DNA of 64,000 bases from Pseudobdellovibrionaceae bacterium (GTDB taxonomy: Bacteria; Bdellovibrionota; Bdellovibrionia; Bdellovibrionales; UBA1609), in assembly GCA_018663505.1 (NCBI GenBank), contig JABJQG010000025.1:1-64000 (forward strand), read 5' to 3'. Each line of letters opens with the position of its first letter. The stretch's first letter is position 1. Made by a program: the position numbers and the translations under genes. Below are positions 1 to 64,000 of the stretch, in pieces. The notes under the pieces were generated by a model. That model ran no database searches and was not told the origin of the DNA. It saw only the letters and a list, made by a program, of their open reading frames with translations.

Positions 1-32
1 GCAACAAAAACATAACTTGTTAATTTTATTAG

Positions 33-109
33 ACTCTTTAAAACACGAAGTGCCCTGAAAGGGCGAGTGCAGGAGCACGAGTTTTAAAGAGTTAGAGCCA
101 CGATGGCTC
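33..109 (+). ncRNA. 77-nt structured repeat element, copy 1
   Basis: The 77 nt are identical to 54085-54161 and differ at 6 positions from the minus-strand copy at 48039-48115. They can fold as a 12-bp closing stem (33-44 with 81-92), two inner hairpins (GCCCT-gaa-AGGGC at 52-64; GTGC-agga-GCAC at 67-78), then a separate hairpin GAGCC-acgat-GGCTC (95-109). About 30 nt upstream is also similar to copy 2 and contains a TATTAG/TATAAG-like hexamer just before the stem, so transcription could start at the stem. It lies 218 nt before the lipoprotein gene at 327. Cis-regulatory leader, independent small RNA or mobile repeat are all possible; it matches no riboswitch class I know. Confidence 0.55.
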
Positions 110-326
110 ACTGTTCGTTTGAAGTGCCTAACTCCAAAGTATCCACGTCTCCCACAAAAAAGATAAAGACCTTTAAAACTGGATAATCCAATTACATTTG
201 ATTAAAATATTTGCAATGTATACCTAGAAATCTGAATAGTTTTAAGAAAATATACGGCTTAAATATTGCATAATTCTTAATGAGTTGATCTAATTTTATT
301 TAGAAAATGATATTTGGGGGTGGTGA

Positions 327-2876
327 ATGAAAAATGGATTCTATTTATTAAGTGTGTTCGCACTAGTTATGCTTTTTCAAAACTGTGGGGGACAATTTAG
401 CAGTAACGAGACTGCACCAACGAACAATGATCATAACAGCCCTCAAAATCAAAATGTTTTAGATCCAGGTATCATCCAAGGTACAATTTCATCTATTTAT
501 AATGCTCTAAATAATACCCTTCATGCACAGACCATTGAGCCGCTAGCCTGTGACTCCACATGTGAGTCTAACCATTGCGTAAATTTGTATGTTAAAAACG
601 ACAAAATCCAAGAGTTTGAGTTATTTTGCTCAACTAACCTAGAGGAGTCTCATCCAGGAAATATAGAGAAAACATATAAGTTCCAAATAAAGGGTATATC
701 TCGTTTAAAAGGAAAAGTAATTGAAATAAGTTCTGACCTTCCTGAAACTATAGGGGTAAATGGAGGACAACGTCGCACGCGGCAATTCATTCAGCATTTA
801 GAAACCGCTACCACCTTTATGAGTTTTGACATAAATCTTGAAACTACGATTCCAGTGGAATTTGTTAAAAATGAGTTCAAAAAAAATAAGCCGAACAACG
901 AATCTTTAAACTCTTTAAAAGAACAATTTTCACAAATAAATGTAAGTAACTACCTCAAAAGTAAAAACATATTAAAAGGTCAGGGTAACAATCAGATTAG
1001 TTTTAATGCTTTTTATGACCATCGTAATCAAGATCTATTAAAACAATTTTTTACAAATATTGAAATCATAGCAAAAAACTTAAAACAAGCCACTGCCAAG
1101 CCTGATGACCCAGCTCCTCAAGTGTTACTAGATATGGGAAATCAATTTTTAAGTCGGTTTGATTCTGACGAAGATGCTATAACTAATGATATGGACTGCA
1201 GTCCCTTTGATAGCAATGCGTGGCAGTTACAAAACTTTTATATCAAAGAACCTAATTTGGACTGTGGTCTCACCGAACAAAGCTTTTGTGTTGGTGACAG
1301 AGATTCTTACTTGAACACCAGCTCTTTAGTTACAGAGGCTATTTGTACAGACAAAGAACTTTTAGCTAGTTGCTTTGGACATGAAAGAGATGTGATTACT
1401 GGATCTTCAACACCAAAACGGTATCTACATAGTGAAAATATGTATAGTTATATGTATAAACAAGGTGCCTACACCGCAAGTGAGCCATTGGTTTACAATA
1501 CAACAACCCACACCTGTAATGACGGTCAATGGGAAATAACACAAGAGCCCACCGTTGCAGAAAACTATAACTATCTAACATATACAAGACTACGCGATAA
1601 TCATTTAATACCTTTGTATTATAAAAACAATTTAGGCTCATACATTAGTCTTTTTAGAAACACTTATGTTTACAACCCGAGGTATTTTTTTTCAAGTTAT
1701 TATCCAGACTTAAACAGCCCTTCTGTTTTGACAGTTATCGATATAGAAACTCTAAATATTGAGTATGAATTTGGGGTTAGAGACGATCTTGGTCGCAGTT
1801 TAGGTGAAAAAGGAAATAAGTATTACTATCTAAAAATGGATGAACTTACGGCAGCTAAGGAAATTGAAGGTAGAAGCCAATATAAATATAATGTTGTCCA
1901 ATATGATGTGGAGTTGAAAACAAAAACTGTGCTCACTTCAATTTGGGCAGATCACAAAAGTAATTTATCAGGAATTCAATCTTTTGTTTCAGATGAAGGA
2001 TTAATTCTAAAATATAGCGCGCTTGATTCCTACCAAAACGCAACAAGGAGCTATCTTTATAAAAGGGTTTGGTTAAGCTTTCTTAAAAGTAACTCTTATT
2101 CGGCTAACCCCTTTGACTTAGGTGAAGTAAATTCTGAACGAGTCATATCTATTGAGGGATTAAAAAACGGAATCGTTTATTTTAATAGATCTACAGCGAT
2201 GGGGTATTATAGTTTTTATCTTCTTCATGCTTTTGATTTAAACAAAAACATATACCTTAAACTTTTTGATGTTCCTGTGGCCACTCCAACAAACATGACG
2301 CCACAAGAGCTAACAGTTCATCAAAATAAAAATTTGTGGAAAGTATTCTTTTTAGGTAACAAGGTGCTTGTGCTCACAAAGAACACTTATGATTATAAAT
2401 TTTTTCTTCATACTTTTGATCCTTCGACTATTTCTAGTGGGAATCATAATTACCTAGCTAAATATGAAATGGAAATTAAAAACTGGGACTATATTAAACA
2501 ATTAGATGATAGCGAAGTGATATACACAGTAAGAGATAGTAAAAGTCTAAATAAAATAGTATATAATAATTCTGGTGCCTTAGACGTTTCAAATATTCTC
2601 ACTAGCGATAGAGTTTTAGGGCTTAGAATGATTGCTAAGTTGAATAATAAGTATATTTTTTCTGGAAAGGTTTGTAGTGACTTAGCTTGCAACACATTTG
2701 TAAAAAAATTAATGAGTTATGATTCCATAGAAAAAAAGTTCAAGATTGTTACAAACCTTAATCCCGAAAATGAAGATGATTTCTTTGACAATATTTGGGT
2801 TTTGAATGGACAGGCTTATGTAAAATCAAGTTACCCTTTCTTGCATACATATAAAATTTCCCCAGAAGCGCTATGA
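327..2876 (+). CDS. Large exported lipoprotein, function unknown
   Basis: 849 residues. ATG 327 follows a GGGGGTGG purine run. The N-terminus is a short hydrophobic signal ending LFQNC-GG, with Cys20 as the likely lipidated residue; Gln-Asn before the Cys is not the classical lipobox but recurs in two other proteins here (33932 and 47742). Residues 279-295 form an Asp-rich loop (DSDEDAITNDMDCSPFD) like a thrombospondin type-3/EF-hand calcium site. The remainder (about 300-849) is rich in Tyr, Asn and short beta-prone segments such as repeated Y-K-x-x-L patterns, consistent with a beta-propeller-like fold, but no named family was recognised. It stands alone, preceded by a copy of the 77-nt element and followed by a REP palindrome, and is probably surface or periplasmic. 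Confidence 0.85.
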   Translation: MKNGFYLLSVFALVMLFQNCGGQFSSNETAPTNNDHNSPQNQNVLDPGIIQGTISSIYNALNNTLHAQTIEPLACDSTCESNHCVNLYVKNDKIQEFELFCSTNLEESHPGNIEKTYKFQIKGISRLKGKVIEISSDLPETIGVNGGQRRTRQFIQHLETATTFMSFDINLETTIPVEFVKNEFKKNKPNNESLNSLKEQFSQINVSNYLKSKNILKGQGNNQISFNAFYDHRNQDLLKQFFTNIEIIAKNLKQATAKPDDPAPQVLLDMGNQFLSRFDSDEDAITNDMDCSPFDSNAWQLQNFYIKEPNLDCGLTEQSFCVGDRDSYLNTSSLVTEAICTDKELLASCFGHERDVITGSSTPKRYLHSENMYSYMYKQGAYTASEPLVYNTTTHTCNDGQWEITQEPTVAENYNYLTYTRLRDNHLIPLYYKNNLGSYISLFRNTYVYNPRYFFSSYYPDLNSPSVLTVIDIETLNIEYEFGVRDDLGRSLGEKGNKYYYLKMDELTAAKEIEGRSQYKYNVVQYDVELKTKTVLTSIWADHKSNLSGIQSFVSDEGLILKYSALDSYQNATRSYLYKRVWLSFLKSNSYSANPFDLGEVNSERVISIEGLKNGIVYFNRSTAMGYYSFYLLHAFDLNKNIYLKLFDVPVATPTNMTPQELTVHQNKNLWKVFFLGNKVLVLTKNTYDYKFFLHTFDPSTISSGNHNYLAKYEMEIKNWDYIKQLDDSEVIYTVRDSKSLNKIVYNNSGALDVSNILTSDRVLGLRMIAKLNNKYIFSGKVCSDLACNTFVKKLMSYDSIEKKFKIVTNLNPENEDDFFDNIWVLNGQAYVKSSYPFLHTYKISPEAL

Positions 2877-2888
2877 GAGTGAGAGCTT

Positions 2889-2939
2889 GGTGTCAGCTTA
2901 CTTATGAGACACAGTGAGTCCCATAAGTCAGCTGGCACC
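2889..2939. repeat. REP-like palindrome R1
   Basis: Imperfect inverted repeat of the GGTGCCAGC...GCTGGCACC family. It is nested in a second inverted repeat, AGCTTGGTGT (2884-2893) with ACACCAAGCT (2956-2965), which reaches into the stop codon of the minus-strand gene at 2964. It lies between convergent genes, so it could act as a bidirectional terminator. A degenerate half-site lies at 4038-4050. Confidence 0.8.
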
Positions 2940-2963
2940 TTGAGTTCTCACCTTAACACCAAG

Positions 2964-4004
2964 CTATTCTTGACCAAACACAACATCGTCAATACCTAGA
3001 ATCATAGATTGAAAGTTAAAAGCATTCCTTGAGTTTTTTCCGTATAGTGTTGTATTTGGCACCCATTTTCCGCTAGGCTCTTTCACCAGTTTTGTGGGGC
3101 TGGGACGAGATCTTTGAAAGCTATGACTATACGACCAACCAGAGAAATCCCCAGGAGCATATCCAATGTCCATGAAATAAGCCCACCAGCTTGTACTATA
3201 AGCTTTGGGATAACCTTCTTCTTGTGATGGTTTTCCATGGTTCAAGCTTAATATCGGCATATTATTTTTTACTACTTTTGGGCCGTTATGTTCTATCAGG
3301 GCACCTATAACCTCTCCATTAAAACCAATACTTTTCGCCACAGTATTAATAACTTCGACCATAGTTCCATTATAACCAGTATCAACAACCAAAACTTTAT
3401 CAACTCCTTCAAAAACTTTATGTTGTCGAATATATTCGGTGATAATGGCCTCATTTTTTCTATTTTGCTTTTTACTCATTGAATAATCAGTGAGAGTTAA
3501 TTCCTTAGGAATTTTACCAATACCGGTTTGCATGGGCTGACTAAATATGGCAGTTTTTGGGTCATATGACATAGCTTCCCAGGGGCGAACTACCTTAGTC
3601 GTTAAATATTGCTCAATAAACTTAATGTTAGTTAGGCCTTCTCTTTCAGCAACAGCCCTCAGATAATAACCAAGGTACTCTGCCCCTCCCATTGCAATGA
3701 CAATATTTACTTTTTCTCTTGGATTAATAGCTGAAAATACGAGCTCAACAAATTTTTCACCCCATTGATTTGAAAATAATTTAGAATTTTGGTAGTAACC
3801 GTTCTTTGCATCTTCCCTAATACTCTTTTTTTTTAAATTTGAAAGAGTAATGCTTTGTTTTGTATTTCTGAATACTTGATTAGAGTTTTTCTGTAAACCT
3901 GAGAACAACTCATAACAGGTTGTAGCCAAAATTGGTTGACATATGAATACAATATAGACGGTGAGGCTCTTGCAGAGTCCTCTCCAAAAAAATAACAGTT
4001 TCAT
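2964..4004 (-). CDS. Exported protein of unknown function
   Basis: 346 residues. The N-terminus (about 1-27) looks like a signal peptide (hydrophobic VYIVFICQPILA then TT), so export is likely. The body has an alpha/beta appearance: a strand-turn VNIVIAMGGAEYLG near residue 100 and a second strand with VLVVDTGYNGT near residue 205. The latter resembles phosphate-binding loops of Rossmann-like or phosphoribosyltransferase-like folds, but I could not assign a family. The C-terminal third is rich in Ser, Trp and Pro. No clear Shine-Dalgarno precedes ATG 4004. Convergent with the lipoprotein gene at 327. Confidence 0.7.
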   Translation of the reverse strand: MKLLFFWRGLCKSLTVYIVFICQPILATTCYELFSGLQKNSNQVFRNTKQSITLSNLKKKSIREDAKNGYYQNSKLFSNQWGEKFVELVFSAINPREKVNIVIAMGGAEYLGYYLRAVAEREGLTNIKFIEQYLTTKVVRPWEAMSYDPKTAIFSQPMQTGIGKIPKELTLTDYSMSKKQNRKNEAIITEYIRQHKVFEGVDKVLVVDTGYNGTMVEVINTVAKSIGFNGEVIGALIEHNGPKVVKNNMPILSLNHGKPSQEEGYPKAYSTSWWAYFMDIGYAPGDFSGWSYSHSFQRSRPSPTKLVKEPSGKWVPNTTLYGKNSRNAFNFQSMILGIDDVVFGQE

Positions 4005-4182
4005 ATTGGTTTATATTTCAAAAAATAGGCCAAGAAGAGCTGACACCAAGTGCTTTCGCCGCTGTCTATATACTATACGATTTGGAGGTTTTTTTACTTC
4101 TTTTCAATTCATCATAATTTTTCAATTTTTTAAAATAACCATGGTATTATTGCTGCATTACTGAATTGTTTGGGTGCTTAAA

Positions 4183-4198
4183 CGGAGAATAATCTCCG
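4183..4198 (+). promoter_or_regulatory. Small leader hairpin before the 4241 lipoprotein gene
   Basis: CGGAGA-ataa-TCTCCG is a perfect 6-bp stem with a 4-nt loop, 43 nt before ATG 4241 and followed by GAGGG. It could be a 5' leader stem or mRNA-stabilising hairpin. No known riboswitch consensus was recognised. Confidence 0.35.
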
Positions 4199-4240
4199 AG
4201 GGATTCCGGACGTTACCAACAAATGTTTAAGAGGAAAATC

Positions 4241-5800
4241 ATGAAGAAATTTGTTGCAACACTACCCATTATATTACTAGCTGTCTTTACTTTAATTCTA
4301 AACGCATGCTCAATCAGTAGCTCGCCTCCCGCCTCAGTAATAACTCAGGTGAATCCAGATAACGAAAAAAAGATTCAAGAAGTACAAAAAAGCCTACAAG
4401 CCTACTCCATTGTGTATGAAAAAGGCTATAAATCATTTAGTCGTGGAGACAAAATTTTAACTAACCCCTGTGACCAAAAATTGAGAAAAACACTTAAAAA
4501 TTCAACTTTGATTATCAGGAAAATTAAATCAACTTTAGATCCCGAGAAAAAACTTTACCGTGATGCTGCATTAGTATTTTACCGAAAAACAAATAATATG
4601 AAAAAAAGTTTAGAAGAAATCATAGAACCTTTGAATCAATTTTGCTCTAATGAACAAGCAAGTGTTCAGGCATGTTTTAAAAAAAGGAACAATAAGTCAT
4701 CCATGTTCTCTATTGTATTGTGGGTCAATCGCCGCGTAGCTGGGTATGGGCAGCTTCATTCCCTTCTACTGCCTAGTGCATCGGACTCAATTGCTATTAC
4801 TACTAGCACTTCTGACGAGGATGAAAAGCTGGACTTCAGAAGTATCGACACAGATACAGGTACGCAGGCACATGGCACATCTTTTAGTAATTTAGTTAAA
4901 ATTTCCAAGGAAAGTGAATTACTTGAAATATCAAATTGCTTGCAAAAAACGAATAGCAAATCTTCGATTCTGAAGAACATAAAATTAACAGTCAAAAATA
5001 GTTTAACAAGAGCCACAAAACACTGTGACGAACTTTTAGACATTCGAAAATTAGGTCAGTTTTGCATTCCTTACCCACAGGCTAAAAACCGGAAGTTCTC
5101 AATATTAAAACAGCCAGTGTTTCACGAATACTATGAAGGCTTATCAAAAGTTGATTTGATTTTAGACGAAATTATTTCTCAGTTGAGTGAAAGTGAAAGT
5201 GCATATGATAGATTTATATCTCAAAGTAAGCCACTTGATCCGAGTGATCCTTTAAACTTCTTAGATCACAATGAGGGCGAATCCGAGACTGAAAGAGTAG
5301 CCCGTTTAAGGTCTATTCACGGGGATGTAGTTCAAAAATCCCTGGAAAAAATAAAAATACAAATTAAGCAAATTGAATATATTTTTGTGGATTACCATAG
5401 CTTATTCAAAAATACTTTTTTCCCAACTGATTTTAAAACAAGTTTAATTCCTAATATTGGAAGCATTTATAGGGATGAAACATCACAACGACTTATGAGC
5501 CTATCAAATGGCAAAACTGATAGCAGCGTTCCCCCTGATCAAGAGGATAAAAGACGCCTCACTTTTAGTTTGTTATTTCAACTACATAATAAGCTAGACC
5601 GTCTTCAAAATGTTTCATATTTAACAAAGATAGATAATTATATAGATACATTTAATCTTGATCAATTAAGCTTAAACAAATCCACTGAAATACTTGAAAC
5701 GACTTTGTTAGCACTGAAGGCTGGAGAAAGAGGAAAAGAGATTCTAAGCACTTCTGATGATTATGATGAGATCCTAGATAAGCTGCTTATTCGACCTTAG
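4241..5800 (+). CDS. Putative lipoprotein with long helical body
   Basis: 519 residues from ATG 4241. This start is preferred over ATG 4223 because AAGAGGA lies about 6 nt before it and because it leaves a compact signal peptide ending ILNAC (Cys23, canonical lipobox). The body is charged and mostly helical, with runs of Lys/Glu and Leu spacing that suggest bundles or coiled coils, and several Cys (CDQK, FCSNEQ, SCxQK-type sites) that may form disulfides. No family recognised. The stop codon lies inside palindrome R2, shared with the convergent gene at 5868. Location is probably the periplasmic face of a membrane. Confidence 0.8.
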   Translation: MKKFVATLPIILLAVFTLILNACSISSSPPASVITQVNPDNEKKIQEVQKSLQAYSIVYEKGYKSFSRGDKILTNPCDQKLRKTLKNSTLIIRKIKSTLDPEKKLYRDAALVFYRKTNNMKKSLEEIIEPLNQFCSNEQASVQACFKKRNNKSSMFSIVLWVNRRVAGYGQLHSLLLPSASDSIAITTSTSDEDEKLDFRSIDTDTGTQAHGTSFSNLVKISKESELLEISNCLQKTNSKSSILKNIKLTVKNSLTRATKHCDELLDIRKLGQFCIPYPQAKNRKFSILKQPVFHEYYEGLSKVDLILDEIISQLSESESAYDRFISQSKPLDPSDPLNFLDHNEGESETERVARLRSIHGDVVQKSLEKIKIQIKQIEYIFVDYHSLFKNTFFPTDFKTSLIPNIGSIYRDETSQRLMSLSNGKTDSSVPPDQEDKRRLTFSLLFQLHNKLDRLQNVSYLTKIDNYIDTFNLDQLSLNKSTEILETTLLALKAGERGKEILSTSDDYDEILDKLLIRP

Positions 5801-5869
5801 GAACTCTTGGTGCCAGCTTACTTATGGGACTCACTGCGTCCCATAAGTAAGCTGGCACCAAGAGTTCCT
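5799..5869. repeat. REP-like palindrome R2 with extended perfect stem; likely bidirectional terminator
   Basis: Core 5809-5859 (GGTGCCAGC...GCTGGCACC) is extended by AGGAACTCTT/AAGAGTTCCT to a stem of more than 30 bp around a 7-nt loop. It overlaps the stop codons of both convergent genes (4241-5800 and 5868-6305), so it must form at the 3' end of both transcripts. Confidence 0.85.
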
Positions 5870-6305
5870 ATGACTTCATCAAACTGATTTTCACAGTATT
5901 ATGGCAATGAGTACAAAGGTCCGCTAGGGGCCATTCCACTTTTGATTTTTCGATAGGTAAATTTTCTCCACACTTGGGGCAGGTTCCAAAACCACCAAGT
6001 ACTAACTTTTCTCGTTTAAGATTTATATAAAAAGCGATGGGTCCGGCTAGGACAAAGGCTGGAACTAAAACAAAATGTAGAATGGGAATAAAAACACAGA
6101 TCACAGCTAAGGCCCAATAGATAGATCCCCACTTTACAGCTTGAGCTAAGCGTTCGGATTTGTTCCATTGTTGAATGAAAATTTCCCCTTGAGATATATT
6201 TCCTGAGGATCCTAAAATTTCAACGGCTGTTTTTTTACCTAGTGTTTGCCATTTTTTGAGCTTTTCAGGAGGGACAATGGAATTTAATGTTTCATCTTTT
6301 TTCAT
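5868..6305 (-). CDS. Small membrane protein with C-terminal zinc ribbon
   Basis: 145 residues. Residues 58-93 carry two hydrophobic segments (WALAVICVFIPILHFVL and PAFVLAGPIAFYI) separated by a short turn. The C-terminus has CPKC (about 113-116) and CTHC (about 132-135), a zinc-ribbon pair; the chance CTHCH is not a haem site because the chain is cytosolic-type and lacks a signal peptide. SD AAGGAAC lies 7 nt before ATG 6305. It is last in the mreC-mreD-mrdA-rodA operon, 58 nt after rodA, so it may be co-expressed with elongation genes. Function unknown. Confidence 0.75.
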   Translation of the reverse strand: MKKDETLNSIVPPEKLKKWQTLGKKTAVEILGSSGNISQGEIFIQQWNKSERLAQAVKWGSIYWALAVICVFIPILHFVLVPAFVLAGPIAFYINLKREKLVLGGFGTCPKCGENLPIEKSKVEWPLADLCTHCHNTVKISLMKS

Positions 6306-6363
6306 TTATAAAGTTCCTTATAAATACAGGGCACACAGGGGTGATTGAATGCTTCTATGCTTA

Positions 6364-7497
6364 TCAAAATAAATACCTGCGATAAGCCACCGAGGAACAC
6401 AAACCCAGTCCAAACATAGTAGATAGTAGACTCGAGCCCCCATAAGAAAGTAGAGGCAGAGGTACGCCCACAATGGGCAGCAGTCCAATAACCATACCTA
6501 TGTTTACGAACACATGCCAAAATAAGTAGGACATGACCCCCACAATAACCAGGGCCCCATAACGGTCCTTGGCTTGAGTGGCATTTTTTAAACCCATAAA
6601 AAATAAAATGATAAATAGAACAAAAGTAGTGATGGAACCAATAAAACCATGCTCTTCACTGAGTACACTAAAAATAAAATCTGTGTGTCGTTCAGGAAGA
6701 AACTCTAATTGAGACTGAGTACCTTTGAGAAAGCCTTTGCCTAGTAACTTGCCAGAACCCACCGCAATCTTTGATTGAATGGAATTGTAACCTGTGCCCC
6801 TAGGGTCCCGACCTGGATCTAAAAAGGTGAGCACTCGATTTTTTTGATACTCTTTCATACCGAAATTCCAAACAATGGGAGAGGCTATAAGAGCTGCTAG
6901 AATTGCCGAAATTAATATGGATCGTTTTATTCCAATAAAAATAATCATGGAGCTTGCAATGGCTACAAGTAAAAGTCCAGTTCCTAAATCGGGCTGCTTT
7001 ACAGTTAAAACAAAGGGGATAGCCGTTATTATTGCGGGATATAGCATGTCCTTTAGGCCTAATTCCCTCAGGTTTTTCTTATTGGCAAATATATGAGCTA
7101 AAACTAATATAATTGCCAGTTTCATGGTCTCTGAAGGTTGGTAACGAAAAAAGCCAAGGTCCAACCACCTTTGGGCACCATAGAATTTTTTGCCCACAAA
7201 CATCACTGCAAGCATGGCAGCAATATTTGCCCCATAAAACACATAGGAAAGTCTGCGTATAATATTATAGTCAATAAGAGTGGTGACAAAATATACGGTC
7301 CAACCAGCAATTAACCAAAATATTTGTTGAGAAAACAGCCGGGATGTATGGGTAACATTGACCCCATGAGTAGCACTGTAAAGATTAATAAGTCCAATTA
7401 CGTTTAAGGAAAAAATAAGTAGAGCTAAATTAATATCAAATCTTTTAAAAAAAGTTCTTTCTTGAACTTGCATGCTGCCTAATGCTGATCTTCTCAC
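6364..7497 (-). CDS. rodA: Rod-shape SEDS glycosyltransferase RodA (MrdB)
   Basis: 377 residues, a normal RodA length. It polymerises lipid II into glycan strands in the inner membrane together with PBP2 during cell elongation. About ten hydrophobic segments are visible. Family signatures are PDLGTGLLL, the long FLPERHTDFIFSVLSEEHGF segment characteristic of RodA, and PLLSYGGSSLLS near the C-terminus. The GTG start at 7497 overlaps the mrdA stop (GTGA), with GAAGGC just upstream; an internal ATG at 7473 is an alternative. The tight overlap indicates translational coupling to its cognate transpeptidase. Confidence 0.97.
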   Translation of the reverse strand: MRRSALGSMQVQERTFFKRFDINLALLIFSLNVIGLINLYSATHGVNVTHTSRLFSQQIFWLIAGWTVYFVTTLIDYNIIRRLSYVFYGANIAAMLAVMFVGKKFYGAQRWLDLGFFRYQPSETMKLAIILVLAHIFANKKNLRELGLKDMLYPAIITAIPFVLTVKQPDLGTGLLLVAIASSMIIFIGIKRSILISAILAALIASPIVWNFGMKEYQKNRVLTFLDPGRDPRGTGYNSIQSKIAVGSGKLLGKGFLKGTQSQLEFLPERHTDFIFSVLSEEHGFIGSITTFVLFIILFFMGLKNATQAKDRYGALVIVGVMSYLFWHVFVNIGMVIGLLPIVGVPLPLLSYGGSSLLSTMFGLGLCSSVAYRRYLF

Positions 7498-9413
7498 TTT
7501 TTAGCCTTCTGTTTTAGTAATTCAGGATGGTATTTCTCCATGAAAGCCTTGATCACATCACGCACAATAGGTGCGCCACCAGTGGACCCATGACAAGCGT
7601 GTTCTGCCAAGATAGCCACCGAGATCAGAGGTTTTTCTGCTGGGGCAAAACCCACAAACCAACCATGATGACGGCTTTTAAAAGGTTTGTCTTCACACTT
7701 ATCGTAAATTTGATCCGCCGAAAATGACTGAGTTTGCACAGTTCCTGTTTTTCCAGCTATTTCAACACCGGGGATTTTCCACCACTTAGCCGTACCTCGG
7801 CTACCGTTAGCCACAAGCCACATACCTTTTTTAACGGTTTTAAAATTTTCTTTATCTATATGAAAATTTAGTTCGGGGTCAGAGATATCACGTACTAGGC
7901 TAGGTTTAAATTCTTGCACAATATTATTTTCAGTATCAATTATTTTTTTAACGAGGAAGGGTTTATAAAGCAGCCCCTCTAAACCGATGGCATTATAGGC
8001 CATGGCCATTTGTAAGGGCGTTGTTAAAACAAACCCCTGCCCAATAGCGCTACTGAGATTTTCCCCAGCCTGCCAGGGTTCACCAAAGCGTTTTAGCTTC
8101 CATTCCTTGGTGGGCATATTTCCAGGAACTTCGTTGTAAAATTTTATTTTTGTTTTTGCCCCAATACCAAAGTTTTTAATATAACCTGACATTTTATCTA
8201 TGCCCAGTTGAATGCCCATTTTATAGAAAAAAACATTACTGGATCTTTCTATGGCTTGCAAAACTGTGATTTTTCCGTGCCCTCCACGGTTGTGATCATG
8301 ATAAGGGCGTCTGCCGAAACGAATCATTCCTGGTGAATGAATGACGGTCTCTTCCTTAATAATACCCTCTTGTAAGGCGGCCAATGCAACATAGGGCTTA
8401 AATGTAGATCCTGGGGAATAGTGATCTTGAATCACTTTATTTCTTAAGGGTTTAAAGGGGTCATTTAGGTACTTGTTCCAAATTTTATTGGAGATGCGTT
8501 TCGAGAATTCATTGGGATCATAGGAGGGGCTGTTTACCCAGGCCAAAATTTCTCCGTTGGCTTTAATAGCAACCAATGCGCCAATGCGTGGTCCTATTTT
8601 ATCTTCTCGGTTCATGGCATTGTAAGCAGCATTTTGAATATCTTTATCTATTGTTAATACTAGGTTTAAACCAGCCTTAGAGGGGAGGGGCTCAAAACCT
8701 AGTAGACTTTTTCGGCCTCGTGCATCCACTTCGGCAAAAGAGAGTCCTTTTTTACCACGTAAGTTAGACTCCCAGTATTGCTCTAAACCACTTTTGCCAA
8801 TGATATCGCCCTGTTCAAAATGATGTGAGCTAATACTTTTTTTGTTAAACTTTCTCATTTGTCGCTTGGAGATTTCACCGACATAACCAAAAAGCTGCGC
8901 TCCGTTTTCAGCAAGAGGGTAGTTGCGAATGATAGTTTCTTTAATTTCTAAGCCTGGATAATAAATATGTAGTTTTTTTAACCGAACTACTTCATCTAAC
9001 GATACATTACTTTTAATAATGGCAGGTCTAAATGGTCCATTTTTTCGTTTATGAGTTTTGTAGAGTTGTGAAATCTTACTAGTGGGAATTTCTAATATGG
9101 GTGATATAGCAGATATTAATACATCAATGTCTTTTACATTCTGCGGGGTAATGGTGACATCGAAGCCTAGTAAATTATCAACTAATACTTCGCCATTGCG
9201 GTCCAGTAGAAGTCCTCTTGGGGCCTCGATATTGTTTTCTTTTAATCTATTTTTATCGGAATAGTTTCTAAGCTCTGTACCCTTAATGATTTGTAAGTAC
9301 CATAACCGCCCAGAAACAATAAATGCTGTGAGCAAAATAAATATATGCAGTTTTCGGTAATTTGGTTCAAAGGATTTTGTGTCTTCATGGGAATTAAATA
9401 GACTTTGACTCAT
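7494..9413 (-). CDS. mrdA: Penicillin-binding protein 2, peptidoglycan D,D-transpeptidase
   Basis: 639 residues, typical for PBP2. It cross-links peptidoglycan during elongation and pairs with RodA. There is one N-terminal transmembrane helix (about 24-43), then the PBP dimerisation/pedestal domain, then the transpeptidase domain with all three active-site motifs: S336-T-F-K339 (nucleophile and base), S391-S-N393 and K555-T-G557. The start ATG 9413 overlaps the mreD stop by ATGA and the 3' end overlaps rodA, so mreD-mrdA-rodA are coupled. No truncation or missing catalytic residue seen. Confidence 0.97.
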   Translation of the reverse strand: MSQSLFNSHEDTKSFEPNYRKLHIFILLTAFIVSGRLWYLQIIKGTELRNYSDKNRLKENNIEAPRGLLLDRNGEVLVDNLLGFDVTITPQNVKDIDVLISAISPILEIPTSKISQLYKTHKRKNGPFRPAIIKSNVSLDEVVRLKKLHIYYPGLEIKETIIRNYPLAENGAQLFGYVGEISKRQMRKFNKKSISSHHFEQGDIIGKSGLEQYWESNLRGKKGLSFAEVDARGRKSLLGFEPLPSKAGLNLVLTIDKDIQNAAYNAMNREDKIGPRIGALVAIKANGEILAWVNSPSYDPNEFSKRISNKIWNKYLNDPFKPLRNKVIQDHYSPGSTFKPYVALAALQEGIIKEETVIHSPGMIRFGRRPYHDHNRGGHGKITVLQAIERSSNVFFYKMGIQLGIDKMSGYIKNFGIGAKTKIKFYNEVPGNMPTKEWKLKRFGEPWQAGENLSSAIGQGFVLTTPLQMAMAYNAIGLEGLLYKPFLVKKIIDTENNIVQEFKPSLVRDISDPELNFHIDKENFKTVKKGMWLVANGSRGTAKWWKIPGVEIAGKTGTVQTQSFSADQIYDKCEDKPFKSRHHGWFVGFAPAEKPLISVAILAEHACHGSTGGAPIVRDVIKAFMEKYHPELLKQKAKK

Positions 9414-9949
9414 CCAAACTGCCTTCCGGTTTCGGTGGGAAGAACCATATCGGTAAGGTCATCAAACCAGACAAAAAGTAAATGGCAGGGCAGGGCAAAA
9501 AGTGATGTAAGCAGTGCGTTTAAAACCCAATCCATAAAATAAAACTGATCAATGACGTTTACTTCTAAAAAGTAGGAAAGGATAAGGTGGAATATAGGGC
9601 TAAGCAAAGTAAGTATGCCCGTGGCTGTCATAAAAAACACGGCCCCAGGTTGATACAGTCGACTTTTTAGGGTGTAGGCGGTGTAATATAAGCTTATTTG
9701 TAACGTGAGGATCATCCCCAGTGGTGTGGCAGTTTGTGAAGTCATGGTAAATGAGAGGATATAAATCATAATTAAGCTCTCAAAAGGTCTTCGATAGAGG
9801 CTCCAGTAAACCAAAATAGGTAACCAGGTTTGTGGGGATGTATGCTGATTAAATAAGAAAAACCAGGAGGATGATTGCAAACTACAAAAGACTAGAGCTA
9901 TGAAGGTGAACAGTGAAAAATTACTTAAGGTTTTGGTTAAATTTCTCAA
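9410..9949 (-). CDS. mreD: Rod shape-determining membrane protein MreD
   Basis: 179 residues with about five hydrophobic helices and few loops, as expected for MreD, which links MreC to the elongation complex in the inner membrane. Identification rests on size, topology and position between mreC and mrdA more than on sequence motifs. The start is TTG 9949 with CAGGAA 6-7 nt upstream, only 2 nt after the mreC stop. Confidence 0.88.
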   Translation of the reverse strand: MRNLTKTLSNFSLFTFIALVFCSLQSSSWFFLFNQHTSPQTWLPILVYWSLYRRPFESLIMIYILSFTMTSQTATPLGMILTLQISLYYTAYTLKSRLYQPGAVFFMTATGILTLLSPIFHLILSYFLEVNVIDQFYFMDWVLNALLTSLFALPCHLLFVWFDDLTDMVLPTETGRQFG

Positions 9950-9951
9950 GT

Positions 9952-10899
9952 TTATTCCTGTTTCTTAATGGCTGTTGATGTTGGACTCGTGGTGCTTACT
10001 TTATTTGCTTGTGAGGATTTGAGAACTTCTTTTTGTGGTAAAATTTCCCCATCCATAGGTTCGCTTTGGTATTGTTGGGTGTCATTAGTATTAAGAATCA
10101 CAAAAACTTCTTCTAGATTAAAAGGATTAACAATGGGTTCCACTTCCACAGTTTGGTTCATGCCATATTGAGTTTTAGTGGTTTTTTTAACACGGCCTAC
10201 TGGAAAGCCTTTGGGGAAGATTTTGTCTAAACCACTAGTGACCACAAGATCACCTTCCACGATATCGTCATCACGTTTCATATAATTCAATAAACAGGAG
10301 AGACCTTTATTGCCAACAATGATGCCTCGAGCTCGGGACCTTTGGATGATTGCGTCAATAGCAGCATAGCGGTCGGTCAATAATAGGATGCGTGAGGTGA
10401 AGGATTCGGTTTCTAAAATATAGCCTACAGTACCTGCATGGGTAATTACCGCCATTCCAGGTTTGATGGAGTTGCGAGAACCCATATTGATGCTTAAAGA
10501 ACTATGTGAAGAAAGTAAATCTTTCCCGATAATTTTAGCAGCTAATAGCTTGAGTTCAGATTGCTGCTTAAAATTTAATAGTTTTGAAAGGCGTTGGTTC
10601 TCCATTTTTAGCTCTGTAACCGCAGCCAGCTGTGCATGAAACTTTTGGTTGTCTTTTAAAAGCACTTTATTGTTCTTTTTTATGCTAATTAAATTCAAAT
10701 AAAGCCCCGTTGTGCCGCGCACCTCCAAACTAAATGAGGAAAAAGCCTTCTGAATAAGACTGGTACTAAATGTAAAAGGACGCAAATACCACGGGGGCTC
10801 CCCAGTATAAATCATCATATTTACAGCTAGAAACACAGGAAGGCCAATAACCACGGCAGTTACAAGGATTTTCTTTAAACTAAAATTAAAATAATTCAC
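9952..10899 (-). CDS. mreC: Rod shape-determining protein MreC
   Basis: 315 residues. MreC is a periplasmic scaffold that activates PBP2-RodA. One transmembrane segment (about 13-31) is followed by a coiled coil (about 65-112; KVLLKDNQKFHAQL, ELKMENQRLSKLL) and a beta-rich core with the family-typical sequence around GSRNSIKPGMAVI and GLVGYI-like GTVGYILE. The C-terminal about 40 residues are polar and probably disordered. The start is GTG 10899. mreB is not next to it in this window; the upstream gene is divergent ppiD. Confidence 0.93.
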   Translation of the reverse strand: MNYFNFSLKKILVTAVVIGLPVFLAVNMMIYTGEPPWYLRPFTFSTSLIQKAFSSFSLEVRGTTGLYLNLISIKKNNKVLLKDNQKFHAQLAAVTELKMENQRLSKLLNFKQQSELKLLAAKIIGKDLLSSHSSLSINMGSRNSIKPGMAVITHAGTVGYILETESFTSRILLLTDRYAAIDAIIQRSRARGIIVGNKGLSCLLNYMKRDDDIVEGDLVVTSGLDKIFPKGFPVGRVKKTTKTQYGMNQTVEVEPIVNPFNLEEVFVILNTNDTQQYQSEPMDGEILPQKEVLKSSQANKVSTTSPTSTAIKKQE

Positions 10900-11008
10900 A
10901 AATTTTACCCAACTTTTTATTTAACAAAAGAATATCAATAATTTTGTTGAAAAAAAAGTAACTTATCAATAACCTAGGATAGTTTTACGCAATTGGTAAG
11001 GAGAGACC

Positions 11009-12508
11009 ATGTCAGATCATAAAAGTATTAAGTTTCAAAGAATGTGGAGAAAATTTAAGATCTATTTGATCTTTGTGGTAGCTGTGATTGCTTTTGGTAT
11101 CATGGGCTTATTTCAAGGGGGATCTTCCTTCTCAGGGTCTGGTGCTGCCGCCGTGGTTAATGATCAGGTGATTTCCATGCTAGAGTTTGATCGACAGTTT
11201 CAACAAGAACAAGGTCAAATGGGTGGATTTTTAAATAATCTGCCTCAAGCACAAAGAGACATGTATTTAGGGGGGATCAGACAAAGAGCTTTACAGCAAC
11301 TGATTTCGCGAGAGGTGTTTTTTCAGTCAGCCCGAGATTTAGGCTTAGCTGCTGCGGAAGAGGATGTGATTGACCAAATTGTGAAAATTAATGCTTTCCA
11401 TAGTAATGGCCAGTTCGACAGAGTGACCTACGAATCAGTACTGCGTGCCAATAAGTTGCAAGTGAATAAATTTGAGTCTGGGGTGGAAAACCAAGTCCGT
11501 GCTGAAAAATTACAAAATATATTTAAATCTGCATTTGTACCAATGCCCATAGAAAAAGAGCTGGACTATCAATTAAAAAACTCCAAATTGAACCTTTCTT
11601 TTGTGGCTGTGAATAAATCATTATTACAGGATAAGAATAAAACCACTAAAAAGGATGTGGCCAAATATTTAAAGTCAAATTTAGATAAAGTGACAAAATA
11701 CTACGAGAGTAATAAAGCAGAGTTTACTGCTAAAAAAGAGGTTCACGCTCGCCATATATTAATTAAGGCTTCTGATGATAAGAGCTTTAAAGCAGCTCTC
11801 GATAAAGCTGTGGACCTTAAAAAACAATTGGCCACTGCAGACTTTGCTGAATTAGCTAAAAAGCATAGTGCAGATAAAGGCTCTGCAATAAAAGGTGGAG
11901 ACCTTGGATTTTTTGAGCGTGGTAAAATGGTACCGGCTTTTGAAGACATGGCCTTTACATTAGAAAAAGGACAAGTGAGTGAGCCTGTTAAGACTCAATT
12001 TGGCTACCATATTATTAAGGTGGAAGACAAAAGAGGCGGAGAAGCTAAGAGCTTTGATGTTGTAAAGTCTGAAGTTGCAGAAAAACTATATAAGAAAAGC
12101 TTTTCAGAAGACGTGATGAAGGAACTTAAGGGTATTTACGAGGCGGGTAAAGATAAAAAAATAGCATCTCATCTCTCTCAGTTTTTAAAGAAATATAACC
12201 TAAAGTTTGAAGAAACAGGTGAGTTTGATTTTTCTCAAGCTAAAATTCCCAAAATAGGGGATGACGAGCGTTTTATCGATGAAGCCTTGCCACTAAAAAA
12301 AGGGGATTACTTTACTAAACTGATTACAAGTGATGGTAAGAGCTATATTGTTCAGGTTAAAGCATTCAGCTTAGCTTCTAAAATGAAACCTGATGCTGTT
12401 GTGGCTTCTAACTTTAGATTTGGTGAGTCTCTGAATAAGTATATTGAAGCTCAAGAGAAGCAGTTTAAAATCAAAAAAAATGCATCTATCTTGTCAGCTC
12501 AGCAATAA
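11009..12508 (+). CDS. ppiD: PpiD-type periplasmic parvulin chaperone
   Basis: 499 residues. Peptidyl-prolyl isomerase/chaperone anchored in the inner membrane and acting on outer-membrane proteins leaving the Sec translocon. One N-terminal transmembrane helix (about 15-33), then a SurA-N-like helical domain ([16 protein letters not shown] onward), one parvulin rotamase domain (about residues 244-345: [42 protein letters not shown]) and a helical tail. This is shorter than E. coli PpiD (about 620). SD AAGGAGAG precedes ATG 11009. It matches the large export load of the surrounding genes. Confidence 0.9.
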
Positions 12509-12513
12509 CACCT

Positions 12514-12576
12514 ACTCCAGGTGCCAGCTTACTTATGGGACGCAGTGCGTCCCATAAGTAAGCTGGCACCTGGAGT
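12514..12576. repeat. REP-like palindrome R3; likely terminator of ppiD
   Basis: Core 12520-12570 is a perfect GGTGCCAGC...GCTGGCACC palindrome whose centre GACGCAGTGCGTC is also self-complementary; ACTCCA/TGGAGT extends it. It lies 6 nt after the ppiD stop. Confidence 0.85.
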
Positions 12577-12659
12577 TAAATCACTAAACAAAAGTCTGAA
12601 TTTACAATCATTTAAGAGAATCACATTACAATCTAACAAATGTAGCCGATTTAGTTGCT

Positions 12660-13397
12660 ATGATAAAACAAATACTAAGTATATCACTTATTCTATTAAC
12701 AGTCTCATTTGAAAATGCTTCAGCACAAGAACACTGTAATGCTCTTAAAAATTTATTTTTGGATGAAAAAGTTGATGGCACTTATTTACACCCAAAAAAA
12801 AGTAATCCACCAAAATATTTTACGGAAAAAAAATCTATAATACTATCGAAAAACATTTCATTTGAATACGATAGAAGGGTGCAATTTAGTAGAAGTTCAA
12901 AACCTGGGACTAAAATTGATTACTACTTTAACGCCGGTGAACTCGTACTAATTAAAAAACAAGATGTTTCTGTAGCTCCCATAGCTGGTGGGCAGAAGGA
13001 AGAACTTTTAGTTCAAGTTAATAACTGCAAAGTAAAAATCTACGGAAAAAATATTATTGAATATTTTCCAACACCACCTTTTGAGGTGTCCTATGAGGCA
13101 GCTGTTTCTGAAAAACTATGTGGAAAACTAAAATCGCACCCTGAGATAGTTAAAACTAATAAGTTGACTAGCAACCCTAATAATCTAAAAAAGTTCATTG
13201 AAGAGGATACTGACAATAGTTACTTGCTGAGCAGCAAGAACTATGACCCCAAATTTGACGATTATTCCCCAAAAAAGCAAATCAATATAATAAAATCCAT
13301 ATGCAAAAAAATAACACCTTGGATTTCTGTTTCTCAAACAAAAACATCAGGTGTTACAAATACGACTACTAAAATTAAACCTATGGTCGCAAATTAA
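12660..13397 (+). CDS. Exported protein of unknown function
   Basis: 245 residues. Clear signal peptide (MIKQILSISLILLTVSFENASA, cleavage before QE at about 23). The mature chain is basic and Lys/Asn-rich with four Cys (HCNAL, NNCKV, KLCGK, SICKK) that could form two disulfides. No family recognised. ATG 12660 lacks a convincing Shine-Dalgarno. It is a single gene between palindromes R3 and R4. Confidence 0.7.
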   Translation: MIKQILSISLILLTVSFENASAQEHCNALKNLFLDEKVDGTYLHPKKSNPPKYFTEKKSIILSKNISFEYDRRVQFSRSSKPGTKIDYYFNAGELVLIKKQDVSVAPIAGGQKEELLVQVNNCKVKIYGKNIIEYFPTPPFEVSYEAAVSEKLCGKLKSHPEIVKTNKLTSNPNNLKKFIEEDTDNSYLLSSKNYDPKFDDYSPKKQINIIKSICKKITPWISVSQTKTSGVTNTTTKIKPMVAN

Positions 13398-13468
13398 TCT
13401 AAATAATTGGTTCAACTTTAAAGCACCAGAATTTCACTAGGGTTAACTGAGTGAATAACTAAGACAGT

Positions 13469-13506
13469 TTACTCTTGTTAATAGGAGTAACTGGAGTAAG
13501 CACTAG
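13469..13506 (+). repeat. 38-bp direct repeat, left copy
   Basis: Matches 14073-14110 with 2 mismatches in 38 bp, same orientation, offset 604 bp. It contains an inverted repeat TTACTCTT-gttaat-AGGAGTAA. Together with the right copy it brackets palindrome R4, a remnant ORF and palindrome R5. Confidence 0.85.
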
Positions 13507-13521
13507 CCTAACATTACGAAT

Positions 13522-13580
13522 AAAAGGTGCCAGCTTACTTATGGGACTCACTGCGTCCCATAAGTGAGCTGGCACTTTTT
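13522..13580. repeat. REP-like palindrome R4
   Basis: AAAAGGTGCCAGC...GAGCTGGCACTTTTTT: the stem ends in an A-run/T-run pair, so on the + strand it has the form of an intrinsic terminator. It is preceded by GAATAAAA, as is R5, and differs from R5 at only a few positions. Confidence 0.85.
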
Positions 13581-13593
13581 TTGTTAATGATGC

Positions 13594-13920
13594 CTATGGT
13601 GTGTTTTGTTGGTTATTTTCTAATCCTTCTACAGGAGAAGATAGGAATGCTCTGTTTGCATAATCCATTGAAATTAAGGTGAGTATACTTAGGAAGAGTG
13701 GATTTGTAAGCCGCGATTGTTGTGAGTGTCTAAGTGTAAAGAAGAGTCCCTGATATACCCCGTTATATTTCATTTTACCCAATCTCTTGAGAGCTTTTGA
13801 CATATCATCCGCTTTTGAAATAATTGACTTAAATAAACCTACTGGTAGGGCAATGTCTCCAACTATTCCAATTGACTTGAGTGTTATTCTTCCCATGCTA
13901 TCTTTTTCTAGATTTAACAC
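13594..13920 (-). pseudogene. Remnant ORF between two REP palindromes
   Basis: The open frame encodes about 108 residues from GTG 13918-13920 to the stop at 13594 and stays open upstream to about 14010, where it runs into palindrome R5 without an ATG. The extra upstream residues (ENIYTLNKGESPEG... then IEELAIVLADQV) look like ordinary protein sequence, suggesting the 5' end of a longer gene was removed when R5 arrived. No Shine-Dalgarno at the GTG. The family is not recognised. It could also be a real short protein with a non-standard start. Confidence 0.4.
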
Positions 13921-14013
13921 TTGGTCAGCTAAGACTATTGCTAATTCTTCAATACACGCTGACCCTTCGGGCGACTCCCCTTTATTTAAAGTATATATGT
14001 TCTCCGCAGAATA

Positions 14014-14067
14014 AAAGGTGCCAGCTTACTTTTGGGACTCACTGTGTCCCATAAGTGAGCTGGCACC
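14014..14067. repeat. REP-like palindrome R5
   Basis: Core 14017-14067, GGTGCCAGC...GAGCTGGCACC, preceded by GAATAAAA exactly as R4. It truncates the open frame of the minus-strand remnant ORF. Confidence 0.85.
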
Positions 14068-14072
14068 AGGGG

Positions 14073-14110
14073 TTACTCCTGTTAATAGGAGTAACTGGAG
14101 TAAGTACTAG
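14073..14110 (+). repeat. 38-bp direct repeat, right copy, with internal palindrome
   Basis: Right partner of 13469-13506 (2 mismatches). It contains the perfect inverted repeat TTACTCCT-gttaat-AGGAGTAA (14073-14094). Confidence 0.85.
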
Positions 14111-14185
14111 TATATTAGTACGTATTTACATATATTTACAAGAATATTTGCCTATTTATAGGAGTAATGATACTATTAATATAAT
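14104..14185 (+). promoter_or_regulatory. Promoter/operator region of the RelA/SpoT-domain gene
   Basis: A perfect inverted repeat GTACTA-gtatat-TAGTAC (14104-14121) follows the TTACTCCT/AGGAGTAA palindrome, and a further AGGAGTAA half-site lies at 14160-14167. TGATACTAT (14168-14176) fits an extended -10 element, which would place the transcript start within a few nt of ATG 14186, so the mRNA may be nearly leaderless. The palindromes would suit a dimeric repressor. Confidence 0.35.
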
Positions 14186-15223
14186 ATGAATAATATTATT
14201 ACTAGAAGCCAAATTAAAAATATCGGAAAAAGCTTACGATCCATCAAAACTGATCAACAGCTAGAATCTAGCAGCTTAGTTCTTCTAAATAAATGGAGAG
14301 AGCATCACGATGCTACCCTGAAGTATTATGGGAAGCTTCTTAAAAGTGAGGCCATAAAATTAGGTATAAAACCAAGCCAGTTTACAGTTACTCAAAGAAT
14401 TAAAAGAATTCATTCAATAATTTTAAAGTTAAGAAGGTTCCCATTAATGCAATTATCCACAATGGATGATGTAGCTGGTGTAAGAATTGTTCTTCCAGAA
14501 AATTCCGAAGTCTCTCACTTGGTTAATGTTTTAAAAGAAAAAAAATCAAAACATGAGCTCATCAAATTAAGTAATTATACAGACCACCCAAAAGACGATG
14601 GATATCGGAGCATACATCTTGTGTACAGAGCTAATAAATCGCCTTCAATTCAAATTGAAATTCAACTGAGAAGCCTATTGCAGCACTATTGGGCCACAGG
14701 AGTTGAAGTCTTTGGAACACTTGAAAAAACATCATTTAAAACTGGTGAGGGCTCAGAAGACTGGAGAATATTCTTTAAACTTCTCAGTTCACGCTTTGCC
14801 ATAAAAGAAGGTACCCCTGTACTAGAGGAGCATGAGAAATACTCTATATCACAATTAAACACGAGCTTAGTTGCCATGATTCGCAAATTAAACATTATCG
14901 AACAACTATCTGCTTATACCTCAATATATACTAGTAACTGGAGAGAGAAAAGAGCCATCGGTAGAAGTGGTAAATACGCTTTAATAACTTTGGATACAAA
15001 TACTAATCGAACAAGTGTTGAGGTTTATCCAGAGAGTCAGCTTTCAAAGGCCCTTAGCAAATATTCCTCTATTGAAAAAACTCACCACAGTAGTAACGCA
15101 ATAAATATTGTTCTTGTAAACTTAGACAATATAAATAATTTAGAAAGAGCCTACCCAAACTATTTCATGGATACTAAAGTATTATCAAACTATTTATCTA
15201 AAATTGTACTTGGCAAGTTTTAA
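14186..15223 (+). CDS. Stand-alone RelA/SpoT-domain protein (putative alarmone-type nucleotide pyrophosphotransferase)
   Basis: 345 residues with an N-terminal helical region (1-85), a RelA/SpoT nucleotidyltransferase core (about 86-175) and a C-terminal extension. Core motifs: D94-D95-VAG-V-R100 (metal/nucleotide strand), D138-G139-Y140-R141-SIH (the GYRS motif that stacks the acceptor nucleotide) and E158-I-Q160-L-R162 followed by H167 and E174. It lacks the HD hydrolase, TGS and ACT domains of long RelA/SpoT proteins, so it resembles small alarmone synthetases or toxSAS toxins; the family members in islands can pyrophosphorylate nucleotides or tRNA. No adjacent antitoxin gene is visible. 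No Shine-Dalgarno before ATG 14186. It sits among REP palindromes in an accessory stretch. Confidence 0.8.
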   Translation: MNNIITRSQIKNIGKSLRSIKTDQQLESSSLVLLNKWREHHDATLKYYGKLLKSEAIKLGIKPSQFTVTQRIKRIHSIILKLRRFPLMQLSTMDDVAGVRIVLPENSEVSHLVNVLKEKKSKHELIKLSNYTDHPKDDGYRSIHLVYRANKSPSIQIEIQLRSLLQHYWATGVEVFGTLEKTSFKTGEGSEDWRIFFKLLSSRFAIKEGTPVLEEHEKYSISQLNTSLVAMIRKLNIIEQLSAYTSIYTSNWREKRAIGRSGKYALITLDTNTNRTSVEVYPESQLSKALSKYSSIEKTHHSSNAINIVLVNLDNINNLERAYPNYFMDTKVLSNYLSKIVLGKF

Positions 15224-15279
15224 TGATTATTTACTTTTTAAATGACAACCTTAAATGACCTGCTAGGTACTAGTAGATT

Positions 15280-15334
15280 GGTGCCAGCTTACTTCTGGGA
15301 CTCACTGCGTCTCAGAAGTAAGCTGCCGGGCACT
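15280..15334. repeat. REP-like palindrome R6
   Basis: GGTGCCAGCTTACTTCTGGG... with right arm ...CAGAAGTAAGCTGCCGGGCAC. The A-to-C change in the left arm is matched by a T-to-G change in the right arm relative to R2, so pairing is conserved. It lies between convergent genes. Confidence 0.8.
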
Positions 15335-15354
15335 CAGGGTTCTTAGGGGTTACC

Positions 15355-16158
15355 CTAATTCCCAAATAATTTCGCACATTGAAGTTTATTGCTGGCTAAA
15401 AAGCGTCTTACTTTCAGAGTATTTCCAAGTTGATCATTGTTTTTCCCACCGAGTATATAAATCTTGAAATGAGATTCAATTGCCCACTCAGGTGGATTTT
15501 TAATTTGTTGAAGATGTTTTTCTTGTTGGTTTATAGCATCTGCTTCTATAATAAGGTCTCTGATATCTTGTTCTACTTGTGTTTTTGAGTGAAGCATCTG
15601 AGTTACCAAGCCATTTTGTTTCTCCTGCATTGCGTGTGTCAATTCATGTATGAGCAGTGCTTGAAAATAAATACGGTACTCCTGAGTTGTTGGTTCAGGC
15701 TGACTTTGAAGCTGGGCTGACAATCTCAATAAGGGGTCAATATGAAAGACCACACGGTTGTGATAGGGATCAAAAAAAGAAAACTCGTTCAAGGTTTTTT
15801 CATAGGAATATTGTATTGGATTAAAATTGACTTGACCCAGTGGGGCTTTTTTTTGATACATAATTGAGAGTTCAAGGTAGTGAATAAAGAAATCTACAAA
15901 ACTACGTACTATAACCACCTCAGGTGGGCTCTCAAAAATGTAGTTAGAATTTAAATTTTTCAAGTGAAAAAAAGCGGATTCAATATGGGAAGGTCCCACC
16001 TCGTTGAGGAAATTTTGTCCATTGGGAAAGTTTTGAAGAGTATGTTGATAGTTGATCTCTCCAATTGTCAATCTAAATATATAGTCACTTATATCCGTTT
16101 CAGCAAAAACTATTCCCGAGAATAAAAATATAAATAAATATTTAAGCATGAATTTCAT
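15355..16158 (-). CDS. Putative secreted zinc metallopeptidase (HExxH)
   Basis: 267 residues from ATG 16158, chosen because AAGGTGA lies 7 nt upstream and it yields a clean signal peptide (MKFMLKYLFIFLFSGIVFA, then ETD); longer reading frames run into the coupled upstream gene. Around residue 197 it has LLIHELTHAMQEK, the HExxH zinc-binding signature, followed by a helical region with EADAI that could supply a third ligand. Substrate unknown. The start overlaps the 3' end of the helix-turn-helix-containing gene at 16142 by 17 nt, so the two are translationally coupled and probably work together. Confidence 0.75.
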   Translation of the reverse strand: MKFMLKYLFIFLFSGIVFAETDISDYIFRLTIGEINYQHTLQNFPNGQNFLNEVGPSHIESAFFHLKNLNSNYIFESPPEVVIVRSFVDFFIHYLELSIMYQKKAPLGQVNFNPIQYSYEKTLNEFSFFDPYHNRVVFHIDPLLRLSAQLQSQPEPTTQEYRIYFQALLIHELTHAMQEKQNGLVTQMLHSKTQVEQDIRDLIIEADAINQQEKHLQQIKNPPEWAIESHFKIYILGGKNNDQLGNTLKVRRFLASNKLQCAKLFGN

Positions 16159-17725
16159 TTTTAAATTCACCTTTTGAAGGAGTTGCTGTAATTTCTTTTG
16201 ATAACTTATCAAAATGGAATTTGATTCCGTCGTGATAGTACATGGTGTTAGTCGCCTGGGTTGGAATAGGAAACTTAATAGCTGCAATTTCCGTTTGACT
16301 ATGGGGATAAAACATTAGTTCATTAGAGCTGCAGTTTAAATAATGATATTCTGATAAATCTACTTTCGGATAAATGGTAAAAACATATTTATCACTGTAA
16401 TAATAAAGCACTTTTTCCATGGTTTGAGAGTTAAATAAAAAAAGCGCGGCCTTGTTGTCAGTGATCCATTTTTTACTCAGCCATTTACCCTCATTTGTGG
16501 GGTTAATGATGGACTTAGATAAATCCACAGGGATTAAGTAACCTTGTTTGCTATAAAAGAATATCTTGTCATCAACTCGGTCAATTCCAATCTCACTATT
16601 TTGCAAACCATCTGTTAATTCCACAGGTTTACCAGAGCATATATAGCTGAATCTGGATTTATCTCCACAGGCTAAAAAAAGGTCCACTGTCCCAGAGCTT
16701 TCATTATGGCGACGGGTTAACCCTGTTCGTTGTGAAAACTCGCAGTTTGTCCAAAAAAATTTTCCCAAAAATCTTTTTTCTATTTCTGGTTTTAAAAACT
16801 GTGCCATTTGTAAGTCGTCATATATGGCACGATCATAATTAACAAGTAAGTTAAAATAGCTAGCCTCACTGTCATTGAAGTCAAAAAAATTTAAGAGTGC
16901 AAGTTTCAGATCCGTCCCTACTTTTCTTTGCCCATTTATCACCTTAGTTAAAGAAGTGTTACTCTTTAGACCCAGTTGCTGAGCCCAAACTTGGTAACTC
17001 CATTGGGGGCGTGTGGACTTCACCATTTCATAGTAGAACTTTAAAAAATCAGACAATTTTAAAAAAGAAAAGATATCTCCAGAAGTATACATTTTTTGAG
17101 AATGAAGTGAGAATCCTTCCTCTTGGTTATGGGCGGATAGACTCTGTAAGTTGAATTCTTCGATTTGATTAGGGTACCCGGTATTGTAGATTCTTAAGTT
17201 ACCGTTAATTTGGTCAAAATCTAGTCTTTCACCAGCTGCAAAAGTGTGGGGACTCATTTTCGAGCTGATAGGAAAGACTCCATTGCGATTAAAAAAAAGT
17301 GTTTTTACCTCTCCGGAAATACGGTCACAACAGTTGAGAAGGGCCGAGTGATCTTTTTGACGATGATAAAAAAAGAAGTTTTGTGAACTCAATTTAATTT
17401 TTGGGTTATCAAACATTTGATAAATGTGGTGTTTAAGTGACTCATGAATCCACACTACAGTGTTGTTAATAAATAAAAGTACGGATTGAGGGGAGGGGCC
17501 CACAAGCTCCATTGGGCACCAAAGTGGAGGTGACTCAATACATGAGGTGACAAACAACCAATTAGGGTGCCCTTTTACAATAAATTCAGAATCTTTTGAC
17601 GAGGTAATACTCACCATGCTCGTAGTTGGATTGAGCTCAATATCGAGCTGAGTACCATTTTTAAACGTCACTTTGGCAATGGTGAATGGTTTTTTCATAT
17701 TGGGTATTTTTAGCACAAATGGCAT
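16142..17725 (-). CDS. Protein with embedded TIGR02147/DUF4423-like helix-turn-helix domain
   Basis: 527 residues, no signal peptide. Residues 1-210 and 300-527 are beta-rich, with repeated short strands as in propeller or sandwich folds. In the middle (about 222-300) is a segment beginning SDFLKFYYEMVKSTRP and continuing WAQQLGLKSN...SLTKVINGQRKVGTDLKLAL...LLVNYDRA. This matches the N-terminal helix-turn-helix domain of the TIGR02147 family, a full member of which is at 32418. That domain is usually N-terminal; flanking it with beta domains is unusual. No convincing Shine-Dalgarno at ATG 17725; ATG 17698 is an alternative. Coupled to the metallopeptidase gene at 15355. It may be a ligand-responsive regulator. 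Confidence 0.7.
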   Translation of the reverse strand: MPFVLKIPNMKKPFTIAKVTFKNGTQLDIELNPTTSMVSITSSKDSEFIVKGHPNWLFVTSCIESPPLWCPMELVGPSPQSVLLFINNTVVWIHESLKHHIYQMFDNPKIKLSSQNFFFYHRQKDHSALLNCCDRISGEVKTLFFNRNGVFPISSKMSPHTFAAGERLDFDQINGNLRIYNTGYPNQIEEFNLQSLSAHNQEEGFSLHSQKMYTSGDIFSFLKLSDFLKFYYEMVKSTRPQWSYQVWAQQLGLKSNTSLTKVINGQRKVGTDLKLALLNFFDFNDSEASYFNLLVNYDRAIYDDLQMAQFLKPEIEKRFLGKFFWTNCEFSQRTGLTRRHNESSGTVDLFLACGDKSRFSYICSGKPVELTDGLQNSEIGIDRVDDKIFFYSKQGYLIPVDLSKSIINPTNEGKWLSKKWITDNKAALFLFNSQTMEKVLYYYSDKYVFTIYPKVDLSEYHYLNCSSNELMFYPHSQTEIAAIKFPIPTQATNTMYYHDGIKFHFDKLSKEITATPSKGEFKNEIHA

Positions 17726-17810
17726 TGTAAAATATTGATTATTTCAAACTCTATATTAATTACCCAATAAATTACAAAAATTATAATATAAGTCATAAAA
17801 AGCTCTAGAT

Positions 17811-17856
17811 GCTAACTAACTTATGGGATTTACTGTGTCTCATAAGTTAGCTGGCA
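17811..17856. repeat. Degenerate REP-like palindrome R7
   Basis: GCTAACTAACTTATGGGA...TCTCATAAGTTAGCTGGCAC: same inner stem as the family, but the left outer arm is disrupted by a duplicated TAAC. Confidence 0.65.
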
Positions 17857-17956
17857 CTAATTTTTAGCAGTACTTTTGCTGGAAAATAATGATTTCATAA
17901 TGTTATATTTTGTATGCTGGTATTAATGCTAAAGTAGTATAAATATATTATTTGCT

Positions 17957-18148
17957 CAATATGACACTACGGATTTATCAAAGATCAGGGCAGACGGCAC
18001 ATACTCCTTTGGTGATAAGTTGGAAAGTGTCAAAGTAATGTTTCACTATGATTACGGCTGGCTTGTGCCTCGTGGAGTATTAACGGAGGCAGACTTTGAA
18101 GCTCAAATGCTAACTTGTTCTGATATGGTTGTGCCAGTAAATCGATAA
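17957..18148 (+). pseudogene. 3' remnant of an unidentified gene
   Basis: In the otherwise gene-free 17.7-18.4 kb stretch, one frame encodes about 63 protein-like residues (includes FGDKLESVKVMFHYDYGWL and EADFEAQMLTCSDMVVP) ending at TAA 18146-18148. There is no plausible start codon or Shine-Dalgarno, and a stop lies just upstream. It reads like the C-terminal end of a lost gene between palindromes R7 and R8. Family unknown. Confidence 0.35.
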
Positions 18149-18177
18149 CCAAACCTCTTCTATGATGCTCAATAAAA

Positions 18178-18228
18178 GTGCCAGGCTTAATTCTGGGACG
18201 CAGTGAGTCCCAGAAGTAAGCTGGCACC
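18178..18228. repeat. REP-like palindrome R8
   Basis: AGTGCCAGGCTTAATTCTGGGA...TCCCAGAAGTAAGCTGGCACC. It shares the TTCTGGGA/TCCCAGAA inner stem with R6. The flanks 17857-18177 hold only the remnant described separately; 18229-18377 is AT-rich and presumably carries the promoter of the subtilase gene. Confidence 0.8.
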
Positions 18229-18377
18229 TAAATTTATGTTTCATTTTGAAACAGGTGGTACTCAACACAAATAGACCCTATGTAGGCTTGGCATGACCAA
18301 AAGTTCTACAGATAAATATTTATTAATTTTAAATTAATCCTAATGTTCCCTAGACCATGGTCCGATGAGTTTTAGGT

Positions 18378-20243
18378 ATGAATAGAATCAAGTTAGTGCA
18401 CGTATATAGGTCTATAGTAGTGATGTTCTTCACTTTATGTTTTGGTTTTTCAGCCTGGGCTGGTAACTATAGACATGATAAAATTATTGTTAAATTAAAG
18501 AAAAATATTTCTCAAAGTAATTCCTTAAAATTTTTAGGTAAAGCCACTACAGACAAGCAAATGCATCTTTCCAAAAGTTGGACAAAATTAAAAATGTACC
18601 ACTTTCAATTACATAAAAGTCAAACTGTTGAACAGGCTATTGATGAGCTTAGAAATGATCCAAATGTGCTGTATGCAGAACCTGACTATATAATACAAAA
18701 AGCATCGGTGGATTCCGCATCCGGGCAGAAGACTTATGAAGAAATGATGAGTTTATCTCAGAGTGAAAAAGTTTATACCTCTGAGGCTTCTGCACAGATG
18801 GATTTTGAACAGATTTATGAATCAGTATCGGCTTCTTCCAACCCCACAGTTACTGTGGCTGTTATAGATACTGGTATAGATATTGATCATCCTATTTTTG
18901 TAAACTCTGATGCTCTATGGAGAAATACAGGTGAGATAGCAGGTAACGGGGCCGATGATGATGGCAATGGTTATATAGATGATGTTTATGGTTGGAATTT
19001 TGTAGATAACAATGGCTCTTTATATGACGACGATGATCATGGAACTCATGTATCAGGTGTTGTGGTCAGTGCAGGTATAGATATTTTTGCCGCCTCCATG
19101 GAAGTATCGCCCATAAAAATTATGGCTTTAAAATTCTTAGATGGTAATGGAATAGGATCCACATCTGATGCTATTAACGCAATTTATTATGCTGTGGATA
19201 ATGGGGCACAAGTGATTAATAATTCCTGGGGAGGAAATTCATATTCTCAGGCACTGCATGAGGCTGTGGCTTATACATACACAAAGGGTGTGACCTTTGT
19301 TGCTGCCGCAGGAAATGCCTCGGCAAATAATGACAATGCTCCTATGTATCCAGCAAGTTATGATGTCCCGCATATACAATCCATTGCAGCCACTACAAGT
19401 TCTGATTATCTAGCTAGTTTTTCTAATTTTGGTTACAACTCTGTTGATATAGGTAGCCCTGGTGTTTTTATTCAATCAAGTATTGATGGTGGTGGCTTTG
19501 GTTATATGTCTGGAACAAGTATGGCCGCACCTTATGTATCTGGTGTTTCGGCAATGATGATTTATTATGCCCCTAGTATGTTGGGCTATCAGATTAAATC
19601 TTTGGTAGAAAGCAGTTCGGACTATGTATCTCCTTTATCTGGATTGGTGCATGAAGAAAGTCGATTAAATCCTTTAAGCTCCATAAATGCAGCAAAGGTT
19701 GCTAATGTGGCGGCTTCACAGCCAGGCTACGCTGTGGACGGAGGAACACGAGCAGTGGCCTCTGAAGAAGCTGGTGGTTGTGGTTTAGTGACAAAACTAC
19801 AAGCTGATTTTAACAAAAATAATAAACAAGGTCGTATGACGGGCAAATCTTTTGGTAAGGTTTTTTTGATTGTTGTTGTGCTTTCTCTTCCTTTTGCGTT
19901 AACCCTGTATTTGCGGTCTAAAGATCCTGCCAACCGAAGAGCTTATGAGCGCTTTCAATTGGATTCTGCTGTAACTCTTAGTGTGGGTGGCAAGCAACTG
20001 AAAGGACAGGTGAGTACCATATCTCTTGGTGGGGCTCAGGTGGATACCCAGGCTTTACTAGAAAATGGTGGCATCGTTAAGATGAATATCAGTAGTCCTG
20101 ATGGTAAAGATCTCATAGAGGTTGAAGGCCATGTGGTTTGGGCGGAAGATGGTAAGTCTTATGGTGTTAAGTTTGCTGAGGCCACTAGTCAAACTTTAAA
20201 CCAGATTTCTAATTGGACGGATAATTTAGAAAAGGCTTCTTAG
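18378..20243 (+). CDS. Subtilisin-like serine protease with transmembrane helix and C-terminal PilZ domain
   Basis: 621 residues. Order: signal peptide (about 1-28); inhibitor-I9-like propeptide (about 33-107); S8 subtilase domain with D164 (VIDTG), H221 (DDHGTHVSG), oxyanion N313 (AAGN) and S381 (GTSMAAP); Cys/Gly linker; transmembrane helix 495-512; then a cytosolic PilZ-like domain starting RRAYERF (R521-x3-R525) with T-I-S-L-G-G at 547-552. In PilZ proteins RxxxR and (D/N)xSxxG bind cyclic di-GMP; here the first Asp/Asn is Thr547. The protease would lie outside the inner membrane and the sensor inside, suggesting cyclic-di-GMP control of a periplasmic protease. Single gene, convergent with the S1 protease. 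Confidence 0.88.
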   Translation: MNRIKLVHVYRSIVVMFFTLCFGFSAWAGNYRHDKIIVKLKKNISQSNSLKFLGKATTDKQMHLSKSWTKLKMYHFQLHKSQTVEQAIDELRNDPNVLYAEPDYIIQKASVDSASGQKTYEEMMSLSQSEKVYTSEASAQMDFEQIYESVSASSNPTVTVAVIDTGIDIDHPIFVNSDALWRNTGEIAGNGADDDGNGYIDDVYGWNFVDNNGSLYDDDDHGTHVSGVVVSAGIDIFAASMEVSPIKIMALKFLDGNGIGSTSDAINAIYYAVDNGAQVINNSWGGNSYSQALHEAVAYTYTKGVTFVAAAGNASANNDNAPMYPASYDVPHIQSIAATTSSDYLASFSNFGYNSVDIGSPGVFIQSSIDGGGFGYMSGTSMAAPYVSGVSAMMIYYAPSMLGYQIKSLVESSSDYVSPLSGLVHEESRLNPLSSINAAKVANVAASQPGYAVDGGTRAVASEEAGGCGLVTKLQADFNKNNKQGRMTGKSFGKVFLIVVVLSLPFALTLYLRSKDPANRRAYERFQLDSAVTLSVGGKQLKGQVSTISLGGAQVDTQALLENGGIVKMNISSPDGKDLIEVEGHVVWAEDGKSYGVKFAEATSQTLNQISNWTDNLEKAS

Positions 20244-20273
20244 TTTAAGTTAGCCTTCTCTTGCGCTCTATAT

Positions 20274-21191
20274 TTACAGCCAATATCTCTCGCTGGGAAC
20301 TATGTCACAGGTGGCATCCTGCTTGTATAATTCATTGGAGTCTAAATTATAGGGAATGCAAGTAAAGCTACTGGCTCCACCTATTTTATCTTCATTAGTA
20401 TTTTTTTCTTTGTCAGTGTAGCCCCAGGCAATTATGCCACGAGCACTTCCGGCAGTGTCAATCAGTGCTGAACCTGAGTTGCCGCCAACAATAGGGCAGT
20501 TCTCCAGACCGATAATGGACCCCTGTCGGCTGGAACTAAATTTTGTGATTTTCTCATTATAATTTATAGAAAGTGCTTGAGCCAACTTCATTGAAACTTC
20601 ACAGTTATCATAGGAATCTAATTGAAAGTGGGTTGGGTTTTTTTTCATTTGTAATTTATCATTTACTGAGACTGCTCTTACTGCTGTATGGTTTATTAAT
20701 GGTGTGGGATTTATTTTAATCACAGGAACTTTGTTTATACTTTTTTCTAATTTTAAAAAAGCATAGTCTAAGCCTTTTTCTTTATTCTTATAACCTTTAA
20801 TGAGGCGCGTGGCTTTTATGGATTTTTCGTGTCCAGCGACTGTTTCTACCAGTTTAAAAAATGTTTCTTTAACACTCACATTGGTCATGCCATTATGTTC
20901 ATCATCCACACAATGCATATTTGTGGCAATAACATCACTGGCCACAAGCCAGGCTGTACATCGGCTAGTGAAGTAGTCGCCTGTGAAATTTCTTTTTCGA
21001 TGAAAGAGAACTCCCACAGAGCCATTGCAGTCGGCATCATTTTTAGTATTGCCACAGGAGAGTATCACTTGGTCGATATTCCAGTTGCTGTCAGTGATAA
21101 AATCACCTTCGTTCGGGGTGAATACGCCACAACCACTGAGAAGGGGAAGGAATAATGTGATCATAATTAGTTTGTGTATTTGATTTTGCAT
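20274..21191 (-). CDS. Trypsin-like (S1 family) serine protease lipoprotein
   Basis: 305 residues. Lipoprotein signal ending LLSGC (Cys21). The S1-type triad is visible: H93 (TNMHC), D142 (GLDYAFLKL) and S239 (GGNSGSAL); Cys pairs flank the His and Ser as in trypsin folds. SD AAAGGAAA precedes ATG 21191. The final YWL C-terminus and absence of PDZ domains separate it from DegP. Substrate unknown; it probably acts in the periplasm or on the cell surface. Confidence 0.85.
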   Translation of the reverse strand: MQNQIHKLIMITLFLPLLSGCGVFTPNEGDFITDSNWNIDQVILSCGNTKNDADCNGSVGVLFHRKRNFTGDYFTSRCTAWLVASDVIATNMHCVDDEHNGMTNVSVKETFFKLVETVAGHEKSIKATRLIKGYKNKEKGLDYAFLKLEKSINKVPVIKINPTPLINHTAVRAVSVNDKLQMKKNPTHFQLDSYDNCEVSMKLAQALSINYNEKITKFSSSRQGSIIGLENCPIVGGNSGSALIDTAGSARGIIAWGYTDKEKNTNEDKIGGASSFTCIPYNLDSNELYKQDATCDIVPSERYWL

Positions 21192-21267
21192 TTTAAGTAT
21201 TTCCTTTAAAATTTCATTTTTAAATTTATAAGTTGAGTTGAGAATAAGTATAAGGTTTGAGGTTTAA

Positions 21268-22044
21268 CTAAAAAGTATAAGTTACTGCTAAGTTAGTTAA
21301 AGTATAGGATAGCTCCCCAAGCTTGTCTTCGGTGGTGAAAGAATAACCAAATACTGTGGATGTTGTTTTGCTAATGAGTTCAAAATTATGTTTGGTGAAC
21401 TGCAGCTCCACGGCCCAGTCTTTTGCAATTTCATAGCCAGCACCAACATTGCCTCCAATTCTGCTATCGAAGTCTAAATTTTTGGCCTGTCTATCAAAGC
21501 TAAAGCGAGGAATGTTTAGGCCAGCAAATAGATATAAATCACTGTTGTAGGAATAAGTAACATCAAAATCAATGGCTCCAGCAGAAAACTGTTTTGTGCC
21601 AATCATTGGGTCCTCACTGAATGTAGAGCTGACCACATAAAAACGTGATTTGTAGCCTACCGATGCCATTCCCCAAAACGGTCCTGACACGCCATTTTTA
21701 GGAATGTGGGCTAAACCGAATTCTAAACCAGTGAGTGCGCCGCTATTTAACTTAAGATGATTGTTGGCATTGCCGATAGAGAGTCCCTGTGGGACCAAGG
21801 CAACGCCCAGCTTAAAGCCCTTTAAGATCATAAACTGTTCTTCCCATTCAGTTGAGTTCACATAATTCCTACTTTTTCTGTAGGATTTAATAGAATCAAT
21901 TTCTTCAGATTTGGGGACCTCTGCACTTTGAGTATTCACCTGGCTTGAGGATTTACTGGTGTCTATGGGGACAATAGCTTTTGCAAAACTAAGGGGTGAA
22001 TTTAGAAAACCCAAGGAGATGGTTAGGAGCATTAATTTTTTCAA
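21268..22044 (-). CDS. Outer-membrane beta-barrel protein
   Basis: 258 residues from TTG 22044, chosen because AAAGG lies 7 nt upstream and a signal peptide (KKLMLLTISLGFLNSPLSFAKA) starts there; in-frame codons further upstream encode sequence unlike a signal peptide. The mature part has alternating hydrophobic strands with Gly-Tyr turns (VGYKSRFYVV, SDLYLFAGLNIPRF, GGNVGAGYEIAKDW) and ends LTNLAVTYTF, with a terminal aromatic typical of Bam substrates. Resembles OmpA/OmpW-size eight-stranded barrels. Role unknown. Confidence 0.75.
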   Translation of the reverse strand: MKKLMLLTISLGFLNSPLSFAKAIVPIDTSKSSSQVNTQSAEVPKSEEIDSIKSYRKSRNYVNSTEWEEQFMILKGFKLGVALVPQGLSIGNANNHLKLNSGALTGLEFGLAHIPKNGVSGPFWGMASVGYKSRFYVVSSTFSEDPMIGTKQFSAGAIDFDVTYSYNSDLYLFAGLNIPRFSFDRQAKNLDFDSRIGGNVGAGYEIAKDWAVELQFTKHNFELISKTTSTVFGYSFTTEDKLGELSYTLTNLAVTYTF

Positions 22045-22361
22045 AATACGGCCTTTCAGGTGATATTGATATACAGCTGAGCAAAAAGCACCTCTGTATG
22101 GAGAAATAGATTTAGGCCACTTTACCATAATTTCAGCAGTGCATGGCATGTCATTGAGCAGGAATGAAATGTTTATATTCGCTGTTTATTTTTTCTACAC
22201 GAAAAAAATTCATATTTATTGGTGGTAAAAGGGTGGCTTTTATATAAGACTTTTGGCGAGAGAAATTTGGCAATGCTCATCTATTGCCACTGATGCAGGC
22301 TGAACCTTGATCCTCGTAACAATATATTACACAATATGACTCACAGACTAGAGGTGGAAGC

Positions 22362-22898
22362 ATGGTTAGAATATTACTTGTTGATGATGAACCCGATATT
22401 TTAGAAATTTTAACTGGTTATGTTGAAGAATTCGCGGATGAAGTGATCACCGCAAGTAACGGGCAGGAGGCATTGGCTTTAGTTGAGAAGCAAGAAGTAA
22501 CTGTGATTATCACAGATATAAGTATGCCAAAAATGAATGGACTTGATCTACTTAAGACCCTAAAAGAGCGTGGGGTGATGGCTCCAGTAATTATAGTCAC
22601 TGGATTTGGAGATAAGGATGCTATTAGTAAAGCATGGAAGTTAGGGGCTTACGATTTTTTAGATAAACCCATTATGGAAGATAAACTTCGATTTGTTATA
22701 AAATCGGCACTGCTGATGGGTTACGATTATAATCAGTCACAGAAAAGCAAAAATTTAGGTGATGGGGAGAAACTTAAAACCGTTTCCATTTCTATGGATG
22801 AAAAGTTGTATGATAATATAATTGAAAAATGCAAGTTAGATAAAGTTTCCATTAATACGGTTGTTCTCCATGCCGTGAAAAACCAGATAGAATCTTAA
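22362..22898 (+). CDS. Orphan response regulator with ribbon-helix-helix-like output domain
   Basis: 178 residues. The receiver domain (1-118) has the acidic pair D8-D9, phosphoacceptor D52, T80 and K102, all in place. The C-terminal part (about 139-177) reads as one beta strand (KTVSIS) and two helices (146-159 and 163-177), the pattern of a ribbon-helix-helix DNA-binding unit (strand-helix-helix), which is a rare output for receivers. SD GAGGTGGA precedes ATG 22362. No kinase gene nearby. The intergenic 22045-22361 is shared with the divergent barrel gene and shows no clear conserved site. Confidence 0.85.
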   Translation: MVRILLVDDEPDILEILTGYVEEFADEVITASNGQEALALVEKQEVTVIITDISMPKMNGLDLLKTLKERGVMAPVIIVTGFGDKDAISKAWKLGAYDFLDKPIMEDKLRFVIKSALLMGYDYNQSQKSKNLGDGEKLKTVSISMDEKLYDNIIEKCKLDKVSINTVVLHAVKNQIES

Positions 22899-22999
22899 CA
22901 GAAAGTCCATGCAATATTATTTTCAAATGATAAAGGGGAAACTTATAATATGGGGCATAGTTTTGTTTCAATATGAGAAAAAATTCAACTTTTTAAAAG

Positions 23000-23017
23000 A
23001 ATATTGTGAACAATATT
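23000..23017. promoter_or_regulatory. Palindrome AATATTGT-GA-ACAATATT
   Basis: A perfect 8-bp inverted repeat followed by TTT, 100 nt after the response-regulator stop and 200 nt before the GLUG gene. It could be an operator or a weak terminator. A TCTCATAT direct repeat also occurs twice further down in the same AT-rich 22899-23216 interval; nothing else was seen there. Confidence 0.35.
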
Positions 23018-23216
23018 TTTAGAAAAATTATCTCATATTCTATATTTAAATATTTATAGATATAATCTCATATAAATACGCGAGAACATTAATGTCCCAG
23101 GCCTTTTGTCCGATAAGATCTTTATATAAGCTTTAGTGCCTATTGTGCAAAGCTGTAACTTTAGGTCTATAGCAAAAAGTATTTTTGCTAATTGTGTAAT
23201 CTTAACCAGTGAGCGT

Positions 23217-26200
23217 TTGTTGATAAGAATAATTTTTGTAGGTATACTTTTTGGTTCTCTGTTCATGACAGGATGTAAGTTAACTGACAATGCTATTGTT
23301 GGAGATTCTCCCTTATCGAGCATAGTTGATGAAGCACCTGAAGAAACAGCACCAGGTGGAAGCGTGGCCCTTACTGGTTTATCTAATGATCTCGTATGGA
23401 AGACATCAAAAGTTTGGAATTGGGGGTGCGATCAATCTACATGCACATACCAATATGTCATAGATACCAATCCAGCCACAGACCCAAGCGGGTTATATGT
23501 TTCTGATGTTACTGCTACACAAAACACAGGTGCTGGGACTTTTTATTTACATATTCGAGCAAAAGATCAGGATGGAAGCTTGTCTGACACCGTTCATGTG
23601 TCAGCACTTGTGGATCAAGTATTGTCTGTAGCTCCAAGTGGTTTAGTGGATGGAGCCAGTTTAAACTCTTTGACCACCACAAATACTGTGACTTGGACGG
23701 GAGCCTCAGATGCTCATAGTGGATTGGACCACTATGAAATTGCAATAGGCAACACTACTGGAGCTTCTGATGTTTTAAATTGGAAAAATATTGGAAATGT
23801 TTTATCGCATCAAGAGTCTGGATTAAGTCTAAGCAGTGGAAATACATATTATGTGAGTGTAAGAGCTGTGGATGTATTAGGTAATATAAGTTCCGTGGCA
23901 CAAGGGGATGGTTGGGTAGCAGATAATAGTGTGCCTACACTGACGGGCCTTTCTAATGATGCCGTTTGGACAAAATCAAAAACATGGAATTGGGGTTGTA
24001 GTGCAGCCTCTTGTACTTATCAATATGTTATTGATACAACCTCCAACACCACACCGGGCACTTCTTATACATCAGCAATTACTGCTACTCAAAATTCGGG
24101 TACGGGAGCTTATTATTTACATATAAGAGCACTAAACAGTTTAGGTACTTACTCTAATGTTTATCATTACTCTGTAAATATAGATAATACTGCACCTGGA
24201 ATAGTGGGTAGTTTAGTAGATGGGACTTCGTATAATTCCATAACAGCAACAGATACTATTACGTGGACATTAGCCACAGATGTGGGGGGTGGTTTGGACC
24301 ATTATGAGCTTGCTATTGGTAATACCGCAGGAGCTACTGATGTTTTGGATTGGAAGAATATTTCTAATGTATTGTCTCGTCAAGAAACTGGTTTAAGTCT
24401 TACAAATACAAATACTTATTATGCTAGCATAAGAGCGGTGGATGCTGCAGGAAATATTGGTTCGGTGGTGCAGGGAGATGGTTGGACGGCTAATTATGTA
24501 GTTATTAATTGCACCAACTCTCCCACGAAAGATTCAACAGTTCTTTTTAGTGATGGCAAGGGCTCAGCAAAAAAACCTTATTTGATTTGTAATATTGATC
24601 AATTACAAAAAATGAATGAAAATCTTTCTGGTTTTTACGAGTTGGGAAAAAATATTGATGCTACAGCTACCTCTGGTTGGTCAACGGGAACCTCTGGAAC
24701 GGGCTTTATCCCCATAGGGCACTGTTTTGATGGATATGCTTACCAATGTGCGGATTATAATAGTTATGCGTATAATGGGGATAATGGATTTACTGGCAGT
24801 TTTGATGGCAATGGTTACACGGTGGATCAATTATTTATTAACCGTTCTAGAGATACAGTGGGGTTGTTTGGTTTAGTAAATTCGCAGGCAGTGATCATGG
24901 ATTTTAATTTATCAAATGTGAATATTACAGGGGTAGAAGCTGGGTATCATTATATCGGTGGTGCTGGAGGGGCAATAGGCTTTGCGCAGAATTCTTTTAT
25001 TAAAAACATTTTCACTTCAGGCACAGTTGATGGTGAGTTAGCTACAGGTGGTGTAGTCGGGCGAATGCAGCGAGCGCAGGCGCACAGTCTGAGCTCTACC
25101 AGCACATCCACGGGAAGCGATGGGGATGTGGGTGGCGCAGTTGGATTCTTGGATAGGTCCGCACTTTTAAATTCAAACACTTCGGGGGTCGTCGGCGGTA
25201 GTGCTGGCACCATAGGTGGGCTTGTTGGAAAATTACAACTATCAAGGATGTACGATAGTCAGTCAACAACGGCAGTGACTGGAGCAGGGGCTGTAGGAGG
25301 CGCTGTGGGTAAACTTCCTTACGAGTATGATATGAATTTGTCTTGGTCGCGCATTAAAAGAGTGAGTGTAAATAGTAACGTGGTTGGAACGAGCTCAGGT
25401 GTTGGGGGATTAGTGGGCTTAGTGGACACATATGGTCACGTTGATATATCTGATAGCTTTTCACAAGGAACAGTTAGCGGAGTGGGCAAGGTGGGTGGGC
25501 TCATAGGTGAATTTAGTGGATATAACAGTTATATATACCAAGGAACTGTAAAAAACTCTTTTTCTACATCCACTGTGGACGGAGGAGGAGGGCTTGCTGG
25601 TGGGCTTATCGGTTCTGTTTATGGGGATTACTATACTGCAGTTGATAATACTTTTGCTGCAAATTCCGTGACTAATGTGAGTGCAGTAGTAGGTGGATTA
25701 GTGGGTGAGAGACTCGGAAACGGTACTTTTTCAAATAATCATTGGTATAAAAGCGGAGGTGTGGCAGTAGACTGTTATGACGGAGGCAACGCTAATTGTA
25801 GCCAAGAGATGACCTTGTCAAATCTATATAGCGCCACACACGCTGTGTACACAGGTACAGGTGCCTGGGATTTTTCTAATATATGGAAAGAACTGGGAGC
25901 TAGTTTACCAAGGTTTATGCTGGTATCAGATATTGCTCTTCCTTTCGCTGGTACGGGGACTATGGCGGACCCATATCTTATAACTACTTTTACTGAGTGG
26001 AATTTTATTGCCGATCAGCGTCCTTTGATGAGCAAGGTATTTAAGATTGCTAATAATATTGACTTTTCGGGTCAGTCACTCATTCCTGTTGGCTCTGTGA
26101 CAGTGCCATTTTCTGGAACTCTACTTGGAAATGCTATGACTATCTCTAATGTTCTTTATGATGGTGCGGCAGGTCCTGGTGCTTTGGTGCTAAAGGGTGA

Positions 26201-27119
26201 CTCCACTGTAATTAAAAATTTGATAATTTCGAATTTTACAATCACAGGGGCGGGAAACTCAGCTATGCTCGTGGGTCTGTGTGAATTCTGTTTGTTTAGT
26301 AATATTCAAATCACAGGGGGTTCGGTGGTATCCACAGGTAGTGGAGTTGGTGCAATAGTTGGCAATGGAATAGGAATAAATATATATAACAGCATATCTT
26401 CTGCAAATGTTACTGGATTGTCTGGCATCGGTGGCCTTGTTGGTACTGCGGGTAATTTTGCTTCGGACATTACTGGGGTGAAAATAGTAAGCTCTTCTTC
26501 TTCTGGTGCGGTTTCTGGGACGTACTCTATTGGAGGTTTAGTTGGTGCAGTGGAAGGGGTTATTATTGAGCAGTCTTTTGCTACAGGAAATGTGATTGCA
26601 TCAGCTCTTAGAGCTGGAGGGCTTATTGGCTATATAGTAGGTGGTGGTTGGGTAAAAAATAGTTATGCCACGGGTGACGTTTTAAGTACAGGTCATATTG
26701 GTGGGTTAGTGGGATCAATAGTTACTGCATTATCTGACGATTTGCAAATTAGAAACTCTTATTCTACGGGGAATGTGGATGCCTCTGGAGGAGAAAGAGT
26801 AGGAGGCTTTCTTGGTGAAGGGGGCAGAGCATATGTTTACAATAGCTACTGCACTGGAACTATTTCTAATTACGGAACTGGATCAGGCCTATTTATTGGT
26901 AGAATTCAGAACGCAACATTATCAAACGTGTTTTGGCATAAACCTTCAGGAGCGCTTACCAGTTGTTATTTCTCTGGAGATTTAAACTGTACCGAGGAAC
27001 CTGTGATCACTAATTTTTATGATAAAACTCATACTGTATATACCACTGGGACCGCATGGGACTTCGATGATCTTTGGCTTGAAGATGGTGGTCAGTTGAC
27101 ATACCCTTTATTACGCTAG
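23217..27119 (+). CDS. Giant GLUG-repeat surface lipoprotein
   Basis: About 1300 residues. The start is uncertain: TTG 23217 or 23220 gives a compact lipoprotein signal ending FMTGC, while GTG 23136 would add 27 unneeded residues. The first about 420 residues alternate two modules twice: a Trp/Cys module (VWNWGC...CTYQYVIDT) and a fibronectin-III-like module (GLDHYEIAIGNT...YYVSVRAVD). The rest is two blocks of GLUG-type beta-helix repeats (GGLVG, GGAVG, GGLIG motifs every 25-35 residues), each block ending in an AWDF..(I/L)W motif. GLUG proteins are usually adhesive or peptidase-linked surface proteins. It is convergent with the CYTH-like gene. Confidence 0.88.
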   Translation: MLIRIIFVGILFGSLFMTGCKLTDNAIVGDSPLSSIVDEAPEETAPGGSVALTGLSNDLVWKTSKVWNWGCDQSTCTYQYVIDTNPATDPSGLYVSDVTATQNTGAGTFYLHIRAKDQDGSLSDTVHVSALVDQVLSVAPSGLVDGASLNSLTTTNTVTWTGASDAHSGLDHYEIAIGNTTGASDVLNWKNIGNVLSHQESGLSLSSGNTYYVSVRAVDVLGNISSVAQGDGWVADNSVPTLTGLSNDAVWTKSKTWNWGCSAASCTYQYVIDTTSNTTPGTSYTSAITATQNSGTGAYYLHIRALNSLGTYSNVYHYSVNIDNTAPGIVGSLVDGTSYNSITATDTITWTLATDVGGGLDHYELAIGNTAGATDVLDWKNISNVLSRQETGLSLTNTNTYYASIRAVDAAGNIGSVVQGDGWTANYVVINCTNSPTKDSTVLFSDGKGSAKKPYLICNIDQLQKMNENLSGFYELGKNIDATATSGWSTGTSGTGFIPIGHCFDGYAYQCADYNSYAYNGDNGFTGSFDGNGYTVDQLFINRSRDTVGLFGLVNSQAVIMDFNLSNVNITGVEAGYHYIGGAGGAIGFAQNSFIKNIFTSGTVDGELATGGVVGRMQRAQAHSLSSTSTSTGSDGDVGGAVGFLDRSALLNSNTSGVVGGSAGTIGGLVGKLQLSRMYDSQSTTAVTGAGAVGGAVGKLPYEYDMNLSWSRIKRVSVNSNVVGTSSGVGGLVGLVDTYGHVDISDSFSQGTVSGVGKVGGLIGEFSGYNSYIYQGTVKNSFSTSTVDGGGGLAGGLIGSVYGDYYTAVDNTFAANSVTNVSAVVGGLVGERLGNGTFSNNHWYKSGGVAVDCYDGGNANCSQEMTLSNLYSATHAVYTGTGAWDFSNIWKELGASLPRFMLVSDIALPFAGTGTMADPYLITTFTEWNFIADQRPLMSKVFKIANNIDFSGQSLIPVGSVTVPFSGTLLGNAMTISNVLYDGAAGPGALVLKGDSTVIKNLIISNFTITGAGNSAMLVGLCEFCLFSNIQITGGSVVSTGSGVGAIVGNGIGINIYNSISSANVTGLSGIGGLVGTAGNFASDITGVKIVSSSSSGAVSGTYSIGGLVGAVEGVIIEQSFATGNVIASALRAGGLIGYIVGGGWVKNSYATGDVLSTGHIGGLVGSIVTALSDDLQIRNSYSTGNVDASGGERVGGFLGEGGRAYVYNSYCTGTISNYGTGSGLFIGRIQNATLSNVFWHKPSGALTSCYFSGDLNCTEEPVITNFYDKTHTVYTTGTAWDFDDLWLEDGGQLTYPLLR

Positions 27120-27180
27120 CTTCAAGCCTTAAAATCTCAGTTGAGAATGACTTAAATTAATATGGATATTTAAGAGCTAG

Positions 27181-28380
27181 TTATTCTCTTAAACGTTTGT
27201 ATTTATTTTTAACAGTAAGCACTTTATAAGTATATTTGGATCTTATTAATTTGGATATTTGTGATTTAATGAAGTGTAGATCCAAATTAAGTAAAGTCTT
27301 AGCTTGCATTGAAAAATTATAAATAGCTTCTGAGTCACTTTGAAATTTTGGTTTTGCCTTGTTGTAGCTAGAGCCTTTTTGATGTTGTTGCTCGTTAATA
27401 TAACTGGAAGTTAAATTTTCAATTTGTGTGGTAATATTACGGTCAATTTCAATTTCGATTTCGAGAACACTTTTAGCTTGTATTTTCTTATTGGCCTTGG
27501 TTTGAGAAAAATCGATGGAAATAATAAAAGCTTGCTCAGGGTTAGGACCTGAGCCCCAAGGGTTTTTTATGTTTAAATGAGTTCTTAACCTTAGGGTTTC
27601 CACGGGGAGTAACTGGTTGAGTTGGATATTTGTAAGCTGGGGCAGCGCTTGGGTAAGCATTTCATGCATAGGTAGTATTGGATATTGAATTGCCATTTTT
27701 TTGCCAAGATTAAGGGAGCGGTCTAAGTGCCCCTGGTAAATTCCAGACTGTGCATATTCTAAATACTCTTTAAACGGCCACGGGGGCGAAGGGGCGTTAA
27801 GTTCTCTATTAAAAGGCTGGGATTGGTTGCGGAATTCGAAACGAGTTTCCCAAACCTTAACGGTTTGATTTTTTTGATCTTCACTATAGCCAAATTTTAG
27901 CTGAATTTCACATCGATCAGGATAGAAGCTTTTAAGAAATGGAAACAGCAAGGAACGCATATATTTTTCGTGATGGGTCCAGCGATAACGTAAGCGGTAA
28001 GCGGCATTAGCATTAAGTAGGTCTAACTTTTGTGTATCTAAATAGTAGTCTTTGAATACAAATGACTTAATCTCTGGATCTATATGATATGAAGAATTCA
28101 CAAGCTCACTAAACTTCAGTTGATTTTGGATGATGAGTTGAGAGAGTAGGTTCTGGATTTCATTGGCAAGCTTTTGTTGCTTAAAGTCCTTATCAACAGC
28201 CAAAGCCAGTTTAACTTCGTACTCGAGGCGTCTGGGGGTTCCATAAAACTGTTTATGCTTTAGAAATTGAGCCTTTTGAACACTAGCGAGAGTCACTTTT
28301 GCTGAAGCTAGCAGTATGAAGCTTGGGATTAAAAGCCATAGACTAAATGTACAAGGCAGAGTCTTGATTAACGATTTCAA
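27181..28380 (-). CDS. Exported CYTH-like (triphosphate tunnel fold) protein
   Basis: 399 residues. The start is TTG 28380 with AGGAG 9 nt upstream; it overlaps the DUF4956 gene by 38 nt. Residues 1-27 form a signal peptide. The family signature ExExK is present as E53-Y-E55-V-K57, then YYLDT and LRYRW (alternating basic strands), and E-x-K/E-x-R-F-E pairs (CEIQLKFGY, WETRFEFR), matching CYTH domains that bind triphosphate or polyphosphate in a beta tunnel with divalent metal. A second half (about 215-399) repeats strand-like segments. Known CYTH enzymes are usually cytosolic, so export is odd. Part of the cluster with DUF4956, arylsulfotransferase-like and VTC-like genes. Confidence 0.7.
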   Translation of the reverse strand: MKSLIKTLPCTFSLWLLIPSFILLASAKVTLASVQKAQFLKHKQFYGTPRRLEYEVKLALAVDKDFKQQKLANEIQNLLSQLIIQNQLKFSELVNSSYHIDPEIKSFVFKDYYLDTQKLDLLNANAAYRLRYRWTHHEKYMRSLLFPFLKSFYPDRCEIQLKFGYSEDQKNQTVKVWETRFEFRNQSQPFNRELNAPSPPWPFKEYLEYAQSGIYQGHLDRSLNLGKKMAIQYPILPMHEMLTQALPQLTNIQLNQLLPVETLRLRTHLNIKNPWGSGPNPEQAFIISIDFSQTKANKKIQAKSVLEIEIEIDRNITTQIENLTSSYINEQQHQKGSSYNKAKPKFQSDSEAIYNFSMQAKTLLNLDLHFIKSQISKLIRSKYTYKVLTVKNKYKRLRE

Positions 28381-29044
28381 CGTTTTTTACTCCTGAAATG
28401 GATTGTACATCTTTAGCTAAGGCAGAAGCACCCACGGATTGCTTAAGTTGGCAAGAGTACACAAATTGGTCTTCTCCTGATTGGGTGTTTGTATACATAT
28501 TTAATGCTGTCATATGGGAAAAAAATGAGTGGCATTTTTTTTCAAAACTTTTAATTTCATCCCCTTTTGGTGATTGATTAAAGGAGGCCTTAAGTATCAC
28601 ATGAATTTTATTACTGGCTGCAAACTTAAACTTATAAATAATGCTCATATAGGTTATGCCCAGCACAACAATCATAGCAGCGGCCATATAGAAACCTGTG
28701 CCACAGGCCATGCCAATGGCAAGCGACCAAAACAAAAATATGGAATCAAGAGGCTCTTTGACGGCAGTACGGAAACGAATAAGAGATAAGGCCCCAACTA
28801 ATCCGAATGCTCGGGCTATATTAGAACCAATGAGCAGGGTAATAATACTTGTTAAACTAGCAAACAAAGGCAAGGTGTAAATGAAGTTTATGCTGTAATG
28901 ATTGTTATGAGTGGTTTTTTTATAGAATAAGGCCACAAATAGGCTAAGAGCAAAAGGAATAGTGATGGCTAAAAAAATGTCTAAGATGCCAAGGGAATTT
29001 GTATCTGAAATAAAAAGAGATTGAATCAATTGTTGGGTTGTCAT
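28343..29044 (-). CDS. DUF4956 family membrane protein
   Basis: 233 residues. Four hydrophobic segments fall within residues 20-140, with the family-typical GLVGALSLIRFRT and GMACGTGFYMAA; the soluble C-terminal region (about 145-233) looks like a small alpha/beta domain. DUF4956 genes commonly neighbour VTC-domain (polyphosphate polymerase-like) genes, as here, so a membrane partner role is likely but unproven. SD AAAGGT lies 6 nt before ATG 29044. Its start codon overlaps the most upstream possible ATG of the divergent gene. Confidence 0.85.
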   Translation of the reverse strand: MTTQQLIQSLFISDTNSLGILDIFLAITIPFALSLFVALFYKKTTHNNHYSINFIYTLPLFASLTSIITLLIGSNIARAFGLVGALSLIRFRTAVKEPLDSIFLFWSLAIGMACGTGFYMAAAMIVVLGITYMSIIYKFKFAASNKIHVILKASFNQSPKGDEIKSFEKKCHSFFSHMTALNMYTNTQSGEDQFVYSCQLKQSVGASALAKDVQSISGVKNVEIVNQDSALYI

Positions 29045-30815
29045 GTTGTACCTTTTATTTTTTTATTGCATGATTGTGTGTATGTTACATACTTCAAAGC
29101 TTAGCCCTAAAGATAAAAAAATAATAGGAATTTTATTAGTGCTTATTATTGCTTTATTGGCTTTAACGCAAAGAGTAACGAGTCCATTGAGCTTAGCGGA
29201 AAAAAGGTTAGAAAAGTTAACCAAGAGAAAACAAACAAAAATTTCTATTAAATCTAAAGTAAGATTAATGTCTCAAGGAAAGGTAGCCTCACAGTTTAGC
29301 ACGCTCATGCCTTTAGACATTCCTGCGCAACATAAATCTAAGGTTGAAAGCATAATTTGGGGAAATAAAGACTTTGGATACTTTAAATCAGACTATAGTG
29401 GACAGAAAAATTTAGATTTTGTGCCATTTACATATAAATCCAAAATAAATTTTTGTTATCAGATGCGTGGGGGCTCTTTAGTGACCATGGGGGCACGGCA
29501 ATTTAAAGCACCACGGCCAGCATTATTAAAAAATATCAAAACAGATGTTTTAGGAGAGTTTCAACAGAACTTTTTTTTACTTGGTGCTCAGTATATTCCT
29601 GATGATGACAATGTGTTTGCCCGAAGTTTTTTTCCTATGATTGTAAATAAATGGGGTGAAGTTGTTTGGGCTCATCTGCCGCAAAATGGTAAACAGCATT
29701 TTAGGAAATACCCTGTAATACGCAAAGTGGCTCCTGGTGAATATGGAATTTTATTTGGCGAGAAAGCATCTTTTTTTGAACACTTTAACTATAAAGGTGA
29801 GGTTTTAAATTGGGTGAATCCAAGAGTGGGTGCGTCTCCTTATGTGATTCACCATGATTTTAAGTTTATTGATAAACAAAAGATCATTAGTTTGGGGCAC
29901 AAAAGACATTTTGTAAGAAATACTTTGGCTTTTACCGAAGCTAATGTACCATGGTGGTCTCTATTTTCCGCTCCACTGTCTTACCTGTCTACTACTGTGG
30001 ACCTGGTAGACTTAGAAACGAATTCACGCAAAATTTTATGGGACCCTGTGACTTTTTTTTCTCCAGTTCTTGAGGGCACAAAATGGGCCACTGGTAAAAA
30101 GCAGGCCCTTAAAAAAGTATTAAGCCCACCAAGACATTTTTATCAATGGGGCGAAAGTGCGCTAATTGATTTTACTCATGCAAACTCTATTGAATACTAT
30201 AGTGGTAAAGGTTTTTTGGTGAGTTTGCGAAACTTGTCTAAGCTTGTTTTTTTGGATGAAAAATTTGAGAAGGTCCTATGGACGGCCGGAAATGAATCCT
30301 CAGATACCTTTCAAACCAGCTCTAGTAAAGAAGGATTTTATCATCAACATAATGCTCAGCTTTTGCCAAGTGGATATTTGTTACTTATGGACAACCATGT
30401 GTCGCCACCAGCAAAAAATAATATTGGCTCCAGAGTTGTTGTTTATGGTTTTGATAATCAACAAAAAAAACTTAAGCTAGCATGGTCCTATCAGCCACCA
30501 AGTCGCTACAAGATAAATAATAGGGGTTCTGCATATTTATTAAAAAATGAAAATATATTGGCTTTTTATCCCGCAAGCGTTGGTTTGAAAGATCATTTAA
30601 TTGAGATTGATAGGACTAAAGTTTCAGCTATTGCTCATATGCAAATTTACTTTTCTGATGTGAAGCGCAGCTATTCTGATAAGCAATTAAAAAAAATAGA
30701 ACAAAGAGGTCTTAAGCCCATATTGAAAGTGCAAGAGGGTGGGGGAAACCGAGGCACACCAGTGTATACATTGGGTATGGAAAAGGTGGAGGCTAAATAT
30801 GAGTGCCCGCTATGA
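29043..30815 (+). CDS. Arylsulfotransferase-like (ASST) protein, membrane-anchored
   Basis: Up to 590 residues. ATG 29043 is the longest option but lacks a Shine-Dalgarno and overlaps the divergent start; ATG 29070 or 29082 are equally plausible. A membrane anchor (about 28-44, IIGILLVLIIALLALT) precedes a propeller-type domain with ASST-family segments: WGEVVWAHL, VIHHDFKFIDKQKIISLGH, FTHANSIEYYSGKGFLVSLR and YHQHNAQLLPSGYLLLMDN, including the His-rich positions that carry the sulfuryl intermediate in ASST enzymes. Some relatives act on other groups, so the sulfotransferase reaction is inferred. It overlaps the VTC-like gene by 17 nt. Confidence 0.75.
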   Translation: MLYLLFFYCMIVCMLHTSKLSPKDKKIIGILLVLIIALLALTQRVTSPLSLAEKRLEKLTKRKQTKISIKSKVRLMSQGKVASQFSTLMPLDIPAQHKSKVESIIWGNKDFGYFKSDYSGQKNLDFVPFTYKSKINFCYQMRGGSLVTMGARQFKAPRPALLKNIKTDVLGEFQQNFFLLGAQYIPDDDNVFARSFFPMIVNKWGEVVWAHLPQNGKQHFRKYPVIRKVAPGEYGILFGEKASFFEHFNYKGEVLNWVNPRVGASPYVIHHDFKFIDKQKIISLGHKRHFVRNTLAFTEANVPWWSLFSAPLSYLSTTVDLVDLETNSRKILWDPVTFFSPVLEGTKWATGKKQALKKVLSPPRHFYQWGESALIDFTHANSIEYYSGKGFLVSLRNLSKLVFLDEKFEKVLWTAGNESSDTFQTSSSKEGFYHQHNAQLLPSGYLLLMDNHVSPPAKNNIGSRVVVYGFDNQQKKLKLAWSYQPPSRYKINNRGSAYLLKNENILAFYPASVGLKDHLIEIDRTKVSAIAHMQIYFSDVKRSYSDKQLKKIEQRGLKPILKVQEGGGNRGTPVYTLGMEKVEAKYECPL

Positions 30816-31527
30816 ATTTAAATATTTAATCAATTTCGAAAAGTATTTTGCATTAAAACAAGTATTTTCTAGCTTTTTACCCCCAGACAAGCATTCAGTG
30901 GAAGCTCATGGCTACCCAGTATTATCTTTATATTATGATACTCCAGATTTTAAGTATTTTTATCAGAAGATAAATGGAAATTACAGGCATTTTAAGTTAA
31001 GGGCTAGAACTTATGATGATTATTTTCAAAATACACGGTCTCATATTTTCTTAGAGCAAAAGATTAAGATTGGTGAACGTATAGCTAAAGAAAAACAAAA
31101 AGTTCTTTTACCAGAGTTATTGAGTGAAAACCTTTGGGACGATTTTTTATCAGATGATGTACAGAGAGAAAAAGCTGTGAACTTATTAGTCCCAAAGTGT
31201 TATATTTTTTATAAACGTGAGGCTTATGAGGGGCACGTAAAAAATCTGCATGAGGACTCTTCTTTTAAAACAGATGACGAAAACAGTACTATGAATCTTC
31301 GGGTGACTTTTGATTTAAAGGTATCCTGTTTTTCTATTAATGAAACTATAGAAAGTTCAAAAAGTGTGTTTAGCCCAGCGGATCCAGATTGTATTGTGAT
31401 GGAAGTGAAATCTAAGAGTCCGCAATTACCTTTATCCATCACCAATATTTTGCAACAATACTCTTTAAATAGAGTTCATTTTAGTAAGTACGCAATGGGG
31501 CTTAATCGGTTACGAAATTTTGAATAA
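30799..31527 (+). CDS. VTC-domain protein (polyphosphate polymerase-like)
   Basis: 242 residues from ATG 30799, preferred because GGTGGAGG lies 6-7 nt upstream and the family signature begins at residue 4. Motifs: R4-Y-E6-F-K8-Y9, SLYYDTPDFKYF, FKLRARTYDD, FLEQKIKIGE followed by K-E-K-Q-K, and late VMEVKSKS. These are the strands of the VTC tunnel that in yeast Vtc4 polymerises phosphate from ATP. The bacterial function is unproven. The N-terminus is cytosolic (no signal). Translationally coupled to the ASST-like gene. Confidence 0.85.
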   Translation: MSARYEFKYLINFEKYFALKQVFSSFLPPDKHSVEAHGYPVLSLYYDTPDFKYFYQKINGNYRHFKLRARTYDDYFQNTRSHIFLEQKIKIGERIAKEKQKVLLPELLSENLWDDFLSDDVQREKAVNLLVPKCYIFYKREAYEGHVKNLHEDSSFKTDDENSTMNLRVTFDLKVSCFSINETIESSKSVFSPADPDCIVMEVKSKSPQLPLSITNILQQYSLNRVHFSKYAMGLNRLRNFE

Positions 31528-31777
31528 AGTTAAGCCTGATATAGGCTCTTCTCAATTTGAAACACCTAATCTTAATAATTACAATTACTGAATATATCGT
31601 TTCATATTGGCACTTTTTTTACGAATTCATGTGAACAAAATACTTAATATTATCCTATCATAACAAATACATGTAATAAACATCGGCAAGTTCCATAGAA
31701 ATATTGTAAACAAATCCCCAAATCATCCGATAAGTCATCTAGTACGTAACAATTCGGTAAACTTAAGGGAGTTCGGT

Positions 31778-32392
31778 ATGAGTAGGGGATTACTTAAAAT
31801 TTTATCAGTAGGGCTTTTTAGTTTGTTAACATTGCTTTTCGCTGTAGGTTGCGAACAAGCAGCAACCAATGGTGGTATTTCTGTAGGGTTTAGTAGTGGG
31901 TCATTAGCTACCGCTGGTTTTGAAAAAAGTGAAGTTTCAACCCTGGCTATTACAAATATGTCTTTTTGTGTGACTCAATTAAAGTTAACTGCAGCCGGTG
32001 GTGGATCAGTAAGTGATGACGATGGTGATGATTTATTTGAGACCAGCATTGGCCTTGTTAATGTTGGGGATGGTTCCACAGTAGTAAGCTGGGGAAATGC
32101 TACTTTACCAGAAGGTACTGAGATTTCTGGTGTGCAAGTTGAAGTGCATGCCGATAGTGAGGCATGCGGAGTAGCTTATTCCATGTCGTACAATGGAACT
32201 GATATTACTCAAGATATTGAGATGACGTTTAACTTTACATCTAACATAGTGATCACTGATGGTGTCACAGTTGCTTTTGATTTAGCAAATATCATTACTG
32301 CCATAGATACTGCTTATAACGCTAGTGCTTTTACTAATGCTGACATAACCACTTATATAGAAAATATTCAAGATTCAGCTTCATCTAACTAA
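31778..32392 (+). CDS. Lipoprotein paired with TIGR02147 regulator (paralog of 33239)
   Basis: 204 residues. Signal ending FAVGC (Cys26). Homologous by eye over its length to the protein at 33239: shared pattern F-C-(V/I)-T-(Q/K)-(L/V)-x-L, (I/L)GLV(N/D)V, SWG, P-x-G, V/I-E-VH-D-S-E-x-CGV-x-Y-S, and a C-terminal AI-rich helix. Two conserved Cys (FCVT and ACGV) could pair. Beta-sandwich-like, function unknown. An acidic insert DDDGDD near residue 88 might bind calcium. Confidence 0.8.
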   Translation: MSRGLLKILSVGLFSLLTLLFAVGCEQAATNGGISVGFSSGSLATAGFEKSEVSTLAITNMSFCVTQLKLTAAGGGSVSDDDGDDLFETSIGLVNVGDGSTVVSWGNATLPEGTEISGVQVEVHADSEACGVAYSMSYNGTDITQDIEMTFNFTSNIVITDGVTVAFDLANIITAIDTAYNASAFTNADITTYIENIQDSASSN

Positions 32393-32417
32393 TAACAAAA
32401 TAAGGATTAATTAAACC

Positions 32418-33242
32418 ATGGTGTTTGGTTATAACGATTACAGAAACTACTTAAGGGACTTCTTTTTAAAACAAAAAGAAGAATCCGGTGGTTTGAGTAT
32501 GCGAAAACACTGTGAAAAAGCAGGGGTTTCTGTGAGTTTAATGTCCATGGTGTTGAGCGGCGAAAGAGATCTTAGTGATGATGCTTTAAAAAAAATGATG
32601 CCAGTGTTAAAACTTCAGCTGGATGAAAAAAAGTACCTTAGGTTGCTAGTGGCCTTTGATAATGAAAAAAATGAAAGTAAAAAAGAAAAATATTTATCTA
32701 AACTGGAAAATTGTTTATTAATTGCAGGCAAGGATTTATCCGCAATTAAAAAATACCGTTATTTATCTAGTTGGTACTGTGTGGCCATTAGAGAGCTTGC
32801 GGGCATGAAAAGTTTTAATTTTGATCCAGTGTGGGTTCAGTCTCAGTTAAGATCCAAGGTTGGGGTTGATGAAGTTAAAAATGCATTAGAGTTTTTAATT
32901 CAAAATGGATATATTGCTTCAGCATCTGACTCTCCTGAAGGACATAGGCAAAAAGGTAAAGTTATTGAATTAAGAAGTAATGTTTATAGTCGCTCTTTAA
33001 AGACCTTTCATAAGCAAATGCTAGCACAGGCTACTGTTGCAATAGATACTGTGCCGAAGAACGAACGACTCTATTTGGGACATGCTTTTTCAGTAAAATC
33101 TTCCAAGTTAGAGGAGTCAAAAAAAATTTTAGAAGATGCGATCTTAAAATTACAAGAGATTAATAAAGATGAAGAAGATGCCGATAGTGTTTACTATGTA
33201 AGTGCCTTAATGTTTCCCTTAACCCTAGGAGCGAAAAAGTGA
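32418..33242 (+). CDS. TIGR02147 / DUF4423 family regulator
   Basis: 274 residues. The N-terminus YNDYRNYLRDFFLKQKE is the family signature; a helix-turn-helix follows (CEKAGVSVSLMSMVLSGERDLSD), then KKYLRLLVAF, and a C-terminal winged-helix-like DUF4423 region (about 95-220: SSWYCVAIREL, VKNALEFLIQNGYI). The family is known as a large paralogous set in Fibrobacter and occurs in Bdellovibrio-type bacteria. It lies 25 nt after one lipoprotein gene, and its stop overlaps the GTG start of the paralogous lipoprotein (GTGA), so it probably controls or senses for that pair. Confidence 0.88.
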   Translation: MVFGYNDYRNYLRDFFLKQKEESGGLSMRKHCEKAGVSVSLMSMVLSGERDLSDDALKKMMPVLKLQLDEKKYLRLLVAFDNEKNESKKEKYLSKLENCLLIAGKDLSAIKKYRYLSSWYCVAIRELAGMKSFNFDPVWVQSQLRSKVGVDEVKNALEFLIQNGYIASASDSPEGHRQKGKVIELRSNVYSRSLKTFHKQMLAQATVAIDTVPKNERLYLGHAFSVKSSKLEESKKILEDAILKLQEINKDEEDADSVYYVSALMFPLTLGAKK

Positions 33243-33841
33243 GAATAGTTTTCATGTTTATTTTTTCATTCCTTTTGATGGGCCTGGTTTCTTGTAATGG
33301 AACCACGGTGGGAAACCCTGTGTACTCCGAGGGTGCGGTGACTATTGGAAGCTCGAGTTACTCAAATTCAGTTCCAGCAGCCAATAAAGTTTCTAGTTTT
33401 GCTGCTGTTACAGATTTTAAATTTTGTATCACCAAGGTATCCCTAAAAGATGATAGTGGCAGTGAGGTCAATGGCGGTTCTTTAGATTTGAATCTAGGGC
33501 TAGTGGATGTATCGGACTCCACAGCTGCCAAGAGCTGGGGCGAAGCAGACATACCAGTTGGTTATAGCTTAAGTGAGATGAATATCGAGGTTCATAAAGA
33601 TAGTGAGCTTTGTGGGGTGGATTATTCTTTACGTTATAATAACGTGACTATAGAGGCTGACTTAGAATTTAAATTTAAGTTTGATCCTGCCATTGTCTTA
33701 AGTGGAGGGGATCAGGTTTTGTTGAATTTATCTGCGGTGGCATCTGCCATAGAACGAGCTAGTGTTGCTAGTGCATTAACTGATGAGTTGATACATAGCC
33801 ACCTAGAAGGCGTTGAGGGTGAAGGCAGCGAAGAGGATTGA
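33239..33841 (+). CDS. Lipoprotein paired with TIGR02147 regulator (paralog of 31778)
   Basis: 200 residues from GTG 33239 (overlap GTGA with the regulator). Signal ending LVSC (Cys19) then NGTTVGNP, a TVGNP motif just after the lipidated Cys. Shares the whole core pattern with the 31778 protein, including FCIT, GLVDV, SWGEAD, VHKDSELCGVDYS and an Ala/Ile helix near the end. The C-terminus is acidic. Function unknown; likely an outer-membrane or periplasmic structural partner. Confidence 0.8.
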   Translation: MRIVFMFIFSFLLMGLVSCNGTTVGNPVYSEGAVTIGSSSYSNSVPAANKVSSFAAVTDFKFCITKVSLKDDSGSEVNGGSLDLNLGLVDVSDSTAAKSWGEADIPVGYSLSEMNIEVHKDSELCGVDYSLRYNNVTIEADLEFKFKFDPAIVLSGGDQVLLNLSAVASAIERASVASALTDELIHSHLEGVEGEGSEED

Positions 33842-33931
33842 TTAAAATGAATTTGTAAGAATTAAAAAGTGTTTGAGTTATGAATTAAAACTAAATATGT
33901 GGAACGTGCGTTGATACCAGTGGAGCTAAAT

Positions 33932-34717
33932 ATGGTTAAAAAAACAAGACAAATGCTGTTTAAGCAATTTTCAATTGTGTTCACACTATCAGTTGTGCTG
34001 TTTTTATTTCAGAACTGTGGAATGGTGAGGACTCCTCAGTCTTCCAACGGGGGGCTTTCCTCTGCTGGGTTTAATCACAAGGTGTTAACAGTAGATCAGC
34101 AATGCATGGTTTGCCATGAAGACGATCGACCAAACCTAGATCATTATGCAGGTCAGGATTGTTATGGTTGTCATAATACTACCATTTGGGCGGGTGGAGC
34201 TGGAGCAAGTCATAACCCGATCCCCGTAAGTTGTAACACATGTCACGCAAGTACAGGCACCACACCGGCCATTGATTTGAATACTCATATAGCTATTGAT
34301 GAAGCTACTCAAGATTGCATAGACTGTCACCAAGGGGCCGTTGCTAGCGGTTTTGTGAGTTGGGGTGGAGCTTTACCCACTGTGATCAATTTATTGGAAG
34401 TTACTGCGGGTGGAACTACCCGTCTTGGCATGGAGGTTCCTCACCCAAATAATACAAACTGCACCACGTGTCATGAGAGTAATCAGCCTCCGTTTGTGAA
34501 TAAAGCCAGAAGTTATGAGCACACGGGTGTAGAGGCTTGTGTATTATGTCATTTACCCGATAGCCCAAATATTTCTTCAGGTAGATTAACACAAGAGTCA
34601 ATGTCTGCAGGAGAGCACTCCTCATTTACAGATATTAGTACTCAAGACTGTACCACTTGTCATCGTGATGCGGGAACACAGAATTATAGAAATTGGGACG
34701 GCGGAAATAATCGTTAA
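33932..34717 (+). CDS. Heptaheme c-type cytochrome lipoprotein
   Basis: 261 residues from ATG 33932 (GGAG 7 nt upstream; GTG 33899 lacks one). Signal ends LFQNC-G, then MVRTPQS, almost the same as in the 19-heme protein at 47742 (QMRTPQA), followed by GFNHKVL. Seven CxxCH haem-binding sites: CMVCH, CYGCH, CNTCH, CIDCH, CTTCH, CVLCH, CTTCH, with extra His for distal ligation. A paralog of the N- and C-terminal parts of the 19-heme protein. Probably an electron-transfer lipoprotein at the outer membrane. Confidence 0.9.
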   Translation: MVKKTRQMLFKQFSIVFTLSVVLFLFQNCGMVRTPQSSNGGLSSAGFNHKVLTVDQQCMVCHEDDRPNLDHYAGQDCYGCHNTTIWAGGAGASHNPIPVSCNTCHASTGTTPAIDLNTHIAIDEATQDCIDCHQGAVASGFVSWGGALPTVINLLEVTAGGTTRLGMEVPHPNNTNCTTCHESNQPPFVNKARSYEHTGVEACVLCHLPDSPNISSGRLTQESMSAGEHSSFTDISTQDCTTCHRDAGTQNYRNWDGGNNR

Positions 34718-34735
34718 TTTAACATAATGGTATTT

Positions 34736-35266
34736 TTAAAGATTGTTGAAGTAATCCAACCAATACTTTGATGTCCAGTTTTCGAAACCGGAAGCTTTTT
34801 TAATAATTTTATTATTTTTAATAATAAAAGTTTCAGGGAGTTTTTTTACTAGAAGTTTATTAGTGGTTTCTTGGTTGGAATCCCAGACTATAAAGATATT
34901 AGGATCTTGAAATTTTTGTTTCTGCAGAAAACTTTGTAGGTCCTCTTTTTTGTCATCGCTAGAAATAGCCACAAGTTTGATATTGCCCTTATGCTGTTTA
35001 ACTAAATTGATTAAACTTGGGAATTCTTTAATACAAGGGGGGCACCATGAGGCCCAGAAGTTAAAGAGTATAATATTATCTTTAAATTCATTAAGTAAAA
35101 CAGGTTTGCCTTGGATGTCAGTGAACTTTAAAGGGGGGAGCTCTTGGAATGTTTGATCATGGGTTATAAGCTTCACTTGTTTGGAAACAAAGAACTCATC
35201 GATCACCATATAGGAAGCATAGGTACAAAGAATAACGATGAGTGCAGTGAGGATTTTAATTTTCAT
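34736..35266 (-). CDS. ResA/TlpA-like membrane-anchored thioredoxin
   Basis: 176 residues. An N-terminal anchor (about 4-20) is followed by a thioredoxin fold with W-C75-P-P-C78 in FNFWASWCPPCIKEFPSL, and a cis-Pro region LPETFII. ResA/TlpA proteins reduce the disulfide of apocytochrome CxxCH sites before haem attachment. It follows the 30-heme cytochrome gene by 73 nt on the same strand, and ResB-CcsA are nearby, which supports that role. SD AAAGG precedes ATG 35266. Confidence 0.88.
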   Translation of the reverse strand: MKIKILTALIVILCTYASYMVIDEFFVSKQVKLITHDQTFQELPPLKFTDIQGKPVLLNEFKDNIILFNFWASWCPPCIKEFPSLINLVKQHKGNIKLVAISSDDKKEDLQSFLQKQKFQDPNIFIVWDSNQETTNKLLVKKLPETFIIKNNKIIKKASGFENWTSKYWLDYFNNL

Positions 35267-35310
35267 AGTGGATTACCTTTGATAATATTTGAAATTTTTG
35301 TGTCTATGAC

Positions 35311-35337
35311 GCCGGGCATCCGCAAAAGATGCCTGGC
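35311..35337. repeat. Short REP-like hairpin R9 (second subfamily)
   Basis: GCCGGGCATC-cgcaaaa-GATGCCTGGC, one mismatch, followed by ACC. It shares the outer TGGCACC and inner GCATCCG segments with R10 rather than the CTTATGGGA stem. It sits immediately after the stop of the 30-heme gene. Confidence 0.65.
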
Positions 35338-35339
35338 AC

Positions 35340-37850
35340 CTAGAGTCCTAGGTCGAAGCTGAATTGGTTGTGGCATTGGCTGCAATCGTCGAAGGTGGCT
35401 CCTGTGTGGTCCCGGGGTTGAGCTACTCCGGATACACTGGCGCGGTCTGTGGCGTGACATTGGCTGCAATCAGCGGGGGTGCCCTCGTATTGATTGTTAT
35501 TTACATTACCACTGTTGGAGTTATGACACTGAAAGCAATCTAGCGTTCTGTGGGCTCCTCTTAGTGGGAAGAAAGTCATGGAATGCCTAAAACGAGTATG
35601 CTCCCAGAACTGTTGCCTGTGGCAATCATTGCAGTTAGGCAATGACCCACTATGGACGTCGTCTTTTTGATGACAGTAAATACAGTTTTCGCTGGTGCCA
35701 GAGAGTTTTTTGCCATTGTCATTATGGCATTCTGAGCATTCGGCAGTGTAATGTGCGCCATGCAAAGTAAAGTTTTTGTGAAAGTCTTTGGAGTATTTCC
35801 AAGATTTTTCTCTATGGCATTGAGCGCAGTTGATACCAAAGTCGCCCTTATGTTTATCGTCCTTTTTGTGGCAATTAATACACGTAGAGTCGATGGGAGT
35901 GTAATGTCTTACAGTGCGCCATTTAGGTTTTTTATTTCGTATGACCTTGGCCATCTTTTTTTGTGCCTTTTTATGACACTTATAACACTTAAGCTTCTTG
36001 TGTTTGCCCAGTAATTTATAGTCGCTGTCGCGGTTGTGCTGAAATTTAGTTCTATACCAAGTTTTTTCTGTATGACATTTTTTACAGCTAGTTTTTTTAA
36101 ATTGCCCTTTATGGAAATCGGAGTGACAGGTTGTACAGCTGTCGTCCTCTAGCTCTTCAAAAACATACTTGTGCCATTTTTTTGGCTTTTTCTTAGCTCT
36201 TGTACGGAAAGCTTTGGTACGTTTGTGGCATTCCACACATTTTAATTTTTTATGTGTGCTTTTTAGTTTAAAGGCTGTGTCGTTGTGATCAAAACGTTTT
36301 AGGTTTTTAAAATCAGAAGTGTTATGGCATTCAGCACAGGACTGGTTATTTTGTCTATCACTGAACTGATACTTGTGTGGGGTTTTATGACAATCCACAC
36401 AAAACTGCTTTTTAAAAGATTTAAACTTATAGATGCGATGTTGTCCTGAATTGTGACATTTTTTACATGTTAATTTTTTATGATCACCAGTTAATTTAAA
36501 ACGCGTTTTTCTATGATCAAAGTTTTTACCCGTACGTGGCTTTTTCAGCCAGCCTTCGGTGGTATGACATTGATCACATTTTTTAGTAAAAAACTGCCTG
36601 GAGGCTTTGCCCTTGCGTTTGTGTGGTGTTTTGTGGCAAGTAGCACAAGTTTTAGAGTTCAATCGTTTCCAATGATACTTTCTGTACTTAAAATTCTTTA
36701 TTTTACGGTGCTTGCGTATGGGAGTATGGCACTTGTTGCAATTTAATTTCTTATGTTTACCTGTGATAGGGTATTTGGTGTCTTTGTAATGGTCGAAGTC
36801 GTGAATCTCTTTCCATTTGTTTTCGTTATGGCAGTTTTCACATTTATTTAAATCGCCTAATTTTTTAGACAGTCTTGGGTAGTATTTGTGTGTGTCTTTG
36901 TGGCAGCTTAAACACTTGGTAGTTAAGCCAGCCCATTTGTAATGCTTTTTTGTTTTTTGTTTCAAGACCCTTTTGGGCTGTTTGTGACAATCTATGCACT
37001 TAGATTTGGCATGAGTACCCTTAAGTTCATACTTAGTGACCTTATGATCGAATTTTTTAATCTTCCAAGTATTGTTATTATGGCAATCATCACAACGGCC
37101 ATTCCTAAATTTTTTACTTAGGTTTTTCTTATGAGTATCTTTGTGACAGCTGAGGCAGCTTGTTTTTTTGAGATTGTGCCACTTGTATTTGGATAATTTT
37201 TTAACTTTATTGGTGATATGACATTCGTTACACTTTAGTTTCTCATGTTCACCCTTAAGGATATAGTCGGTGTCCTTATCATGGTTAAACGTAATGTCTT
37301 TATTCCACTTAGCTAGACCGTGACAGCTTCCGCAGTCCTTTTTCTTATACTCGTCTTTAAAGTAATGGATATCTTCTTTTTTATGGCATTCTTTACAGGA
37401 TGATGTAACACCAAGAAATCTTAAATCATTCTTTCTTAAATGTTTTTTTGTTCTTTTTTCTTTATGGCACTTTGCGCATTTTATATCCGAATGCTTGCCT
37501 TCCAGTTTGTAGCCAGTGAGGTCGTGGTCAAATGTCTTGAGATTAATCTCAGTGGAGTCGTAATCACGTTCTTTATGATCGGTGTGGCACTGGAAACAAT
37601 TTTTTGTTTGGGAGCCATGAAAGCTTTTTTTGTTATCTAAGGTTTTATCTATTTCCTTATGGCAATCTAGGCATTTTGAGTCAGGAACCCCTTCGCCGGC
37701 ATCATGACATTTTAAACAGTCTATTTTTTCTAGATCTTTGTGACCTTCTATAAGTGGGCCAGGGGCAAAGAGCTTATTTAACAAGGATTCTTTTTTTTGG
37801 CCAAAGGCAAACAAGGGAAGTATGGCTAAAGTGATTATAAATAATTTCAT
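35340..37850 (-). CDS. 30-heme c-type cytochrome, secreted, Lys-rich
   Basis: 836 residues with a signal peptide (MKLFIITLAILPLFAFG, then QKKE) and 30 CxxCH sites counted along the chain, from CLKCH near residue 45 to CSQCH near the end. Most of the protein is a repeated unit: FDH-x(4-6)-Y/F-x-L-x-G-x-H-x-x-L-x-C-x-x-CHK, then a Lys-rich spacer and one or two further CxxCH. The repeat His residues can supply the second haem ligand. The very basic spacers are notable. The start ATG overlaps the barrel-protein stop by one base (TAATG), so the two are coupled. It probably forms a periplasmic-to-outer electron wire. Confidence 0.92.
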   Translation of the reverse strand: MKLFIITLAILPLFAFGQKKESLLNKLFAPGPLIEGHKDLEKIDCLKCHDAGEGVPDSKCLDCHKEIDKTLDNKKSFHGSQTKNCFQCHTDHKERDYDSTEINLKTFDHDLTGYKLEGKHSDIKCAKCHKEKRTKKHLRKNDLRFLGVTSSCKECHKKEDIHYFKDEYKKKDCGSCHGLAKWNKDITFNHDKDTDYILKGEHEKLKCNECHITNKVKKLSKYKWHNLKKTSCLSCHKDTHKKNLSKKFRNGRCDDCHNNNTWKIKKFDHKVTKYELKGTHAKSKCIDCHKQPKRVLKQKTKKHYKWAGLTTKCLSCHKDTHKYYPRLSKKLGDLNKCENCHNENKWKEIHDFDHYKDTKYPITGKHKKLNCNKCHTPIRKHRKIKNFKYRKYHWKRLNSKTCATCHKTPHKRKGKASRQFFTKKCDQCHTTEGWLKKPRTGKNFDHRKTRFKLTGDHKKLTCKKCHNSGQHRIYKFKSFKKQFCVDCHKTPHKYQFSDRQNNQSCAECHNTSDFKNLKRFDHNDTAFKLKSTHKKLKCVECHKRTKAFRTRAKKKPKKWHKYVFEELEDDSCTTCHSDFHKGQFKKTSCKKCHTEKTWYRTKFQHNRDSDYKLLGKHKKLKCYKCHKKAQKKMAKVIRNKKPKWRTVRHYTPIDSTCINCHKKDDKHKGDFGINCAQCHREKSWKYSKDFHKNFTLHGAHYTAECSECHNDNGKKLSGTSENCIYCHQKDDVHSGSLPNCNDCHRQQFWEHTRFRHSMTFFPLRGAHRTLDCFQCHNSNSGNVNNNQYEGTPADCSQCHATDRASVSGVAQPRDHTGATFDDCSQCHNQFSFDLGL

Positions 37851-39169
37851 TATAAGCGTCCCCTTGGGGCGGCACCATCTCTCATGGGTGAGATTGATTT
37901 TGTGCCAAAGCGGTAAGAGAATTTAAAAAATGCTGTAGAAATATTTACTTTTTCGTCTTTAGCAGATTGAAGTGAAAGTGCGCCAAAGAGCTTTTTTGAA
38001 TACTGTTTGGATGCTGTGACTTCAATAATCACTGGATTTAATTTAGAGCCATCAGTTTGTGTTTCTTGACCTATGTCTAAGTTGATATCTAACTCCATTG
38101 TGCCGGAGTAATATCCAAAAGCAGAATAGAGGTAGGTGCCATTTTTAGTAAAATTTTGGGCAGACTTAAGGCCTGCAGAGGCGTCGAAGCGCTTTGATAT
38201 AATTCGCGGAAAGCGGGCTTTAAAGAATAACGTTGTACGTTTTTTGTTGTCAGTGGCACGTGTTCCTGAGCGTGCTTCTAGGGAAAGTTGGGCTTTTCGG
38301 TTGGCACGGTACTTTGCTTGTAGTTGAAACTCTTTATAAGGACTTGGTTCAAGAGTTTCGCGAATGTCTGCATTTCTGCGATACTCGATCACATCATAAA
38401 TTTTGTAAGCCGCGGACCCTCGCCAAAGTTTTGAAAACTTATCATGATAGGAGAGATAAGCATTTTGAATTTTGGCAGTGGGTACAAAGTCATAATAGAA
38501 CTGGCCAAAAAAATGTCTGTCTCTACGCCATTGATAACGTGTTTGATTGTATAAATAGGTACGGTCTACATCACCATCAAAGGTCTCTGTAACATAGGCA
38601 CTGGAGGTTTGGAAAACCTTAGACCAGCTGGAGCTTTGAGGCTCATAATAAAGGTAAGCACCATAAATATTCTTTTTGGAACTGAAGTCTAAGTATGATT
38701 TATCAGCAGTTTTGGGGTTTAGGCCGGCAAAAAATGAGGCTTTGTAGCCACTGCTAGTTTTATAACCAGCTTCAAAACCATCGGTAAAGGTGGAGCCCGC
38801 TTCTAAAAGGTGAAAACGACCGGCCTGCCAATGTATGCCTTTACGAGTATGGTTCCTGATGGAGAGGGTTCGTAACTGAAAATCATTTTTTGCACTTAAT
38901 TGTTGCAGTTCTGTGTCTAATTTATTAAAAAAATCATGTTTGTCTCGAAGATCGGTGGTTAACACTAGTTGGTGCTTTGTCCACTTTGAAGCTTGGTAAT
39001 ATAAACGGGTGGACAAGGTAGAAAAATTATTGGCAGTAGTGCCTTGTACCTCGGGTGGATGATCCTCTTTTGAGAGCAACCCTCCAAAGGTCACACGTCC
39101 GTGACTTGTTATGGCAAAAATGCTTTTTGAAAAGCAAATGATAAAAACAAATAAACTAACTAATTTCAT
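37850..39169 (-). CDS. Outer-membrane beta-barrel, candidate cytochrome conduit porin
   Basis: 439 residues. Signal peptide to about residue 19 (SKSIFA, then ITSHGRVTFGG). The chain is made of alternating aromatic/polar strands (STRLYYQAS, HWQAGRFHLL, YGAYLYYEPQ, FGQFYYDFVP, LFFKARFP, FKFSYRFG) with basic turns, as in 16- to 22-strand porins. No haem motif. Being coupled to the 30-heme cytochrome gene, it recalls porin-cytochrome complexes such as MtrAB, where a barrel sheathes the cytochrome; sequence homology to MtrB cannot be judged by eye. The 83-nt gap to divergent resB must hold both promoters. Confidence 0.75.
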   Translation of the reverse strand: MKLVSLFVFIICFSKSIFAITSHGRVTFGGLLSKEDHPPEVQGTTANNFSTLSTRLYYQASKWTKHQLVLTTDLRDKHDFFNKLDTELQQLSAKNDFQLRTLSIRNHTRKGIHWQAGRFHLLEAGSTFTDGFEAGYKTSSGYKASFFAGLNPKTADKSYLDFSSKKNIYGAYLYYEPQSSSWSKVFQTSSAYVTETFDGDVDRTYLYNQTRYQWRRDRHFFGQFYYDFVPTAKIQNAYLSYHDKFSKLWRGSAAYKIYDVIEYRRNADIRETLEPSPYKEFQLQAKYRANRKAQLSLEARSGTRATDNKKRTTLFFKARFPRIISKRFDASAGLKSAQNFTKNGTYLYSAFGYYSGTMELDINLDIGQETQTDGSKLNPVIIEVTASKQYSKKLFGALSLQSAKDEKVNISTAFFKFSYRFGTKSISPMRDGAAPRGRL

Positions 39170-39252
39170 AAAAAAACTTGAACCAACTTATCCTCGATGT
39201 AATCATGTTTGTTTATTAGAGAAAGCAAATGGGAAAGTGACAAGGTTTTTTA

Positions 39253-41091
39253 TTGAAATTAATTAAAAAAATTCAGAAAAATTATTTATTTAAGGTTTTT
39301 TCCTCTGTTAAGATGGCAGTATTTATCATGGTGCTCATTTTAATTGCAACTGCCATTGGAACAATTGTAGAAAGTCGCTATAATGCTGAGTTGGCATCAC
39401 TCTATATATATGCCGCACCTTGGTTTAATGCTCTGCTATTCTTGGTAGGGATATTAGTAATTAATGCCACAATAGCTCGGCTACCATGGAAAAAACGACA
39501 CACTGGCTTTTTAATCACCCACCTAGGTATTGTCACCTTGTTAATAGGAGCTTATATCACACAAAATTATGGAATAGATGGCATCTTACAAGTGGAAGAG
39601 GGGCGATCTGGGCAAAAAGTGTTTTTGTCAGAAAGGGTCTTTGAATACTCCAGTCATGTTGATTTCAAAAAAATATATGTGGAGAAAAAGCCGTACTCCT
39701 TTAACTTTTTTGACCTTCGAAGACTGAACCAGCAAATTTCTGATAATTATGAAATCATGGATTATAAGCCTTTTGTTGCGGAACAGGACCCCATGCTGTC
39801 GCAGATTCAAAATATAGACGGGTTTTTGTTACAGTTTAATATTAAATCCGCTTTTTTTGATCAAGATGTGTCTTTGCATAGTCGAATGCGAAGCGAATTA
39901 CAAATGGGACCTGCTGTATTTAAGGTGGTCACTGAAAAAGATCTGCTAAAGGACTCAACAAAAGATGGTTTAGTTAAAACTAAAAAGAAAGTTGCTAAAA
40001 AAAGTCTAAAAAAATCTAAAAAGAAAGCTAAACCTATTGTGCCTGGGCAAGCTCTACTTGAAATTTATAGTTTTAAAAGCAATAAGCTTCTTGCTACACT
40101 TAAAGTATCCCAGCTGTCTCAATCTAAAGCTTATGTTTTTAAGGGGATATCTTTACTGCTTAAACAGAAATTTAATCATGCCTCCATTGAGGCAAATAAA
40201 ATTGTTGAGGCCAACCCTAAGGGACCGGCCACTAACCCCGCATTAGAGTTGACTATATCTCAAGGCAAAGAGAGCTTGCGAGAAGTTATATATACTAAAT
40301 TTGATGGGTTTACTCTTAATGCTGAAGGTGCCTTTAATTACAAATTTAAATATAAATCTGATGTGGCAGAAACCCTAGCGCCAATAGTTACTCATAAAAA
40401 GCCAAAGATTAAGGCCACAAATGTGGTCCAGTTTGTGGTAGCGGCTGACCAGTCGTTAAAAGTACAATTTATTAAAAATAATAAAATTGAATCAGAAAAT
40501 AATGTGAAAGTTAATGAGGAAATATTAACACCATGGATGGGGATGAAGTTAAAGCTCAGTGCCTTTGTGGATTCTCAGAACATGCCATCAGCCATGGAAC
40601 CTAAAGCTATTGTGCCAAAAGTTAAAGAAGATATGACCCCTCCTTCGGCACTGCAAGTAAAGGTAAAGTCCTTAGGTAAAAAGCTGTGGATTACCGAAGG
40701 TCAGGTGAAATCATTAGGCCACGGAGACAGTGAAGTACAGTTTTTTTATGGCCGAAATTCCATAGACCTTCCCTTTAACTTGAACCTTAAGAAGTTCTAT
40801 AAGAAAGATTATCCGGGCACGGAAACGCCCATGAGCTTTGAATCGCACGTCACTATTGACGGTGGAAAAGAACAGCTTGTGATTTCCATGAACGAACCTA
40901 TGAAATTGCAAGGCTATACATTGTATCAGTCAAGTTACCAACTACGTCCTGGTGGTGGAGCCCTGTCAATATTTTCTGTGAACAGAGATCCCGGTCGTAG
41001 TTTAAAATATTTAGGTTCAGTAATTATGTCCATAGGGATTATTATAATCACTTTAATGAAAAGTCGTCTGTACAATAGACGAAAAGATTAA
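39253..41091 (+). CDS. resB: System II cytochrome c assembly protein ResB (CcsB/Ccs1-like)
   Basis: 612 residues from TTG 39253 (AAGG about 9 nt upstream). With CcsA it carries haem across the inner membrane and attaches it to apocytochromes. Three N-terminal membrane helices are visible (VKMAVFIMVLILIATAIGTIVES, PWFNALLFLVGILVINATIARL, GFLITHLGIVTLLIGAYIT) as in ResB, then a large periplasmic domain and a last helix (YLGSVIMSIGIIIITLM, about 583-600). The periplasmic domain has an extra Lys-rich insert (about 238-262). Six nucleotides and more of hairpin-rich sequence separate it from ccsA. Confidence 0.9.
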   Translation: MKLIKKIQKNYLFKVFSSVKMAVFIMVLILIATAIGTIVESRYNAELASLYIYAAPWFNALLFLVGILVINATIARLPWKKRHTGFLITHLGIVTLLIGAYITQNYGIDGILQVEEGRSGQKVFLSERVFEYSSHVDFKKIYVEKKPYSFNFFDLRRLNQQISDNYEIMDYKPFVAEQDPMLSQIQNIDGFLLQFNIKSAFFDQDVSLHSRMRSELQMGPAVFKVVTEKDLLKDSTKDGLVKTKKKVAKKSLKKSKKKAKPIVPGQALLEIYSFKSNKLLATLKVSQLSQSKAYVFKGISLLLKQKFNHASIEANKIVEANPKGPATNPALELTISQGKESLREVIYTKFDGFTLNAEGAFNYKFKYKSDVAETLAPIVTHKKPKIKATNVVQFVVAADQSLKVQFIKNNKIESENNVKVNEEILTPWMGMKLKLSAFVDSQNMPSAMEPKAIVPKVKEDMTPPSALQVKVKSLGKKLWITEGQVKSLGHGDSEVQFFYGRNSIDLPFNLNLKKFYKKDYPGTETPMSFESHVTIDGGKEQLVISMNEPMKLQGYTLYQSSYQLRPGGGALSIFSVNRDPGRSLKYLGSVIMSIGIIIITLMKSRLYNRRKD

Positions 41092-41097
41092 CTCATT

Positions 41098-41124
41098 AGT
41101 TATCCACAATTTGTGTGGATAACT
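41098..41124. promoter_or_regulatory. Inverted pair of DnaA-box-like sequences between resB and ccsA
   Basis: AGTTATCCACA-atttg-TGTGGATAACT is a perfect 11-bp inverted repeat. Each arm contains TTATCCACA, which equals the consensus DnaA box of E. coli. It begins 7 nt after the resB stop. It may be only an mRNA hairpin separating the two cistrons; the DnaA reading is noted because both arms match perfectly. Confidence 0.45.
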
Positions 41125-41155
41125 TAATTTTATTGTAACAATAAGGAAAATTTAA

Positions 41156-42787
41156 ATGTTGAAAAATTTGATACTTACTTTGTGTTTTATGTTGAGTTTA
41201 GGAGTTTGCGCTTTAGAGTCTCCAGAGGCTAACCTTAAGTCCAGTGCTGGTTTTGTGGATGTTAAAGAGGTGCGAAGTTTGATGGTTCAGGACCAGGGAA
41301 GGTTAAAGCCTTTTGATACTTTTACTCGTGAAGCCATCTTGTTTATTGCCGGTAAATACAGTTTGTTTAGTTTAAATGCAAATGAGCTTTATTTGTCTAT
41401 TATCGTTAATTCTCAACCAAAAAAATTGGAAATTGTAAATATTCGAAACACGGCATTGAGAGAACAATTGGGCTTTGCCAAAGATAAACAAAGGATGTCT
41501 ATTAATCAGCTAGATAAAACCAGTTTGTTTGCCATGGCTAAACCTCTTATTGAAAAAAGAGAAAAAAATAAACGCACCCTAGAGCCAGCTGAAAGAGATT
41601 TGTTGGAAGTTTACAGCCAGTATTGGTTTTTGAAAAATATTATTTCAGGAGACCATTTTTTCAGTGCAATTGATTTTTCTGGGTTATTAAATAAATCCCA
41701 TAGAGACACTAAGTCTAAAGTTATCTTTGCTGCTAATGAATATTTGAAAGCTTTAGCTCAAAAAAATCGAGAACAAAGTTTTGTGGCCTTAAAGTCATTA
41801 AAAGAAGAGGTTAAAGCTCAACCATTACCTGATTTGTTTAAACCCCATGTAGCACGTGTGCCGGTGGAAGTTTTATATAATCAATCAAAGATATTTTTAA
41901 TTTCGGCAATCTTAATTTTGTTATTTGGTATTAGTCTTTACTTTGAACCCATACAAAAACTCTTTCAAAAAAAGTTATTTAGATCTTTCTTTTTCTTACC
42001 CATTGTGTCCTTATCTGTGGGTTTTGCTTTAAGAGTATATATCACAGGCTTTGCCCCGGTGACCAATATGTATGGCACCATGCTTTGGGTGTCCTTGGGG
42101 ATTTTGCTGTTTAGCTTGTTTATGCTGTTTGCTTATAAGAACTTTAATGTTGTGGCCAGTTTGTGGGTAGCCAGTGGTTTAGTGATTTTGTTGACCGAAA
42201 GTATGCCCTTAATTTTAAGCCCTAATATGGACCCTGTGGTGGCTGTATTAAGAAGTAATCTTTGGCTAACAATTCATGTACTTACCATTGTTATATCTTA
42301 TGCTGCTTTTACTATTACTATGGTTTTAGGGAATATTGTTTTAATTAGGAATATCTTTAATTATGAAAATACCAAAGAAAATATCAAAGAGTACGCCAAG
42401 TATATTTATAGAATGACTCAGTTGGGAGCTTTTTTATTGGCTGTGGGCATAATTCTAGGTGGTGTTTGGGCGGATTATTCATGGGGAAGATTTTGGGGTT
42501 GGGACCCTAAGGAAACTTGGGCCCTTATTGCTAATTTGGGATACCTCATTATTTTACATGCTAAATATGCAGGTTGGTTAACACCCTTTGGATTGGCCGC
42601 CTCATCGGCAGTGGCTTATTTATTAGTGATTATGGCTTGGTATGGTGTGAACTTTATACTGGCTTCGGGTCTGCATTCCTACGGCTTCTCAAGTGGTGGC
42701 ACGGCTTTTGTTATGACTTTTGTGTTGTTTCAATTGGTTATTGTTGGGATCTCTTTGGCTGTAAGAGCTCAAAGGGCCAAGGCTTAG
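41156..42787 (+). CDS. ccsA: Cytochrome c haem-handling protein CcsA (ResC)
   Basis: 543 residues. An N-terminal signal/anchor and a periplasmic domain (to about 240) precede the CcsA membrane domain with about eight helices. The tryptophan-rich haem-binding loop is W447-G-W-D-P-K-E-T-W455, and the flanking conserved His are H374 (TIHVLT) and H507 (SGLHSYGFSSG). It delivers haem with ResB for the local multiheme cytochromes. SD AAGGAAA precedes ATG 41156. The long N-terminal periplasmic domain (containing RPLDTFxRE-like LKPFDTFTRE) is also found in some CcsA relatives. Confidence 0.94.
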   Translation: MLKNLILTLCFMLSLGVCALESPEANLKSSAGFVDVKEVRSLMVQDQGRLKPFDTFTREAILFIAGKYSLFSLNANELYLSIIVNSQPKKLEIVNIRNTALREQLGFAKDKQRMSINQLDKTSLFAMAKPLIEKREKNKRTLEPAERDLLEVYSQYWFLKNIISGDHFFSAIDFSGLLNKSHRDTKSKVIFAANEYLKALAQKNREQSFVALKSLKEEVKAQPLPDLFKPHVARVPVEVLYNQSKIFLISAILILLFGISLYFEPIQKLFQKKLFRSFFFLPIVSLSVGFALRVYITGFAPVTNMYGTMLWVSLGILLFSLFMLFAYKNFNVVASLWVASGLVILLTESMPLILSPNMDPVVAVLRSNLWLTIHVLTIVISYAAFTITMVLGNIVLIRNIFNYENTKENIKEYAKYIYRMTQLGAFLLAVGIILGGVWADYSWGRFWGWDPKETWALIANLGYLIILHAKYAGWLTPFGLAASSAVAYLLVIMAWYGVNFILASGLHSYGFSSGGTAFVMTFVLFQLVIVGISLAVRAQRAKA

Positions 42788-42874
42788 GTTAGACTTAAGC
42801 CATAATATACTAAGTTGATGTTACTATAAGCTTCACATTGAATTACTCTATATATAGATATCAGGAGTTATTTA

Positions 42875-43429
42875 TTGAGCTTACCAGATTGGAAAACAGC
42901 TAGCGAAAAGGATGTGTGGGCCTACTTTGCCACGCAGGTGGCAGATACGGGTGCTGAAGTATTACTAATGGGTGAAACCATCGCTTCTATGTATTTAGAA
43001 AAGGTCTACCGATTTGATGGAATGGATTTTCATACAGAGTTTGGTACCGAGGTGGGGGTATTTAAAGATATTATGAAAGCCATGGGCTTTGAGCAAAACA
43101 AACAGGGTGGTTACGAACATCCCACGTATTGGAAATTAAGATTTAAGATATGCCCTCCTCCAGCCAGTTTTTCTAAGCAAGACAAAGAGTCTAAAATAGA
43201 GGGGAGTACACCTGGTGAACTCATTAAAATATATTGTCCCACTGATGCGGTTAAAGAACGATTAAATATGGCTATCCATTTAAATGCCTTTGAGTATGTT
43301 ACTCATGCTTCAAAAATTGCTAAAGCTCACCCCATAGACTTGGCACAAGTAAAAACATTTTGTGAAAAACAAGCAGCAATGGACATGTTTAACTTTTTTC
43401 TCAAAAAAGCAAATCTGCAAAAAAAATAA
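42875..43429 (+). CDS. Cytosolic protein of unknown function
   Basis: 184 residues from TTG 42875 with CAGGAG 8 nt upstream. No signal peptide or membrane helix. Mixed alpha/beta composition with a long amphipathic C-terminal helix (KTFCEKQAAMDMFNFFLKKA). I see a loose resemblance to minimal nucleotidyltransferase folds (EVLLMGETIASMY then charged strand) but no catalytic GS-x-D-xD motif, so no function is claimed. It follows ccsA by 87 nt on the same strand. Confidence 0.7.
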   Translation: MSLPDWKTASEKDVWAYFATQVADTGAEVLLMGETIASMYLEKVYRFDGMDFHTEFGTEVGVFKDIMKAMGFEQNKQGGYEHPTYWKLRFKICPPPASFSKQDKESKIEGSTPGELIKIYCPTDAVKERLNMAIHLNAFEYVTHASKIAKAHPIDLAQVKTFCEKQAAMDMFNFFLKKANLQKK

Positions 43430-43631
43430 TTTCTATATTGTCATTTAAGGAAAACCGTTAGTTGGCTCAAAGCCACTTATTCACAAGTGTGGTTAGTATA
43501 AATATTTTTTATGGGAACTCATAAGATAAGGCTGGTTAAGCCAAATTTAAATTGATGGGGGTAAGGGTAGAAAAAGACTATTGCTTTGAGGGGTTTAGGT
43601 GTATGCCATTTGTTAGTACCTGGGGGGGCAT

Positions 43632-43922
43632 ATGAATCGCATTTCTTTACTCGTTTTTTTAGCACTACTTTTTTCACATAAAACTTTCGCACAATCAGAT
43701 CCAATCAGTGAATCCGGCAAAGTGATTAATCAAGAATTTAAGGACTTCTGGGGTTTAATCAGCGAGGAACTCACCCAAAAACTACAAACAGATCTAAAGG
43801 CCAAGCTTAATGAAAAATTAAAAGAGGATAATGCTGAGTACACAAGGCTTCAATGTAAGACCACTAAGAAATCCCCAGAAAAAGATGCAGAGGTAAAACT
43901 TTTGTTCGTGAAGTTCAAGTGA
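43632..43922 (+). CDS. N-terminal part of a split secreted protein (probable frameshift)
   Basis: 96 residues: signal peptide (MNRISLLVFLALLFSHKTFA, then QSD) and a helical Lys/Glu-rich segment, ending abruptly at TGA 43920-43922. The next frame (shifted by -1) is open from 43868 and encodes KTFVREVQVSSVV, which joins smoothly to the downstream 602-residue ORF that has no signal peptide of its own. Read together they would make one exported protein of about 695 residues. SD-like GGGGGG lies just before ATG 43632. Confidence 0.65.
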   Translation: MNRISLLVFLALLFSHKTFAQSDPISESGKVINQEFKDFWGLISEELTQKLQTDLKAKLNEKLKEDNAEYTRLQCKTTKKSPEKDAEVKLLFVKFK

Positions 43923-45727
43923 GTTCTGTTGTTTTGCCAGGGGCACCTGTCTCAGTTGCGGAGTTATCAAATGATGCTTTTCAAATTAAGGTTCCTGGCG
44001 GCACGAATAAATGGGGGATTCATTTAAGGGTGAAATTAAGAACCTTTATGAATAAATCTATATTAAGGTATCCAAGCGTGTCTCCAGTGGTTGATGTAAA
44101 AGTGAGTAACATTAGAGTCACTGGTGGCTTTAATTACTCTTTACGTGATAGCGGGCAGTTTAAAATACTCTCAGTTATTGAACCAAAAGTGGACTATGAT
44201 GTTGTTGTTAAAGTTAAATATAATAAGTTTCAAGGCTATTTTGATAAACTAAGTTCTAAGTTAGAAGATAATATGAGGAAAAAAGTGAAAGAATCACTTC
44301 CTGGAATTAAAGCTGATTTTAAACAGACATTTGAAGGTATGGCTGAGTTTTTAGACAAGCCTCAATTGACAGCTAACATATACACAAAAGTACCGACAGA
44401 TAAAGTTCTGTCACAAAGAACCATTGATGAGTTTATTAGGCTAATAGATCGTAAAATGTATAAAGAACATTCTCCTTATGGTATTTTAGCAAAAACTGTT
44501 TATAAAAATTCTCATGATGGTAAGTGGCTAGAGGATTTTTATACTCATCCGGAAAACTATAACCCTGGCCCTGTGGTGGGATTTAATGGTTACAATGATT
44601 CAGCTATTTGGACGGGGAATTATTTAGCCTCACAGTCTTTTAGGTACATGGTCACAAAATCGCCAGAAAGCATTAAAGCCATTGAACATATTCTCTCAGG
44701 CCTTGAAATGCTTTTAGCTGTGAATGGAAATACAGGTTTATTGTCCAGAGCAGCGGCACCAGCAGATTCTATTTTTGGTAAGAATATTTTAAAACAAAGA
44801 ACCAATCGTGAAATTGTTATGGTGAACGGCCGTGAATGGGTGAATCATCATGGTGACAGAAATGGAGTGTCGCGGGATCAATATTCTGGGGTCTATTTTG
44901 GATTAAGTGTCATGTATGACAGTTTAGGCAACGAACATGGCCAACTTAAAAAACGTGCGGCTCGATTAGTGTCTATGATGACACGCTATTTAATTAAAAA
45001 TAACTGGGTGGTATCTGAAGACCGAGGAGAAGAAGGGGCACCCTTGGGGAAATATTCACCCACAGCATGGACCGGGGCTGTGTTGAAATTACCAATACTA
45101 GTGATAGCTAATCATATGGATCCTAGAGATAGAGTGGTTGCCAAGGAGCTAAAAAAGTTTTCGGCCTTATCTGAGTCGGCATGGTTAAGTATTTACTTTG
45201 CTGTTTTAGATCCGGTGAATAAATATTTTAAGTTTAACTTAGAGAATATAAACTTTTACAATTACCTTCGATTAGAAAAGAACGAGCAAAGAAAAAAGGG
45301 AATGTTAAGGGCTCATGGATTGTTAGAGCAATATATTGGTCATCATGGAAATGTGTATTTTAGGCTTTTAAGAAGACACTTAGATCCAAGTAATCAAAAG
45401 CGGGCACAAGAATCTAACCCCAGAGCTATGCGCGAAATATTTACTAAGCTACTGCAGAAGAATCATAGAGAAGCTACACCTATGGATATTGATTACTCAG
45501 GAGTACCTTTAGTAGATTATAAGTCTTATGATGGTAAAATCACAAAAATGCCGGCAGGACCCATTGATTTACAAATACGATATAATACTGGTTCCTTTCA
45601 ATGGCAGAGAAATCCATTTAGCATTAACAAGCCTGGTCAGGGGACCCCAAAGGTGGGTATGCACGGTATGTCCATGTCTATGGTTTATTGGATGGCAAGA
45701 GCAGTGAATGAGGGGTACATCAAATAA
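43919..45727 (+). CDS. Main part of split secreted protein, alpha/alpha-toroid-like
   Basis: 602 residues if GTG 43919 is used (GTGA overlap with the upstream ORF stop), but more likely a continuation of 43632 after a -1 shift between 43868 and 43919. Residues 1-160 are beta-rich; about 180-600 is helical with aromatic-Gly turns (FNGYNDSAIWTGNYLASQ, RDQYSGVYFGLSVMYD, YSPTAWTGAVLKL) like six-hairpin (alpha/alpha) glycosidase or epimerase barrels. No catalytic assignment possible by eye. Convergent with the 19-heme gene across a hairpin terminator. Confidence 0.75.
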   Translation: MSSVVLPGAPVSVAELSNDAFQIKVPGGTNKWGIHLRVKLRTFMNKSILRYPSVSPVVDVKVSNIRVTGGFNYSLRDSGQFKILSVIEPKVDYDVVVKVKYNKFQGYFDKLSSKLEDNMRKKVKESLPGIKADFKQTFEGMAEFLDKPQLTANIYTKVPTDKVLSQRTIDEFIRLIDRKMYKEHSPYGILAKTVYKNSHDGKWLEDFYTHPENYNPGPVVGFNGYNDSAIWTGNYLASQSFRYMVTKSPESIKAIEHILSGLEMLLAVNGNTGLLSRAAAPADSIFGKNILKQRTNREIVMVNGREWVNHHGDRNGVSRDQYSGVYFGLSVMYDSLGNEHGQLKKRAARLVSMMTRYLIKNNWVVSEDRGEEGAPLGKYSPTAWTGAVLKLPILVIANHMDPRDRVVAKELKKFSALSESAWLSIYFAVLDPVNKYFKFNLENINFYNYLRLEKNEQRKKGMLRAHGLLEQYIGHHGNVYFRLLRRHLDPSNQKRAQESNPRAMREIFTKLLQKNHREATPMDIDYSGVPLVDYKSYDGKITKMPAGPIDLQIRYNTGSFQWQRNPFSINKPGQGTPKVGMHGMSMSMVYWMARAVNEGYIK

Positions 45728-45733
45728 AAAATT

Positions 45734-45757
45734 GCAGCCTAGTTTAAACTAAGCTGC
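45734..45757. terminator. Bidirectional hairpin terminator
   Basis: GCAGC-c-TAGTTT/AAACTA-a-GCTGC, preceded by AAAAAA on the + side. It lies between the convergent stops at 45727 and 45772, so it serves both transcripts. Confidence 0.6.
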
Positions 45758-45771
45758 TGTATTGTTAAATG

Positions 45772-47742
45772 CTATTTCCATCTACCACCAGATGCGCCCG
45801 TGGTATCATCCCAGCTTGGATATCTTAATGTCTCCTCTGTATTATTAGTCTGCCTACCGTTTGGGGCGTGACATGGAAAACAGTTTCCACCTCTTAGCCC
45901 TTCATGACCAGAGTTCTTCCTGTTTAACTCAAAACTGCCTCCAGAGTTTCTTCCAATATTAATACTAGTAGAACTATGACAAGTCACACAGTTGCTTAGA
46001 GAGCCTTGTGATTCTGTGGTTACACCATGATCATATGAAAAAGCTTTTACGCCTGGCTCAAAACTTTTATGACATAAGGTGCATTCGCCCTTCGTGGGGT
46101 GAGGCAAACTCACTGCCGCATATGTGTAGTTCCCATTGCTAAAACTCTCTAACTCCATTGTTTCCGGAGCTCCATTGGCTCCACGCCAACCGGTGAAAGC
46201 AGCTTGTGGTGGAGAAAGGTCATTTGCATTTGTCAAAGATGCAGAATGACAAGAGGAACATTGTGCTGTGGTCACTGCCGTGTGGTTTGTTTCGGCCGAA
46301 AGCTTACTGTTATATTTAATGCCTGAGCCTAAATTATGGCAACTGTTGCAGTTAGTAACACCAGATTTTATATGATCATAGGAATCGCTATTCGCTGCCC
46401 AGCTCCATGGCCCTGTATATGTGTTACTATTATTATCATGACAGTCTATACAGTCAGCACCACCAACAGTGGAGTGATCGTTAGGGTAGTTTCCAGGCCT
46501 ACTTGTTCCTGAGTGACAGTTATTGCAGCTTTGTGGGTTATTAGCTTGATGGTCATATGTAAATCCAGCCCAGGTTGTGTACGCTGGGTATGTCACAGAA
46601 TTGATTGTGGTTTCTGTTGTGGATTGACTGTGGCATTCAAGGCAATCAGAAGAACCAATGTCAGCATGATTTGCATTTACAAAAGAAGTACTGCGACTGT
46701 TTCCTTGTGCATGGCATTGGTTACAGCTTGTTAGGTTTGCAGTGGCGTGGTCAAATTCTCCATTCATCCAACTATTAAAAGGAGTGGGTGTTTCACTGAG
46801 GGTGGCACTGTGACAAGTAACACAATCTGAACTCCCTAAGTCTATATGTGATGGATTTATAACTGTAGAAACAGCATCGAAATCTTGGTTAGTATTATGA
46901 CAAGTGTTGCAGCTCTGAACATTAGAAGCTATGTGATTATAATCCCATCCTAACCAACTACTGTAAGCCACATTAGGTGTATTCGTTTGTGTGGCACTAT
47001 GACAGTCTACGCAGTCGGCTGTTGCACCAATAAATACATGGTTAGCAGGGAAGGCGTCTTTATCAGCACCATCGGAGTGACAACTGTTGCAGCTGGTAAC
47101 ACCCGCATCAGTATGGTTAAACATGGCCCCTGCCCAATTTGTATATTGAGAAATGGTTACAGTGTTCTGGTGACACTCGATACAGTCCTTACCCGTAGTG
47201 TCTATGTTAGTATGTTTAGGTTCGCCAGTAATTCTATCGTAAGTTTTTCCAGTATCGTGACAGCTGTTACAGCTAGTGGGATTGATTTGGTTGTGTGGAA
47301 AAATTCCGTTGGCCCAACTTTGAAAACCGTTGTTAATAGCAGATTGGTGACATTGAACACAATCATTGGTGCCATAATCTAAATGATTGACTGCAGAGAC
47401 ATGATCATAGTTAGCATCAACACCATGACAGTTATTACAACTATCAGGAACTGGTGAGTGAGAGGCTCCGCCAACGGCATCTTTCCATGTATATGTATTG
47501 TGACAGCCTTTACAATCTTCACCAGCAAAGTGATCAGACATAGCTCTATCCGCCTCATGACAAATACTACAGCTTTGACCATCCTTTAATACTAAGTGAT
47601 TGAATCCAAGACTGGCTAGGTTGTCCATGGCCTGAGGTGTTCTCATTTGCCCACAGTTTTGAAAAAACACAAAAAGGGCAATGAGTGAAAAGACCACTGA
47701 GAGTTTATTTATGAGTTGTTTAACATACGTAGCAAAATTCAA
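45772..47742 (-). CDS. 19-heme c-type cytochrome lipoprotein
   Basis: 656 residues from TTG 47742, chosen because AAGGAAGG lies 6 nt upstream (GTG 47766 has none). The signal peptide ends FFQNC-G, then QMRTPQA and GFNHLVL, matching the 7-heme protein at 33932. Nineteen CxxCH sites from CSICH to CFPCH. The body repeats a two-heme unit of about 60 residues: DCxxCH, x-SW-x(4-6)-H, then SCNxCH. Unlike the 30-heme protein it is Asn/Ser/Thr-rich and acidic. Likely an outer-membrane or extracellular electron carrier. Its transcript should begin near the 77-nt element at 48039-48115. Confidence 0.92.
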   Translation of the reverse strand: MNFATYVKQLINKLSVVFSLIALFVFFQNCGQMRTPQAMDNLASLGFNHLVLKDGQSCSICHEADRAMSDHFAGEDCKGCHNTYTWKDAVGGASHSPVPDSCNNCHGVDANYDHVSAVNHLDYGTNDCVQCHQSAINNGFQSWANGIFPHNQINPTSCNSCHDTGKTYDRITGEPKHTNIDTTGKDCIECHQNTVTISQYTNWAGAMFNHTDAGVTSCNSCHSDGADKDAFPANHVFIGATADCVDCHSATQTNTPNVAYSSWLGWDYNHIASNVQSCNTCHNTNQDFDAVSTVINPSHIDLGSSDCVTCHSATLSETPTPFNSWMNGEFDHATANLTSCNQCHAQGNSRSTSFVNANHADIGSSDCLECHSQSTTETTINSVTYPAYTTWAGFTYDHQANNPQSCNNCHSGTSRPGNYPNDHSTVGGADCIDCHDNNSNTYTGPWSWAANSDSYDHIKSGVTNCNSCHNLGSGIKYNSKLSAETNHTAVTTAQCSSCHSASLTNANDLSPPQAAFTGWRGANGAPETMELESFSNGNYTYAAVSLPHPTKGECTLCHKSFEPGVKAFSYDHGVTTESQGSLSNCVTCHSSTSINIGRNSGGSFELNRKNSGHEGLRGGNCFPCHAPNGRQTNNTEETLRYPSWDDTTGASGGRWK

Positions 47743-48038
47743 TTTAAACCTTCCTTTAACGAGCACAAAAAACTAGGCTTTGATCTGTATTGTTTAATTA
47801 TAAAAGAACTCCATCGGTAAACACAGAGAAATAATAAGTGTCCCAATGTCGATATTCTGGTCACTTTTAAATATAATAATAATTGCAACTAGATATAGGT
47901 CTGGCTTTTTTGCTTTTATTTTAAAAAAAACAACATTGTATCAAAGTGGAATGTCTCAATTTAATATGTATAAAAGTTTGATAGTTTTTTTTGCAGGAGA
48001 CAAGGGGGATTTGGGGTTCAGTATTTAGCATGAACAAT

Positions 48039-48115
48039 GAGCCCTCCTGGCTCTAATTCTTTAAAACTCGTGCTCCTGCACTCGCCCTTTCAGGGCACTT
48101 TGTGTTTTAAACAAT
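48039..48115 (-). ncRNA. 77-nt structured repeat element, copy 3
   Basis: Reads on the minus strand, 297 nt before the 19-heme cytochrome start. It differs from copies 1 and 2 at six positions: one closing-stem C-G pair becomes T-A (compensatory), one becomes a G-G mismatch, one change is in a single-stranded segment, and two are in the loop of the terminal hairpin (acgat to aggag). The inner hairpins are unchanged. The rest of the 47743-48388 gap holds AT-rich sequence and no convincing gene. Confidence 0.55.
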
Positions 48116-48388
48116 CTTATAAAATTTAAGAGCGAATCTATCCCTTAATTGATATCGTATAATAATGTTTATTTTTTTTGGTGATTTTCATCACTTAGAG
48201 GCTTATTTAACTTCTTTTCAATTCTCTTTTCAATTCTCAATATATTTACTTATACATGTTATATATAGTGTGTTCTCGAGCTTATCAAAATTTCAAAGAG
48301 TTAACTCTTTGAGGTTTTTTTATAAGGCCCAGGTTTTCATTGGTACTCGTAGGGACTCATATTTGAAAATTTTATATAAGGAGTAATT

Positions 48389-51300
48389 TTGAAATCATTT
48401 AAAATAACTAGTCAATTGTTGCTTTCTATATTTTTGCTCTTATTGATGGGTTGTGGTGGAGGAGGCTCTTCTACATCAAATGCCCCAATCATTGATGTTT
48501 ATGATAATGAGAGTTTTGTTAACAAACCTGCAGCTTATGCTATTGTTGGTGTGGCTTATGTTTATAGCCCAGTTCCTGTGGAAAAGTATTTTGATGCTGA
48601 TTATTCGGTGGAAAGCCTCACTGGAGTTACGGGCGGCAGCAAAACAGAAAAAGCAATATACTGGACACCTACAGCTGATGATGTGGGGGAAAGCCATATG
48701 CTTGAAGTACAGGTATTATCAGGAACAGAAAATTTAAATTTTAAATGGAGTGTGGAGGTGAAGCCACAAACTTCTTTACCAGTAAGTGCTGGTTTAATTT
48801 TTGATGCTGGCATTAACTTAAATGTAGATGAGTATGTACCTGGTTATAAACTTAATATTGGTGCTACGGATCAGTTTCCTGGGGTGAAGTTAAAATTAGG
48901 CATGGCGGATGTTGATTTGACCAATGATGCTTTTGCCGACGGAATAAAATCACCAGTTTTAATTCTTGATTTTGAGCAAGCTTTGAATCCGGAGGGTAAG
49001 ATTGTTGATATCACTGGAAAAAGTTTAAGCCTTGACGTGGCCATTAAAACCTATACCACAGAAAATCCATTTGGTCCTGCTGAACCATTGGCTGATGAAA
49101 AATATTTTCTAGCCATACAATCTATGGATAGTCTAGGGGCACCACCTGCCCCAGGCGAAGATGGCATAAATTTTATCCCATTAAAGTATAATGAAGGGGA
49201 GCTCAAGGCTTTTTTAACTCATACATTTAAAGATACCGCTATACCTGCTAGGCACAGATTTTTTATGGCTCAGCTCGTAAATTCTAAATATTTAAAAGTG
49301 GATTCTAGTGATGGTTTTTTTGAGTTTTTTTGGTTATTTGAATCTAACACGGACCCTGTGAAAAAAAAGCAATATGTATTGGATTTTATCGCTAAATCAG
49401 AAGGGTATTTTTCAACTTCTGCTGAAAAATTACTGGCCTTAGGCTGCAGTCGGCCAGGTGGTGTTACCAAAACACAAGTATTTATTAGCCCGCGCATTAA
49501 TACCTTTACACATATTTATAAAAATGAGGATCAGTTTACTGTACCCTATGTGACAATGTCGGACTGTAAAAAATGGTCTTACGGAACCCGTGATTGCTCT
49601 TTTCCTTATGTGGACGGTAAGGGAGAAGACGGAGCTGGAACGAGAGTGTGGAAACATGCCATTTCTCATGAATACTTTCATGTGGCACAGCTGCCAAATT
49701 CCAGGATAGGGCATATTTATAATAAAGATCCTAGAACCTGGCTTACAGAAAGTAGTGCAGAATTTGCTTCAGAGGAAATTTTTCCAACTCAGTCTTTTCT
49801 AGGCAAAGAATTTTCTTTTAAATATGAGTGGACAAATGAACTTGTACTCAGTGGACTCACATCAGTGGGAAGTGATTACAGGTCTTTATTTCCAGATTAC
49901 AGCCATAAAAATTATAAACTCAGTATGTTTTTTCAATATATTAAAAAGAAAAGAAATGGCGATTTAAATATCTGTAGTTTTATTAAAAGTGCAGAGTATC
50001 AAAATTTTGATGAACTCCACTATTTGCAATTAACTACATCTGATGAAAAACTGAAATACTTAAAACCACTTGACCGTTTACTTGGAGGCACAGGGACAGA
50101 GAGATTAGACGCCTTAAAAAAAGGCTATTCAAATTTTGTATTTGCCTATAACTTTCAAATACAGGAGCTTATACCACACATCGATAAAATCAGTAATTTT
50201 AATTTTTCAGGGTATTTAGATAAAATTTATCTTTCTAAAGAGGCACTTCCTTTTGAGAGTATTGTTTCGGAAAGCGTTTTTGGTGGCCAGTCCATCACTT
50301 TGATTTCAGATATTTCTCGATCGGTGGAAATAGACATAAAAGCAGAATTTGATGCCACTCTAATACCAAGTATAGGGTTTTATGCTGAATTATACCCTGT
50401 AGTAAAAAACTCATCTGGCGAGGTGCTAGCTTCGGAACCAGTAGCGGTTTTTGATGGTGCAAGCCCTAAAAAAACCATTGCGCTAGAGGCCAATCAGGAT
50501 TACGCATTGGTATTCATTCAGTCTAATTTTATTGCGCAACAAGATAATAAGCTATTAAATTTTAGTTACTCCATTGAAGAATCAAACGTTGGCATACCTT
50601 ATGTTTATAATTATTCGCTTTCAGAAGGGTACTCTCTAGGAAGTGATGAATTTGGAGCTAATCAGTTTAAAGCTTTCTCTACAGAGGCAGCATCTTATGT
50701 TATAGATGAGTTTAATATTACCTATGAGACAACCAATTTTTCTTGGAGTATTGATTTTAACTACTTAGTTGACCTCCGTTTCTACATATTTTTATGGGAT
50801 CATAGTTTCAAAACTAATTTTGAAGTTAGAATGGCAGCTAGTGAAGCCTTTGATGATACGCCTCCAGAGTTTTACCCAAGCGTTGATGACACTGTTAATT
50901 TAGAAAATGTAGAAAATAAAGTTATCTTTAATGAAGCAGCACTGCAGCCGGAACTCAGTTTATTTAATTTAGATATGACAAAATTCAATGAGCCAAGTAT
51001 TAATTTGACGAGAGAGGTTGTTGCACCCAACGACTTAACCCGGTTTGTGCGACGAAGCCAGGTACTGCTTCCTTCACAAAATAGCTCAACAAATCAGCTT
51101 TATAATGTCATATTATTTCCTATAGTGAAGTCTCGGACGGTTTGCAATAAAGCACAAATAGGTATGACGAGTGAAGAGTCCATTGCGTTTTGTAATAATT
51201 CTTGGTCTCGTCGCAATTTATCTTTAAATAGTTTTGAGACAAGTATAAATGAGGCTGTGGCCGTGGCAGAGGCAACTCAAGACACGAGTTTGTGGGACAT

Positions 51301-51439
51301 ACATTACGCGTATTATGTAGGGAATAAGTTGATTAATAAAGTATATAGGTTAAATACAGGTGTAAATTCAGTTTATGATGCCACCGGAGAAATAGGACCA
51401 TTTATTGAAATATATGCCATTATATTAAAAACAAACTAG
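48389..51439 (+). CDS. Large lipoprotein with gluzincin-type metallopeptidase motif
   Basis: 1016 residues from TTG 48389 (AAGGAG 6 nt upstream). Signal ending LMGC-GGGG. An N-terminal Ig-like region (about 35-130, with IYWTPTADDVGE typical of putative-Ig modules) is followed by a peptidase-like region with H427-E428-YF-H431 (ISHEYFHVAQ) and a downstream WLTE454-SSAEFA, the HExxH...E arrangement of gluzincins. The C-terminal about 450 residues look like beta-sandwich domains. Probably a surface or secreted protease. It is adjacent to, but divergent from, the 19-heme gene. Confidence 0.82.
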   Translation: MKSFKITSQLLLSIFLLLLMGCGGGGSSTSNAPIIDVYDNESFVNKPAAYAIVGVAYVYSPVPVEKYFDADYSVESLTGVTGGSKTEKAIYWTPTADDVGESHMLEVQVLSGTENLNFKWSVEVKPQTSLPVSAGLIFDAGINLNVDEYVPGYKLNIGATDQFPGVKLKLGMADVDLTNDAFADGIKSPVLILDFEQALNPEGKIVDITGKSLSLDVAIKTYTTENPFGPAEPLADEKYFLAIQSMDSLGAPPAPGEDGINFIPLKYNEGELKAFLTHTFKDTAIPARHRFFMAQLVNSKYLKVDSSDGFFEFFWLFESNTDPVKKKQYVLDFIAKSEGYFSTSAEKLLALGCSRPGGVTKTQVFISPRINTFTHIYKNEDQFTVPYVTMSDCKKWSYGTRDCSFPYVDGKGEDGAGTRVWKHAISHEYFHVAQLPNSRIGHIYNKDPRTWLTESSAEFASEEIFPTQSFLGKEFSFKYEWTNELVLSGLTSVGSDYRSLFPDYSHKNYKLSMFFQYIKKKRNGDLNICSFIKSAEYQNFDELHYLQLTTSDEKLKYLKPLDRLLGGTGTERLDALKKGYSNFVFAYNFQIQELIPHIDKISNFNFSGYLDKIYLSKEALPFESIVSESVFGGQSITLISDISRSVEIDIKAEFDATLIPSIGFYAELYPVVKNSSGEVLASEPVAVFDGASPKKTIALEANQDYALVFIQSNFIAQQDNKLLNFSYSIEESNVGIPYVYNYSLSEGYSLGSDEFGANQFKAFSTEAASYVIDEFNITYETTNFSWSIDFNYLVDLRFYIFLWDHSFKTNFEVRMAASEAFDDTPPEFYPSVDDTVNLENVENKVIFNEAALQPELSLFNLDMTKFNEPSINLTREVVAPNDLTRFVRRSQVLLPSQNSSTNQLYNVILFPIVKSRTVCNKAQIGMTSEESIAFCNNSWSRRNLSLNSFETSINEAVAVAEATQDTSLWDIHYAYYVGNKLINKVYRLNTGVNSVYDATGEIGPFIEIYAIILKTN

Positions 51440-51456
51440 AGCTCACTTCTAGTTTG
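51432..51456. terminator. Hairpin at the 3' end of the metallopeptidase gene
   Basis: CAAACTAGA-gctcact-TCTAGTTTG, a perfect 9-bp stem that includes the TAG stop codon. No strong T-run follows, so it may stabilise the mRNA rather than terminate alone. Confidence 0.45.
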
Positions 51457-51606
51457 CTGAAATATAATACCTAGCAAGACTTTAGTCCCCAATAGGTTTC
51501 AGCAAATAAATAGGCTTTTTGTCCATAAAATTAAAATAATATTATATGATATTTTTAACACTTACTAGTCATGTTAAGATTTATTGATCAGTGAGGATGC
51601 GTGTAT

Positions 51607-52953
51607 ATGGAAGCTGCTTTAGAATTTATTTCAAACTACTTAGATGTGATTACAATAGTTGTATTGTGCAGTGTTGCTTTTTTCTTTGTAAATAAGAAAA
51701 ATAAAAAACACCTTGAGGCAAAAAAGATATTACATAAAGCAGTTAAGTCAGGCACTGATGAGCCCATGACTTTACATCCAATTATTGATGTCACAAAATG
51801 CGCAGGTTGTGCTTCGTGTACTTTAGTTTGTCCAGAAGGTGGTATTTTAAAAATCATTCAACATAAGGCCGTTCTTGTTACTCCAGCAAAATGTGTGGGT
51901 CATGGGGAATGTGAAAGAGCCTGCCCTTACGGTGCTATTGATTTAGTTTTTGGTTCAAAACGCCGTGGTGTGGATATTCCTCGGGTGACTACTAACTATG
52001 AAACAAATGTACCAGGACTTTATATTGCCGGAGAGTTAGGTGGCATGGGGCTTATTAGAAATGCAATAAAACAAGGAACCTTAGCTGCAGAACATGCAGT
52101 AGCCGGTTTAAAAGGTAATAGCAGTAAAACAGACACTGATATCTTAATTATTGGTGCCGGACCAGCGGGATTAGGCTGTGGCCTTACAGCAATAAAAAAT
52201 AAAGTAAGTTATAAACTTATTGAACAGAATTCTTTTGGTGGCACTGTTTACAATTTTCCAAGACAGAAAGTAGTGATGACTCATCCCGCGGATGTTCCAG
52301 GTTACGGGCAAATGAAATTTGATAAAAACAAGGTGTCTAAAGAAGAACTTTTAGCCTATTGGAATGGTATTGTGAAAAAATCAGGATTAAAAATAGATGA
52401 AGGCATTTCTTTTGAAAACCTAGAGAAAGAAAATGATGTTTTTAAAGTAACCACAAAAGACGGCAAAGCTATTACTGCTAAAAAAGTTATATTATGCATG
52501 GGAGTACGGGGAAGTCCCAGAAAATTAGGTCTTGATAATGAAGATTTACCAAAAGTGGCATATAACCTTATAGATCCAGAACAGTACAAAGGGAAACATG
52601 TAGCCGTTGTGAGTGGAGGAAATGCTGGGGTGGAAGCCGCTCAAATGTTAGCCGAAGCTAAATATAAAAATACCGTTAATCTGCTAGTACGTGGTGATAT
52701 CATGGATAGATGTAATGATGACAATAAAGCCATTATAAATGCCATGGCAGATAAAGGCTTAGTCACAATAAGGTATAATACTGTAGTGAGTGAGATAGAA
52801 AAAGATACAATTGTTATTGATAACGAAGGAAATACAGAAAAAATAAATAATGATTTTATTTTTGTTTTTGCTGGAGCAATTATGCCTTATCAATTTTTAA
52901 TGAGTATTGGAATTGAAATTGACAAAGCCCACGGCGAGAAAAGGACAGACTAA
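51607..52953 (+). CDS. Membrane-anchored 2[4Fe-4S]/FAD pyridine-nucleotide oxidoreductase
   Basis: 448 residues from ATG 51607 (TGAGGA 9 nt upstream; GTG 51601 is too close). N-terminal membrane helix (about 10-28), then two ferredoxin motifs: C65-x2-C68-x2-C71-x3-C75-P, and a second with His in place of the second Cys, C96-x2-H99-x2-C102-x3-C106-P. Then the FAD Rossmann G183-x-G185-x2-G188 and an NAD(P) motif VSGGNAGVEA. No redox disulfide, so it is not a thioredoxin reductase. It probably passes electrons from NAD(P)H through FAD and Fe-S to the coupled cytochrome-b-like protein 5 nt downstream. Confidence 0.85.
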   Translation: MEAALEFISNYLDVITIVVLCSVAFFFVNKKNKKHLEAKKILHKAVKSGTDEPMTLHPIIDVTKCAGCASCTLVCPEGGILKIIQHKAVLVTPAKCVGHGECERACPYGAIDLVFGSKRRGVDIPRVTTNYETNVPGLYIAGELGGMGLIRNAIKQGTLAAEHAVAGLKGNSSKTDTDILIIGAGPAGLGCGLTAIKNKVSYKLIEQNSFGGTVYNFPRQKVVMTHPADVPGYGQMKFDKNKVSKEELLAYWNGIVKKSGLKIDEGISFENLEKENDVFKVTTKDGKAITAKKVILCMGVRGSPRKLGLDNEDLPKVAYNLIDPEQYKGKHVAVVSGGNAGVEAAQMLAEAKYKNTVNLLVRGDIMDRCNDDNKAIINAMADKGLVTIRYNTVVSEIEKDTIVIDNEGNTEKINNDFIFVFAGAIMPYQFLMSIGIEIDKAHGEKRTD

Positions 52954-52958
52954 TAATT

Positions 52959-53816
52959 ATGACATTTAAAAAATACACCCAACTATGGTTTATACTAACG
53001 CTAGTTATGGCAATTGAATATATAACTTTGAATTACAATCAAAGCTTCTCCATTTTATTTTTCTTAAAGTCCAATGTTGGAGCATTAGAAGATATGAATC
53101 TTTCTACAGCTGCTGGAAAGACTATAAGTATGTACCTTGGTGTTTCAGGTATGGTCGTTATGTTGGTGACTAATTTTTATATTTTAAGAAAACGCTGGTT
53201 TAGAATGCAGAAGATAGGAAAATTGCCTGGGTGGTTAAATTTTCATATTTTCTGTGGCATGTTTGGTCCATCATTAATACTGTTCCATACAGATATGAAG
53301 TTTGGAGGTTTGGTAGCCTTAAGCTTTTGGTCCATGATGATTGTGGCCTGGAGTGGAGTTATTGGGCGATATTTTTACATACAAGTACTCACAAAAAAAG
53401 GCGATGTTGTTCGAAGACTAGGAAAAATAGAAAAATTTCTAAAAGAGAAACTTGACGAAACAGAGGTTGAGGATAAAGAAGCTACCTTAGAAAAACTGAA
53501 AAGAAATTCAGTTAGCTTTGTGGGTGGAGATTCTAATACGGAGGACCTAGCCTTTGCTGCTTTGGTTGGAGTATTTTTGAAATCAATAATAGCGGATATT
53601 AAACTTTTATTTACCCGCCCAAAAAGCCTTCCAGGTCTCCATCCGGACATTGAGGAAGCCCTTTATCATTATGCTCTAACACTACGGAAAATAAACTATT
53701 TTTCCCCTTTTCAAAACTTATTGGGGTACTGGCATAGTTTTCATATCCCTTTTGCTGTGATTATGTATGTGGTGGCAGCCATACATATTGCAGTTGCACT
53801 TCTATTTCAAGTTTAG
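52959..53816 (+). CDS. Cytochrome-b-like membrane redox protein
   Basis: 285 residues with about five membrane helices: 8-25, 50-70, 90-108 (FHIFCGMFGPSLILFH), 118-135 and 250-272 (FHIPFAVIMYVVAAIHIAVAL). Candidate haem-b ligands are the His pairs in LNFH...LFHTD and WHSFHIP...AIH, an arrangement as in ferric-reductase-like or diheme b anchors. A charged cytosolic loop (about 145-215) could dock the Fe-S/FAD partner encoded 5 nt upstream. It may pass electrons toward the periplasm for the multiheme cytochromes. Family assignment by topology only. Confidence 0.7.
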   Translation: MTFKKYTQLWFILTLVMAIEYITLNYNQSFSILFFLKSNVGALEDMNLSTAAGKTISMYLGVSGMVVMLVTNFYILRKRWFRMQKIGKLPGWLNFHIFCGMFGPSLILFHTDMKFGGLVALSFWSMMIVAWSGVIGRYFYIQVLTKKGDVVRRLGKIEKFLKEKLDETEVEDKEATLEKLKRNSVSFVGGDSNTEDLAFAALVGVFLKSIIADIKLLFTRPKSLPGLHPDIEEALYHYALTLRKINYFSPFQNLLGYWHSFHIPFAVIMYVVAAIHIAVALLFQV

Positions 53817-54084
53817 TTTTCTAACAATCTATTTTATTGTGAAAGAACTTCCCTCAATAGTTTTGTAATTATTATTTTGTATAATAATTTTTACAGATCC
53901 CCACTTTCAATAAACCTCATACTCTGGTGCAAATTTATGGGTCAATATTATGCAAATATCAGGATAGGCGAATGCGGCTGCTGAAAGATATACTTTATTC
54001 ATAAAAATTTTCAGCCTTATTTACTCACTAATTGCTGCACAATTGGTCGAGTGTAACAAAAACTTAACTTGCTAATTATATAAG

Positions 54085-54161
54085 ACTCTTTAAAACACGA
54101 AGTGCCCTGAAAGGGCGAGTGCAGGAGCACGAGTTTTAAAGAGTTAGAGCCACGATGGCTC
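54085..54161 (+). ncRNA. 77-nt structured repeat element, copy 2
   Basis: Identical over 77 nt to copy 1 (33-109). About 30 nt upstream (AACAAAAAC-TTAACTTG-CTAAT..ATAAG) and about 35 nt downstream (TTCGTTTTAAG..TAATTCC..GTA) also resemble copy 1, so the conserved block is about 145 nt. It lies 280 nt before the giant repeat lipoprotein at 54441. The remaining sequence of the 53817-54440 gap shows no gene. Confidence 0.55.
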
Positions 54162-54440
54162 ATTTTTCGTTTTAAGCACTTAATTCCGAGGTACTTACTC
54201 TAAAATTTATAAAGCCTTAAACAAAAACATTCAATAAACATTTCAATACTCAATGTGTTTCACATTAAGATTTCCAAATATCCACCTGATTAAATATAAA
54301 AAAATCATTATTTATTAATTTGAATTTCATCAATTAATACAGGCTATTGGTTGGAGAAACTTTCTTAAAAAAAATAATTAACTACTAAAGTCCTAAGGAC
54401 TTTTGGCCGATTAAAGGACACGACAAAAAAAGGGACGTAA

Positions 54441-57400
54441 ATGAAGAGTGTTGCAAAAATTATTTTTATAATGATATTTTTTATGTTCATTTCGGCATGT
54501 GGAGGTGTTGGTAGCGCCATTAGTGATGATGACTCATCTACTTCTCCTGCAGACCCAGTGACTGACGATACACCTGCCATTGAAAAATTAACTTTATCTA
54601 ACTCTAATGCTAATAATTTTGGAATCCCAGAAAACTCCAATTCTTACTTTATTTTTATACTTTCAGGTACAGCTACAGTAGACACTAATATTGACTGGGC
54701 CATTTTCCCTGAAGGTGGAGGTAGCGCTGCCGCTGATTTCACTGTTGTTACAGGTACTATTGTGATTCCCGCAGGTGATAGCTCTGTTGCATTTGCATTA
54801 CCTATTAATGACGATTCTGATTTTGAAGGTGATGAATCCTATAGCTGGAGATATATGAGCATTAGTGATCATGTAGAAACATCTTCTAGTGAATTTAGTT
54901 TTACAATTATTGATAATGAAGTACCTCCAGGTCCTCCTGTGAGTTTTGATTTGGCTCCAGCTTCTTTTGATGAAGATGTTGAGTCAGTGATTACACTTAA
55001 TTATTCAGATGCAGATGGAGACAAGGGAACAGCTTGTACCTTATCTAATATTACGAATATTACAGAATCCACGGCATGTAGTTGTGATGGGTCTGGTGTT
55101 TGTACAGTGGGTGTTACAGGCACAGCTCATTATAATGGAGCTGCTAGTTTTGACTATACAGTCACAGCAAATGGCGATACTTCAGTGGCGTCTAATGCGG
55201 TTTTAGCCATTGATATAGTGGACGATGCACCAATTGCTGTTGCATTAACTCCTGCATCTTTTAATGAAGATGTGGAATCAATAATTACATTAAGTTACTC
55301 AGATGTTGAAAGCGATATAGCTACAACTTGTACTCTATCTAGTCTCACAAATGTTTTGGAATCCACAGCTTGTAGTTGTGATGGAGTGGGTGTCTGTACA
55401 GTAGGAGTCACCGGGACTTCTAATTATAATGGTGCCGCATCATTTGATTACACAATCACTGCAAACACTATAGAGTCAGCAGCTGTGAGCGCAAGTTTCA
55501 CAATTGACGCTGTGGATGACACACCAGTTGCTTCAGACATTAGCCCAGCTTCGTTTAATGAAGATACCGAGTCTGTGATTACATTAAATTACGCAGATGC
55601 AGACAGTGATGCTGCAACGGTATGTAGCGTAAGTGGACTTACAAATATATCTGAAAGCACAGCCTGTAGTTGTACTGCGGGAACTTGTACAGTTGGAGTT
55701 ACGGGAACTACCAATTACTTTGGAGCCGCTAGTTTTGATTATACAGTTACTGCAAACGCTCAATTATCAAATAGTGCCGTAGCCAGTTTAACAATTGATT
55801 CTGTGGATGATATACCAGTTGCTGCAGCAATGACCCCAGTATCTTTTGATGAAGATATGGAGTCTGTTATTACTTTAAGTTACGCAGATGCAGACAGTGA
55901 TGCGGCCACAGTGTGTAGTATAAGCGGACTTACAAATATTACAGAAAGCACAGCTTGTAGTTGTACAGCGGGAACTTGTACAGTTGGAGTCACAGGAACT
56001 GCCAATTATTTTGGTGCAGCTAGTTTTAATTTTACCGTTACAGCCAATGCTCAGTTATCAAATAGTGCAGCAGCAAGTTTAACTATAGACTCTGTGAGTG
56101 ACGCTCCAGTTGCTGCTGCAATAACCCCATCCTCTTTTGATGAGGATGTGGAATCCATAATTACCTTAAGCTACACAGACGCAGAAGGTGACTCAGCAAC
56201 ATCTTGTAGTGTGAGTGGATTAACGAATATATCAGAAAGCACAGCTTGTAGTTGTACAGCTGGTACTTGTACTGTGGGTGTAACAGGGACGGCCAGTTAT
56301 TTTGGAGCCGCTAGTTTTAATTATACAGTGACAGCCAATGCTCAAACTTCAAATAGTGCCTTAGCCAGTTTAACAATAGATTCTGTGGATATAGCGCCAG
56401 TGGCTATTGCTTTAACTCCAGCAGCCTTTGATGAGGATGTTGAGTCTATAGTTACTTTAAGTTACACAGATGCTGATGGTGACTCAGCAACATCTTGTAG
56501 TGTGAGTGGCCTTTCTAATATATCAGAAAGCACAGCATGCAGTTGTACAGCGGGAACTTGTACAGTGGGAGTTACAGGAACGGCAGATTATAATGGCGCA
56601 GCCGGATTTAATTATACAGTTACTGCAAACACTCAAACTTCAAATAGTGCAGCAGTAACTTTAACAATAGATGCCGTTGCCGATGCGCCAGTTGCCGCAG
56701 CCATCAGCCCAGCAGCATTTAATGAAGATACTGAATCTGTTGTTACATTGAGTTATGCTGACGCCGACGGTGACAATGCCACAGCTTGTAGTGTGAGTGG
56801 GTTGTCAAATATATCAGAAAGCACCGGTTGTAGTTGTACAGCGGGAACTTGTACAGTAGGAGTCACGGGTACAGCGGAATATAGCGGATCGGCTGGGTTT
56901 AATTACACAGTGACAGCTAATTCAGAAGAATCAAATAGTGTTGCAGCAACTTTAACAATAAGTACAGTTGATGATGCGCCGGTTGCTAGCGCAATAAGCC
57001 CAACAGCCTTTGACGAAGACCTGGAGTCTATAATTACTTTAAGTTATTCAGATGTAGAAGGCGATTCTGCCACAGCTTGTAGTGTGAGTGGACTATCAAA
57101 TGTAACAGAAAGCACAGGTTGTATTTGCCTTGCAGGAACTTGTACAGTTGGAGTTACAGGAACAGCGGATTACTCTGGCGCAGCGAGTTTTAATTATACA
57201 GTGACGGCAAACGCACAGACATCAAACAGCGCAGCTGCTAGTTTAACTATAAATGCCGTGGATGATATTCCTGTAGCCGCTGCCATCAGCCCAGCAACCT
57301 TTAACGAAGATACAGAGTCTGTGATTACATTAAGCTATTCAGATGCGGATGGTGATAACGCCACAGCTTGTAGTGTGAGTGGATTATCAAATGTTTCAGA

Positions 57401-59546
57401 AAGCACAGGTTGTAGTTGTACAGCCGGAACTTGTACGGTTGGAGTTACTGGAACAGTAGACTATAATGGTGTAGCTGGATTTAATTATACAGTGACAGCA
57501 AACGCACAAACCTCAAACAGCGCAGCCGCAAGTTTAACCATAAACGCGGTGGATGATATTCCAGTAGCCGCAGCGATTAGCCCAGCAGCATTTAACGAAG
57601 ATACAGAGTCTGTGATTACATTAAGTTATACAGACGCCGACGGTGACAACGCCACAGCTTGTAGTGTGAGTGGGTTATCAAATATATCAGAAAGCACAGG
57701 TTGTAGCTGTACAGCAGGAACTTGTACTGTGGGAGTCACTGGAGCGGCAGACTATAATGGTGTAGCCGGATTTAATTATACAGTGACAGCAAACGCACAA
57801 ATCTCAAACAGCGCAGCCGCAAGTTTAACCATAAACGCGGTGGATGATATTCCAGTAGCCGCAGCAATTAGCCCAACAGCATTTAATGAAGATGTAGAAT
57901 CTGTAATCACTTTAAGTTATTCAGATGCGGACGGTGACAACGCCACAGCTTGTAGTGTGAGTGGATTATCAAATGTTTCAGAAAGCACAGGTTGTAGTTG
58001 TACAGCAGGAACTTGTACAGTTGGAGTTACTGGAACGGCAGACTATAATGGTGTAGCCGGATTTAATTATACAGTGACGGCAAACGCACAAACTTCAAAC
58101 AGCGCAGCTGCAAGTTTAACAGTAAATGCCGTGGACGATGTGCCTGTGGCCGATACATTAACACCAGCAGCATTTAATGAAGATACAGCTTCAGTAATTA
58201 GTCTTACCTACTTTGATGCAGAAACTGATTTAGCTACAGTATGTACGCTTTCCAATTTATCAGGAGTGTCAGAAACTGTAGCTTGCGACTGCGACGGTTC
58301 TGGGGACTGTACTGTTGAGGTCACTGGTTCATCAAATGTAACTGGTGTTGCTAGTTTTGATTACACAGTAACGGCAAACGGGCAGACATCGGCAGTAGCC
58401 GGAGTAAGTTTTACCCTTAATGCAGTGAATGATGCTCCATCTCTAGCAGTGAACACTGGGTTTACATCTGGGATTGGTTCAACCACAACTATTACAACCA
58501 CAGAGTTAAGTGTAACTGATGTGGATGATTCCGACGCCAATATTACTTATGAGGTAGAGGTTGCATCCACACGTGGAGCCGTAAAGCTAAGCGGTACTAC
58601 TCTTATAGTTGGAGAAACATTTACACAGGATGATGTGGTTAATGATCTAGTAACCTATGTACATACAGCTGGAGATTCAACTGCGGATAGCTTTCAAATT
58701 TCAGTCCATGATGATGATGCACTGTATGCCACGGCAGCCACTCAGGGTTCACCAGCAACCATTGCAATTACAGTTTCAAGTTGTACATCTGGTTCAACAG
58801 TTTATACAGCTGATGGAACTTTTGATGTGGATACTGAGGCTTCTGGTTGTACCAATGCCACAATTAAAGCATGGGGCGGCGGCGGCGGCGGTGGAAATTT
58901 AGGTGGAAGTGCGGCCGGAGCTGGAGGCGGCGGCGGTTACTCTGAAACAGCAATTACCATAAGTGCTGGGGAAGCATATACCATTGCTGTGGGCATGGGT
59001 GGCCAAGGTGGTAACTGTGGTAGAGCAGCTGGTGCTGGTGGTTTTGCTGGTGGTGCTGGTGGTGATATTGATACCATTGGGTCTGCAGGAGTAGGAGATG
59101 GCGGAGACACAGGCGGTAATGGTGGTGCCGGAGTTAATGGTCCTGACGGTGGTGCTGGAGGTTACGGCGGCGGCGGCGGCGGTGGTGGTGCCGAAGATGA
59201 TATGTATGGTGGTGCTGGTGGTGGTTCTTCGACTATTTACAAAACTGCAGTTAAAATTGCAATTGCCGGTGGCGGTGGTGGCGGTGGTGCCGGAGAAGCG
59301 GGGCCCGGTGGTAGCGGTGGAGCCGCGTGTAGTATTAATGGTTCAGATGCAGCTAATTCTGGGGATGCTAAAGGTGGTGCCGGTGGTGGTGGTGGAGACT
59401 GTGTAGGTGATACATTAACTTCAGGCAGTGGTTCCACAGAAGGGAACAGCGCAAGTAGTGGTGGAGCAGGGGCTGGTGGAGATGCTAGTGGAACATGTAC
59501 AGCAAGTAATGGTGTAGATGGTAAGGTCATTATTGAATATAATTAA
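54441..59546 (+). CDS. Giant tandem-repeat surface lipoprotein (Calx-beta, 12 cadherin-like repeats, Gly-rich tail)
   Basis: 1701 residues. Signal ending ISAC-GG (Cys20). Order: Calx-beta-like domain (about 50-160); 12 tandem repeats of about 97 residues (about 166-1330), each starting (P)-x-x-F-(D/N)-E-D-x-(E/A)-S-(V/I)-I-T-L-x-Y and holding four Cys (ATxCS..., CSC, C); a CSPG/cadherin-like domain (about 1335-1450); and a C-terminal Gly-rich domain (about 1477-1695, runs of five or more Gly). Repeats resemble tandem-95/Cadherin_5 modules of adhesins. Repeats 9-11 are nearly identical in DNA. SD AAAGGGA precedes ATG 54441. Probably surface adhesion or prey/host contact. Confidence 0.9.
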   Translation: MKSVAKIIFIMIFFMFISACGGVGSAISDDDSSTSPADPVTDDTPAIEKLTLSNSNANNFGIPENSNSYFIFILSGTATVDTNIDWAIFPEGGGSAAADFTVVTGTIVIPAGDSSVAFALPINDDSDFEGDESYSWRYMSISDHVETSSSEFSFTIIDNEVPPGPPVSFDLAPASFDEDVESVITLNYSDADGDKGTACTLSNITNITESTACSCDGSGVCTVGVTGTAHYNGAASFDYTVTANGDTSVASNAVLAIDIVDDAPIAVALTPASFNEDVESIITLSYSDVESDIATTCTLSSLTNVLESTACSCDGVGVCTVGVTGTSNYNGAASFDYTITANTIESAAVSASFTIDAVDDTPVASDISPASFNEDTESVITLNYADADSDAATVCSVSGLTNISESTACSCTAGTCTVGVTGTTNYFGAASFDYTVTANAQLSNSAVASLTIDSVDDIPVAAAMTPVSFDEDMESVITLSYADADSDAATVCSISGLTNITESTACSCTAGTCTVGVTGTANYFGAASFNFTVTANAQLSNSAAASLTIDSVSDAPVAAAITPSSFDEDVESIITLSYTDAEGDSATSCSVSGLTNISESTACSCTAGTCTVGVTGTASYFGAASFNYTVTANAQTSNSALASLTIDSVDIAPVAIALTPAAFDEDVESIVTLSYTDADGDSATSCSVSGLSNISESTACSCTAGTCTVGVTGTADYNGAAGFNYTVTANTQTSNSAAVTLTIDAVADAPVAAAISPAAFNEDTESVVTLSYADADGDNATACSVSGLSNISESTGCSCTAGTCTVGVTGTAEYSGSAGFNYTVTANSEESNSVAATLTISTVDDAPVASAISPTAFDEDLESIITLSYSDVEGDSATACSVSGLSNVTESTGCICLAGTCTVGVTGTADYSGAASFNYTVTANAQTSNSAAASLTINAVDDIPVAAAISPATFNEDTESVITLSYSDADGDNATACSVSGLSNVSESTGCSCTAGTCTVGVTGTVDYNGVAGFNYTVTANAQTSNSAAASLTINAVDDIPVAAAISPAAFNEDTESVITLSYTDADGDNATACSVSGLSNISESTGCSCTAGTCTVGVTGAADYNGVAGFNYTVTANAQISNSAAASLTINAVDDIPVAAAISPTAFNEDVESVITLSYSDADGDNATACSVSGLSNVSESTGCSCTAGTCTVGVTGTADYNGVAGFNYTVTANAQTSNSAAASLTVNAVDDVPVADTLTPAAFNEDTASVISLTYFDAETDLATVCTLSNLSGVSETVACDCDGSGDCTVEVTGSSNVTGVASFDYTVTANGQTSAVAGVSFTLNAVNDAPSLAVNTGFTSGIGSTTTITTTELSVTDVDDSDANITYEVEVASTRGAVKLSGTTLIVGETFTQDDVVNDLVTYVHTAGDSTADSFQISVHDDDALYATAATQGSPATIAITVSSCTSGSTVYTADGTFDVDTEASGCTNATIKAWGGGGGGGNLGGSAAGAGGGGGYSETAITISAGEAYTIAVGMGGQGGNCGRAAGAGGFAGGAGGDIDTIGSAGVGDGGDTGGNGGAGVNGPDGGAGGYGGGGGGGGAEDDMYGGAGGGSSTIYKTAVKIAIAGGGGGGGAGEAGPGGSGGAACSINGSDAANSGDAKGGAGGGGGDCVGDTLTSGSGSTEGNSASSGGAGAGGDASGTCTASNGVDGKVIIEYN
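57300..58172 (+). repeat. Near-identical 291-bp tandem repeats
   Basis: Repeats 9, 10 and 11 of the giant lipoprotein start (TTTAA at the F-N-E-D codons) at 57300, 57591 and 57882, an exact 291-bp period, with few nucleotide differences. Earlier repeats are more divergent, which indicates recent amplification of this block. Confidence 0.85.
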
Positions 59547-59562
59547 ATTTTAACTAAAGTTT

Positions 59563-59596
59563 TACATCCATTTCGACGAAAGTCTTAATGGATGTA
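59563..59596. terminator. Hairpin terminator after the giant lipoprotein gene
   Basis: TACATCCATT/AATGGATGTA, a perfect 10-bp stem with a 14-nt loop, flanked by TTT and TTAATT. Confidence 0.5.
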
Positions 59597-59714
59597 TTAA
59601 TTGAATTAGAATGCATTTAGATAAAAAAGGTAAAAAAAATAAACATTAAAAGAGAAGTTGTTGTACGTCAGAGATCTCATTTTAGAACAAAACATAAAGA
59701 CAAAGGAGTTCACG

Positions 59715-59969
59715 TTGGATATCTCAAGTGTACAACAAAAATTAAAAAATGTAGAATGCCCAAACTGCGATACAAAAGGTAAATTACAAGCCGTATTAAT
59801 TTGTTCTCGCCACGAAGAGACTTGCACAACAGCATGTCAGTGTGGTCACTGCGGCAAGCCCTTTAATGTGGTTGTCCCAGAAAAAGCCGAAGAAGTGGTA
59901 GACTCAACATTAATTTGCTCAATAGCATCCAGCGAATGCCGTTTCGAACCCATAAAAAAAACAGGATAA
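59715..59969 (+). CDS. Small Cys-rich (zinc-ribbon-like) protein
   Basis: 84 residues from TTG 59715, preferred because AAAGGAG lies 6 nt upstream; the open frame extends to TTG 59658 without a site. Cys pairs CPNC (about 15-18) and CQCGHC (about 41-46) plus further Cys suggest zinc binding. No signal peptide. Pairs in location with another small Cys-rich gene on the opposite strand (60079). Function unknown. Confidence 0.7.
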   Translation: MDISSVQQKLKNVECPNCDTKGKLQAVLICSRHEETCTTACQCGHCGKPFNVVVPEKAEEVVDSTLICSIASSECRFEPIKKTG

Positions 59970-59989
59970 ACTAAAAGGTGCCAGGAACT

Positions 59990-60050
59990 AAAAGGTGCCA
60001 GGCGTATTTTGCGGATGCACTGCATCCGTAAAATACGCCTGGCACCTTTT
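59990..60050. repeat. REP-like palindrome R10 (second subfamily) with duplicated half arm
   Basis: AAAGGTGCCAGGCGTATTTT...AAAATACGCCTGGCACCTTT with centre GCGGATGCACTGCATCCG. It shares the outer GGTGCCAG but not the CTTATGGGA stem. A 17-bp tandem copy of the left arm start (AACTAAAAGGTGCCAGG) lies directly upstream at 59969-59985. It lies between convergent genes and has terminator-like A and T runs. Confidence 0.8.
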
Positions 60051-60078
60051 TGTGCAAAAGTATTTTTTGTAAATCTAA

Positions 60079-60270
60079 TTACAAGCTACAAGTCATATCT
60101 TGGCCACAGCACAATGGAGATTTAATTTTACCATGTCCATTTGGGCATTTGGAAATCTGAACTTCTTTCCCGTCATCTAGTTTTAACATATCGTTTTCTA
60201 ATGCAGCATCACATTTGCCACAAGTTGCATTAACGCTCATACCACATACTTTACATTCATAAGTTGCCAT
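60079..60270 (-). CDS. Small zinc-ribbon protein
   Basis: 63 residues with ten-fold spaced Cys: CKVC, CGKC, C-PNGHGK and LCCGQDMTC. Two rubredoxin/zinc-ribbon knuckles are likely. SD AAAGGA is 7 nt before ATG 60270. No signal peptide. Could be a cytosolic metal-binding or stress protein; function unknown. Confidence 0.8.
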   Translation of the reverse strand: MATYECKVCGMSVNATCGKCDAALENDMLKLDDGKEVQISKCPNGHGKIKSPLCCGQDMTCSL

Positions 60271-60511
60271 TTTTTGTCCTTTGTTGTGTTTTTAATGAGC
60301 TCCAAGTTATTAAATTAATAACTTTATGGCAAGTAAGTCACAGATTTTTTGTTGCAAAGCTTGTTTATGGGAAATTTAGGATGATGTTATCAGATAGTTA
60401 TCAATTACTCTCAAGTGATTAATTAGTAAAAGCTTTAAGAGGATAAAAATGTGTATTATTTAGGCTGCTTTAAGAGTCATAGGTTTTTTACGGTATGGAG
60501 ATTGAGTTTTA

Positions 60512-60543
60512 AAAAGTAATGGCCACCATGGCTCATTACTTTT
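60512..60543 (-). terminator. Terminator of the 60566 gene
   Basis: AAAAGTAATGGCC-accat-GGCTCATTACTTTT, one bulged base, located 23 nt after the minus-strand stop and followed on that strand by a T-run. Its right part (GAGTTTTAAA..GCCA..ATGGCTCATT, 60504-60536) resembles the 3' half of the 77-nt element and may be a degenerate relic. Nothing else was seen in 60271-60565. Confidence 0.6.
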
Positions 60544-60565
60544 CTAAAATGCTGAACCTTAAACC

Positions 60566-61471
60566 TTATTCAGCTAATTGTACTGCTTCGAAGTTATCAG
60601 AATATTTAAAGGCCTCAGTGTTGATCCAAGTATAGTGACCCTCTTCACACTGGGTAAATAGGTAACTACCAAAGTCTGGAAGCGGGTAATTTGGTAAATT
60701 ACCATAATCCACTTGGGGCTCAGGGTGATCCGTTAAGTCACGGCAGGCTTTCACCTGAATGCCATCTGTGGTTTCAGCATAGCAAAGCCCGTCACCTAAA
60801 AAGGCCAGCTCAAACTCTTGACCTTGTTCAGTCATGGTTTCGGTAGTGGGAGATAAATGAGCATAAATATTGTGCCTCGCTTTATTTTTCGGAACATATT
60901 GTTTGCCAGCAGGAATGGTGCATACTTTCTTGTCTAGTTCAGCTTCTTTTAAACTCGTCCATGTGTGTTCAGAGGGTATTGCGGACCTCTTAAGAGATTT
61001 AAACCCATTGGCTTCAGCGAACTCACCAGGCCAAGCATTAACAAAGCTAGTACCTTTAATGGCTCTCCAACTCGTCCATCTCTCCATAACAATATTATGG
61101 GAATAGTCTTCACTAGAACAACCGCCATAGAATCGACCAAATTTAACTTCAAATGGATAATACCGATCTGACATTCCGTCATTACCAACAACGTTTCTCC
61201 ATAACTTAATTTCTTGACCTGATTTTAAAGTCATATTTCTTTGGAAACCACTTTTTTTATAACTGACAATATCGGTGCCTCGCGATAATACATGTGGACC
61301 TTTGGTTGTATAAAATACTTCATCAGATGAGCTCACTTTTTGATAGTCGCTGGTGTGAGCAATATATAATCTGAAAAATGGTTCTGTAAAATCACAAACA
61401 AAGTACTCAGCTCTTAAACTAGAGGTAAAAAGTAAGCCTAATATTAAAAAATATATTTTTAAAAAATTCAT
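60566..61471 (-). CDS. Exported protein of unknown function
   Basis: 301 residues. Signal peptide MNFLKIYFLILGLLFTSSLRA, then EYFVC. The mature chain is beta-rich and aromatic with six or more Cys in pairs (VCDF, GGCSS, VCTIP, LCYAE, ACRDL, QCEEG), so disulfide-stabilised. It may contain SH3-like segments (HNIYAHLSPTTETMTEQGQEF), but no family is certain. SD AAGGAGAG precedes ATG 61471. Single gene. Confidence 0.75.
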   Translation of the reverse strand: MNFLKIYFLILGLLFTSSLRAEYFVCDFTEPFFRLYIAHTSDYQKVSSSDEVFYTTKGPHVLSRGTDIVSYKKSGFQRNMTLKSGQEIKLWRNVVGNDGMSDRYYPFEVKFGRFYGGCSSEDYSHNIVMERWTSWRAIKGTSFVNAWPGEFAEANGFKSLKRSAIPSEHTWTSLKEAELDKKVCTIPAGKQYVPKNKARHNIYAHLSPTTETMTEQGQEFELAFLGDGLCYAETTDGIQVKACRDLTDHPEPQVDYGNLPNYPLPDFGSYLFTQCEEGHYTWINTEAFKYSDNFEAVQLAE

Positions 61472-61651
61472 ATTCTCTCCTTATGATTTTTGAAACAGTA
61501 TCTAAAGATTTAGGTACTGTCCCGAAATTTAAGGATTTTGTATATTTTATAGATTTATATAATAGAAACTATGAACTAAAACCCATACTGAACAAAGTAT
61601 GGTAACAATTTACCAAGAGTATGAGAGGCATGCATATAAAAAATATCTGCC

Positions 61652-62170
61652 CTAGGCATCCTCAGTTTTCTTTTTTACATATTTCCATTCTTTAATAGGC
61701 CATTGGGTTTTACATATAGCAATAAGCTCACCATCAGCATTTTTAATCTCAGTGGTCATATTAATCGTGGTTTCGTGATCCACGGGTTCAGCAAAGCTAT
61801 CTGGCTTGCTGGCTTCTGCATACAGCACATTAAAACCTTGTTTAAAATATTCGATTTCTAACTTATTCATAATAATTCGATATTTATGAGGAGGGAAGTT
61901 TTGTGCGATCACAAGACCAGCTGGATACTCTCCCACAAGAGCTAAGGCACAGGCATGCGCACCACCCAAATGATTGCGTCGCCTTTTTTTTGGAAGAGAT
62001 TTAATTTTAACCTGATTTTCATCCAACTCTTGGATCCTTAAACCCAAGTCTTTATTAAAGGGAATAAACCACTCAAAAAATTGATCCAGCATTTTATGTT
62101 TCACTTTTAAATTAGGAACTTTACCCGCTAACTTAAATATATCCTGATTCTTAATTTTACTAATATCCAC
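61652..62170 (-). CDS. DUF4442 hotdog-fold thioesterase-like protein
   Basis: 172 residues from GTG 62170 (AAAGGAC 6 nt upstream). Features of the DUF4442/PaaI-like hotdog fold: KKRRRNHLGGAHACALALVGE, where NHLGG-H-A lies on the central helix, and later strands TTINMTTEIKNADGELIAICKTQWPIK. Relatives are presumed acyl-CoA thioesterases. It lies in the same direction as the NMO-like and acyltransferase genes but is separated from them by the long inverted repeat. Confidence 0.82.
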   Translation of the reverse strand: MDISKIKNQDIFKLAGKVPNLKVKHKMLDQFFEWFIPFNKDLGLRIQELDENQVKIKSLPKKRRRNHLGGAHACALALVGEYPAGLVIAQNFPPHKYRIIMNKLEIEYFKQGFNVLYAEASKPDSFAEPVDHETTINMTTEIKNADGELIAICKTQWPIKEWKYVKKKTEDA

Positions 62171-62211
62171 AAAAAAGTCCTTTCAAAAGAGGGGAACAGA
62201 TACTACACAAA

Positions 62212-62376
62212 GCTTATTTGAAGCTATTTATCTTTTTAATTTATTTAGCTTATTTCATGTTTGGGCAAAAAGCGAGTTCGGAGCGGAGCCGAAGGCGAGC
62301 ACCGCATGTCTGAGTATTTTTGTGCAAACATGAAATAAGCTAAATAAATTAAAAAGATAAACAGCTTCAAATAAGC
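62212..62376. repeat. Long inverted repeat, 60-bp arms around a 45-bp GC-rich centre
   Basis: Left arm 62212-62271 and right arm 62317-62376 match as inverted copies at 57 of 60 positions. The centre 62272-62316 is much more GC-rich than its surroundings and holds its own hairpin TTCGG-agcggag-CCGAA. No ORF inside. Lies between two minus-strand genes. It could be a MITE-like element or a very stable transcript end. Confidence 0.85.
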
Positions 62377-62414
62377 GTATCACAGATATACAGTTAAAAT
62401 CTAAACAAAAATAA

Positions 62415-63407
62415 TCAAGAACTCTGTGGAGTATTTTTAACAGCGAGCTCATACTCTGCAATAAACTTTTCAACAATAGCTTTAGAATCCAGAACCTCAT
62501 TGATTACGCCCACGCTTTGGCCCGCACACCAGATATCAGATTTTCCATATTGATTAGCTGATTGTTCTAGTTTTTTCATCCCTAACAAATGAACTAAGGG
62601 GACAACTAGTTTTTTACCTAAGGGGTGTTTCTTTAAAGTTTTCAATAAAAATGGAATATCATCTCCCATTTTTTTTACAGAAGGGGTGTTAATAAATGTA
62701 CAAGGTGTTCCAGAAACAGCAGCAGTTAAAACAATATCTTCGGGAGTTGATTTTAAAATAGCATTTTTGTAACCCATATTCACTTGGGCTTCAGTGGAGG
62801 CAATAAAGCGTGTGCCTACATGCACGGCAGATGCGCCAAGGGTGAGTGCCGCGGCCATAGAGTAGCCATCAGCAATGCCACCAGCAGCAATTATGGGGAT
62901 ATTCACATTAGCTTTTAACCAAGGTATAAAGACAAAGGGATTAAGCTCCCCTGCGTGGCCACCAGCTCCGGCACAAACAGCAACAACACCATCTGCTCCA
63001 AGGTCTTCCACTTTTTTTGCGTGCTCTAAATTTACCACATCACAGATGACCTTTGCGCCATTTTTATGAGCCTCTTTAATAACTTCTTTTGGAGAACCAA
63101 GGCTGGTAATAAATAAATCTACACCGGCATCTAAACTAGCCTTTAAGTCGGGCTTTTGCCTTTGGTTACTTTTATTTACAATTAAGTTTACACCAATAGG
63201 CTTTTCAGTTTTTGCTCTTATGGCTTTAACCTGCTTTTCAAATTCCTCAGCAGGTCTAAAGTTTAAAGAAGGGATGGATCCAACGCCTCCGGCTTCAGAT
63301 ACAGCCACCACCATTTCTGGTGTGGAGACTAAAAACATTGGGGCGCCAATAATAGGGAGTTTACAATTAACTAACTGGGTAAATGGGGTTTTGATTTCTG
63401 AAATCAA
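62415..63407 (-). CDS. Nitronate monooxygenase family (2-nitropropane dioxygenase-like) flavoprotein
   Basis: 330 residues from TTG 63407 (AAGGAAG upstream). FMN TIM-barrel with family motifs PIIGAPMFLVSTPEMVVAVS, GGVGSIP, VCAGAGGHAGE, IIAAGGIADG and GASAVHVGTRF(I)AS. Members oxidise alkyl nitronates; several relatives have other roles, such as enoyl reductases, so the substrate is uncertain. The start overlaps the upstream acyltransferase stop (TTGA), giving coupling with a lipid gene. Confidence 0.9.
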   Translation of the reverse strand: MISEIKTPFTQLVNCKLPIIGAPMFLVSTPEMVVAVSEAGGVGSIPSLNFRPAEEFEKQVKAIRAKTEKPIGVNLIVNKSNQRQKPDLKASLDAGVDLFITSLGSPKEVIKEAHKNGAKVICDVVNLEHAKKVEDLGADGVVAVCAGAGGHAGELNPFVFIPWLKANVNIPIIAAGGIADGYSMAAALTLGASAVHVGTRFIASTEAQVNMGYKNAILKSTPEDIVLTAAVSGTPCTFINTPSVKKMGDDIPFLLKTLKKHPLGKKLVVPLVHLLGMKKLEQSANQYGKSDIWCAGQSVGVINEVLDSKAIVEKFIAEYELAVKNTPQSS

Positions 63408-64000
63408 AGTCTTCCTTTAAGTATCCGCTTTAGCCACGGTGGCCGCTTTATAAATATTCCAGGCCGGTTTTCTATTTCTAATTCTATGGCATCCTGAAGT
63501 TTTTGTCTAACTTCCATGGAAATCTCGTGAACTATATCGGCATTATTGGCGGCAGAGGGGGGGTGGTTCAAGTAGATAGGTTCTAAAAACTTAAGTTTCC
63601 ACTTAACGGGCAGTGGAACAATATTAAAAGGTAAAGGCAAAATAAGATTATTTATAAATTTACCAAAATCCAATTTCTTAAGATTAATATTTGTTTCTTC
63701 AGCGCCAATGACAACAGTGGGTATTATTGGAGCTCCTGTTTTTAATGCCATTCTTACAAAACCACGTTTAAACTCCTGTAACTTATAAGCTTCAAAGGTG
63801 GCTTTAAAATTACCGTGTTCTCCTTCGGGAAATAATATAAGCAGATGATTGTTTCTAAGTTCATTTAAGCCATTTTGAGTTGTGGCTTCAACATAACCCA
63901 TTTTACTAGCATGGGTTGCTGTGAATCTGGAGGCGAACCAAAGTTTATGGGTCATCACTCGGGGAATGCGGTGGCTATTTTTAAAAATTTCATGAGTAAG
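63404..64000 (-). CDS. Lysophospholipid acyltransferase-like protein, 5' end outside the window
   Basis: The frame is open to the window edge, so at least 198 residues, missing the N-terminus. Visible: LLILFPEGEHGN (the FPEG motif of PlsC-type acyltransferases that binds the glycerol phosphate), then a basic stretch and APIIPTVVIGAEE, typical of the family. The catalytic NHx4D motif would be upstream of the window. An in-frame ATG at 63956-63958 is not the likely start. Overlaps the NMO-like gene by 4 nt. Confidence 0.85.
   Translation of the reverse strand, partial: LTHEIFKNSHRIPRVMTHKLWFASRFTATHASKMGYVEATTQNGLNELRNNHLLILFPEGEHGNFKATFEAYKLQEFKRGFVRMALKTGAPIIPTVVIGAEETNINLKKLDFGKFINNLILPLPFNIVPLPVKWKLKFLEPIYLNHPPSAANNADIVHEISMEVRQKLQDAIELEIENRPGIFIKRPPWLKRILKGRL

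Follow-up and report, generated by a model that had tools for sequence, protein, structure and literature searches.

Putative porin-cytochrome complex 3 (PCC3) is a predicted conduit type (He et al. 2017, PMC5566968; Gallionellaceae pangenome 2023, PMC10734462). In the passages of the first of these papers that define it, the inner-membrane protein (IMP) of PCC3 and PCC4, of about 300 amino acids, is recognised by SGXXG together with two WX3HX13H motifs, the PCC3 IMP is given five transmembrane helices, and PCC3 cytochromes are assigned 22-39 residues per haem (PMC5566968). The periplasmic PCC3 cytochromes of Gallionellaceae contain 21, 24 or 27 haems (PMC10734462), and in Sideroxydans ES-1 both PCC3 clusters decrease on Fe(II) (PMC8788666).

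The locus described here lies in a window of 64,000 nucleotides, the whole stretch of DNA that was analysed, from a Pseudobdellovibrionaceae bacterium. Its phylum, the Bdellovibrionota, includes many predators. Protein identities were assigned with Pfam and NCBIfam models, and six-frame ORFs with motif counts gave three cytochromes of 7, 30 and 19 CXXCH sites, 56 in total (Table 1). All 56 are plain CXXCH, a motif scan of the three cytochromes having found neither CXXCK nor CX3-4CH variants, and a Cytochrome_C554 search across the genome gave zero matches. These counts, together with the barrel, TlpA, ResB, CcsB, the ferredoxin-FAD protein and the b-type protein, agree in position with the first-pass annotation (ORFs, Pfam/NCBIfam, AlphaFold2), whose position 33932 is an in-frame ATG inside the ORF of the 7-haem cytochrome. 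Three further interspersed proteins (42875-43429, 43919-45727 and 48389-51439) were dropped as parts of the module because no homologues of them were found in other loci.

Table 1. Features of the locus, in window coordinates.
Feature	Position	Strand	Details
7-haem cytochrome	33899-34717	+	272 aa, 7 CXXCH; probable start 33932
TlpA/ResA-like periplasmic thioredoxin	34736-35266	-	AhpC-TSA/Redoxin over Pfam cut-offs
30-haem wire cytochrome	35340-37850	-	836 aa, 30 CXXCH; Cytochrome_C7 / Cytochrom_c3_2 (Pfam)
Outer-membrane barrel (predicted)	37850-39169	-	439 aa; no Pfam/NCBIfam family match
ResB	39253-41091	+	PF05140, 81 bits (cut-off 24.6)
CcsB/CcsA	41156-42787	+	PF01578, 91.9 bits (cut-off 29.9)
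19-haem cytochrome	45772-47766	-	664 aa, 19 CXXCH
2x[4Fe-4S] + FAD/NAD(P) oxidoreductase, membrane-anchored (ferredoxin-FAD protein)	51601-52953	+	Pfam
Di-haem b-type inner-membrane protein (PCC3 IMP type)	52959-53816	+	No family match; motifs

The barrel, wire, ferredoxin-FAD and b-type genes occur in an identical set of five among 59 related genomes, and all four are absent from the other 54. Across the phylum the barrel is present in 29 of 369 genomes; of 28 loci with a barrel gene, 25 have the wire gene directly beside it on the same strand, the remaining three being cut or partial. Of these 28 loci, 20 contain a ferredoxin-FAD gene, 18 a b-type gene and 20 another multihaem cytochrome; ResB and CcsB are present in 13 each, and TlpA in eight (near the wire in L032, L034, L065-L067, L075, L078 and L079). 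The module is syntenic across seven families, and on this genomic distribution it is jointly inherited within the Bdellovibrionota. Chance clustering of its genes is rejected; the scattering in relatives that the first-pass annotation had named as fatal to its model did not appear.

The 30-haem protein has a signal peptide and no lipobox. Comparison with 13 homologues (44-54% identity) shows every one of the 30 haem motifs, and 29 histidines outside them, to be either invariant or conserved to 90% or more, so the motifs are not chance occurrences. Complete homologues carry 21, 24, 27, 30 or 33 haems, with gain and loss in blocks of three, and, judged from sequence, the wire is modular and assembled from triheme units. 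A wire of this kind, with 21 to 33 haems in triheme steps, could serve as a modular ruler, and haem number set against the width of the periplasm would tell whether a single polypeptide spans it. Sequence searches of solved structures with the wire gave zero matches at 1e-5.

Its neighbour is confirmed, as a prediction, to be a 22-strand outer-membrane barrel (AlphaFold2 pLDDT 85.3), and would be a small, PCC3-like form of porin. The barrel profile retrieved zero solved chains at E<=1, and Foldseek with the model returned generic barrels only (TM to query <=0.47, about 10% identity). The profile matched at 99.7% an intermediate family of barrels found beside wire cytochromes in other phyla; its direct match to proteobacterial PCC3 porins is weak (83%), the intermediate family matches the same porins at 95.6%, and one control porin scored 0.2%. 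The lack of Pfam, NCBIfam and solved-chain matches, the generic fold matches and the affinity to wire-associated barrels lead us to reject a nutrient porin, the second ground on which the first-pass annotation would have given up its model.

At the inner membrane, the b-type protein bears W92-x3-H96-x13-H110, S132GVIG136 and W258-x3-H262-x13-H276 (motif scan; alignment of 35), an exact copy of the IMP signature as published in the defining passages. Its AlphaFold2 model (pLDDT 93) is all-helical and compatible with five transmembrane helices, with indistinct hydropathy peaks; Foldseek found nothing meaningful (best E 0.5), and the assignment of a fold family therefore rests on the motifs. Its partner, the ferredoxin-FAD protein, has a second cluster motif of the Cys3His type (C98-x2-H101-x2-C104-x3-C108). 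The Cys/His set is 100% conserved in 20 homologues, and the Cys3His motif is found in 37 of 38 proteins from several phyla. The partnership is backed by locus L133, in which the two are fused in one protein. This ferredoxin-FAD partner, constant and with a second cluster of Cys3His type, is apparently new, and could reveal where electrons enter or leave metabolism.

The 19-haem protein is a probable surface lipoprotein cytochrome (extracellular MHC), and the 7-haem protein, a paralogue of it, is probably another. Both have a lipobox-like cysteine (FQNCG) after the signal sequence, and both match surface-type cytochromes of other loci. Counterparts of the 19-haem protein elsewhere have 7-42 haems and mostly a cysteine at the equivalent site; a surface-type lipoprotein cytochrome is found in most loci of the phylum.

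The ResB and CcsA/CcsB subunits both exceed their Pfam cut-offs and identify a System II cytochrome c synthase, the CcsB score of 130 against the NCBIfam CcsB equivalog not reaching the cut-off of 187.6. This CcsB is the second copy in its genome (the housekeeping copy is at G000:C24:117089), and module-associated and housekeeping copies are separated by a 100/100 branch, on which grounds we reject the view that ResB/CcsB is a mere housekeeping copy. The assembly machinery that the first-pass annotation had credited to the locus is thus upheld, although only some two thirds of the tested genomes with a barrel share it: 7 of 18 show no full-length extra CcsB, and one of these seven is a genome of 57% completeness in which part of a copy lies at the edge of a contig. 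Some proteobacterial PCC3 loci carry an extra CcmF, a parallel to the module ResB/CcsB. A ResB/CcsB haem synthase that goes with the module and forms a lineage of its own is apparently new. The TlpA/ResA-like thioredoxin probably holds the apocytochrome cysteines reduced.

We consider it likely that the locus encodes a PCC3-type porin-cytochrome conduit, in a small-barrel branch belonging to the Bdellovibrionota. At the inner membrane, the cytosolic-side ferredoxin-FAD protein and the di-haem cytochrome b would exchange electrons. The single 30-haem polypeptide would carry them over the periplasm and, docked with the barrel, through the outer membrane to the 19- and 7-haem lipoproteins. These, if exposed at the surface, would give electrons to or receive them from an extracellular partner, so that the system might serve export or uptake. 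The extra System II synthase and the thioredoxin would mature the haem-dense apocytochromes, the synthase perhaps acting specifically on the wire. The trans-envelope conduit proposed in the first-pass annotation is largely supported by gene content, co-inheritance, synteny and the IMP signature; conduction itself is what we infer from them.

The nature of that partner separates minerals and electrodes from a specific soluble or membrane-bound partner, such as another cell, prey, or sulphur or organic redox compounds. That some Bdellovibrionota are predators, that variation in the system lies in its surface-type cytochrome (7 to 42 haems) and that PCC3 of ES-1 is not induced by Fe(II) (PMC8788666) speak for a specific partner, which we nonetheless think unlikely, the named wire carriers coming from metagenomes of groundwater, lakes and further environments. 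Considerably less probable is a periplasmic electron store, in which the 30-haem protein would be a capacitor like that suggested for Geobacter GSU1996, and the barrel a porin with no relation to it. The wire does match Cytochrome_C7, and Geobacter triheme-domain cytochromes such as GSU1996 have been interpreted as charge stores (PMC10138318); however, 25 of 28 loci have the barrel and wire genes side by side on one strand, both genes are missing together from 54 of 59 genomes, and most loci hold a surface-type lipoprotein cytochrome. A conduit of the Mtr/Pio type (MtrAB) in which MtrA has grown larger is the least probable reading and is rejected: MtrAB electron-transfer genes were reported in 2026 from other, magnetotactic Bdellovibrionota (PMC13200544) and the wire resembles the DmsE/MtrA decahaem model of NCBIfam below its threshold (91.4 bits, cut-off 192.2), but it has 30 haems rather than 10, the barrel gave no MtrB/PioB-family match in Pfam, NCBIfam or solved chains (E<=1), and the IMP signature, as published, is that of PCC3/PCC4.

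Among described systems, MtrCAB, MtoAB and PioAB share with the PCC3-type conduit favoured here the logic of a barrel with an inserted cytochrome; they differ in having 10 haems and another barrel family, and the locus proteins score under the curated cut-offs. GSU1996 and other triheme nanowire cytochromes of Geobacter are likewise linear arrays of triheme domains (PMC10138318), whereas GSU1996 has 12 haems and is described as a periplasmic charge store (PMC10138318), and the nanowire_3heme model (NCBIfam) has no match to the 30-haem protein. Special-purpose haem lyases (Wolinella NrfI and CcsA1, E. coli NrfEFG; PMC12285233) also tie an additional System II or I synthase to a particular cytochrome, but serve the unusual motifs CXXCK and CX15CH (PMC12285233), in contrast to plain CXXCH here. 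We tentatively raise the possibility that PCC3-type conduits need their own haem synthase since the apo-wire is extremely haem-dense, a need met independently by System II ResB/CcsB in Bdellovibrionota and by extra CcmF plus thioredoxin in some Pseudomonadota, and that the ferredoxin-FAD Cys3His protein is a previously unlisted cytosolic port through which the wire connects with NAD(P)H or ferredoxin, not with quinones alone.

The closest counterpart is PCC3 itself. A porin gene adjoins a periplasmic cytochrome of very many haems; haem numbers are multiples of three (21, 24 and 27 in Gallionellaceae, 21-33 in Bdellovibrionota wires); residues per haem (27.9 for the wire, and 34.9 and 38.9 for the other two cytochromes) fall within the 22-39 given in the defining passages; and the high-haem extracellular-type cytochrome would have its parallel in the 19- and 7-haem predicted surface lipoproteins. 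In loci of Gallionella, Methylotenera and Aquabacterium, groups with published PCC3, the wire and IMP genes have homologues, and in most of them a ferredoxin-FAD gene is present too. On sequence evidence the system corresponds to the putative PCC3 type, and the PCC3 clusters of Pseudomonadota appear homologous to it; the idea of a conduit is thus not new. The differences lie in phylum, in gene order and in the barrel, which has 439 amino acids and 22 predicted strands as against porins of 722-865 amino acids in the aligned proteobacterial loci (up to 42 strands in the published account). A Bdellovibrionota branch of PCC3 with a small barrel is apparently new, and extends a type that the descriptions in PMC5566968 and PMC10734462 place only in Pseudomonadota. 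System II ResB/CcsB, TlpA and ferredoxin-FAD are present here and do not figure in the four-gene definition as the main text gives it, to which the module adds two candidate components, the ferredoxin-FAD protein and a further haem synthase that is linked to cytochromes with plain CXXCH motifs.

The module built around the 30-haem cytochrome (the 'wire') and its barrel is real, conserved and multi-part, and is very probably a conduit of the putative porin-cytochrome complex 3 (PCC3) type. Six-frame translation confirmed the gene positions of the first-pass annotation and its exact CXXCH counts of 7, 30 and 19. Pfam and NCBIfam identified the proposed TlpA, ResB and CcsB, defined the ferredoxin/FAD protein as a two-[4Fe-4S] FAD/NAD(P) oxidoreductase, and contained no family for the barrel or the b-type protein. 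AlphaFold2 predicted 22 strands for the barrel (pLDDT 85.3) and an all-helical membrane protein for the b-type protein (pLDDT 93.4).

Features of the module, its surroundings and related loci (G, genome; C, contig; L, fetched locus)
Feature	Location	Strand
Polyphosphate-related cluster (suggested)	window 27181-31527	
TIGR02147/DUF4423 set	window 31778-33841; L068:324-4868	
7-haem protein	window 33899-34717	+
TlpA	window 34736-35266	-
Wire	window 35340-37850	-
Barrel	window 37850-39169	-
ResB	window 39253-41091	+
CcsB	window 41156-42787	+
19-haem protein	window 45772-47766	-
Ferredoxin-FAD protein	window 51601-52953	+
b-type inner-membrane protein	window 52959-53816	+
1701-aa repeat protein	window 54441-59546	
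FQNCG sites	window 375-388; 34007-34020; 47651-47664	
Housekeeping ResB/CcsB	G000 C24, L036:7666-16000	
Orphan ResB/CcsB	G035 C64, L035:6602-10091	
b-type fragments	G035 C37:3183-3562	
64-CXXCH cytochrome	L108:9893-14482	
>=51-CXXCH cytochrome	L111:10001-13488	
Ferredoxin-FAD-b-type fusion	L133:3936-6815	
Ferredoxin-b-type fusions	L135:7717-9894; L139:7384-9897; L164:863-3028	

Among 59 genomes (the window's own and 58 relatives), the barrel, the wire (E<=1e-30), the ferredoxin-FAD protein (E<=1e-60) and an intact b-type protein occur in the same five (G000, the window's own, G004, G018, G024 and G026). Within this sample a sixth, G035, lacks barrel, wire and ferredoxin-FAD protein; it holds b-type fragments only and an orphan ResB/CcsB pair of the module-associated lineage, close to the module's own, remnants that look like a decaying module. 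A barrel profile search across the phylum matched 29 of 369 Bdellovibrionota genomes (28 genera, 7 families). The conserved synteny that the annotation had proposed to look for in relatives was found, with barrel and wire as same-strand neighbours in 25 of the 28 loci fetched and a contig end or partial barrel match in the other three. Because contigs are short, the remaining locus counts are lower bounds: at least 20 of 28 for the ferredoxin-FAD protein and likewise for a further multihaem cytochrome, at least 18 for the b-type protein, 13 for ResB and CcsB, and 8 for TlpA.

Across 13 homologues, the wire's 30 CXXCH motifs and another 29 histidines are all invariant or conserved at 90% or above, numerous enough to give almost every haem bis-histidine ligation. 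Motif spacing has a period of three (lag-3 autocorrelation 0.56, shuffle p ~0.0005), and complete homologues in the phylum, excluding those cut at contig ends or split over two frames, carry 21, 24, 27, 30 or 33 haems. Mapped on the 30-haem model, the haems absent from shorter wires are mostly contiguous blocks of three, so it is by trihaem units that wires gain and lose haems. In Nitrospirota, Nitrospinota and Myxococcota, where some wires exceed 40 haems, the multiple-of-three rule often needs CX3-4CH motifs to be counted and has exceptions. In L108 and L111, a wire-type cytochrome (64 and at least 51 CXXCH motifs, respectively) adjoins a PCC3-type inner-membrane gene. The window's wire has 189 Lys and Arg versus 92 acidic residues; its 7- and 19-haem proteins are acidic. 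FQNCG, a candidate lipobox variant, stands where signal sequences end at three window sites; the corresponding DNA pattern is found 15 times genome-wide, versus 4 for a reversed control.

A membrane segment is predicted at the N terminus of the ferredoxin-FAD protein, which carries two cluster motifs, C-x2-C-x2-C-x3-C then C-x2-H-x2-C-x3-C, whose Cys and His are 100% conserved (20 homologues). Histidine thus replaces the second cysteine of the second cluster in this PCC3-linked flavoprotein, and the CxGHGxCxxxC form is present in 37 of 38 proteins from several phyla (the window's and those of L091-L166). Ferredoxin and b-type domains are fused in four loci, one a 959-aa protein that also includes the FAD domain, although fusions in GC-rich loci may include frame artefacts. 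This domain architecture supports the ferredoxin-FAD protein as a putative electron partner of the b-type cytochrome, in either direction. Three haem-copper oxidase family genes in the window's genome make respiration of O2 or NO likely.

Around the module, a three-gene set including a TIGR02147/DUF4423 protein adjoins it in both the window and the L068 genome, and may be a regulator or just a family common in the phylum. Directly downstream, a gene encodes 1701 aa and includes numerous cadherin-like/Ig-like repeats. CYTH-like, DUF4956, arylsulfotransferase-like and VTC-domain genes suggest a polyphosphate-related cluster.

The annotation had also credited the module with its own assembly machinery. 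CcsB is present in 58 of the 59 genomes, and the window's is one of two copies in its genome. A tree of 35 CcsB proteins separates module-associated copies and the G035 orphan from 21 housekeeping copies on a 100/100 branch, so an extra ResB/CcsB of separate lineage stands; universality does not, since, beyond the window's family, full-length associated-type CcsB (438-547 bits, versus <=315 for other copies) was found in 11 of 18 genomes with the barrel, on a contig other than the barrel's in 3 of the 11. The window genome's housekeeping pair adjoins a five-haem cytochrome and molybdopterin-like, Fe-S and NrfD-like subunits, best matched by Qrc menaquinone reductase, which probably form an alternative complex III. 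CcmF lies near proteobacterial PCC3 loci L121, L145, L150 and L157, and a protein of similar size with a weak CcsB score takes the same place in L149 and L154; each of these six genomes has two CcmF genes, whereas five of six other proteobacterial PCC3 genomes have one and the sixth has two. Searches of the main texts of He et al. 2017 and two later papers found neither 'biogenesis' nor 'CcmF' applied to PCC3. Special haem lyases are known to be needed for motif specificity (PMC12285233), which does not explain the extra synthase here because the window's cytochrome motifs are all plain CXXCH.

In text searches of open-licence literature, no study of PCC3 in Bdellovibrionota came up; a 2026 paper reported MtrAB from magnetotactic members of the phylum (PMC13200544). 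In Sideroxydans ES-1, expression of both PCC3 clusters falls on Fe(II) (PMC8788666), and one PCC3 inner-membrane gene of strain CL21 is up during iron oxidation by cells. Scanning a genome collection with the wire alignment recovered loci in Bdellovibrionota, Nitrospinota, Nitrospirota, Myxococcota and Pseudomonadota, the last including Gallionella, Methylotenera and Aquabacterium. Putative PCC3 was defined by a porin, extracellular and periplasmic multihaem cytochromes and an inner-membrane protein whose signature is SGXXG plus two WX3HX13H motifs (He et al. 2017, PMC5566968); its periplasmic cytochromes in Gallionellaceae have 21, 24 or 27 haems (PMC10734462). The window's b-type protein carries this signature exactly (W92-x3-H96-x13-H110, SGVIG, W258-x3-H262-x13-H276), and the four histidines are invariant across phyla (35 homologues). 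In the inner-membrane protein tree, one Bdellovibrionota group (100/100; 14 rows, three labelled as other phyla, of which two are genomes counted as Bdellovibrionota in the barrel search) is set apart from mainly proteobacterial and Nitrospirota/Myxococcota-type groups. The weakest link is homology of the barrel to the founding porins: profile matches connect it to small barrels of an intermediate group (99.7%) and these to proteobacterial PCC3 porins (95.6%), with a direct match of 83% and 0.2% for one control porin. Judged from sequence, the module would function in the manner of PCC3 and very probably belongs to this type, as a variant rather than a separate kind.
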